A stretch of 64,000 nt of DNA from Siphonodentalium dalli (Eukaryota > Mollusca > Scaphopoda > Gadilida > Siphonodentaliidae), in assembly GCA_032622095.1 (NCBI GenBank), contig CP136067.1, positions 133,551,990 to 133,615,989 of the forward strand. Reading direction: 5' to 3'. Numbering within the stretch: the stretch's first letter is position 1; every line of letters begins with the position of its first letter. The notes under the pieces were generated by a model that saw only the letters and a list, made by a program, of their open reading frames with translations, had not been told where the DNA came from and ran no database searches. The position numbers were made by a program, and so were the translations under genes. Positions 1-64,000 of the stretch are shown in pieces.

Positions 1-264
1 AGGTGTAATCCCTTCTATACTAAAGCATCAGTGATGAGTAGTTATCCCATAAGAAATTTTCAAATAATAAATTCAACAAACGACCAGTTTGTTGAACATA
101 TTATCTAAAAATTTCCCTCAATAAATAGGGCTCCTTCTATACTTTTATTTATCTGTTGTCTGCTTTTATCACCTTATCATCCCTTCAAATCAATAATAGA
201 CCATTCCGATGTACATTTTTTAACTGACTGGGAGAATCCATTTCTTCATTATAGAGAGGGTTAA
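1..264. mobile_element. TTAA-ended repeat (family E), cut by the window edge
   Basis: Shares with 23059-23286 and 50405-50862 the blocks TGATGAGTAGTTCCC, CTGTCTGTCATCTGC and ACCATTCCAATGTATA, and ends in a GGGTTAA-like edge. TTAA ends suggest a piggyBac-like non-autonomous element. Further fragments lie at 8970-9078, 12209-12342, 44236-44325 and 57418-57502. Confidence 0.65.
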
Positions 265-328
265 TTCTTCATCTTCATGAGCCAGGACAGACTCTGGTAA
301 AGACAAAATTTATTTTGCTCACAAATTC

Positions 329-356
329 TCTTTATTTAATCAGGAGCACTTTTATT
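329..356 (-). terminator. Candidate poly(A) signals downstream of the gene
   Basis: Two AATAAA hexamers on the minus strand (plus-strand TTTATT near 332 and 349) lie about 550 bases after the stop codon. Weak evidence; other AATAAA matches occur by chance in this AT-rich DNA. Confidence 0.3.
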
Positions 357-612
357 GCCAATAATTAAAGATTAAAGAATGGGTGAAATTACGGGCTGGT
401 TTTTTAAAATTCAAATCTATAAACCTTCCTAACCTCACCCATTCTTGACATTTCCGGTTATTACTTTAAGTTTGGGATTTTAAATTCATATTTCAGGAAT
501 ATACACTACTTATTATATTATATAATGGATTGTTTTCTATAAAAATTATCTGACATAGAAACTAAAATTGTGTATTTACACAAAGGAAGAAACTGTTATT
601 TTAAGAGGTATA

Positions 613-786
613 CAGTAATGCCCTAAATAAACGACTCCTTAACCACAGCAGAATTACGGGTAATTGTTCAGGATTTAGTCGGAAATATGGCTTGTTGTCA
701 TTCATCAGAAAGCTCTCCGACGAAATCCTGAAAAGTTACCCATAATTCTGCTGTGGTTAAGGAGTCGATTATTTAGGGCATTACTG
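613..786. mobile_element. TA-flanked hairpin MITE (family A)
   Basis: Starts CAGTAATGCCCTAAATAA and ends with its inverse, flanked by TA. Nearly the whole element folds into one hairpin. TA duplication and CAGT ends point to a Tc1/mariner-type parent. This copy serves as a reference for the family; others are listed separately. Confidence 0.85.
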
Positions 787-899
787 TAGATTGAGATTTA
801 TGGCCTGTGGTTTATCACAGAAACAAGGTTTTTGGTAGGTGCTTGTTCTTCATTGTTATTAGCATTCAACATTCGTAATAATACCAATAATTCAATTCC

Positions 900-1054
900 T
901 CATTTCACAGGCATGGTCCTGAAACCCCGCATGTGCAACCTTTTTAATCGCGTTTTGCAGATTGCGGTAAGTTTATATAAACTTGGTCCGAACTGAGATC
1001 TAACATGTCCGTTTCCGGATTCAAATTTCACGTTCGTCATGATGAATAATTGGT
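900..1054 (-). CDS. KIF28: KIF28-like exon 26 (C-terminal tail, stop)
   Basis: With acceptor GTCTACAG and entry phase matching exon 25, encodes [20 protein letters not shown] then [20 protein letters not shown] and [11 protein letters not shown], then TGA (900-902). The phase match and coding-like composition support it. I cannot confirm the tail family by alignment. The same frame stays open upstream of the acceptor, but only through intron-like sequence. Confidence 0.7.
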
Positions 1055-4000
1055 CTGTAGACTCATTAAAAAATGTGCCCATGATACTTTATTGGGTGAA
1101 ATAAATCATGGAGACCTTAAACTAACTTTTGTGAACATTTGGTTGGGTAATAATGGCCATATTAAATCCAAAGTTAGCCGATCCAGGGGTGGAATGCTTC
1201 GTTGGCGTGTGCCCCAGAAATAAGAAATAAAAAATTAAATTCAAAAACGCACACCCGCGTACTGTTCAAAATGTTTCAGCCTGAGAAATGGGAAATTGAC
1301 TCTTTGTATTGGCTAAAGACCAGCTCCATCTTAAAATATTGTAAATGAAAGACCTGTGTATGATACATATATCATTATATACTGATTGAATTTAACACCT
1401 GGAGTTCAGTGCATGGAGGGAGGTCAGGTAAGCCTAAGTAAATAAAACAAATATTTGTTCTCAGGCATCCTTGTTATTAGAGAGGGCTTCAATAAAAACT
1501 TATATTTATATATTAACCCTTTCATGATGGGAGCCATGCTGGTGCAGCATTAAAGATCCTGTGCCAGTTCATTCTCTTGCATATGCGAATCTTCTATAGG
1601 GAGCCTCACATATATAAGAGAATGCACTGACGTACAAGGTCAATGTAAATATAATTAGGCCAATGTATTCTCTGATATATATGAGGCTCCATATGGGAGA
1701 CTCTCATATATAAGAGAATGCATTGGCACAGGATTTTCACAAATTTTCAGGAAGCTCTAATAACGTAAGGTTTAACTGAACATTTTCCATATGCTCAAAC
1801 CTTGAGTTATATATGAATATATCATCAATAGGCTTATGTTGGAAATAATTGTTTTCACCAATTGGCATGGGACAGGAAATGTTACTATTTTGAAAACATC
1901 GTAACATTTTGTATTGAATATTTATCTTTTAAAACAAATTTATGTAAAAACTGTAACACAAGCCTGATTATAGTGTGCCTGTCATTTGCAGAATGAGGTC
2001 CCCAGAGGGTGAATTTAGTATGCTAGCCTGCTATGTGGGATAGTGTCACTAAATTCACCCTCTAGGGACCTCATTCTGCAAATGACAGGCACACTATAAT
2101 CAGGACTGGTGTAACACAAGATGTGTCCCCTGTCTTTTTTGAGAATAATGATGCAAATATGTTTTCAAAAATAGTTTCGTAAAACATTGAGTTGTTGCTG
2201 GAAGTGTTGAATGAGATAGAGCATATTGAGGCTGTTAACCCTTTACCCAACAAAAGGGCCCTGTGCCAATGCATTCTCTTATATATGCGAGTCGACCATA
2301 GGTCGCCTCGCATATATAAGAGAATGCATTGGCTTAACACATTAAAAATTATAAAATTGTTAAAGAATGTAAGAAAAAAATGGTAAAAAGTGTTAAAAAA
2401 GATTTTTTTTAGGCCAATGCATTCTCTTATATATGCGAGGCGACCTATGGTCGACTCGCATATATAAGAGAATGCATTGGCACAGGGCATAACTGTAATA
2501 ATCACAATGTGGTCAAGGAGCCGGTTCCAATGATATCCATATTTGTATGGTTCTATTGAGACAGACCGAAGATATTTTAGGCTGTTGAAGCTTTATTTGG
2601 CCGGTTTTGGCCGTTTTGTTGGGTAAAGGGTTAACATATGTTATTTCTTGAACTATATCACTATGTAAAGCATAAATTTACCCCCCCCCCCACACACTGC
2701 CCAGGTAGGAACGCAGCAGGTCTTCCTCATAACATCACACACAAACCTGATTTCTTCTGTGAGCTTCTAGATTCAGATCTCCGCGGTGATTCAACTGAGT
2801 CTTTCATTCTCGCGGGAGAAACCTGTTTTTCCTGGGTGTTGTTCTGCGGAGGACCCTGTCTGGCTTTATGTGGAGAGTTTTCTCGAGTTGAATGACTGCT
2901 CTTAGAAGACGTTGACGATTTTATACTTTTCGACCTTGCTTTGCCCTTTGACCCCTCGTCATCTGAGGAATCAGAATCGCTTGAATCAGAATCGCTGTCA
3001 TCTGAAATTACATATTAAGCCATTGGAAATTTCAAATGCAGCCAAATTAACACAGTATACTTGATCTCAGTGAAATCATTGGCTTCAGTTATGTACAGTA
3101 ATGCCCTAAATAACCGACTCCTTAACCACAGCAGAATTATGGGTAATTTTTCAGGATTTAGTCGGAAATATGGCTTGTTGCCATTCATCGGAAAGCTCTC
3201 AATGAGAATCGATTATTTAGTGAGAGCTTTCCGATGAATGGCAACAAGCCATATTTCCGACTAAATCCTGAAAGATCACATAATATAAAATATATGCCAT
3301 ATTATATACCATTTGAAAGAGGAAGCTCCAAAACAATGTATTTTCAACTTATTCGATGTAATAAATTGTGAACATGTTGTTCTTGTTGAGATATCGATGT
3401 CTGTTATGTGCTAAAGTTTCTGCACAAAGTCGACTTTTTTCAATGGAAGGGGAATAACTCTATATATTTAGATATAGAGTTATTTCCCTTCCATTGAAAA
3501 TAAACTACGGTTTGAATTATGTTGCATTCTGGGAGCCATAACAGGGGAAATGATTTTATGATTTCAGCTATTTTCTATTACTCTATGGGCACCTTCTGAG
3601 ACACAGACATTCCAAATGGTGATGAATTATAGTATTTTAATCATATTTATGGCATAGATTGTTATTAAAACAGTATATCAAGGCACTATAAAAAAGACAA
3701 ATCGGTGACTCGAAAATTAAGTGGGTCTTTAAACAAAGCAACACAGATGGGAGCATGCACAATGGAGTGTCGTCTGCTGCAGTCTATGTGCGGCTCTCTA
3801 TGGGTCATGGACGGACGGGTTAAATGTTAGACGAAAGAACAGTAAGTGACAAGTTGGGGTTATAAGTACCGGAGTAAGAGTTTATCTACCCCCGCTGTAC
3901 ATCTACCACCCTGGGAGGAGGGGGCAATAACTTAGGTTATCTCCCGCTGATCATCTTCCCTCTGACCTGAAAGTTTCTTACCTTAATAAGTTACTCTCAT

Positions 4001-7000
4001 TTTTTTATCATTCAATATGACTCACAAAAACTATCATTTGTGACAAGGAAGCATGTTTTTTCTTCCGCAGAGACATTATAGTTCGGAATTACCCAGTTTA
4101 CACCACCTGAATTTTTTAACCTTAACACCTAACGGGCAGTTACTCTCATTTTATTATTCAATATGACTATGCGACTCAGACAATGATTTATTATTTATAT
4201 GTGAAAGAGGCAATAATTTAAGTTTGGAGAATTTTCCTTGAAAATTACCTACTACCATTAGATGTTGAGGTAAAATAAATTCGAGGGGGAGATAAATTAG
4301 GGACCCTACGGTAATTTTAAAGTAAAATTCTTTGAACTCTTCTCGCATAGTCATATTCAGACAATAAGATGATAGTAACTGGTCATTAGATCTTGAGGTA
4401 AACAAAGGGGGGAGATAATCCACACCGTATTACAGATCCGGATTACCACCGGTCACGATGCAGATCACTACCGGCTGTTTTGACAAAAGCGTGCCACGTG
4501 GCATCATTGTAGTTGGATCATTTTTGCCCTACATTCTGTGGAAGGTGTGAATTTTTTCTCCCTTCGTGTATAGGAGTAACTGGGCTAGCGGAGGACGCCG
4601 ATAAATCTGATAAGTATACAATATATGTTCACTTAATCTTATATTTGTAACGCATGTTTACCATAGTGTTTCATTATTTCGAGCAGTAGCTGATATGGAT
4701 GGTTCATGTTTTATTTCTTTATGCGGTATTCTCGTGGTACGAAAAGATAGACCATTTACTAAGTCATTCGCCTAATGTACACGTTTGTATGTTCGATTTG
4801 TGGCCATCTGGGACGTTTTGAACATAGATACCCATGAAATGAACGGGTACGTATCTGTACCGGCAAATAGTGAACGGTGCCGATCCGCATCCTGTTTTTT
4901 GGAACCCATGAGTATGGAAATCGATACTACGCGTTTAATTTACATTCAACTTGACAAACCATATTGCCATTTTGTACAGTTATATGGACATTCTTGTATA
5001 CGCAACAGAAATAAGAGAAAATTCCATGTATTTGCATCATGTATTGTGCCAATGAAGATAAATAATGGGCCACGTGCAACTAGATCCTAGTAACATATGC
5101 TACCTCTAAGGTTATCGTAGGCGATTATTTTATATTTTCTTGGCGTGGCCATTTTCTAATGTATGTAAGAAAGACGGCGGCAACAAACTTTGTGTGGGTT
5201 ACATTCAGATATATAATATAATTAACGTTTTAGTCGACCTACCGTTACACAAATTGCCACTTTCAGCCGGTAGTGATCCGCATCGTGACCGGTGGTAATC
5301 CGGATCGGTAATACGGTGTGTAATCTATGTAATTTTAAATGAAAATACTCCGAATTTTAAAATGGTTTCAGGAACATGCGCGCATACCTGACAAACAGGA
5401 AACTGACTATGCATGATCTTAATGAGAGGGGTAACATAATGCCCTAAATAATCGACTCCTTAACCACAGCAAAATTATGGGTAACTTTTCAAGATTTAGT
5501 CAGAAATATGGCTTGTTGCCATTCATCGGAAAGCTCTCACCCATAATTATGCTGTGGTTAAGGAGTCAATTATTTAGGGCATTACTGTAAGCTTGGTATC
5601 CAATTTGGGGTCATAGTTCACCTACGCTCTGCACGTTTCACACTTTTGTTATTGAGGACACTTACCAATGCTTACCTTTCTCCTCGAGAATAAGTTTGAT
5701 GCATTTGTTTGCCTCGTCCGCGTTATTAGTGTTATATAATTCCTTCACTAATTTTGTCGACAGTTTCTTCTTGTTCTTCTTCTCAGCTTCAGCCAACATC
5801 CTCTTCATTGCATCCTGAAAAAAAACAAGAGATTCACCAGGATGTGGCAAAATACGCAAGTGGTAATTCCAACAGAGGGCCATAACTCTGGTGAAAATTG
5901 GTAGGAGGAACCTAAATTTGAACTTGACCTGTATTTTGCCCTAGTAAACCCACGTACCAAAATTCATTCCATTCAGTTGAGACTATCTATCTAATATTAT
6001 CATCAGGAAACCAAAAGTGAACGAACGGACAGATAAATAACAGAAACTTAAAATGTCTGGTATTTTAGCCGATGATCATACTATAAATTTGATTATCAAG
6101 TCACTCACGTTACAAAATAATTTTGGGTTTTTGAATTAGATTCCAATTTTGGGGTAAAAAAAAGTTTAGTCAAGAAAGTTATCCAATTTATAGGATTAAG
6201 TATTATTGGGGGTGGGGTCATTTTTTTTTTGTTCTGGGGACATGTGGGGGGGGGGGGGTGGATGTAGGGTGATATCATACCATTTTGACCATCATTTTCT
6301 CTTGCCGTTTCTGCAGCAGCTGGTATTGCATTATGTACTTAATCTTTTCTGGATCGAAAGTCTGGAAAATACACAATTCACACATGTTAAAGAGTCATCA
6401 ATGAAATATGTAACACCATATGTTAATCTCCTGTTTAATTTTTTGGGAATAATATTACATAGCCCGTCTGTGTTACACTAAATCCTGTTTGGTGATTGGT
6501 CAACTATCAATAGGGTTACCCGTTTCATACCCAAATAGCACAGACCGCAACACAAACACGACGTCACAAATTGTTGACCTAATCACTAAAAGCGGTCAGC
6601 AGAATAATTGGGTCTGCTTTTCAAATTTCAGTTGTATTGCATCTGAAGCCAGTTATTTATATCGATCACATTAACATTGCTAAGTGCTTGGAAAACATAT
6701 TCGGCTGACATAATGTGCTGCATGGGCTAGTCTCAAATTCCTGGCAGATTTTGTGAAAATAAATAATACAATCAGCTTTTTTATGGGAATAAATCATCGA
6801 CTAAACAGAGGTGGCAGGAGCACATGCCCCCCCCACCCCCCCCCCCCCCCACCATTTTTCACCACTCATGGGTAACATTCAAGTTGTAGCTCATCATGTG
6901 GCATGAACATCAACATATTTTTCAAAATTTTCTACAGGGGAGTATACCCCTAGACCCGACTAATGGACTCGCGATCGATATGTGGACACCACCAGGGTCT

Positions 7001-10000
7001 ACGCTGGAATGAAATTTACCTTTGCCAAATAATTTGCCAAATGAAAATATTTTTTGCCAAATTCTATTAGAATTTGCCAAATGTTATCCCTGATAGTATC
7101 ATTTTCTGCAACCTTGATTGAGTTTTATGTTTCGACACTCATGGTTTGAAGAACGTTTGATATCAATAGGAAAGCAGTTAGTTAATAATTATACTCGCTT
7201 GTCATACAACACCAATCACTGAACAATAAAATGATAGAAGATAGAAGAGTTGCTTCATCAGAAGGGAACATCACAAGAGGATTAGCTATGTAAACACCAA
7301 CACCACTCTAAATACTGGTATAATCCATCCACCAATTGATAATAATGTTAGCAGATTAACTGCATCTTAATGTAGGTGTTAACTTTTCCGAAACCATATA
7401 CAACATAACTAATATAATTCTATTGTAATAGTTTCCTAAAATAAATGGTATTGATTGACCGATATTTTTCAACTTTATTGTGGAATTAAAAAGTGACTTG
7501 CCAAAACTTTTGCCAAATAAAAATATTTTTTGCCAAATGTGAATTATTTTGCCATTGGCAAATTTGGCAAGTAGCAGCGCGAACCCTGCACCACATGCAT
7601 ACTTTATGTTTAGTGTAAATCCAATGATTATGAATTTACTGATGCAGTATGTGTCTCACGATATCCCCCCTGAGTATCTCCCCCATGGCCCCATGGGAAG
7701 AAAAATGAGGTTATCACCCCCCACACTGCTAAAAAATGTAACACCCCCCCCCCACCCACTTATTTTGAGCTTTCGCCACCCCTGTCGATAAACAAAATAC
7801 TTTGGTGAATTATAACAAGCTCCCCTTTAGCGATAGTTTCTGTTTGCTTCTGTGTCAAACATTTTGGTGTAGCTATTATCTTATGACTAGAGTGCATTTA
7901 TTTATGTGATTGGATGATAGCTAGATGATATGAGGTCGTCTTCATTGAAATAAGTCATATAACAAACCACTGAAATATTTCATGTATCACATGGTAGCCT
8001 TGATTTGGAAATTACAACCCTGCAGAAATTTGATGTATCATGTCCAAGATCAATATACTGTTTGGAAAGTAATTTTTTTTTTTTACCCCATGTCTATTCA
8101 TGTAGTACAGGTTTGTTTACGTTCCCTAATCCAGCCGTACATATCCCATGAGACCAAGGGCCGAATATGATACGGCTGGCTGCGGGTAGGTAAAAACCCG
8201 TACTATGTGAACAGATAAGGGCTAACAGTAATAACAACTGAAGCAATAGTACTGACCTATGTTTACACCTTGACTTATTTTTTTTTAGTAATGACCTTGA
8301 CCTACCTTTTTGTTTGTATTTGCGGCATGAACAGAACCGGATTTTCCAGCGTCACTTTTTAACATGGCAGCTTTAGTGTTCACTGATTTCTTCTTTGACG
8401 GCTCCTTTTGTTGCCCCCAAATCTGCAGCATCATAGCTCCGTCTTTTAAGAAATCAACCAACTGTAAAGGGAAGTATACAGGGATTACTCAACAGTGAAC
8501 CCTAATCCTAAACCAATTGACCAAAAAATGTAGGAATAAAAGCTCGGAAAAAATTAAACATGTTGTGAAAATGTTCTAAGTCGAAATAGGGGAATAACTC
8601 CACATAAAAAGTCGGACAAGTGCTCATAATCGCAGGTGCACAGGTTCCCATGGTATTAAATATCTGTGCCAAGTTTAAAAAAAAAAAATGTCCTCAAAAT
8701 GTAGGAATAAAAGCTCAGACAAAATTACACATGTTGCGATAGTTTTCTAAGTCGAATAAGGGAGACAACTCCACAAAAAAAAGTAGGACAGACATCATAA
8801 TCGCAGGTAAACAGGTTCCCATGGTGGTTGATGTCTGTGCCAAGACGGACAAGCTGATTTTAGTATACCCTCAATATACTTTGTTGCTGGGGGGTATAAC
8901 CAGAGGCGTGACTGTGCCAATATGACTGTAATTGAGCTACATTAATAGTACTCATGCTGTCCTTCTATTAACTGTCGTATGCTTATTGTTCCGGAAAACC
9001 CCTCCAGATGAGTGATAGATCGTTCCAATGTATACTTTTATAACTGGTGGGAGAATCCGTTCACTATAGTAAGGGTTAAAAAGGGTTGGAACCTCAAATT
9101 ATACAGTATGGTGTTTTCAGTTGTACAAGTATATTTTTTAGAACATTCAGGGTGAAAGTTTTATAGATTAAAATTTAAAGTACATTTAGGAAATAGTGTT
9201 CTGTCCTAGTTGTTACTTCAGTTTGCAGCTGTTATTTTAGATTTACCTTTTTCGTAGCTTTGGGAAATGAGAATTTCTGTGAGAAGTTCCAGTCGGGATT
9301 ACTGGTGCCCTTGATTGATGGAGATTTAACAAACTCATCTTCTTCCTGGATCTTATACCGACAGCTGATTGTCTGAAAGAGAGACAGATGTATAATGTGA
9401 CCTGGGCCTGATATGATTGACAGCTGATTGACTGTAAAAAAGAGAGATAGAGGTTACACTGGAACTTACTCAGACTGCAGATCATCTGAAAGAGAGAGAG
9501 AGAGAGGGGAGAGAGAGATAAATATAATGAACTGGGACTGACAGGAAGAACTGGCTGGTACATGTGACAAGGATATCTGATAGACTGGAATAGAGATATA
9601 GGGCCAACTAGATCACATCCATTATACTAATTATATGTATATTTATCCTTTACACAAGCCTTGACATAGCGTGTCTGTCATTTGCAGAATGAGGTCCCCA
9701 GAGGGTGACTTTAGTAATGCTGTGGGGTAGCATCACTAAATTCACCCTCTGGGGACCTCATTCTGCAAATGACAGACACGCTATTTCAAGGCTTGCCTTT
9801 ACATCACTCAAATCTTTGGTATATGGTTGAATGTAAAGTCATTAATTTTGATAATATATTTATTCCAACAATAATTCAAACCATTGCTCCCTATTTTCAT
9901 TCAATTTCTGTATCTCATGGAGTTGACCTTCAGAGAAAATGAAAAATTAACATGCTACACATCACAATTTCATACTCTTTGTGAACTTTCCCAGCTTTAT

Positions 10001-13000
10001 AATAAAATTAAACCATAAAACCAGAAACATATTTTCATATTGTTCTAACTCCCTTCAATCCCTAAAATGGTGTATTGCTGCCTTAATATAGACGAAGAAA
10101 CCAGCATGACTCGTAATATTTGTGGAGAAGATATTGGTGATGAATAAATGAACTAAAACGATTCCACCAAAGAGGTACATTGAATCGTCGTAAAGCTTAC
10201 CAACAGTTACTATATTCACCTAATACAATGAACCAATATATGCCTTTTTTTTCTGTTGCCCAGTATGTAACTTATTTATTGATCGTCCGGGTGAGGGCAT
10301 ATTTATGATTCTGGTTCATCGAGGCCAATATATTTTGAAAATGGCCAAAGATACTTTCATTTGGTTAAACATTATGGCCAAAATGTTTTCAGGGCTCTAG
10401 TCAGCAATCACCTCTCAAATTATCATCATATCTGTGTGATATCCTTAATTCGTTAACAGGTAATAAGCAGATGCTCACCTGTGTATGAATAGCAATCTAT
10501 CAAAAGTCATACATTCTTACTTATCAAAACAATGATGATTTAATAGCTGTTAGAATGTTGTCCTTTCTAAACCCTTCCATGACTGAGCTTACTGCAATTT
10601 TGCGCAAATCTTGTGCCAATGCATTCTCTTATATATGCGAGTCTCCCATAGGGAGCATCGCATATATGAGAGAATACATGGGCCTAACAATATTTACCTT
10701 GACCTTGTACGCCAGCACATTCTCTTATATATGCGAGGCTCCCTATGGGAGACTCGCATTTATAAGAGAATGCACTGGCACAGGATCTTTAATGCTGCAC
10801 CAGTGCAGCTCCTGTCATGACAGGGTTAATAAATTGACCATATAGAGAGGATACTCACTGTGAATTTTGCTGGCAGGCCCCTCGCACTGATGACATTCAC
10901 CATAAAGTTGATGTTTTTCCCGACGAGTTCATTCGGGTCTTCTATATAAATGTCATCCGATTCGGTGTAGATTTTACCCTTGTCATTACATGGAAGGACT
11001 TCAATCTGAAAAAATTTAATTCAAGTAAAATTAGTTTCAATATTTCTAGTGAAAAATTATTCTGATTACGTGCAGATTTTACCCTTGTCATTACATGGAA
11101 GGACTTCAATCTGAAAAATGTCGATTTAAAGATGCATAATCCGAATTAATCGGGGGAAGAAAAAAAATATTTGAGTCGAGGAACCCACCACCATCAAAGC
11201 TCAGAGTGATCAGATATCGATTTTTGAAATCTATTATTTTTCACCACCGATAATTTTTAGTGGCCCAGTAAAGAGTAGATGAGAAAACTGTGTCAAACCA
11301 AATTGCAGATGAAGATGGATAACTCTAAAATCAAGTGGCTTTTCTGTGTTAGATATTTGACAAACCGGCAAAATTTCGTTGAACAGAATGTTGATAAATA
11401 ACAGGTTTTGGGCAATTTGATACTATAGTTGACTGTGGTTAGCATTATTTTTGGGCAATAAAATGATTCTGATAACTGAGCGGCATTTAAAAAAATGTTG
11501 TTGTTGTGGAATCTGATGACATGGGGACCATCGACTCAGATTGAGTACCTCTAAAGGGGGACTGTATTTCAATCCAATTGAGACACCTTCTAACTAATAT
11601 ATTCAACGGTAAATATGAAATAAATTAATTAATTTTAGTCGAGGATGTGCATGCAAATACAAAGAACTGCAGATAATAATATGATAATTATACTAAAAAT
11701 AGTATTTGACTGCATTCATTTACTAAATTACATTATCTGAAAAGTTTCGGTATAATTAATTAATTAATAATTAACCATTCTTCGACATAAACCAGTATTA
11801 ATCCTACCGATTTCACTAGCTGGTTACATCAAAGGAAATTAAGACTAGACCACACTATTACTTTGAGCACACCATCTTCAAATCAGAATTCTAGAGATTT
11901 TGATCTGATTGATTATCATCAATGATTATCATCGCCTTTGTAAAGAGATGGGATGACATTATAACTCACATTGAGCACACCGACTTTCTTTCCTTGATAA
12001 TCGATCACATGACATTACAACTAATCAAACACATGGCATGATAACTTACATTGAGCACACCGACTTTCTTTCCTTGATAATCGATCACATCCAGCTGTTC
12101 TTTGGCTTCAATCTGAAATAATGATGAATAAAATATTGGGGACAAATTCGACAAATATATGTGCCAAATTTCCCCACAGCACAAAAATTTAAGCTATTAA
12201 AGGATCCCTTAACCCTGTCTACACTAATATGGATTCTCTCACACAGTTAAAAAAGTACAACAAACGACCTATGGCCGTTTGTTGAAATTGTTATCTTAAC
12301 ATTTCCCTAAGGGATGACTACTCATCAATGATGCTTCAGTAAACAGGTCAGGCACAACATGAATTCAACTATTATAGTTATAATATTTATGTCCAAAATT
12401 GTACCTACCTTGTATTTAAGTATATAAATAAAAGCAAATAGCTGGCTCATTTGGGGAGCCTTTATTCAGCCTTTATTCATTTCTTATGAAACCTCTCAGG
12501 TACATGTATGTGGCATGTCAGGGGCTAATACAGGCTGAATTTGACCAGGTATCAAAGATTTGGACAGCCTAAATTTTCAGCTCTAAATACCATAGCACTG
12601 ATGTCATAAATATCATAATACCATATAAGATAATGCACTGGCACTGGCACAGGGTCTTTAATGCTACATCAGCGCAGCTCGCGTCACGAAAGGGTTAAGT
12701 GATTTGACATACTAATATTGCGACTCACAGCGCATAAACTTGTTTAACTCAAGTATTTCAATAAGTTTGTATAAAAATTTCCAGAACAATACAACATTCT
12801 TTCATATAAATTAAATAAAGTGACTCCCTGTTTTTTTGTGGAAACTATGTGATCGTACAAAACAGTGCACACACACAGGCAAAGTGCACTTGTAGCAACA
12901 TTACAGCATATGAACAGTTTCCTGATAAAATTGGGTGGAAATAGACTGAAGGACAAGCTGATTTTAGGATGGAGTATGACCATACCATCCATATAAGGTA

Positions 13001-16000
13001 TTGGACAGAAATAGACTGACGGTCAAGCTGATTTTAGGATGGGGTATGAACATACCATGTAAGGTATTTGATGGAAATAGACTGACGGACAAGCTGATTT
13101 TAGGATAGGGAGGACGGGTTCTTATGAACGTACCATATAAGCTATCGGCTGGAAGAACACAGTCGTGCTGCCGATAAGAGCATCCTGAGTATAATCTTCA
13201 TCGAATGGATCCTTTTCCTAAAACATAAATATCTCGAAGTTACTCAAATGAAGCCATACTGGCCATGACATGATAGAATATATATTATAAGTTACAGGGC
13301 GAGTTGTTGCTGGATACGGTGTCATATGAGCCGAGCCCAATATTAATCTTGCTGAGCCTCATGTCACTGTAGCAGGCAACTAAGAGTCTGGTAATGATTA
13401 CATCATGCTTTCCAATTTGAATTACTTGTACGAATCATGATAAAACTTCACACGCATTTATATAATGTTGTTATTTTTGTATTCAACTTTGATGTACTCT
13501 TTACATTAATGAATTTTTAAAATACCAGAAATACCAGAAAGGAACCCATTACTGTACAAATTATATGTATGTTCGTTCGACAAACTCTCTGACTGATTTT
13601 TCACACATATTAACCCTTTCATGCTTGGGTCTGCGCTGGTGCAGCATTAAATATCCTGTGCCAGTGCATTATCTTATATATGCGAGTCTCCCATATATAA
13701 GAGAATGCACTGGCTTACAAGTTCAAGGTAAATATTGTTAGGCCAATGCATTCTCTTATATATGCGAGGCTATATAAGAGAATGCACTAGCACAGCATCT
13801 TTAATGCTGCACCAGCACAGCTCCCATCATGAAAGGGTTTAAGAGTAGTCTCCCTTACCTTTGGCATATCCCACTCGTCCCCTTCAAGGAACTCCTGGTA
13901 CATCTCTTGCATGACATACTTCCTGTTTGTAAACTTCGGCTGAGACCACACCCACTCATGCTTTGTCTCCAAGTGCGTCACTTTTATCATCACCTGAAAT
14001 TTAACATTTAAATCAGTGAAAATTCAATTCAATTTCTGTTTTGGACTATTTAAGTAAAAAAAAAAGGGTTTTGGATCTCGGGCAATTTTTGTTTTCAAAT
14101 CAGTGATGGAGGGAGGCTTTAATTATTTCTGCACATAGTAAGTATGGTAGTGCTGAAATGGTTTGGGATTTTCAGGAGATGACTAGTCGACAGAGGTAAA
14201 CGAATACTAGTCGATTAGTTGGACCCCTTCCAAAATTTTGCGTTTCTATGCCCATATGTATAAAATGGGCCATGTGGCATCACAGTTTTGAGTATCCAAC
14301 TCTCCATGTCAGAACGTTCAAATGGAAAGCACGAGACCTGTATAATCTCCCGTATTGCCCGTGAGTCTCCCAATTTGATGTCTTAAACCCTGCGCTCCCG
14401 CAACCTCCATATAATTCTCACGGTTTGGTAATGCAGGTAATAAAATAATTTCATTTAAAATAAAAATTGTCGCCGGTAACCAGGAAGTAAATAAACTTGA
14501 GTTCACCACCCATGCATGACTGATGGCAAAGGCATCGTCAAAGGAACAATACATTAAGTTAATATGTGTTAACTGTTACAGTTTACGTGATAATTTGGTC
14601 CATGCAATGACACTGCTGTCGTGATAGCATATAGGTAGTGCTTTTTCCCAATTAAACGACTAGCAGATTTTGGGGTCGACTAATTTAATAATCGCATCGA
14701 CGTCGATTAGTCGGATAATCGTTCAACACTAAAGCATCATGACCGGATCACAGATCTGCAGTTATTGGGATTCGACCAGCTTTGCCATCGCTGGATGGCT
14801 TATATTGGCTTATGCAAAATGCACCTTAATACCGACTGAGCCATTGAAGCACCTGTATGTTTCAGTTTGACCTTGACCTACCTCTGTTCTGCCCTTGAGT
14901 TCTCCCCTGCCTTCAGGTGTCACTATCATCAGCTCAAATTTCATCTTCTTATCAAGCTCCTCGCTTATAGAGTTAGCTTCTTCTATATGTGGCATCATCT
15001 CGAGCAAGTCATTCTGTAGCAGCAGATCATCTGTGGATTATTAATCATCAATATTTACATAGCCGTCCGTTTTACACTAAATCCTGTTCGGTAATTGGTC
15101 AACTGCCAATTGATTCACCCGTTTCATACCCCAATAACACAGACAGTAAAATGAACATGACGTCACAAATTGTTGACCTAATCACTAAATGTGGCCGGCA
15201 GAATAATTGGTGCTTTTAAAAGTTCAGCCAAATTGCATCTGAAGCCAGTTATTTATATCGATCACATAATCGTTGGTAAGTGCTTGGAAATATTATTTTG
15301 GGCTGACATAATATTTAACCTCTTCGCTGCTATGACGTCCGTATCTATTACGGACGTAAAAGTGCACGCCGTGTGCTATATGGTCCGTAGGTACTACGGA
15401 CCTACTTCAGCACACTAGAAGTAGGCCATCATACATAACTGGAACTGAGAGATTAGTGCATCGGAATAACTGTATCTCGACGTTTCAAACAGTGTATGAT
15501 GTTCCACGATTGTGAACAATAAAAGCCTTTCAGCTGAGTCACTTTTATGGTTCATTTGGCATTCCCGCTATATTTTCCCATTGGAAAATGCCAATAACGT
15601 CAACAGCCCAGCACACGACGTCATAACGTCATTTAGCAGCGAAGAGGTTAATGTGCTGCGTGGGCTGGTCTCAAATTCTCGGCAGATTTGGTGAAAATAA
15701 ATAAGAATACAATCAGCGTTTTTAAGGGAATAAATCATCAAAAAGCTATATAAATATAATAAATGAATGTAGTGGGTGTGTGTTATTAGGGGATAAGGCG
15801 CTGTGGTCATTGGGGGGATATTTAGTGAGAACAATGTGCCCTAACAACAACAGCAGTACTGGAATCCCCAATAACACACACACCCATTACATTCATTTCT
15901 TAATTATATGGGAGGCTAAATTCACACTTTTCAGCATAATTCAATCGCGTCGCAGCCAACTTAATCCTTTTTTATTAAATTTATTCAATATTCAGTTATA

Positions 16001-19000
16001 AAAGTATACAAGCCTTAAAATAGTGTGCCTGTCATTTGCAGAATGAGGTCCGCAAAGGGTGAATTTAGTGATGCTACTCTGAACAGCAGGCTAGCATCAC
16101 CAAATTCACCCTCTGGGTACATCATTCGGCTTATGCCTCATCTTCTGGGAAGTATCTATAGTCTCAAATTAACATTGTTTTTAGTTAGTTTTTATCCTTC
16201 TATTCAGGCCTCAGCTTACCAGGCGAGTAGGGCGAAATAGTCGCCCTCGACGCCTCGAAGTCGCCTTAGTGTCGCGCCAGGGAGAAGTGAAGTCGCCCTC
16301 CGATTTCCCCAAAATTATCCTACGGCTGTAGTAAGCGATAAGCCATGCATGTTATAGTGTTACAAATCAATTATGAATATATCGCCTGCGAGTCAAACAG
16401 TGACAAAATGTTGACACAAGGTCGACTCCTTTTGTTTAACAGCGCTGAGTAAGTAAATGCGGTCTTCAATGTCCAGACAAGGATTATAATATATCAAACA
16501 AAGAAGCCTTCCGTTTTGGCCATACTTAATAAAGTGTTGGTTTCTGCTCGTCCCGACTGACTGCTTTAAAACCGCCGACTCAAATTATTATTATATTGCC
16601 GATTTAAACATTTTGTTTGTTTTAGTTCCGTCTTTGTGGTATTCCGTGTTTTTACGCAATAACAGAATGCTAATCGAACGGACCTCAAATAATTCTATTG
16701 AATCCGTACTCCCTTTAAATTATCCGATGTTGCCTGATGTTACTGAATATATTTGACGACAAAATTATCCGAGAGCACCATTTTATAGTGTGCAAATAAA
16801 GTTTTAATCGTTGTATTGCCTTGTTCGAAATAAAACGTGATCCATAACCGGAAAATCGTAATTTTATTCCCAATGATTCAGTGATTTTAGAGACACTCGG
16901 TAGTCGATGTCAAGACTCAAGGCCGTTAATTGTGGCATATATATGCAAACCAAATGCAACAAACAATCTATATTACATTTAAATGAAAAATTTGAATTTT
17001 TTTCCATGATAATGTTTTTTTCGTTTGTTTAACCTCATATTAAATAAATTATCAGATGAAATTATTCTCCAGTCTCTCACTTCTCCCTATTTTTCTCTCA
17101 CTTCTCCCTATTTCTGCCAGAGGGAGAAGTCACTTCTCCCTATTCTCAACCTGCAAGCTGAGGCCTGCTTCTATTCAGTTTCTATATCCCCTAATTTGCA
17201 GAAGATAAAATGAACAATCGAGGTGACCATTCTATGACTATACTATGCTAGCCTGCTGAGCGGGAAAGCATCACTAAGTTCACCCTCTGGTGACCTCATT
17301 CAATTCAATTCAAATCAATATAATAATATTAATATAGATATACTTTTTGATTTATTGCCACCATCCACATCAAATCCTGACTTTTTAGCGACTTCTTCCT
17401 GCGCCATTTCGAAGTTGATCTCTGGGAAGGGAATCTTTGAAGCATCTCGTTCTTTGGGGTTGATGTAAACATAATACTGTGTCGTACCAAATATTAATCT
17501 GTAAGAGAAAAACAATTAATTGAAAATACATGATTCAGACACAAATGTGTGGATTTCTGTAGAGAGCTAACTTAGGAAGGCTTACTCAAGTGAATGCGAT
17601 TGTTTTTGCAAAAAAGATCATATTTTTTCAGCAGTATAAAAATGAATTTGGTTGAAAATAATCTGCATTGGTATATTTTTATACCCCACCTCCATATAGT
17701 TTTTATGCACCCCTCACATAGTTATGTTTTATACCCTTCCTCACATAGGTATGTTTTTATACCCCCCACATAGGTATGTTTTATAACTCCCCACACAGTG
17801 GGCTAGCATCACTATATGGACACTCTGGGAACCTAATTCTGCTTAGGCCTAAACTGCTATGGGAGACCTAGGATCAGAATGAAGTCACCCAGTTCACGTT
17901 GGTGATGTTCACCCATTAGTCATCTCGATTATGCATTTATCTTCTGCAAATTAGGGGATATAGAAACTAAACAGAAGGGAAAAAGAAACTAAAAACTATG
18001 TTAATTTGAGACTATAGATACTTCCCTGAAGATGAGGCCTAAGCAGAATGAGTTCCCCAGAGGGTGATTTTAGTGATGCTAGCCTGCTGGGCAAGGTAGC
18101 GTCACTAAATTCACCCTCTGAGGACCTCAATCTGCAAATGACAGACACACTATTTCAAGGCTTGGTCATATCTTTCCTTGTAAACATACAGTAATGCCCT
18201 AAATAATCGACTAGTGAGAGCTTTCCGATGAATGGCAACAAGTCATATTTCCGACTAAATCCTGAAAAGTTACCCATAATTCTGCGGTGGTTAAGGAGTC
18301 GATTATTTTGGGCATTACTGTACTTGTCATTTTATTTCAGTACTGTTTTTGTCATGACTGGTTTGGTCATATATTTTCATGTAAACATACCTGTCGTTGT
18401 GTTTGAGTTCTGTTTTTGTCGTGACTGGTTTGCCATTTCTCAGCATCTTCTCGTTTGCCTCATGAGGCTCGATACTAAACACATCACCGGCTTTTGTGAT
18501 TGTACAATGAACGTCCAATATACTGAAATATGAGAAAAGCAGAAATTATATCAGTTAAAGGTACTCAATCCGATCAGAGGGTCCCCATATCATCAAGATA
18601 CAACAACAACATTTCTTCAAAATATGCTTTACTTGCAACAAAATAATGCTAACCACGGTCAACTATGGTATCAAATTTCCCAAAACGTGTTATTTATCAA
18701 CATTTTATTCAACGAAATATGGCCGTATTATCACTTCAGTATTCACAAAATTTGACCGTATTAACACTTGTTTTTAGAGTTATCCATCTTCATCTGCAAT
18801 TTTGACCAAGAACATCCATTTGATGGCGTGTTTCTGGGCCACGAATAATTGAAATAACAAACTTCAAAAATCGATATCTGATCACTCTGAGCTTTGATGG
18901 GTGGGTTCTTCGACTCGAATCAAATATTTTTTACACCTGAAGCCAAAGAAAAAATCATTTAGGAGCGTTAAATCGGATTGAGTACCTTTAACTGAGTACG

Positions 19001-22000
19001 GGACAGGACTCAGTCCAAAACAGCATCAACCCAACCGACATCCCAAGCTGCTGTGGACCGAAAAGACTTGGTCTATGTACTGTTAACAGCAGAGAGCTAT
19101 ATTCGATAAAAATTTGTGCATGCTTCAGCTGGCGATGCTGGTGAATTGAAAATCTGAGATATCCCCAAAGGCATACTTTATAAACATACTTTATAAACAA
19201 AATGATCATACGAGACATTTTTGACCGATCAAAGATTGAATTAAATGCATTATATGAGCTTTCAAACTCAAATATAAACAATCATTCCACATGACTCATA
19301 TTGATTTCACTGACCCACGTGCTTGTGTTGATATCTATCAAACATGCTATAATTAAAATACTCAACACTGATTGCAGAATATCTTATGATTTTGGGGCGA
19401 TTCCATTCATTACGCTTGGCTACAATGAGTAAATTACCCTGGGTAAAAGTGAATGGAATGATTTTTGGTGACCGGAGTAATCTAAAAATAAAAATATAGT
19501 TACAACTGCAAACAAAACATAATTTTTTATTCAGGAAATTTGACAAAACTCACTGAGAGCTTTCCGATGAATGGCAACAAGCCATATTTCCGACTAAATC
19601 CTGAAAAATTACCCATAATTATACTGTGGTTAAGGAGTCGATTATTTAGGGCATTACTGTAGATTGCTGTCTACTGAGGATTAGGAAAGACAGCTGAGCA
19701 ATTGAGTAAAATGTTATTTGCAAATGTTTATTACAGGGGGCGACTCAATCCCATTGAATGTAATAGGGCTTCACGGTATTTCGTTTTTTAGTCATATCGC
19801 GATACTGTTTTTGAAACCGTGTAGTTGGTTTCACTTTATGCAAATAGTCGGTACATCGTAGCCGCCGGTGTGGATATTAATACCGACGATATCACTATCA
19901 GTGTCAAGTATTTAACAACCCTCAACACCTCTAATGCTGAGACAAAGGCCATGGCTAACAGCCTCAGTTTAGCGTGGGCGTCAAAATTAATTAACTCTCA
20001 CTGCTCCATAAGCGTTTGTCAACACACTGCGGACAATCAAGTCGGCATGCCTCATTGAACGGGCGGAAATTGATGTTTATATAGTCTGTTCTCAGCTCAA
20101 TATTGCTGGAAGGTTTCCTGGTCAAATACAATAAAAAATGTGTGGTGTTTGTATAATCTGGAGACTCAATGACGCGCGTTCAACAGCGCCACAAAAGCTT
20201 ATCCATTAGACGTATAATGCTCTAACTGATTAGATAATTAATGAAAGGTATATAACTACACGATCAGGTATCAGTCCTATACATCCAGTTCTCATGCTAC
20301 TTTCGAAATGGAAAAGTTAAAATCAGATACGGACTTACTTCCAAAACCAAACACTACATCACCTGTGTGGACCTACTTTGGTTTAGAATCCGGCGACGAT
20401 GGCACACCCAAAGACGACTCACATGCGATATGCCGATTATGCAACAAGAAGGTGGCTGCAAAATCCGGCAACACATCAAACCTTCTTACTCATTTAAAGA
20501 ATAACCATCCTCCAACATATAGTAAGATTAACATTGTTCGGAAACGAAAGCGCGATGAAACGTACATACCAACAAAACAACCAATGATAACAAGCGCAGT
20601 GCAGGCATCATCATCATATGAAACGAACTCACGCCGATGGAACCTTCTGACATCATCAGTAACGGAACATATTGCAGGAGATATGGTTCCAATATACACC
20701 GTTGATCGTAAATTCTTTCGAAAAATGTTACGGAATTTCGATCCCAGATATCAGCTTCCCTGTCGGAATTATTTCAGTGATACTGCTATTCCAAAATTGT
20801 ATAATGATATGCGTGAGCGTGTGCTTCTGGAGATGAACGAGGTTGAGTTTTTCTCTGCAACAACCGATATGTGGTCGTCAATCGGAATGGTTCCTTATTT
20901 AGGGTTCACGGTGCATTTTATTGACAAGGACTGGAGCCTACAATCTCGTGTTCTAGAAACATTGTATTTCCCAGAGTCTCACACTGGTGCAAACATCGCC
21001 GAAGTTATGAAGGATGTACTGAAATCGTGGAACATAACAAGTTCGCAGTTAGTTTGTCTGACGACCGATAATGGCAGTAACATCGTCAGTGCTGCAGAAC
21101 AGTTAGAGTGGACTCGATTATCGTGTTTCGGCCACAATCTTAACCTTGCTGTTAACAATTCAATTAAAGATGACAAGCGTGTCACCAGAGGTCTCGCAGT
21201 GTGTCGAAAAGTGGTGTCTGCTTTCTCAACAAGTTGGAAACGGCGCCGTGCTCTCACTGTTGCTCAAAAGGAGTTGAAACTAGACCAGCATTCACTAATT
21301 GCCGATTGTCCCACACGATGGGGTACAAAGTATGACATGGTAAAGCGCATCTCGGAACAGGAGGCACCTCTTCGCAAAGTTCTTAGTTCCAGCAACAAAA
21401 CGTCACATTTAGTTCCCACATGGCAAGATAATGACGTATTTGAGGCTATCATTGAAGGACTCGAACCAGTGTCTGATTTTACGGACATATTATCGGCCGA
21501 AAACTATGTGACAGTATCTTCCCTGAAGCCAATGATGGACCACCTCGACACAGAACTACTTAAGACTGATAACAACAAGCACAAACTGACACGTGATGTG
21601 AAAAAGCGAATTAAGTCATATATGGATAATAAATATGACGACGATGAGACAGATCGACTCATTTGTTTGGCATCTTTCCTCGATCCACTCTACAAAAATC
21701 GTTTCCTAAATGAGGAGGACTTAAAGTTTGTCAAATTAGACATCACTGACGACAAAACAATGCATGTTGCCAATAAACCAACCACAGAAATAGTTGACGA
21801 CATTCAACCAGATGCTAAGAAGAAGAAGACACTTGCGTCACTGTTCGCTGCAAAAACTACAGTTTTCGATGGTGACACGTCTGATGATAAGTTCATTTCG
21901 AATGAGATTGACAGCTATCTGGCATTGCCATGTGCCACTGACGATACCAACCCATTGGACTGGTGGATAGTTAACAATAAACAATATCCGAATCTAGCAA

Positions 22001-25000
22001 AGTTCGCTAAGAAATATCTATGTGTTTGTGCAACAAGCGTTCCTTCTGAACGATTATTCAGTAAATCAGGAATGATTGTCGCACCGATGCGATCGTGTTT
22101 AAAACCAGAGAAAGTTAACATGCTATCATTTCTCGCTTCCAATTTGTGAAAATATGAAATCAATACATGTTTGCTGTTATTATTTACACGAGCTTCATTT
22201 TTAATGTCATAAGCGACCCGCAGTTGGTAGGGAATTCCCGATTACGTCAGGCACTTATAAATATATCTATCCGTCGTATAAAGAACGAAACTCAGGACCA
22301 TTTATATTAATTATTTATTTGATATACCTGTCAAAGCAACATGTGTTCATAATTATCATTATCAAATCAATAATGCTATATTTTTGTCTGCTTGCTACTA
22401 GTATCATTATCAAACAGTTCTAGTAACTTCTACTCAAATTTATTGGTGACGATATTTAGTCATATCGCGGTATCATTTTCCACACCGTAGTCGGTATTAA
22501 AATCCGGATACCGTGAAGCCCTAGAATGTAAGTGAGAGTATATGATGTTGAAACTTAACTAAGGACAGCTCATACCTTGGACCATGGAGTGGGATGTCAG
22601 CACTTGAGCTTTTGCCGACGGTGATTGACTCTGACTCGAAAAAGTGAATGATATGATCAGATAGCTGTGGATCCATATTCAAGTTGGATAGGTGAGGGAT
22701 GGTTTTCTTCTTAGCGATTCGATCTGAATCATCTATTGCAGACTAAAAAAAAAAGAATTTAAATAATCAGTACCAGTAGTGAGTAAACTCAATCATTAAT
22801 CAACCCTATCTTTATCATCCCTTTCATGACAGGAGTTGCGCTGGTGCAGCATTAAAGATCATGTGCCAGTGCATTCTCTTATATATGCGAGTCTCCCATA
22901 GTTCATATTAGAGAATGAACTGGCTTACAAGGTCAAGGTAAATATTGTTAGGCCAATGTATTCTGTTATATATGTATATGCATATATAACTTATAAGAGA
23001 ATGCATTGGCACAGGGTTTTTGCAAAATTTCAGGTAGCTCCAGTCATGGAAGGGTTAATTACTTATTAATGGGTAGTTCCCTTAGGAAATGTTCATATTA
23101 ATGGCCATTTGTTGAATATATTATCACAACTTTACCCATCAATTAATAGCAATCCTGTTATCTGTTTGTCTGTCTGTCGTCTGCTTATATTTCCTGAATA
23201 CCCCTCCAGATAAATAATAGACCATTCCAGTGTATATATACTTTTATAACTGAATGGGGGAATCCATTAAATAATGAAAGGGTTAACGGATAGGCCACAC
23301 ATTGGGTAGCCACGTCAATGTTGTTTTAAGCCAAATAACAGAGATAAGTCTTAACCCTTTCAGTGCCAAGTCCGATTTTTGTATCAACCCATATTTCCTT
23401 GATGATTTTTCAAATTTATTGATTATAATAATGTGATACATTGATGGAAAGAGCTCTTAGATTGATACAAAAATCGGACTTGGCACTGAAAGGGTTAAAG
23501 ACATACTATGGACTTGATCGCGTGCATGAGATTGATGTTAGTACTCCGCCGCTATGCTAACCTGGGGCATGTAGCATTCCACTAACATTGCCGAAAATTT
23601 CAAAGAAATCGACCAATTCACTCCATAGAAAACATCGTCTGAACTATGCTCAATTGTAAATATTTACATCTCAATTCAGGATGCAAATATCGGCAATAAA
23701 CTCAGACAAATGATTTTGCCATTGAGCATCATTGCATTTAATTAATATTTTAGAGTGACGGTGTGTGATGTCAATTTGGATAAATATTTGTAATAAATAA
23801 CTACTTTGAGCAAGATTATTATCAATTTATATTTGATCACCCAACCAGAGCGCTTCACATCAATTTAATTAAAATGAGTCAGACCAAACTACAGAATACA
23901 GATTCACAAAAGATAGCAGAACAAAGATTCAAACAGAGGGGGTGGGGGATACATACCCCGGCTTCTTTCAGTTTATCTTCGAACGTTTTCTTCATCTCCT
24001 CCATATCCTTCTGATTTTTATCCAGCAGACTCTTATACTCTGCTTCTAACTCTTGCTTAATCTGCTCCTTCTCTGTAGTGAAAAATACAGTAATGTCCTA
24101 AATAATTGACCACAGCAGAATTATGGGTAATTTTTCAGACTTTAGTCGGAAATATGGCTTCTTGCCATTAATCGGAAAGCTCTCACTGATTCACTGCATT
24201 GCACGAACAAATAATTGGTCTCTCACTGTAATTTTCTCATGAAATGGACCGTGGTAATGTAATTTAATGGGAAGGTTTTTCATGCAAAATGTGAATTTGG
24301 ATTAGTACAGATCCTCTAAGACTGTAAGCTAGCCCATGTCCAACAGGATGGTGTTCCAAAACTGTTTAGAGTACATCATGGAAAGAACGTTTATGTGGGA
24401 ATTTAATTCAAATGGAAGTTTACACCCAGAACTGAAATTATGCAGCTGGACCCACTCACTTTAGTTTTAAATTCAATAGCAGTTTTGAACGAAAAACTTC
24501 TGAACATTTAGAATGAAACAGTAGAAGCTCCTGAATTAAGATGCACATCGCATTCTTTCTATAAATACAAACCTTCTTCAGTGAGATCGTCATCATCACC
24601 ATCAGCTCCGCCCCCAGCTTTTATCATATCCATGGAGATGTTCCCAGAAGCCATTGCAGCCTTAAGTTTCTCGTTCTCCTCCTGAAGCTCTCGGATGAGT
24701 TTTTCTGTTGGGTCCTCGTTCACCGATGCCTTGGTTTTAATCTGTTTGGCTCTATCAGCTGTGGTTAAGAACAAAGTATCATGTTCATTAAGAGAATATA
24801 AGTACATCTACATCTATACTTCATATGTATTGAGGGTTTAAGATTTCCAGTTACGTATATACAACAGTGATTTAAAATGTCAAATTTATCATCACCTTTC
24901 TAATTATGGCAGTGAAAACAGTGCATATAGATGTCAAAGAATGTCAATTTTGTTATTAAAAATTGACAAAATAATTAATGATGTCCCTTTAAAACTTCAA

Positions 25001-25564
25001 AATAATATGAAATAAATCAATAGATTATTTAATATCAAACAAGATAATATCCTGTAGACGTCACTTGTTCCAAACATGTGCTTGTAACCTTGAATACATC
25101 AGTAAATTGGGGAAATTCACCAATTCTTTAACTTTTTCTCTTTTTTTGCTATCTATTACCAAGAGCATCGATAGGATGTGGCAAAATACATCAAAATAGC
25201 CATTTCGAACTGTACTACTACTACTACTACCGCAAAATACAATAACAATTTGAGCTTACAAAGAATATCTGATATACCCCTAATTCTATCTTTGTCTGTA
25301 TTTTTAGCACATAAATACACATACCAACTTTAATCCAAACTAGATCTATCGATTGGAACGAAAATTGAGTGCGAATTCCAACAAAAAGGGCTTTAACTCT
25401 GGTGAAAATTGGCAGGCAGAACTCAAATTCGAACTTGACCTATATTTTGTGTTAGTATACCCCACATAACAAATTTCATTCCATTCAGTTCAGACTTACT
25501 AAAGAAAGTTATCATCAGGAAACCAAAAAAAAAGCAAACGGATGAACAGATGGACCGACGGACG

Positions 25565-25621
<57 letters not shown>

Positions 25622-28600
25622 ACGGACGAACCAATAAGATAATACATTCCTTTTTTTCTTCAAACAGGTGTATAAAAACCAATAGCAAATGAAATGATAT
25701 GAACAGATACATTCGGTGATTGATCTTGGATGATTGGAATGGGATGAGACAACTTCAGAAATTGCTGACGACTAATAAACCGATTTGAACTTTTCCTCAG
25801 ACTTTGTTTTGGAAACAGAGAATAGCCATCAATACTAGGTGAAATTTCCTTGGAAGACATCAAGTGTTTTTGACATTTTCCATTCTTAACCTTTCAAATA
25901 TTTAACTATGTATCTCACCATATCGCAGTGTTCCTAGTGACTCATCGTAGTTAATGTCAGCTGGACTAATGGCAGCAATCTGTAAAGATAGGACACATGT
26001 AGTAGACCAAGAAGCCAATCCCTGTCAGTGGATGTTCAACCCTTACCTCCAATAATACAATAGCAGCAGTATGTAGAATTCAAATGAGATTTTAGATAAT
26101 ATATAATAAAGTGGCATGTCTCTATTCCTGGTAGTGTTGAAACAACTAGTGAATATCAAAGTCGACTAGTCGAGGCCCAAAAGTCGCGTTGCGTCGACTA
26201 GTCGGTACCCGATATCAAAACTTTCAAACATAACATGGTATGGAAAATTCATCGTACGTGGCGTACACTGATGACTGATGCAATGACGGTCTATTGCGTA
26301 TCGCATTTCCCTGCACAGACACCAATTTATTTGGGAAATAATACAGTAACATCTTGATATTTATCCAACACACTGAATGTAATTATATAATTAGACATGT
26401 GGTGGATAATGATTAGAAACACGATCATTTATACAGGTTCTAAATTTAATATCAGCGTTCGAGATTTCGTTTAATCACGTGATCACCAATAAACCGGTGC
26501 CGAGCAGTGTCACTATAAAATGTTAATGTTCCGACTAAATACGCCATATAGTATAGGCTACGTTATAGAATACGATAGCAAGTTATTAATGTCAGTATCA
26601 TTTATATACGGTAGCACCAATGACGTCACCTTAAGCGACCTTCACACAGCGTCACATCATAACCCGACGGTGCGAGATCAATTGAAATATACACAGCGTC
26701 TAGATAAAAGCGGTCTCCGACAAACGATAAAGCCGCGTCAATCATTGCATCATGACGCAGTGATGTCTTTGACCTCAAACGACGTGAGACATTGTGTTGT
26801 CAATTTGATTCTTTCAATTTCATAGTCAGGTCACCGTGTGTGTCTATACTAGTAACACTGTCAATTCCGGGTGCCACCAAACGTTATACTTACCGTAACT
26901 TACGCGCAGTTAACACCGTTTATGCCGGAATCGATCTTGAAAACGTTATATATGTAACTAATACACTATGTTCCGACTAGTCGACGGCAAAATTCAGAGT
27001 CGACGTTCTGACATTTCAGCGTCGACTACAGCTAGTCGATTAATCGTTTCAACCCTAATTCCTGGGTCTAAGATCAAAGCTCAATACTTTTTTGCTAAAA
27101 TTCTCTCTTTTCTTGAAAGTCCAAGTTTGCTCTTACGTAAACCAGCCAGTTAAATCGGCATAGCAACATATTGATTTAGGTCCAAGACCGCTCCCATCAA
27201 TCTTTTATGATGGACTTTACTCCCAGATATGATGGTGGGGTTTGTCATCAATTATAATTAACTGTATCCTACATATCATCATGGAATGATAAAATTATTG
27301 GAAAGAGTGATGTATTACAGTCACAATGATGTATTATAATAAAACCTTAACCCTTTACCCAACAAACCGGCCAAAAACGCCCAAATAAAGCTTCAACAGC
27401 CTAACATATCTTCGGTCTGTCTCGATAACACCATACAAATATGGATATCATTGGAACCGGTTCATTGACCACATTGTGATGGTTACAGTTATGCCCTGTG
27501 CCAATGCATTCTCTTATATATGCGAGTCGACCATAGGTCGCCTCACATATATAAGAGAATGCATTGGCCTAAAAAAAATATTTTTTTAACACTTTTTACC
27601 ATTTTTTCTTACATTCTTTAACAATTTTATAATTTTTTCTTACATTTTTTATAATATTTTTCTACATTCTTTGACAATTTTATCATTTTCAATATGTGTT
27701 AAGCCAATGCATTCTCTTATATATGCGAGGCGACCTATGGTCGACTCGCATATATAAGAGAATGCATTGGCACAGGGCCGTTCTGTTGGGTAAAGGGTTA
27801 ATGTTAAAATAGGCATAGAATATGTTTTTAAATTAGAATTAACTATGATTCAATCATGATTTGTTTATGTTTTCAAAAAGACTGTGAATGTAAATTATAT
27901 AAACTGACCATTTTAGTTTATGTCATGTGAACTATATAAACTGACCATTATAGTTTGTCATATGAATTATATAAACTGACCATTATAGTTTTACTGTTTC
28001 CTCCCAGAGCATTCTTCAATAACTTTGTGAGAACAGAGTCTCTGTAAGGCACTGTAACAGAAAAGTTTGTTCTAAAAAAGTGTAAACAACAATCCAATAG
28101 GATCAAGGATCCCTTTTTTTTAACAATAAAGAGCGATAAGTATTTTTCTGGACAAGATAAATATAAAGATCGTTTATGGAAAGTTGTAAACATCTGAATG
28201 ATCTGATAAACTTCTATTCCATATGTACGACCAGGGTTCGCGCTGCCACTTGCCAAATTTGCCAATGGCAAAAATAAATCACATTTGGCAAAAAATATTT
28301 TCATTTGGCAAAAGTTTTGGCAAGTCACTTTTTCAAGAAAGTTGAAAAAATATTGGTCAATCAATACCATTCATTTCAGGAAACTCTTACAACATAATTA
28401 TATTAGTGGTGTTTTATAAGGTTTAGGAAAAGTTAACACCTCTATTAAGATGCAGTTAATCTCAGTAGTTGGTTGGAGGGATTACCAGTATTTAGTGTGG
28501 TGATGGTGTTTACATACATGTAGCTAATCCTATTGTGATGGGCCCTTCTGATGAAGCAACCCTTCTATATATCATGTTATTGTTCGGTGATTGATTTATT

Positions 28601-31600
28601 GTTGTATGATGAACAACAGTGGAGATGCGACCATACTTCTTAACTAACTGCTTTCCTATCGATAGCAAAAGTCGTTCAAACCACGAGTGTCGAAATATCA
28701 GACTCAATGTTGCAGGTAATGATAGTATCAGGGATAGCATTTGACCAATTCTAAAAGAATTTGGCAAAAATAAATATCATTTGGCAAATTATTTGGCAAA
28801 AGTAAATTTCGGCCCAGCGCGGACACTGTGTACGACTGTTCGAGTGTATAACGCATGCATAGTAGTAATTTGTATACTTACCAACTGATATATTGGCATG
28901 ACAAAGGTAAGAAATTACAATGTCAATTTTGAGATCTGAGTCATTTTAAACGAATCAAATGAAAAAATTATGATAATTTCCAGACACCCGGCAAATTTTT
29001 GACAAAACATCCAATTCTCTGAACATTTGTTTCCTAAAACAACTGTTATTAAATAAACATGCAAATTAGCAACCAATGAAAAGCAAGTTAATAGTCATAA
29101 ATCTCACCTCTTGTGTTCTTTCCACCGGATCTGTCGGCCAGAGCCGAGATAACGTTTCCCAAACTGGACAGTGACTGATTGATAGCGGCTCCTTCTTTTA
29201 GTCGATCGCCTGTGGCTCCTGTGCTGTCTGCTCTCTCACTGGTAATTAACAATATTATAATTAATATATAAAGATTTTAATGTTTCCAGGTTGACTCTCA
29301 CTGGTAATTAACAATATTATAATTAATATCTAACTATTTTAATGTTTCCAGGTTGACTCTCACTGGTAATTAACAATATTATAATTAATATTTAAATATT
29401 TTAATGTTTCCAGGTTGACTCTCACTGGTAATTAACAATATTATAATTAATATATAAAGATTTTAATGTTTCCAGGTCGACTCTCACTGGTAATTAACAA
29501 TATTATAATTAATATTTAACTATTTTAATGTTTCAAGGTCGACTCTCACTGGTAATTAACAATATTATAATTAATATTTAACTATTTTAATGTTTCCATG
29601 TCGACTCTAACTGGTAATTAATAATATTCCATAATTAATATATAACTATTTTAATGTTTCCAGGTTGACACCATAGGGATCTGAGAACATTTTCATGATA
29701 ATTACCATGTTGTTTGCATCATTCATAGAGTAAATGAGTGTATTTTGCACTCATCCATGGCTCAAATTTCATTTATTTGTTGCATATATTCTGTTGAGTA
29801 TAAAAGGATATGGCCAGATTTAGTGTACAATACTCCTTTAATTAATCGCAAAGTAATTGGATGTAACCAAAAAGTATTTGATTATTTTCAGAAAAGTATT
29901 GTATTTGTAATCAAACACATCAACTGGTAAAACTATTTGCATTTTATTTGTAATCATAAAATTGTATTTGTATTTTAATCAAATACGTTAGACATGTAAT
30001 TGTTGTTGCACCTAGTAATTAATATGAGAACAAACTTGATCTATTTCTCAATGTTCTTATAAGAGGTTATGTTTTTATAAAACTAGAGGTGTGACTGTCC
30101 CAATGGGACTAAGGATACCCCCCGTGTTTTTAAAATAATAAGATGTTTCACATGTCAGTAAACATTTAGTTAAAATAATAAAATAACAGTTCCCATTGCA
30201 GGTGCACAACCCTAACCATAATCTTAAACCTATTGACCGAAAAGTTTAGGAATAAAAGTTCTAAGTCGAAAAAGGGGAATAACTCCAAAAAAAAAAGTCG
30301 GACAGACATCATAATCGCAGGTGCACAGGTTCCCATGGTACTAAATATCAGTGCCAAGATTAAAAAACATTGAACTAAAAATGTAGGAATAAAAGCTCGG
30401 ACAAAATTATGCATGTTGCAAAAAATATTTCTAAGTCGAAAAAGGGGAGATAACTCCACCAAAAAAAGTCCGACAGATGTCATTGTCATAATCGCAGGTG
30501 CACAGGTTCCCATGGTGGTTTATGTCTGTGCCAAGTTTCACGGAAATTGATAAAAAAAACGACTGAGAAAAACTCCGGACAAATTTGTGTCCACGGACGG
30601 ACAGACAAGCTGATTCCCGTATACCCCCCCCCCCCACCCTAACTTCGTTGCGGGGGTATAATAATATATTTTTTGCACATTCACTTTAAATTTTATATAA
30701 GCCATCTCTGTAGCAACTGAAATTTCACAAGATGTAAGAACTCACCTCCCAGCCAAGTCGACTAAATTAACAATGGACGATTTATTAGTTTCTTAGAACT
30801 CACCTCCCAGCCAAGTCGACTAAATTAACAATGGACGATTTCTTAGTTTCTTAGAACTCACCTCCCAGCCAAGTCGACTAAATTAACAATGGACGATTTC
30901 TTAGTTTCTTAGAACTCACCTCCCAGCCAAGTCGACTAAATTAACAATGGACAATTTATTAGTTTCTTAGAACTCACCTCCCAGCCAAGTCGACTAAATT
31001 AACAATGGACGATTTATTAGTTTCTTAGAACTCACCTCCCAGCCAAGTCGACTAAATTAACAATGGACGATTTATTAGTTTCTTAGAACTCACCTCCCAG
31101 CCAAGTCGACTAAATTAACAATGGACGATTTATTAGTTTCTTAGAACTCACCTCCCAGCCAAGTCGACTAAATTAACAATGGACGATTTCTTAGTTTCTT
31201 AGAACTCACCTCCCAGCCAAGTCGACTAAATTAAAAATGGACGATTTATTAGTTTCTTAGAACTCACCTCCCAGCCAAGTCGACTAAATTAACAATGGAC
31301 GATTTATTAGTTTCTTAGAACTCACCTCCCAGCCAAGTCGACTAAATTAACAATGGACGATTTATTAGTTTCTTAGAACTCACCTCCCAGCCAAGTCGAC
31401 TAAATTAACAATGGACGATTTATTAGTTTCTTAGAACTCACCTCCCAGCCAAGTCGACTAAATTAACAATGGACAATTTATTAGTTTCTTAGAACTCACC
31501 TCCCAGCCAAGTCGACTAAATTAACAATGGACAATTTATTAGTTTCTTAGAACTCACCTCCCAGCCAAGTCGACTAAATTAACAATGGACGATTTCTTAG

Positions 31601-34600
31601 TTTCTTAGAACTCACCTCCCAGCCAAGTCGACTAAATTAACAATGGACGATTTATTAGTTTCTTAGAACTCACCTCCCAGCCAAGTCGACTAAATTAACA
31701 ATGGACGATTTATTAGTTTCTTAGAACTCACCTCCCAGCCAAGTCGACTAAATTAACAATGGACGATTTATTAGTTTCTTAGAACTCACCTCCCAGCCAA
31801 GTCGACTAAATTAACAATGGACGATTTATTAGTTTCTTAGAACTCACCTCCCAGCCAAGTCGACTAAATTAACAATGGACGATTTATTAGTTTCTTAGAA
31901 CTCACCTCCCAGCCAAGTCGACTAAATTAACAATGGACGATTTCTTAGTTTCCTCTCCAGCTGAGTTCTTAAAGACTTGAGCAAATTCTATACCAACGAT
32001 GGTGTGCGCTCGGCTGAAAAGAAATTAATGTCAAGATGAGAGATTTCTATAATAACAATGAAATGAGAAAAAAGATTATAGTACCAAATGTTAAATTATA
32101 GTACGAAAAGTTAAATGTGAACTTCGAAGGATTATAGTTCCAATAGGTAAATGAACAAGGTGGTTTATGTGCATACAGTAATGCCCTAAATAATCGACTC
32201 CTTAACCACAGCAGAATTATGGGTATCTTTTCAGGATTTAGACAGAAATATGGCTTGTTGCCATTCATCGGAAAGCTCTCACTGACTAAATCCTGAAAAG
32301 TTACCCATAATTCTGCTGTGGTTAAGGAGTCGATTATTTAGGGCATTATTGTATCTAAATTACTCTATACACCTGTCAGTAATCCCATCCCTGAGGATAT
32401 ATAAGCCCAGTGTATGTGTTTGCTCCCAATGAGGTGGTCCTCGAAGATAAACCAACCCTATCTTTAGAATTGATGTCAGGTTAACTGAGTGAGGATGACA
32501 AGAATTCATGCATAAAAATAGCATTACTCCAACTAATTTCTACTGCAAACTCATTAATACACTATGGTTTCTACGCTTACTGACAGGTGTATACAGTAAT
32601 TTAAATACAATAATACCACTTTATCCACCGCTCACTACCTCTATTGCCTATATAAAGCGTGCCTAATAAACGTCACGTTTATTACATCAATGTAGCTTTA
32701 TTAGGTCAACTACTTTCATGACGTAATTGTATATGCAAATTGCGCAGCTAATAAGGGACGTCAACCGACCTAAATGACGTCATTGGGATTTTGGGACGAT
32801 TTTATCGTCCATAATTCACCATAATTGATACAAAATTCATAAACGGATATGTGTTTTCGCTCTAAAACATCTATAAACCATTGATACAAGGCCAACTTAG
32901 AAAACTATAAAAAAAAAAAAAACCAACAAACTATTTTGCTCTAAGCTGCACTCCGGTTTTTGCACTTCATGTATGCTAATTAGTTCGCATGACCTAATAA
33001 ATGTAAGGGTGTCATCAAAGTAACGAACGTAAAACTGAGGAAAATGACAGATTTACTTCACAAAAGGCAAGTTTTGTGTGATGGATAAATAAAATATGTA
33101 GCTAATGTTAATTGTCGCTTAAACTGTTTATGTCCGCTCGGGGGATTTAACATCTATTGGACTCGGTAGAGCCTCGCCCAATAGATGCTCAAATCCCGCT
33201 CATGGACATAAACAGTTTAAGCGACGACACTAGCAACATATTCTATATTTATTATTCCTTTATTTATAGACAAATAGAACACACAATCTTCAGGTATGTC
33301 TATGTTTTATGAATTCACAGAAAAAATTATTTGTAGTATTGATATTGGGTTTTTACAAAAATTATGTTATTGTTGTAATTGTATACACTATCTTTAAGTC
33401 ATACATTCATTCATCTATGAATGAGTATGATCTGTCTGTCTGTCTATCTGTTCGCGTTTTTTCTCCCAGACCCCTGGACCAATTACAACCAAAATTTGGT
33501 GTGGCGTTTCGGAGTACCCTGGCCGATATTTTAACGGTGTTAGTTGTTCAATATTTTTATTTTTTTTAAATAATTTAATTTAAAATTGTTTTTAAATCAA
33601 AATGTTTAAAAGATCATGTGCGCTAAGGGGCCACTGAATAAAAGCTCCTAAACGGAGCCTGTTTCAGCTAGTTCAATGAGTTCATGTTATTGTATAAGAA
33701 GGGAGTATGTGTATAAACCACCTTTAAATTAGCACCACGGTAACTGCTTCGATCTGTATGCCTAGCATGCTTCTCATTTCGAACCGGATAAAATATTTAT
33801 CCCCCGTTCTGAGAGGCAACATGAGTGGTGCGTATCAATTAAAACAAATCAATTATGGGCACTTTCTAAAGTATGTAACACTCCTCCTGCTTCCTATTTG
33901 ACATTCAAGAACTGCTACCGGACGGGACACAATGGAAGCCGATAATCCCGCACACTTGTGGAAATAATTGGAAGAATTATAGGGGTGGGTTATCAATAGC
34001 TGTTATAGTGCTGTATACAGATGCCCGTCAGTTTCCGTCAACTCGAAGATGCTTATTAAATGCTCCCATGGTGCTAGCCTATTTATTTGTAAGGATCTGT
34101 TGGCCAAAATGAAATTCTAGTAAAAGGCTGCTGGGCAGGGTTGGCACTGGACCCAAATTTTCTCTTGCCAAAATTTTTGTCAGATGAAATTATTTTTTGC
34201 CAAATTTCAATTTTTTTTGCCAAATTTAATTGTGGGTATAATTGAAGGAAATTCTCATTTTTTACCTTTGTTATAAACAGTAAAAACTAACCACATACAA
34301 AGGAAAAATGAGCTAGTAAAGTAAGTTAGTATTATTAATAAATATTACATTGAGAGCATGTTATTTATTCCACACCCATTGGCGTGAGTCACATGTATTC
34401 AACGGAATCCCAGCCATTGAATACAAATTAGTGTATACCTCTAGTGGAATACAAGCCGGAACTATTCTTGTTGACATTGTCGCCAAGAAAGATGACGTAC
34501 ATTACGTCGACCATCTGCTTCCGGTGATCCCCCCATAATTACTGGTTATTTGTCAGACTTAAATCACAATAAACATAGCTATAGTAACAATGAAGGTGAC

Positions 34601-34817
34601 TTTCATGGATTGAACTTATCTGACTGAACGGTGTAGAATAAATACAGAACAAAACTTGCATCATAATCTCGAATCTTTTATCGAACTCGTTGCGGACAGC
34701 GCAAAGGGATGCCATCCGTAACTCATTCGATAAAAGGGTCTCGATTAAGATGCGCATTGTGTTCTGTCTATAAATTACTTATACCAGCCTCAATGAAAAA
34801 TTTACAGAACATCACTT

Positions 34818-34861
<44 letters not shown>

Positions 34862-37800
34862 ACTCATATTTTAACCATGGTCAATCAACTGTTTCATGAA
34901 AGTTTGATTAGTAGGATGGAAAGAAGTTGTATTACAGTTTTGCAAAAACTAAAGAACACTACATTTATGACTAGATAGTTCACATCCCATAATTAAAAAC
35001 CCACTTGCCCAAATATTTGCCAAATTAATTTCAAATTTGGTGTGGTGACTTGGGGTACCCCAGCGAATATTATAATGGTATTCATTAAAATCAAAATGTT
35101 TAAAAGATCATGTGCACTAAGGGACCCCTACACCGGTGAATAAAGGTCCCCCGACCGAATCCCCCCCAGAATAAGGTGGCTTTCTTTACCAGTGAAAAAT
35201 TGGATTGTGGGAACAACTGTCTGTTGTTAACACACCTAGTTTTATTTTATTCGACACCAGAATATAATCAGTTTATTCTAAGTATATGAAGTTATCACCC
35301 AGAAACTAATGTAATCAGCAAATTCTATGTCGACAAGGTTCTAACTTTGGTAAAAATAGGTGGACCAAACCCAAATTTGAACTTAAATGACAGGAGCTTC
35401 CTGAAATTATGCGAAAACCCTGTGCCAATGCATTTTCTTATATATGCGAGGCTCCCTGTCCTTGCATATATAAGAGAATGTATTGGAGTAACAATATTTA
35501 TCTCTACCGTGTAAGCCAGTGCATTCTCTTATATATGCAAGGCTCCCTATGAGAGACTTGCATATTTTAGATAATGCACTTGATCTTTAATGCTGCACCA
35601 GCGCAGCTCCCATCATGAAAGGGTTAAGCAGAGCCGTGGAGTCCCTGTCATATGATACACCAAGACGTATTTCAGGTCCCGTACCATTTATTAAATGCGA
35701 GGCCCTTACCCTTATTTTGGGAATGGGTCCAGGTCCATTCGAATTGTGAAAAATGTGTCTTTACAGACCAAAATTGGGAATTTTCCATGTTTTAGAAAAA
35801 TTAAATTAATCACTCAGCCTCAGGTAAGTTGAAAATTCACAGATAACAACGGAATGATTCAAGCCATCCACCAAACGTCGACGGAAAAACGGTAACGAAA
35901 CACCCAAGGATGGATAGGTATCTAGTTGTCATTCAATAAATAAAATAAAATAATTAATACCAAATCAATGTGTCCGTGTTATCATTCCCATATTGAGCTA
36001 CCAGTACAGTACTACTCTCGGGCTCCAAATAAACGTGCAGAACCAAATAATAGTGCAGGGGGGAATTTCCAGCAAATGTTTATAAAATTAACAGTGATGA
36101 CGTGAAATGTTTATATTTTATACATAACTCGGCAAGCTTTTTCTTCTCCGCAAGATTATATTTTTGTTTTTTGGACAAAAAGTGTCCGCCATGTTTAAAT
36201 TCTTGCAGGGAAACAACAACAATTTTTACAGAAATTCCCTAAAGACAGTGCGTAATGAGGCCCCGATGTTTTATTCTACGTCCATTTTTAATAATATAGA
36301 CTAAGCTTCCCAACTATAAAGTAACATTTTATTACACTTTCAATGATCCAAATATTTTATAAACCTCTAATAAAATTGTTGGATTATGGCAGTATTGAGT
36401 GTTTGATTGATATCATTAAAACGAAAATATGTGGTGCCTAAATGGAGCCCTACACTGCCGCAGTAAAAAATGTGTATTCTGGTAAGCATGTGGTGCGTCC
36501 CCCCTAATAATGAGATAATCCTGATGAAAACGTGCGCAAACGTCATGGATACACGGCTTAATCGGAAACCGATGGGCCCTCTTTTAAAGGCATGCGGGGA
36601 GGGGAAATGTGTATAAAGAGATAATCCTAACAATCACGTGCGCGAAAGTAATGGATAGTCGGCTTTCTAGTCGGATGCGGCCACTTTTAAATGAATGCGG
36701 GGAGGTAAACACCAGTCTGGCTCGCCCTGCTATTTTCATTTTTGGGAATTCCTCTCAAGCGATTGACGTATTTACTATAATAACTGTCAAACTTTGATAA
36801 TTATTTAATAAACCCGATGGTATTATATACCTGCCTGCAATTGGGAATTTGGTGGTTGAAAATTGGGAATAAAGGTGCCTTTTTCCTATTGGAAATGGGG
36901 CCGTTTACCGGACCCTGAGGACACCTAAAAAAATCCCTGTATCATAACACAGTATCTTAGTTTGTGGACTATAACTTAGTTTAATTTTGCTGGGACATGA
37001 TGCATAACATTAATGAAAATTTCTATATGTACATTAAAGACATATTATGGACTTGTTTGGGTGTGTGAAAATTATAAGTTAGTACTTAGGTGCTATGTCA
37101 ACCTGGGGAATGCAGCATTCTACTAACATCACTGAAAATTTAAGAAATCAACAATACAACTCCGTAGAAAACATCATCTGAACTATGCCCAATTGTACAT
37201 ATTTACATCTCGATTCAGGACGCAACTATCAGCGATAATCTAACACAAATGATTTTGCCATCGAGAGTCATTGCATTTAATTAATATATAAGAATGACAG
37301 TGTGTATCGTCAATTTGGATTAATATTCATATCAAATAACTACTTTGAGAAAGATTATTCTTAATTTATATTTAAAGACATATTATGTACTTGTTAAATT
37401 GTTCAGATGCGTGAAACTGATCAGTTATTATCCAGGCGCTATGCCAACTGGAGGACTAACATCACCGAAAATTTGAAGCAAATCGACCATACGACTGTCT
37501 GAACTACGCTCAAATGTAAATATTTACTACTCGAATCGGGACGCTTCTATCGGCGATAAACTAACGAAAACGATTTTGCCATCGAGAGTCACTGCATTTA
37601 ATTAATATATAAGAATGACGGTGTGTGTTGTCAATTTGGATATAATATTTGTAGAAATTACTACTTTGAACAAAATTATTCTACATTTATATTTGATCAC
37701 CCTACCGGAGTGTTTCACATCACTTTAATCACCCTACCGGAGTGCTTCATATCACTTTAATCACCCTACCGGAGTGCTTCATATCACTTTAATCACCCTA

Positions 37801-40800
37801 CCGGAGTGCTTCATATCACTTTAATAACCCTACCGGAGTGCTTCATATCACTTTAATATGTAGAGAAAAACAAACAGTAGTTTTGTATGCTATATATTGC
37901 GTGTACTTATAATATCGGTTTGGACATGATTCGTGCCTTTAATGTAAATTTCTCACATGAAATGCGTCATGGTCTATTTATAAAATTCAACAGCCAATAT
38001 CAATTTAATCCACATGGAATTCAGTTCAAACACTTTTCTCTGTTCAATCACTTCCATGTCTACAAAATTGCATTAACAAAGTGCAGAACTGTGTTTAAAT
38101 AGGATTCTAATCAACTGATTCCACAGCCCCATGAAAGATTAAGCATGTACGCTAACAAACCCGAACAAAGATCTCGATGAATGGGATCCTTGTATATACC
38201 ATTGTTATTATGACAACGCATGCAGTTGATCCCACAGTGCTACTAGTATGTACTTAAATGGTGCACTTACTGGGATGGTGTCCATTTAATTGCCACCGCG
38301 ATCTATTTCTTCAATCAATAACCACCTCAAAGGGATTATAAATTTGACTGTTCAGGCAATATCAAGGTCTCACAGGTGTTGATTTAAATGCACATGACAT
38401 GGTTTTTAAAGACATTTATTACACTCCTATGAGCGATTTACATTGAAAATGCCGTTAATTAAAAATGGTAATGTCACTATAGTGAATTATGTCATTTCTC
38501 GTTACGTCATTGACGTTACGTCACTTACTGATCTTGACTGAAATATTCGGTGGTTAATCTTTCTCCACATCGCGACTTTCATGCATTAATTGTGTGTGTT
38601 TTAATCATATTTGGCAAACAAAATTGATGCAGAAGTGTAATAAATAGAGTAATCAATTAGTTCCGAGAATTACGTTAAATAATTCACTCGAGGTGAGAGA
38701 CGTTTAGGTAAGAAACTCGTTCGCTAATGCGCACTCCTTTCTTAACGGCGTCTCTCGCCTCTCGTGAATTATTTAGCGTAATTCTCGGAACCAATTGATT
38801 ACTCTCTATGTAATAATATTAATTGTTTTTATATGGTGCTTATCACAGGAGTATTTTAGATCATGTCACAAACCTCTACTCTGGCTAACGTCTGTAGATA
38901 TCATATTCCATCAGTACAAAACCAGGGATTTTGTTTATGTTTTGACAGGGAATCAAATCTTATAAAGTTGAAAAAATAATGTGGGGAATATATTTCTTAG
39001 TTATTACCTGTTAACTTAATAATGTACTGTAGGAGAATGTCCCAACACGAAATTGCACGATTTAAGTGGCTTACAATTATGGAATTTCTCCTGGGTAATT
39101 AATTCAAAGTTTATTGCGATATCAGCTCACAAAAGTCAAAGAAAAGCAGGAAATCTCCAGCTGGGACCACCCCAAATGTGAAGTAGATTATTGAGGAACA
39201 AGTATTAACAAAGAAATATATTCCCTGCATTGTTTGTTCAATATTATAAAGTTCCCTGTCATAATGGCCGGTCAGAACATCAAAACGTTCCCAGGTTTTC
39301 TACTGGTGGAATTTGATCTCTACAGGCTTAGCCAGAGCAGGGACCAGCCTAGACCTGATTTTCAAGGCGAAGTAACTTCTCCCTGTCACAAAAATAAGGC
39401 TAAGTGTGCGTTCAATAGGGCGAAGTGGCCTTTACAAAATTTAAATCGACCAGTCACCAAAATTGATTGTCATATGGCTGCCAGAGGAGAGGTCCATGGC
39501 ATGATCTAATAAGTCTCCAAGTACTCCTTGAACATTACATTGTGCTTTATCATATTCAAGCCTTGAAATAGGGTGTCTGTCATTTGCAGAATGAGGTCCC
39601 CAGAGGGTGAATTTAGTGATGCTACCCCGCATAGCGGGCTAGCATCACCAAATTCACCCTCTGGGGACCTCATTCTGCTGAGGTGTAAGCAGAATGAGGT
39701 CCCCAGAGGGTGAATTTGGTGATGATAGCATGCTATGTGGGGTAGCATCACTAAATTCACCCTCTGGGGACCTCATTCTGCAAATGACAGACACCCTATT
39801 TCAAGGCTTTATCATATTCTGTGTTTCAAACTGATAGTTCAGTAATCAGACAATATAAAACTTAGAAAAATGTATGATTCAACTACATTTATAAAACACT
39901 AGCCACATCACCATGACAACGGCTTATCAGGTCGTCCTAGAATCAGTTTCTTTCTGGTCAAGTTCTACTATGAACACTGATGCGCTGTGTATTTAATTCT
40001 TAAAGAGGAACTGCACACTATATCCGGCCATTTATGGGACCATCTCCTATTATAATCGACAGAATATATGCAAGAAATGAATGAATGGATGAGTGCAGAA
40101 TACACTCATGTGCTCTAAGAATGATGTAAACAACATGGTAATTATAATGAAAATGAGGTAATGACTCGAGCCATAAACTCATTTTCATTATAATTACCAT
40201 GTTGTTTTATATCATTCATAAAGTAAATTATTGTATTTTGCACTCATTCAGGTTCAAATTAATTTATTTGATGCATATATTCTGTTGTGTATAATAGGAG
40301 ATGGTCCCATAAATGGCCAGATTTAGTGTACATTACCCCTTTAAGTGAACCTGGATCTAGTTACAGAGGTTATCCTAGGTATCACCAGGAGATGAATATC
40401 GCACCCCATCCCAATGTAAAATAAACCGATTTTTCCCAAGTTTAGCCTAAAAATGACCAATCACATTCTTCCAGTTTCATCTAGACAACTGTCGGTCCAT
40501 TAAAGAGTCATTACCCCAATTAACTGACAAAAGTATGTCCACAAAGAGCTACCAAACGAAAATCAAACATCCCATAATGGAATTTTGTGCAATCTCTTTA
40601 CTTATTTATATATATGGTAGATCTCTTAACTAAACAAGTATCTACCCAGCCATCTACCCCAATCAATACATGTTATTACCTCAGGTTTGTAATCACATGT
40701 AATTATTCCCATTACCATATGATGTAATTATCCCAATTACCATATGTGTCTAACTCGGTCTCCAATTTCCCACTATACCTTCCAGTACATACATATAATT

Positions 40801-43800
40801 GCACAGCATATTTCAGCTTTGCACATATATATGGTCCAGGGTGATATACGACCGTAATAAGAAAGTTTTAATATTTATAGTCTTGCTGACGTTGATGATA
40901 GAAGGTTGGTACTGAACCATTGAATATATTGACATTGACGATTCCAATAAAAATGACTCTCATGATCATTTGGCAACAACCAACGCATTCAATATTGTTA
41001 AGAAATTTTACAATATCTATTCATGTATTATTGAATATTTATGCACATCTAATGTTGCTTTTGGACGCGTTACAATAACCACGTTCACAAGTCAATATTC
41101 ATGTTCCATCATATTCCAACAAAGACAGAGGTTCCGGAAATAATCAGACTTCTCAATATTTTGAAACCACTGATTAATCATTCAAAGTGTTTTTGGGTAA
41201 TGCAGTTGATGAATGTTTACAGCTGACAAAATCCCATGACAACATTTAACCCTTTCATGATGGGAGCTGCGCTGGTGCAGCATTAAATATCCTGTGCCAG
41301 TGCATTCTCTTGTATATGCGAGTCTCCCATAGGGAGCGACACATATATTAGAGAATGCACTGGCTTACAAGGTCATGTTAAATATTGTTAGGCCAATGCT
41401 TTAGTGAGGCACCCTATGGGAGAATGCACAGGGTTTCCACAAAATTTCAGGAATGTTGTATGCCTAATTGGTTTATTTTCAAGATTGAATGTTTCCATTC
41501 TTAAATTTTGGAGGGTCGGCCTAAACAAAATTGGATGTGATCAGTGGGTTCTTGCTGGCTACAGTTGCGACCAAAATTTAACATTGAACCCTATGGAGAT
41601 TCTCGTATCTGGGATAAACCCCAACTTTGAGTCTATGTTTGCACAGACTGTGATTCCCAGATCATGATTTTGAACTATTGACCTGGAAGCACATGTCTCA
41701 TATAATTAAGATACTAATTAATCTACGTGTAAGTATCAATTTCCCTGCAAACACCATTGCTGAGTACCAATTAGCAAGCTTCTACACATGTATATTGACT
41801 ATTGGTACAAAGGACATGATCACACCCATGCAGCTGCCCCTAATATATATTGAGAAGCCAACATGTTGACAATGGAAACGTTTCAATTTGATGCTGCGAC
41901 CAAGCCTGCATTTAGTGTGTCTGTCATTTGCAGAATGAGGTCCCCAGAGGGTGAATTTAGTGACGAAAATGATAGATGGTGCCATTTGGCACATTGTAAT
42001 GTAATCGGTGCGATTTGAAATATTATGGCAAGTGTGAACCTCAGCACAGTGGGCTAGCATCACCAAATTCACCCTCTGGTGACCTCATTCTGCTTAGGCC
42101 TCAACTGCTATGGGAGACCTAGGATCAGATTGAAGTTCCCCAGTGGAAGTTGGTGATGTTCACTCATTACTAGTAGTCACCTTGATTATGCATTTTATCT
42201 TCTGCAAATTAGGGGATATAAAAACTTCAAAGAAGGGAAAAAGTAACTAACAATGTTAATTTGAGACTATAGATACTTCCCAGAAGATGAGGCCTAAGCA
42301 GAATGAGGTCCCCAGAGGGTGAATTTGGTGATGTTGGCACGCTGTGCGGGATAGCATCATTAAATTCACCCTCTGGGGGACCTCATTCTGCAAATAACAG
42401 ACACACTAAACTCATGCCTGGTCAGAAGCAAACGTATTGACATTGGAAACAATATGACATTTTAGATACTAAGTACTGGTACACACAAACATGCATGGCT
42501 AGCCTAAGCAGAATGAGGTCCGCAGAAGGTTAATTTAGAAATGCTTGCCCTCTGGGGACCTCATTCAGCAAATACTTGGCACCATTTTGGAATATACTAA
42601 CTGGTACCTCAAACTTTCCAACTTCTCTTAAGCTGGAATTTTCCAACTGATTGCCATTTTTTCTGTCCAATAAATTGACAAAAAGTACGGGAAAAATATT
42701 TAACTTTTGGTATAAAAATAACAAATTTCTCAATATTTCTAAATAAATACTGGTTTTATTATCAAACTGTCAGTAAAAATTCTACTGTTGGTCTAAAAAT
42801 TACAAGTAATATTGTGACAGGCCTGAAATGTCCAATTGTTGAAAATTTGAGCCAAAGTTGGATGGGGTGAGACACCCCACCCCCATTGCCACAACCCTGC
42901 TGGCACATGTGTCATATCAGATGACAATTAACTACATATTATATAGGATATCAGTTCCCCTACACACCATCTCTCAGCACCTATTAGCAGTCTATCATAT
43001 TGACTATTGGTCCAAACAGCCCTCTTAATTCAGATTGTTTGGCTTCGGCAATCCGCTACGGCAACAGTATGTCGTGGCACAGTTTGCTTCAGCAAATTGC
43101 TTCGGCAATGCTGATTGCTGTAGCCAATTATGAAGGCTGTCCAAATGACACAATCACACCCAGGCAGCACTAATATAGGAAGCCAATGTATTGACAATGG
43201 AAACAATATGAGACAGATGTAGTTGGGAGGCAAATCATCTAATTATAATACAGGTCTTTCTTTGCTCATGTTTCGGAATGGGAAATCATCATATTTTTTC
43301 TGTTGTCATTTGATTTACATGTACATAACCAGGGTTCACAGTGTCAGTGGCCAAATTGGCCAGATTTTTTTTTTATCTTCAAAAATGGCCAACTTAATTT
43401 ACTTTTGGCCAAAACATTTCAAGCAATTACCTCTCAGAAAATCACCAGATCTCACTAAATCCCTTATGCTCCTTAACATTTAATCAGCATCTGTTAATTG
43501 TCCCTGTATGTTTGGATAACTACAGTAATGCCCTAAATAATCGACTCCTTAACCATTATTTAGGGCATTACTGTATGTACCAGAAATAACACAGCCTTAC
43601 TTATCAAAGAATGATGATTAGCCGCTATTATGGTGTTCTTTCTTTATCAGTCGAAAATACTTTACTGCTTTATCGTTTTACTATTCAAAGTTACATAACG
43701 GCAAACAATAAGCAATTGAATCAGCACATATTTATGTAGGTTCAATTATTTTGTTTTTGGAAATGTCTTTTATTCTGTTGTTTACATTTTTATTTTTGTT

Positions 43801-46800
43801 TTTTTCCCATTATTTTATTATTTTGGATTTCTAATTTGGTTTTTCAATTTGACTAAAATGGCACACAAAAATAAGAAATTACCAAAAAATTGGCCGTTTC
43901 GGAACCAAAAAATGAAACTTTGGTAAAATTAATAATGCATGTAACTCTGTAAATTATTTTATATTTCTGTTCTACAGTGATGCCCTAAATAATCGACTCC
44001 ATAACCACAGCAGAATTATGGGTAACTTTTCAGGATTTAGTCGGAAATATGGCTTGTTGCCATTCATTTGAAAGCTCTCACTGAGAGCTTTCCGATGAAT
44101 GGCAACAAGCCATATTTCCGACTAAATCCTGAAAAATTACTCATAATTCTGCTGTGGTTATGGAGTCGATTAATTAGGGCATTACTGTATATATAAAAAT
44201 TTTCGGGCGATAATGAATGGGTGTTTATCTTCTTATAGTACCTGAATAACCCTACAAATTAAGTGGACCATTTAAGTGTATATGTTTAGAACTAATGGGA
44301 GACTTCATTCAGTAATTATAGGGGAGAATCACTCACCTGCTCGTTGCATTCATGTTGGTAGCAGCGACGGTCCGACTTGTGGTTCCTTCTTCCATTCTCT
44401 TCTCGATATCACTGTATGACCCGACGGGGACGACGCGAAGGTTGTCAGCTAAAAGATTAATATAACATGTTCAGTTACAAGTATATGTGACCAAGTCTGG
44501 GCATAGTGTGTCTGACATTTGCTGAGGGTGAATTTAGTGACGCTATCCTGCCCAGCGGGATATTATCACTAAATTCACCCTCTGGGGGACCTCATTCTGC
44601 TTAGGACTCATCTTCTAGTAAGTATCAATAGTCTATATTAGCATTGTTTTTAGTTACTTTTTCCCTTCTGTTCAGTTTCTATTTCCCTTAATTTGCAGAA
44701 GATAAATTGCATAATCGAGGTGATTAATCAGTGAACATCACCAACTTCAACTGAGGAGCTTCAATCTGATCCTAGGTCTCCCGTAGTGGTTGAGGCCTAA
44801 GCATAATGACGTCCCCAGAGAGTGAATTTGGTGACACTAGCCCATTGTGCAGGATAGCGTCACTAATTTCTCCCTCTGAGGACCTCATTCTGCAGATGTC
44901 AGACACACTATATCCAGGTTTGCATGTGACAATGACATATTGATGTAAAGTAAAACCTCTCAAAACCGAACACCCTTCGGACCGGCCCTTCTTTTCGGTT
45001 TAGAGAGGTGTTCCATTTACAGAAAATCGCACTACGAACTGAATGTATTGACGTCGTTACTATGAGTTGTCGAGGCAAAACCAATCATTATTGATTAATA
45101 TAACTTTATTCAATGAAGTACCAAATAAAATATATAAACTATAGATAACACATGGTTATAATAAAATGTACCTATGGTAAATTATATCTGCATGTGTTTA
45201 TTAATTAATCAACACTTCCCTAATTCCTTTAATAATGTACATTGAAAACTGGAGGCAGGAAAATTACCTAAGTGATGTCCATTGATGACGTAATGAGAAT
45301 ATCTGTTGCTGCTTGCAAGTAAACAACTTGGATTAACTGCTATTTTTGCATTAATCATTGTGCCCTTAATTATATGTAATTTATTGTTTTATTGAATAAA
45401 ACATGAAAAAATAAGTTTGATTTGGCTGTGACCTAATTGAAGTGTGGTATAATTTCCGGTTTAACAGTACACGCGATGTGTCAATTTTACACGGAAATCA
45501 ATCAGTTTACATGGAAAATAAAATCGGATGCGTACTAATTTTGCAAAATCATTAAAATGAAAATGGTTGGGGCGCCAGAATAGGGGCGGGTGGGTCACCA
45601 GATACATAGGTCTTTTTTATTTTGGCCTTATTAATGAAGATTTTTGTATTGTGTATTTTTTAATGAAAAATGCTTTCAAATTAATTAGGTCTGTTCAACT
45701 GACATAAGAAATGTGGATAACTTATGGCGTGCACAAATTAAAAAAAAAATTATATTTATCACATTTATTATTTTGAAACAATAAGAAAAGTGATAAATCA
45801 GAATTGATCATTTTCGTTATACTTACCATAGAATCCAGTTTTGGGACTCTGTCTGACTCGCAGTCCACCTTTCTTCGTGGCTTTGGAGTTAAGTAAATCT
45901 CGAACCTGTTCGTTGTAGATTTCCAACATGCTGAATGTGACCTACAATAACAACAACAACTGCTTCATGAAATTTTGCGAAAACCCTATGCCAATGCATT
46001 CTCTTATATATGCTAGTATCCAGTAGTGAGCCTCGCATATGTAAGAGAATACATTGGCCTAACAATATTTACCTTGACCTTGTAAGCCAGTGAATTCACT
46101 TATAAGATGTGAGAATGCACTGACACTGGATCTTTAATGCTGCTCCAGCACAACTCCAGTCATGAAAAGGTTAACTGATGTAAAAACAAACTGCCAATGA
46201 TGTAATTTAACTGCATTCTCAATTGTTCACTGAAGGTGTGAAATAAATAGAGGATATCTACACTTTTTGGTTGGATATGGAAAAAAAACGGTATCTCATC
46301 AGTGATGACAAAAAAATTAATTTCCAAGAGTGGCTCTGCCACGAGCGGAAATTCATTTTTTTTTTGCTACAGTGTACTATTTTTTGGTTGGATATGGGAA
46401 CTATCTCATGAGTGATTACAACAAAATGAATTTCCATGGGTGGCTCTGCCACGAGTGGAAACTCATTTTTTTGTCATCACAAATGAGATATCTACCATAT
46501 CCAACCAAAAAGTGTAGATGTTATAGACAGAACACAACGCGCATCTTAATCGAGAATCTTTTATCGAATGAGTTGTGGATGGCGCAAGGATATATTTCGC
46601 GAGAGCGTAGCTCGAGCGAAATATAACTTTGCGCCGTCCGCAACGAGTTCGATAAAATATTCGAGATTATGATGCAAGTTGTGTTCTGTATATATTCTAC
46701 ACTGTTCAGTCAGATAAGTTCAATCCATGAGTGTCACCTCCATTGTTACTATAGCCACCTTTATTGTGATTTAAGTCTGACAAATAGCTAGTAATTATGG

Positions 46801-49800
46801 GGGGATCACCGGAAGCGGATGATCGACGTAATGTACGTCATCTTTCTTGGCGACAACGTCAACAAGAATAGTTCCGGCTTGTATTCCACTAGAGGTATAC
46901 ACTACTATGTATTCAATGGCTGGGATTCCGTTGAATACATGTGCCTCACGCCAATGGGTGTGGAATAAATATGTTTATTATATGCTCCGCTCAGTTGGCC
47001 CATTACTCAACTCGAATGAAGAGTAAAAAGTGCAAATTTGTATAGCCAAGCACAGCCATGGTAATGAGCTTGAGCATATAAAAATAGTTCCATTTTCAGA
47101 CTGATTATTGAGGGATAAAGGGGCTAACATCATGGTATGTTTATGAATGAATATGTTTATTATAGTGACATATGTATACAAGCATCCGGCCCATAGGGCC
47201 TATAAGTCACTTTGTGTACGTATACTATTTACAAATGTTTAACAAAAAAATTTAATTTACCACTAATTTATAATTATTTTTACCACTTATTACAGGGACT
47301 TTTAGCAGTCTTCCATCAAGACCCGTCGGAATCACTTTTAATTTTAGAGCGGATGGATAAGAGTGAGATATCAATAACTTACTAGACAGATACCGGTAAC
47401 GTTTTTTATCGGATGCAGAAATACTACTATTTGATAGCTTACCATATGATAAACAGTGATATATAATCAGGCACATGCTGTTGTCGGACTTATAGACTAA
47501 AAGCATTATCCAAACAAATGAAAACTGATTTGGCCATTAGACAATGGTACAAAATCATCAATCAGACGTGCATGCACGTTCAGTTTCTGGAGGTCAAAAT
47601 GCATGTGTTCAGTCTCTTACAGACTCAAAAACCTGAGAAGTTTCACATTACAGAGGTAATTCTTAGTGAGATACATTTGGGACCGGAGAGTTCTTTTGGT
47701 GTGGTGAGCATGAGGTGACTCGGTTTATAGAGGGTCTGGTTTGGAATGGTTTTACTGTAATAACAATAAATATTGTACTGCCCTAAGTAAATGACTCATT
47801 GAAACGGGGTGCGTCCCAGTTAAACCATATTTTGATTAGACATTAAACGCGGTTACAAACAATTAATCATCAACTGAATGGTAACTTATAGTACAAATGC
47901 AGCTCCAGAAAATACAAGTTATATACAGTAATTCCCTAAATAATCGACTCCTTAAAAACAGCAGAATTATGGGTAACTTTTCAGGATTTAGTCAGAAATA
48001 TGGCTTGTTGCCATTCATCGGAAAGCTCTCAACAAGCCATATTTCCGACTAAATCCTGAAAAGTTACCCATAATTCTGCTGTGGTTAAGGAGTCGATAAT
48101 TTAGGGCATTACTGTATATGTCATTGAAATTCGCTGACAGTCAGCAGTTTGCTACAGTGTACTATCTGCAGCAAGGAATATAACCGAGGTTTCTTTACCG
48201 AATTTAATCGCTGATCCAGTCCCGGATCCGTTAACTGTGGTGCAGTTATGGTTTGACCAGTTATAACACATAACACATAACCCCAGTTACTGGATTAATT
48301 GCATGTACAGTAATGCTCTAAGTAATCAACTTCTTAACCACAGCAGAATTATGGGTAACTTTTCAGGATTTAGTCGGAAATATGGCTTGTTGCCATTCAT
48401 CAGAAAGCTCTCCCCGAAGAATGGCAACAAGCCATATTTCCGACTAAATCCTGAAAAGTTACCCATAATTCTGCTGTGGTTAAGAAGTCGATTACTTAGA
48501 GCATTACTGTACTTAGGGCACTATAGTAGGATGCATCGCTAAAGATGTGGTCTCTTTTAAGGTTCAAATATATTAAACACTGTGTTACACACATAGCTTA
48601 TTTATAAAAATAATGACCAGTTTTATATAGCGATTAACTAATCACTTGCTCTAACACGCTTGGTACAATATTTGATTTGAAGCTCTAAATTACATCTGCG
48701 TATTTGTATGGAGGAATAAGATAGGTCGATAGATACATGATATTACCGATTTGCAAGCTTGGTGCAATATTTTATTTGAAGCTCTAAATTACATCTGCGT
48801 ATTTGTATGGAGGAATAAGATAGGTCGATAGATACACCCTTCGGACCGACCCTTCTGTTCGGTTTATAGAAAATCACACTACCAATCTGCAGAGACATCA
48901 ATTTAACCCTTTACCCAACAGAACGGCCCTGTGCCAATGCATTCTCTTATATATGCGAGTCGACCATAGGTCGCCTCGCATATATAAGAGAATGCATTGG
49001 CTTAACACATTAAAAATTATAAAATTGTTAAAGAATGTAAGAAAAAATGGTAAAAAGTGTTAAAAAAAGATTTTTTTAGGCCAATGCATTCTCTTATATA
49101 TGCGAGGCGACCTATGGTCGACTCGCATATATAAGAGAATGCATTGGCACAGGGCATAACTGTAACTATCACAATGTGGTCAAGGAGCCGGTTCCAATGA
49201 TATCCATATTTGTATGGTTTTATTGAGACAGACCGAAGATATTTTAGGCTGTTGAAGCTTTATTTGGCCGGTTTTGGCCGGTTTGTTGGGTAAAGGGTTA
49301 AGAGCTCAGCATCAAGTAAGTCAAATCTACTGCAAGGCTTTCAGTTGGTATCGCGTTCGGATATCGGAGGTTAAAATTAATGTATTTGCTCACTTATAGA
49401 CTAAAAAATCAATGCAATGTTCAGAATAGAGAGGTTCTTTTAGGTAGAATGCACTTGGGTGAATTCGGGACCGAACAAATTGCTTGGTATGGGGAGAGAT
49501 TCGGTTTATAGAAGTATCACAATATAATGAAACAAGAGCATCGCGCGGGTGTGTCAAAATACGTAATTCCAACAAAGGGCCATAACTTTGCAACCCAAAT
49601 TCAAACTTGACCTGTATTTTATGCTAATAAACCAACATACTAAATTTAATTCCATTCAGTTCAGACTTTACTAAAGTTATCATCCAGAAACGAAAATTAT
49701 TGCAACAAAAAGGGCCATAACTTTGGTGAAAAAAGGCGGGCAGAATCCGAATTTGAACTAGACCTGTATTTTATGCTAGTAAACCCAAAATACCAAAGTT

Positions 49801-52800
49801 CATTCCATTCACTTGAGACTATCTAAAGCAATCCAACGGAAAACAAAAGCAAACAGATGGACAGATAGACAGACCAATAACATAACACTTCCTGTTTTTT
49901 TTAAATAGGCGTATAAAAATATTCGAGTCATAGCAATTCTCCAGCTGTTTTAAATAAGTGAGAGAAATGCTGAAAATTTATTTTTACCATGTCAGAAACC
50001 ATGCACAACTGGCATGGTGAGGAACAGACTACTAGAAGGAACTTACCTCAAATTTAATTTCTGCTCCCTCAGCTTTCTTGGCATCAATTCCCTGGAAGAG
50101 CTTTTCCATGAACAAGGGTACAATACCTGTAAGGAATATGAGAATAGATATAAGGCATAAGAGGATATAGTTTGAGATAGGTACATTAACCCTTTCAGTG
50201 CCAAGTCCGATTTTTGTATCAACCCATATTTCCTTGATCATTTTTCAAATTTATTGATTTTAATAATTTTAATAAAGCTCTAAGAACTCTTTCCATCAAT
50301 GTATCACATCATTATAATCAATAAATTTGAAAAATGATCAAGGAAATATGGGTTGATACAAAAATCGGACTTGGCACTGAAAGGGTTAAAGGCCCATTAG
50401 TAGATTAACCCTTTCTATACTACATTAAATGCCCTAAATAATCGACTCCTTAACCACAGCAGAATTATGGGTAATTTTTCAGGATTTAGTCAGAAATATG
50501 GCTTATTGCCGTTCATCGGAAAACTCTCAGTGAGAGCTTTCCGATGAATGGTAACAAGCCATATTACTGACTAAATCGTGAAAAATTACCCATAATTCTG
50601 CTGTGGTTAAGGAGTCGATTATTTAGGGCATTACCATAAATAATCATTGATGAGTAGTTCCCTTAGGAAATGTTCAGATTATAAGTTCGACATACAACCA
50701 TTTCCCACCAATTAATAATAGTCATTTTGCTCTTGTATTATCTGTTTTTCTGTCTGTCATCTGCTTTTGTTACCTGAACACCCCTCCAAATGAATATTAG
50801 ACCATTCCAATGTATACTTTTATAACTGAATGGGAGAATCCATTCAGTATAGAAAGGGTTAAATTGATAGGCGGTACATTTAATATAACTAATTGGGCAA
50901 AGCACATCTCCAGTTAAGATTTTTAGTGACTCTTTAACACGTTGAATGCAACTCCCATTCAATTACACATTCCTCGAAATTAGCCACAGCAACAAGCAAT
51001 TCCGTGGGAAACTCTGTGGCAACATTTGGAATCTAACATGCCACATCATTAAATTTGTTTTGGGAAATTTTTCCTAATTTGGAAAGCTGAATTACATGCA
51101 AAAATTATGAAATAATAAAAAATAATAAAAAAGATAAATTATATATACAAGATAAAAAATTGGGTAACTTTAACCATCGACCCACATCATGACGTCATTT
51201 TGTAAACAATGCCCATAGTTACCAAAGTGGATAAGTGAAACAGTGGACAGTGATAATTTTGTTGGGGGATAAAGGAATATTTTACATGATTTACGCCCAA
51301 TTAAATTTGTTTCTGCTTCACACCAATACTAATATGATTACAAGAGCATAAAATAAGACAATTATAGCATTTGTTTCCATTCCGAAAGACCACAAATTCA
51401 GTTGGGAACACTGAGTACTTTGGAATTTCAATAGACTATGAGGGTGTTTATACTGGCAACAGATGTTGTAGTGTCACTTTAGATGTGCGACTTTTACACC
51501 CGATGGAAGTGTGTATATTTTATGAACTTCCACACAGACGTTGTAAATTTCTATCAATAAAGTTACAGCCTGTCATTCGGATTCATTGATTTCAACCAAG
51601 CCTGGATATAGTTTGTCTGACATTTGCAGAATGAGGTCCCCAGAGGGTGTATTTACTGATGCTACCCCACAAAGCAAGATAGCATTAACCCTTTACCCAA
51701 CAAACCGGCAAAACCGGCCAAATAAAGCTTCAACAGCCTAAATTATCTTGGGTCTGTCTCAATAAAACCATACAAATATGGATATCATTGGAACCGGCTC
51801 GTTGACCACATTGTGATGGTTACAGTTATGCCCTGTGCCAATGCATTCTCTTATATATGCGAGTCGACCATAGGTCGCCTCGCATATATAAGAGAATGCA
51901 TTGGCCTAAAAAAAATCTTTTTTTACCATTTTTTCTTACATTCTTTAACAATTTTATAATTTTTAATGTGTTAAGCCAATGCATTCTCTTATATATGCGA
52001 GGCGACCTATGGTCGACTCGCATATATAAGAGAATGCATTGGCACAGGGCCCTTCTGTTGGGTAAAGGGTTAACAAATTCACCTTCTTGCGACATAATTC
52101 AGCTTATGCCTCATCTTTGGGGAAGTATCTACAGTCTCAAATTAACATTGTTCTTAGTTGGTGATGTTCACCCAATAGTCGCCCTGATTATTCATTTTAT
52201 CTCCTGCAAATAAGGGGACATAGAAACTGATCAGAAGGGGAAAAAGTTACTAAAACAATGTTAATTTGAGACCAGGGTAATTTCCAGGCCAGTTTTGGTA
52301 CCTGTAACAGGTAGAAAGAAGAAAAATTCCTCAGATAATTTGTTTTTGACCATTATTACTAGAAAACAAACACTAAATCATCAAATAAAGCAATAAATTG
52401 TCATTTTATGGCAGTATGTACATGTAGTTCAAGGGGGAGGCCACCCCATACCCTCCCCAACTTAGGGCTGCGGCCTTCGGATATGACTTTGGCATATAAA
52501 CAGGTGTCCCCAAATAATTACTGGAAACTACACTGTTTGAGACTATAGATATTTCCCAGTACATGAGGCCTAATTAAGCAGAATGAGGTCCCCAGAGAGT
52601 GTATTTGGTGATGCTAGCCCTCTGTGTGGGTAGCATCACTAAATTCACCATCTGGGGACCTCATTCAGCAAATATCAGACATACTATATCTTGTAAGAGT
52701 TACTACTGTATAACTTTTATGAGTACATTACCTTTGTTGGTTCCGTATCCAACAACAGACCAACTTTTACCAGAACCAGTCTGACCATAAGCGAAGAGCG

Positions 52801-55800
52801 TTGAGTTGTAGCCTTCCCATGAGTTCTTCAGTACACCCTCTCCGAGATCGTCAAACACTTGTTGCTGAAAATAATAAACAACGACATATTATGGACTTGT
52901 TCGGGTGCGTGAAACTGATTAGTTAGTACTCAGACGCTATGCCAATTGTAGCAATGTAGCATTCTACTAACATGCCAAAATCTCAAGCAAATCGACTTTC
53001 CCACTCCATAGAAAACATTGTCTGAACTACGCTATATTGTAAAAATTTACTTCTAAATAGAGATATACCTGGCCTGCAAATTTCCAGCCATTACAGTGTG
53101 ATGTTAAATAGAGACATACATGTACTGGCCAGGGGCGCCGGAAGCATCCAAGGGCAGGGGGGGGGCAGAGCCTACAAAAAGGGCACTTTTCCGAAAAAAA
53201 AGGGCATTTTCTCCGCAAACTCGGGAAAATAACCATAAATTCATTGTGGCAAAAATCCCTATTTTAAAGGTATTTGTCGGTTTTTATGGCCGTTTTGTGA
53301 TAAAATTGACAAAAAATTAATATTCCTTGTGAAATTGGTGGTATTTAGACAAAAATAGTCACATTTTGCTATAAAAACACGAGATTAAACACACAAAAAG
53401 CATTTTCTGTCTCCAGAAAAAGGGCAAGTCCTGCCCCCGCTCGCCCCCCTTGGTCAAGGGCAGGGGGGTCAGCTGACCCCTCTGCCCCCCCTCTTCCGGC
53501 GCCCCTGGTACTGGCCATTGTAACAGGGTGTGATATCAAATAGACATTCATGGCCTACAAATTTCTTACCATTAGGGTGTGATGTTAAATAGAGACATGC
53601 CTGGCCTGTGAATTGCTTGACATTAGCGTGTAATATTGAATAGAGACATACATGTACATGGACCGAATTTCTGGACATTAAGGTGTGATGCTAAATAAAG
53701 ACATACCTGGCCTGCGAATTTCTGGCCATTAGGGTGTGATGTTAAATATATAGACATACCTGGCCTGCGAATTTCCGGCCATTAGGGTGAGATGGATCAG
53801 GTCCATAGTAACCATTGGACTCTTCTTTGGATCCATCATGTGACCAGTAACTGTGATCAAATGCAAACTTCTTGGCATCTGACGAATCGTTGGGGTCATT
53901 GATTATAGTTGTTGGACCGTTCATCTCAACAATAAGGGTCGCATTTCTTTCTCGTTCTCGTCGGTTGTAATTATGAGTTAAGAAATACTAACGTGTGAAT
54001 CAAATTTAATTAAATTAGGGAGGAAACTATCGCATAATGAAAAGGCATGTTCATTACCGCTATACTTAAAGTAATTGACCACCAATAACGTGGTGTCACC
54101 CCGTTAATACCGCGGTACTATACCGCAGTATCCTCCAATACCGCGGTACTGATACCGCTTGTTAATGCGAACAAGTATGTGGGAGTAAATACCTCCCCTC
54201 AAAGAGTTCCATGAAAATCAGCGCGGTATTCAAAAAAATTAATGCGGTGCCCTGCCCGCAAAAGACCGCGGTATTCAAAAAAATTAATGCGGTGCCCGCT
54301 AAAAGACTGCGGTATCATTATCGCCCAATACCGTAACTCCACCGCCGTGACCATCTCGATACCGCTACCGTTTATTACCGGTATCACCGCGGTCATGACC
54401 GGGGTATCACCCCGTTTTTCTGGTCAATTACTTTGAGAATAGCGGTAAGTAAGCTCGACTCTGTTCATGTGTAAAATCTCCACACAAGATCAGAGATACA
54501 TGTATGGAGTCTCAAACTAACCCACACAAGCAATTATGCCAGTAACTTAATGCCGCCATTTTGGAAGAAATATTATCTCCCGTTATAGTTTGTGACGTCA
54601 CGACCTCACTTGGCTGTTTAACGCTAAACTGTATCCTGTGCAATAGTCTGTGTTTAGACATGAAAATAAATAAAACAGCAGATTGAATGTTTGTTTTGCA
54701 CAATAAATGATTATCTGTTGTGAATAGATTATAGTTTTATTCACGAAAGATTGTTTGGTTGTCATATTTGCACATATAGAAGTCGTGTGAGTTTGGCCGA
54801 GATTGTCACATTCAAATGTTATGTGACCATTAACTTGCTGTAAATTAATTGTTCAAATTTATAAGGCCAAAACAAAATTAATGCGTGTTTCCCGTAACGA
54901 GTCCAATAAAAATAGGGGCGGGCGGTAGGCTTTTCGTTTTATTTTATTTTTTCATTTTATTTTTTTATGGTCTCTTGTGGGCCATGACTATACTCTCCCC
55001 TGCCTAATAATAGTGATGGCCAAATAATAGTGATGGTGCACATTTTCGGGTGTTATTAATAATAGTGATGGTGCCAAATAATAGTGATGGCGCACAATGA
55101 TGGCATTTTACCATATTTCTACTATAAATGAAGCAGAATGTAGGCCTTAATTAATTTGGCATTGTTGGGCAAGTTCCCATGCATGCAAGTTGTTCTCATT
55201 GGCTCCTTTAATAATGACAGTAAGTAATTTGGTAACAGTACCAGTCTGAGTAAGGTAAAGTACTGTGGTGATTGTAGCCAGGTTGGGTGGAAGCAGGCAC
55301 GGCTTTCTCAAAATCACAGCGAGGCTGCCAAGGAGGCCTCGCTAAATAATTTGCGAGGCTGCCTCACCTTTTTTGGGGCTGATTTTTTATAAACTCTAAA
55401 GATAGTTATCTTTCTTATGTCGCACATCGGCTATTTAAAATCCGACATAAAACTTAAATCCGACATAAAACGTAAGTTGTGGTTAATAATGTGGAACTGT
55501 TGCCAAGTCATCGCATTCATAATTAAACTGTGCTTTGAATACACGGACATGTTATTGTATTGCTTTATTGCATAGATTTAAATACATGTTCCTGTGTACA
55601 CACAGAAGCTACTGCGGTGTCGTAACTTTCCATTTATAGCCAAAACCAGTCACGCATGTGTGCACACGACTCACAGCTTCTGTGTCTTCATGATAGCGCA
55701 TAATTGGGTCACGATAACAGTATTGTTTGGAGAAGTCGGCCACGTCAAGTTAAATTAGTTCATCAGTTGTCACTCAGATTAGTTTCACTGATTATTTTAT

Positions 55801-58800
55801 AATATAAGCCTGGTGATGTGATTTTAGCATTAAGTCCCGTTTTGATAGTAGAAGTCGGTTCCGTCCCAACGATAATTAGTTGTCACTGTGTGATTATAAG
55901 CTTTGATGAGTTGTAATTAACTGCGATAATCCGTCTGTTTATACACGGACATCATGATCTAGAGGCCTAAATCCTGTTAGGAATGAGATTCTCCCACATT
56001 CCTGTCAACTTGTCAAGTGCACTTCTATTTTTTTTAGTGAGCTGCACGTTTTTTCTAACTTTTTGACTGAAAATTCCGCGACTTTGCAAGAACTTTAAAT
56101 AATCGTGATGGCGCCTAATAATCGTGATGCTGTCGTATTTTTCTTTAAATAAATAAACGTGACGTCACGTTTATTTGGCAGGAGAGAGTAACCACCATCA
56201 AACACCATACAATGACCCACGGGGAACTTGTAGCAAAAACATATTGAAATATATATATATACCTCATATACATGCCTATTAAAGGGGAGTTGGGAGACAG
56301 TAATTCGCTACGGAAAATAAGCGCAGTACGGCCGTCAACATTGATTTTCTGACTTACTGCAACGATTTTGGTCGGATAAACGGTATTGTCGCGTATATTG
56401 CTACTTCCAAAAGTGATAGAAACCCTCCTTACCATGTACAGTGCTGTAGAATGCCAATATAAACCTGTTTTATACTTTCAAGTGGTAGAAATCTTTCAAT
56501 CGATGCATAAACATGGCCCGATTTGCCATTGTTGAGATGAACTTGTTCCTGCGTTCGAATTTCGGTTCAAATCAACCTCGGAGAACATCCATGTTTAATA
56601 TAAATACTCCATGTCAACACAAACACGTGCTTCTGGTCAGCGAAGAGGAACGATAACTCGTGATCTTCTGGTGTCAGGTCGTAATTTGACTTTCCGTTAG
56701 AGTGACGATGTGGCTTTGCGAAACATATATAAATATATCAAAGATATCATTTATCTCGCGAGGTGAATCAGATAAAATGGAACCATGCGTACATAGTTTG
56801 GTTATCAGTGCGGTTGGTCGGTTTATAGATTGATTTTTTTTATTTAAAACCAATAAAATAAAATTAACTTGGGTCGGGGGGTTTTGAAGACGGTCGGTTG
56901 GGTTACGGGAAACACGCATTCATTTTGTTTTGGCCTAACGTAAATAATTTTTGGCTTATAATACATGAATGTAGTCTTCAATAGGCTGTGATTGCTTGGA
57001 TTTTGCGCAGAATAACAAAAAAAAGGCAAAATGATTTTAGTGTGATAGCCTTTATACATATCTGTACAAAGGATGAGTAATGCGAAGTTAGGCCATGACG
57101 TCATGATCTTATAAATATGGACGTCGTAATTAGCAGGAGTTTTGTATTACGCAATGTGATATCGTTAGAGCCCGAAGCCGCCATCGCACGCCGCCGCCGC
57201 CAGCCATATTGGCCACAAGCCGCCGCCAGCCATATTATCGCTAACGCCAGCCACATTTAAAAATCTCCGCCACCGGAATTGTAAAATGGCTGAGCCATGT
57301 GCATGGGCTTATATGTCAAGCACAACTGTACTGTGAATCGCAAAGAACTAAACCACATTACCTAATATTGGCATATACTCACATGGACACGGCATGGTTG
57401 TTATATTATCAGAACACCGGCCCCCTTAGTGTGGAATAGACTATCCCAATGCATGCTTTCATATAACTGAATGAGCGCATCCATTCGGTATTGAAAGGGT
57501 TAAAATATAAATTGTTTATATCGACAACACAGTCTCGGACATCGCTGGCATTTGTCAATATATAATACACATAAGAATAGAAAATAGTTTGAAATATTAT
57601 ATATCATTACTATCGGGTTCATCATTCAATGATGCATGCATATATCGCAAGATGGCAGTGATGGTAGCAGTCTGAAGTCGACAGAAGTCCCAAATGTAAC
57701 TTCTCATACCGATTAGATGGGAAACTACATATAGTATATCCATACCAGTCCTTCGTGAATTTTCGCCATAATGGAAAAGCCCAACATCAAAAGATTACGT
57801 GTGGTCTGGAATTCTACGGGTTCACCACAAACGCTAAAAAAAACACGGCGTCTATAACCGGTAACAGGGGATTAGGAACGTTTCGGAAACGAGAATACGC
57901 TGAATGACAACATCTCAGCCGGCTCAGCCGCCATATTTCGTCAGCCACGAACGTCGTGACTGAGCCGGCTTAGCTAGTTAACCAGCCACGAAAATCGGTT
58001 GAGCCAGCCATGAAAACTATTTGTCGTGGCTTCGGGGTCTAGATATCGTATTTGAGCATAACTGAGAAATGGGAGGAGTTTTACCGCACCATAGTTGATA
58101 TACTAAATATAGAAACAGCCTGATTTGTTGAGGGTTAATTTCCTTGCCTTTAAATTAAATTTTAATGAGTAAAAATTGATAAATTACAAAATGTAATAAA
58201 TTTTCTAGCAATGTCTGAGAGACTGAGAATTGTCTGAGATAAAACCTGGATATACATGTAGTGTGTCTGACATTTGCAGAATGAGGTCCCCAGAGGGTGA
58301 ATTGATGCTATCGCACACAGCAGACCTCATTCTGCTTAGGCCTCAAATGCTACATGGGAGACCCAGGATCAGATTGAAGTTCCCGAGTTGAAGTTGGTGA
58401 TGTTCACCCATTAGTCACCTCGATTATGCAATTTGTCAATTTCAACCAATAAAGTTCCAGCTTGTCACTCGGATTCATCAATTTCAACCAAGTCTGGATA
58501 TAGTTTATCTGACATTTGCAGAATGAGGTCCACAGAGGGTGTATTTAGTGATGCTACCATGACACAAAGTGGGCTAGCATCAATAAATTCACCCTCTTGA
58601 GACCTCATTCAGCTTACACATACCGTAGGCCTCATCTTCGGTGAAGTATCTATAGTCTCAAATGAACATTGTTTTTGGTTGGGCCTTAAAAAAAAAACGT
58701 TTGTTTCCGCTAACCCGACCGACCCTATTTTAAACCCCCGACCCTAAACTTTTTATTGCCATTGCAAAAAAAAAAAATTGGACCAAAAAAACAAAAAACA

Positions 58801-60710: not shown

Positions 60711-61320
60711 GATGTAAATATCCTTTCAAGAAAAGTTTATCGAAGAATCCAGCCCCGATGCTTGCATAAAGTTGAAAGAATTTGTAAAAACAACGACTGA
60801 AAACTCAAAACGAAGAGACACCCATGTCTGTATTTTGTTTACATGGTTACTAAGGGGGGTAATCGATAGTGGTGACAACAAACGCTGGTCACAATGGCCA
60901 ATGTTTGGCACTCATTCATTTGTTACTAACTGATGTTACAATCAAGACACTGTCCTGCTCAATTAAACAGTAATAATAACCACGACACCATTGAAGCAAA
61001 AAAACGCAAGTCCCTACGTCAGAGTGCACGTGTTACCAAATTTAGCCCACTGCGCTCGATCGACTTTGCAATAGAATAACTGGCAGCAGTCCCGATCGTG
61101 CACATTAATTTTATATACATAATGTACAGGCCTACCGGTATACGACATAAACTATGACTATTCATCAACATCCATTTATATACGACAGAAAGTCCAGAAA
61201 CTAATGACGTCTTATTTATAATATTTACCGCGTACCGGTACTCGTATTACATAAGAAATGAACGGCGGTTTCAATGTGGTCATGGGATTTTAACCGCGAG
61301 AAAAAATTATTCAGCAAACT
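60711..61320 (-). promoter_or_regulatory. 5' untranslated and presumed promoter region of the kinesin gene
   Basis: Sequence directly upstream of the ATG on the minus strand. No recognised repeat up to about 61320, which fits a regulatory region, but no TATA or initiator could be assigned with confidence. Confidence 0.35.
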
Positions 61321-61830
61321 GCATGAACAGAGACGTGGCGACAGGAGAGTGGGGGGGATTGGGGGCGAGGGGGCGGCTCACCCCCAACTTTGGTCAATTT
61401 TTTCAACAGTTGGAAATTTCATATCTGCTAAAACATTACTTGGCAATTTCACACCAACAATAGGTTGAAAATGTTCTTGTAGTTTGATTTTCAAACAATT
61501 TATTGGGGGGGGGGGGGGGGGGATTAACTGTGTTTGGACCAATATTTGCATATTTTCCTATTTTTTGTCAAAATTTTGTTTGGACTGAAATGGTCATCAG
61601 TTGGAAATTTTCCAACCTTAGGGGGGGGGGGGGTGACAGGTTGGAAATTTCCAACACTTGGAAAGCTTGTGTCCTGGTCCCTCCCCGTGGCCAGTTAAAA
61701 ACTGCTAGTTAATTTAAGAAAACAATATTGTCATAATTTGGTAAACATTGTCATTGGAATTGTCATCAGTTGGAAATTTTCCAACCTAAGTTGGGGGTGT
61801 CGGGTTTGAAATTTCCAACTCGTTGTTTGG
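61320..61830. repeat. G-rich segment with repeated TTGGAAATTTCCAA motifs
   Basis: AGTTGGAAATTTTCCAACCT-type palindromic motifs recur at about 61400, 61605, 61640 and 61770, between poly-G runs (61504-61522 and 61621-61632). Unclassified repeat. Confidence 0.6.
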
Positions 61831-62157
61831 GTGCGTGGAACTGATAAGTTAGTAGAAATGTAACAGTCTACTAGCATTGCAAAAAATTCAAGGAAATCGA
61901 CTATATCACTCCATAGAAAACATCGTCTGAACTACGCTCAAAATGTAAATATTTACATCTCGATTCGGGACGCAACTATCGTCGATAAACCAACACAAAT
62001 GATTTCGCCATCAAGAGTCATTGCATGTAATTAATATATAAAAATCACGGTGTGTGTTGTCAATTTGGATTAATATTCGTAAAAAGTTACTACTTTGAAC
62101 AAGATTATTCTCAATTTATATTTGAGCACGCTATCGGAGTGTTTCACATCACTTTAA
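61830..62157. repeat. Family N repeat
   Basis: GAAAACATCGTCTGAACTAC, ATTTACATCTCGATTCGGGA and CGGAGTGTTTCACATCACTT blocks, with a single tail unit. Confidence 0.75.
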
Positions 62158-62268
62158 TACAAAATGTCATATATTTCCTTACATTCTGTATACGTGGTGG
62201 CAGTGGTCAGACCGGCGTGCCTCGTAGCGAGGTGTCATAACTCTGCCTTGTAGTTTGACCTGTATGGA

Positions 62269-62815
62269 GCTTAAAGTGGTACTGTACGCCATTTTCAATA
62301 ATTTCCCGATGATAACAGCGATCTAATATCGATAATATATAGAAAACTAAGTAATTTGAGTCGGAGATGTATTCTGTAAACGTTCAGGTTAATAGGTTAT
62401 CTTAAAATCAAAGTTAATAAATATGGCTGGAGCCATAAATTAAATTACGAATTTCTGTGTACAAGACGTAATCAAAATAATTCACGGAAAGTGGATTAGG
62501 CAACGCGTGGCATACATGGTCGTGTAAAAAATATGTTGATACGGGGCGTAAACTCAAGCCACTCATCGACTATGCAATGACTTCAATGAGTATATGGGAC
62601 TATTGTATGAATGCAAATTAACATTTATTTGATACATTTGGTTCAAAAAATTACTCGACAACGACAATTGGTATTTTCGCATTCCGGCTAATCTTCCATC
62701 CGTAACATTTCTTCGTACTCAACAGACTTTCAAATAATGGAAATCTGGTTACCTATTCTACGACTCAGAGGCTATGGAAACCAACAACAACATTTGAGTA
62801 CAGTATCCCTTTAAT
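62269..62815. mobile_element. TTAAAG...CTTTAA element (family P)
   Basis: TTAAAGTGGTACTGTAC at the left and GTACAGTATCCCTTTAA at the right. Similar terminal logic to families I and O. Confidence 0.7.
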
Positions 62816-62914
62816 TATGACCACATGTATAACCGATAAATGCAGGATGTGTACTCACCCCTTTACCTCTTAATGATTATATCTTGTCGGAAAAGCCAGA
62901 TTGCACGGAGAGGC

Positions 62915-63077
62915 GTAACCCTTTCATGACGGGAGCTGCGCAGGTGCAGCATTAAAGATCCTGTGCCAGTGCATTATCTTAAACATGCAAGTCTCCCATA
63001 GGGAGACTCACATATATATAAGAGAATGCATTGACACAGGGATTTCGGCTTTTCGCAATATTTCAGGAAGCTCCATT
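62915..63077. mobile_element. Family B1 element, single hairpin
   Basis: AACCCTTTCATGACGGGAGC start, one hairpin (AAGTCTCCCATAGGGAGACT centre), TTCAGGAAGCTCC right part. Confidence 0.72.
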
Positions 63078-63079
63078 GG

Positions 63080-64000
63080 GGACGAATATCACGTTATTTT
63101 GAAGTGCACCAAATTTACTGATCACAGGAAAAAGTACATTAAACCATATTATTACACCCGACCAATGCATTGAAACTTCACAACCTTTTCAAAACAAGAA
63201 ATAGGAAAACTCTTATGAACCTATCGATATTTATCCACGAAGCCCTCTTTCAGAGAGGAGCTCCTGAGGCATTAAACTAGAAGTCCCCCACCCCATATAG
63301 ATACAACACCTTGTATACAAGCGACCGAAAAAAAACGCCCACGCAGGAAATACCCATACATAATATATAATAGAATGACATAATTTGCACTATATTTGAT
63401 CAACAATGTGTATGATTATTATCCATAGCCCCATCCCCGCCCAACCCCACCACACCCGGTAAACCAAAATAACTAATAAGACAATTATACTGAGATATAT
63501 ACTCTGAACATGTCACATTCATTTATTTTGTTATCTTCGCATATATATGTACATATCTTATATATGTTTAATTCCTTTTGTTCATGCTCATATATCTTGT
63601 CGATGAAAAGAGTAATAATCTATCTATCTAATCAATCTATCCATTCATGGAATTAAGGATTAATATATAGGTCACTGAGAGACATTAATTTGGACAGAGA
63701 AGCCGCGAATCGGCAGCACAGGTGCGTCAATCTCTACCAGAGCGCACCAGTCATACTTCCTTTCTGAATCGTCAAGGGAGGTAAACCATGCATGGGGTTT
63801 GCAGGGGCGTGTCTTTAAAACGAGTTAAAATGTAAATTACAAAAAAATTAAATTTTAAAGGAGCGCGTCACTTTAAAAAAAACGCATCGCTAAATTTATG
63901 TATATATCGTATACTAGCAGGGTTACCCGGCGTTTCCCAGGTTAAAGTGATGTGAAAGGTGAAAGTTGAAACCCTCTGCATATTGTGGATATATGGTGGG
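63080..64000. other. Upstream intergenic DNA
   Basis: AT-rich, with short TATC-type microsatellite near 63605. The last 90 bases (CTAGCAGGGTTACCCGGCGT onward) look like the edge of a dispersed element that continues outside the window. No gene recognised. Confidence 0.4.

Follow-up and report, generated by a model that had tools for sequence, protein, structure and literature searches.

Tandem copies of exon–intron boundaries, termed mirages, have been described in lancelets, in Adh3, troponin C, the globins BflGb6/9 and PGBD5; in the parts of the two reports on which we draw, they are minisatellite-like boundary copies with units of 10–160 bp, many of them bearing AG/GT signals (PMC3087553, PMC3902484). 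According to the portion of the globin study used here, the globin mirages involve both 5′ and 3′ boundaries, seemingly leave splicing undisturbed and differ in length between haplotypes, and the study offers a model for new introns arising from them (PMC3087553); the link to intron gain that the first-pass annotation of the present locus drew was therefore made earlier for the lancelet structures. PGBD5 has 60 and 108 bp repeats over its splice sites, and its report cites Adh and troponin C (PMC3902484). Excerpts of two other papers describe related events: in potato RdRp a tandem duplication with splice signals is linked to intron gain of the Rogers type (PMC4974935), and fill-in by CST–Pol α at staggered breaks gives small tandem duplications near the length of the overhang, with overhangs of ~43–50 bp (PMC8355091). 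Our literature search did not find mirages outside lancelets, which is no proof of their absence.

The window analysed here, the whole 64 kb stretch of Siphonodentalium dalli DNA, harbours a kinesin-3 gene on the minus strand (5676..60710), with 23 exons modelled from open frames and splice sites. By this model exons 1–21 join into an open protein of 841 aa, in which Pfam recognises three domains: a Kinesin motor at E 2.6e-99, FHA and KIF1B. The peptide of exon 3 has its best PDB match in 7wrg, a ‘Kinesin-like protein’ which we take to be KLP-6, and the gene is presumably KIF28/KLP-6-like, the label adopted here. There are 22 introns in the modelled part, rather than the 25 given by the first-pass annotation; a donor for exon 22 was not found in the gene model, and a placeholder position was used for it in the edge tests.

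At eight edges of this gene, six donors (exons 2, 7, 9, 14, 18 and 19) and two acceptors (exons 8 and 20), the exon edge and its splice site are tandemly copied, as the first-pass annotation had proposed; TRF, junction alignments and copy listings together confirm them. Each edge is present in 2 to 21 copies, the real site counted, and the measured spacings of 35–105 bp bear out the unit lengths given earlier. All features lie on the minus strand. Exons 2, 7, 8 and 9 have their junctions inside TRF arrays. The exon 2 donor array (53525..53794, intron start 53759) has a 51–53 bp unit in ~5 copies (TRF 51 bp × 5.2), with 35 bp of exon per unit, and the exon 9 donor array (27888..27992, intron start 27980) a 35 bp unit × 2.9 with 11 bp of exon. 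At the exon 8 acceptor (29233..29669, exon start 29238) the unit is 62 bp × 7, with 6 bp of exon. The longest array, at the exon 7 donor (30737..31952, intron start 31905), is 58 bp × 21 with 47 bp of exon per unit; its 21 donors, the real one included, stand in register with the exact sequence CTGGGAGGTGAGT and are all intact. The end of exon 7 encodes the motif LVDLAG, the end of which falls within the repeat unit.

Junction copies at exons 14, 18, 19 and 20 come from alignment. The exon 19 donor (11931..12090, intron start 12049) is present in two copies spaced 80 bp apart, with 41 bp of exon per unit, and the exon 20 acceptor (10956..11165, exon start 11005) in two copies spaced 105 bp apart, with 50 bp of exon. 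The exon 18 donor (12930..13154, intron start 13133) has a diverged junction copy at 78 bp, and a TRF array (12930-13110, 66 bp × 2.7) begins 23 bp into its intron. Two diverged copies with ~67 bp spacing mark the exon 14 donor (18300..18432, limits approximate; intron start 18390), where the copy passes a 34-point test with a score of 35 and fails a stricter junction-spanning test. The acceptor of exon 21 was also flagged by score; by eye it is low-complexity pyrimidine sequence, and it was not counted as a ninth edge.

The window arrays are real and copy the splice site, mostly with intact or nearly intact decoys. They have the marks of mirages, with tandem units that cross the exon–intron boundary and carry the splice signal at all eight edges, and with 5′ and 3′ boundaries both hit. 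The one array searched was that of exon 7: for a piece of 151 bp compared with the genome (very common words skipped), all 10 listed matches lay at its own locus. This array is therefore of local origin, and dispersed near-identical copies of the introner kind were absent among the listed matches of that piece.

As first claimed, and at 8/8 window edges, the frame that would be used meets a stop codon on the way from the real site to the nearest decoy, so that reading on beyond the real donor, or in from the nearest upstream decoy acceptor, runs into a stop; the exon-proximal sites, judged on sequence, are predicted to give the open protein of exons 1–21. With a stop on the path to every nearest decoy of the window, splicing would have to go on selecting the exon-proximal site. 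The observation that copies always extend outward into the intron, also made earlier, follows from anatomy, since the working site must remain beside the exon. A new intron bounded by a duplicated AG and GT, as in a Rogers-type gain, was found at none of the eight edges; the arrays lie within existing introns.

How unusual such arrays are was judged against 140 other exons with 600 bp on each side, obtained through Pfam searches and drawn from kinesin (100 of 123 matches), CCT (36 of 53) and myosin (4 of 85); kinesin rows left out were the window's own three, copies in recent paralogues, and rows that were weaker or contained stops, and at least six CCT exons belong to one gene 23–63 kb from the window. 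Random DNA was represented by 60 genome stretches of 1.2 kb each, fetched out of 80 drawn. Arrays at locus L052 that repeat those of L038 were dropped from the counts, and reading by eye extended to flagged edges and a few others among the 280. The 64 kb of the window hold 7 arrays (1.09 per 10 kb); random sequence yielded 11 over 72 kb (1.53 per 10 kb), and the surroundings of exons 31 over 164 kb (1.89 per 10 kb; 29 distinct ones, two being met twice in overlapping stretches). The window is not unusually rich in repeats. Such similar densities are what would be expected if the arrays were ordinary background, with minisatellites everywhere and this gene a high draw, noticed as exon copies stand out. 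Unit boundaries in 17 two-copy arrays gave nothing clear in the way of microhomology, and a search for donor-octamer pairs was uninformative (18 matches versus 14 for the reversed pattern).

A comparison of coverage likewise speaks for ordinary background. Scoring whether a 50-bp junction has a spanning copy within 300 bp outward, and doing the same at points 60–240 bp into introns, we found 17/280 edges and 209/2800 intron points covered among the 140 sampled exons, and 9.6% (95% interval 4.7–15.9) in the 60 random genome stretches; by coverage, edges show no repeat excess over introns. In the window gene 8/44 edges pass; among the eight is the low-complexity acceptor of exon 21, whereas the diverged donor of exon 14 escapes the test, and the exon 22 placeholder is one of the 44. 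Coverage is an unfair yardstick, however, because an edge fits only the first unit of an array whereas an intron point fits any unit: an array of n units covers intron points with a weight of n − 1 units. For this reason arrays were counted as events, and coverage parity was set aside as a refutation of edge focus, edges and intron points being unequally exposed; both results are kept here. The random-position control suggested with the original claim thus gives a divided answer, with parity by coverage and an excess of donor events over expectation.

Events were arrays found by TRF at default settings, with periods of at least 25, that span an edge and take in at least 8 bp of exon. Donors gave 12/140 and acceptors 1/140. 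Per side, random DNA predicts 2.35 and the flanks of the sampled exons themselves 1.76; if arrays are assumed to be independent and the background rate is held constant, P for the donor excess is 6.7e-6 and 3.6e-7, respectively. The donor arrays come from unrelated genes, kinesins (9/100) and CCT chaperonins (3/36), and spread over 11 separate 200-kb bins. Locus L056, whose array stops 2 bp short of the acceptor, is counted as intron-only in this test; before it was moved, edge arrays on both sides came to 14/280, against 5.1 or 3.8 expected. Locus L181, touching only ~4 exon bases, is not counted as an edge array. Relaxed TRF scoring gave 24 against 9.3 or 4.9 expected, with edges unconfirmed by eye included. 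By eye, the flagged edges come to 15/140 donors and 7/140 acceptors, diverged copies included, or 21 donors and 9 acceptors together with the window; one sampled locus, L192, has 18.5 donor copies. Across the sample, arrays are more numerous at donor edges than they would be if placed uniformly. Of the two readings offered at first, that of a mutational process centred on exon edges is thus partly supported, in other genes too: it holds for donors (12/140 against 1.8–2.4) and fails for acceptors (1/140).

An ungapped detector applied to both kinds of edge gave a smaller excess, with 10/44 arrays at edges against 4.6 expected (P 0.01, about twofold) and, in an earlier and smaller set, 8/31 against 4.1; loci L056 and L192, each with an expected probability of at least 0.6, were left out of this test, L192 being an edge array at 97.8% identity. 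The excess is strongest at 90–97% identity (6 versus 1.8) and absent at 97% or above (2 versus 1.7). In the TRF set, the 13 edge arrays have a higher median identity than intron-only arrays (96 versus 86.5%, borderline at P 0.05) and more copies (3.1 versus 2.0, P 0.02). Edge arrays look young and active, although the missing ungapped excess among the most identical arrays sits badly with their simply being the youngest. An excess in old arrays only, through persistence, was considered and met mixed evidence, the ungapped test having no excess at 97% or above and the TRF edge arrays showing the higher identity.

These results bear unequally on ordinary background. The modest ungapped excess, lost among the most identical arrays, suits it, as do the similar densities and the equal coverage; against it, TRF donor events stand five- to sevenfold above the null, with the same detector used for edges and introns. 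The second reading offered at first, that duplications are found at exons because exon copies are easy to see, is not obviously the cause, given the single detector and the higher identity of the edge arrays: visibility should favour old arrays. We regard ordinary background as unlikely, though with more weight than any other rival.

A second alternative places the excess in the sampling: the profile search would prefer exons with a repeated coding end and so inflate the donor count. Only the best candidates of its first look were scored (122/213 for kinesin, 87/99 for CCT), and no counted donor array occurs in the top 19 kinesin matches (E ≤1.2e-15, all sampled), the ~4-base contact at L181 aside. 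Acceptors would have gained equally from such a preference, yet they show no TRF excess (1/140); the CCT set, most of whose candidates were scored, still gives its 3/36; and exon 7 of the window, with 21 copies, is not among the listed kinesin matches. We judge this explanation improbable as a whole, while some bias from exon retrieval may persist in the donor excess. Just 12 arrays underlie that excess, and the profile search that supplied their exons may, at its first look, prefer exons present in repeated copies.

The composition of the units shows what each kind of edge retains. In 18 donor units (6 from the window and 12 from the sample, excluding the diverged L098, L185 and L075; six of the periods were adjusted manually to the nearest unit), the exon part measures 11–72 bp and the intron part 6–57 bp. 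The mean exon share is 0.64, where uniform placement would give 0.52 (P 0.0095), and no donor unit has less than 6 nt of intron (18/18). Of nine acceptor units eight were measured, the L038 acceptor being left out, and six of the eight hold at least 40 nt of intron; L093 has apparently 8 nt and L060 16 nt. Applied to the donor periods, a requirement of 35 nt at acceptors, a threshold chosen after the data were seen, predicts 2.4 donors per acceptor (1.7 at 25 nt, 3.7 at 45 nt), and its agreement with the flagged 21:9 is suggestive only.

The explanation we favour, and hold to be fairly probable, is that the arrays are mirages: minisatellites seeded by small junction-spanning tandem duplications that keep the exon-proximal site, in a setting where exonic DNA is frequently duplicated. 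Exons and their surroundings would often acquire small tandem duplications of ~30–100 bp, one plausible route, by analogy with described cases, being the fill-in of staggered breaks (PMC8355091), and duplication would be commoner in exonic than in intron DNA. Those lying wholly within exons would be purged by selection, and junction-spanning ones would survive where the exon-proximal site retains its signals; for this a donor would need only ~6 nt of intron, and an acceptor, with its branch point and pyrimidine tract, usually 35–40 nt or more. Surviving arrays could then grow and homogenise through slippage or unequal exchange, with splicing presumably keeping to the exon-proximal site. More tentatively, around one in ten 5′ splice sites may have been copied into the intron because exonic DNA by donors is a duplication hot spot; splicing may reliably use the foremost donor in a row of up to 21 identical ones; and the length of intron required by donors and by acceptors may be readable from the surviving units.

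It is also conceivable, if very improbable in our estimate, that the arrays are functional, the repeated 5′ splice sites being kept as extra U1 sites that help splicing or protect the intron. The intactness of all 21 exon 7 donors and the preponderance of donors over acceptors would suit such a role; on the other hand, decoys have lost their GT at L064 and L075 and are weaker at exon 14, and units start at varied exon positions (11–72 bp). Assembly errors are hardly credible: the arrays are seen here in one assembly, yet copies differ from each other, the exact consensus unit follows 12/21 exon 7 donors, and many loci have arrays, which vary widely in identity.

If the arrays are mirages, as we favour, they matter in several respects. 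The donor excess is something to explain, and edge arrays are material from which introns could be gained by duplication. Identical splice sites lined up by nature, such as the 21 of exon 7, also offer a test of the spliceosome's choice among equal donors.

Set beside the described systems, the duplications of the window resemble the products of CST–Pol α fill-in in being small and tandem, a likeness from which their birth mechanism is proposed by analogy. Like the potato RdRp duplication they carry splice signals; unlike it, they sit in existing introns, their nearest decoys lead to stops and no new intron was seen at the eight edges. The closest match is with lancelet mirages, which are likewise tandem copies of exon–intron boundaries of both kinds, and the structures are of this known kind. 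Lancelet genomes measure ~0.5 Gb, on 19–20 chromosomes. The present arrays, in contrast to the lancelet cases, occur in another genome, of 2.23 Gb in 9 contigs, and at eight edges of one gene, with up to 21 copies. The rate and the donor excess were not found in the literature searched: lancelet mirages were reported gene by gene, whereas here their frequency is estimated over many genes of one genome, with an excess at donors.

Another kinesin gene of the Siphonodentalium dalli genome (L192, an exon sampled in our profile searches; G000 C2:63735358-63735573, minus strand) carries a donor array in which a 34-bp unit is present in 18.5 copies. This array lies at the LVDLAG exon end, as does the exon 7 array of the kinesin-3 gene in the window, and the two arrays perhaps represent amplification recurring at a matching position.

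Intron 1 of the kinesin-3 gene (positions 60665 and 53966) has the donor ATATCCTTTT, a branch-like sequence TTTCTTAAC and AC at its acceptor end; it looks like an AT-AC intron of the U12 type. Intron 13 contains a hAT transposon, seen as an open frame of 634 aa (20245-22146, plus strand) with a BED finger and a hAT dimerisation domain. Runs of 56 C (25565-25620) and 38 C (34820-34857) also occur in introns within the window.

One segment of a CCT chaperonin gene is present twice ahead of the window, at C7:133433378 and C7:133489158 (spacing ~56 kb; distance to the window ~63-119 kb), with matching exons scoring equally in three pairs. On C5 (minus strand; 102298067-102298195 and 102298725-102299024), the match listing alone indicates that a dynein exon seemingly has its 3′ end (model positions 115-157) repeated ~0.5 kb downstream, perhaps as a longer version of the mirages known from lancelets, tandem copies of an exon-intron boundary running into the intron with its splice signal.
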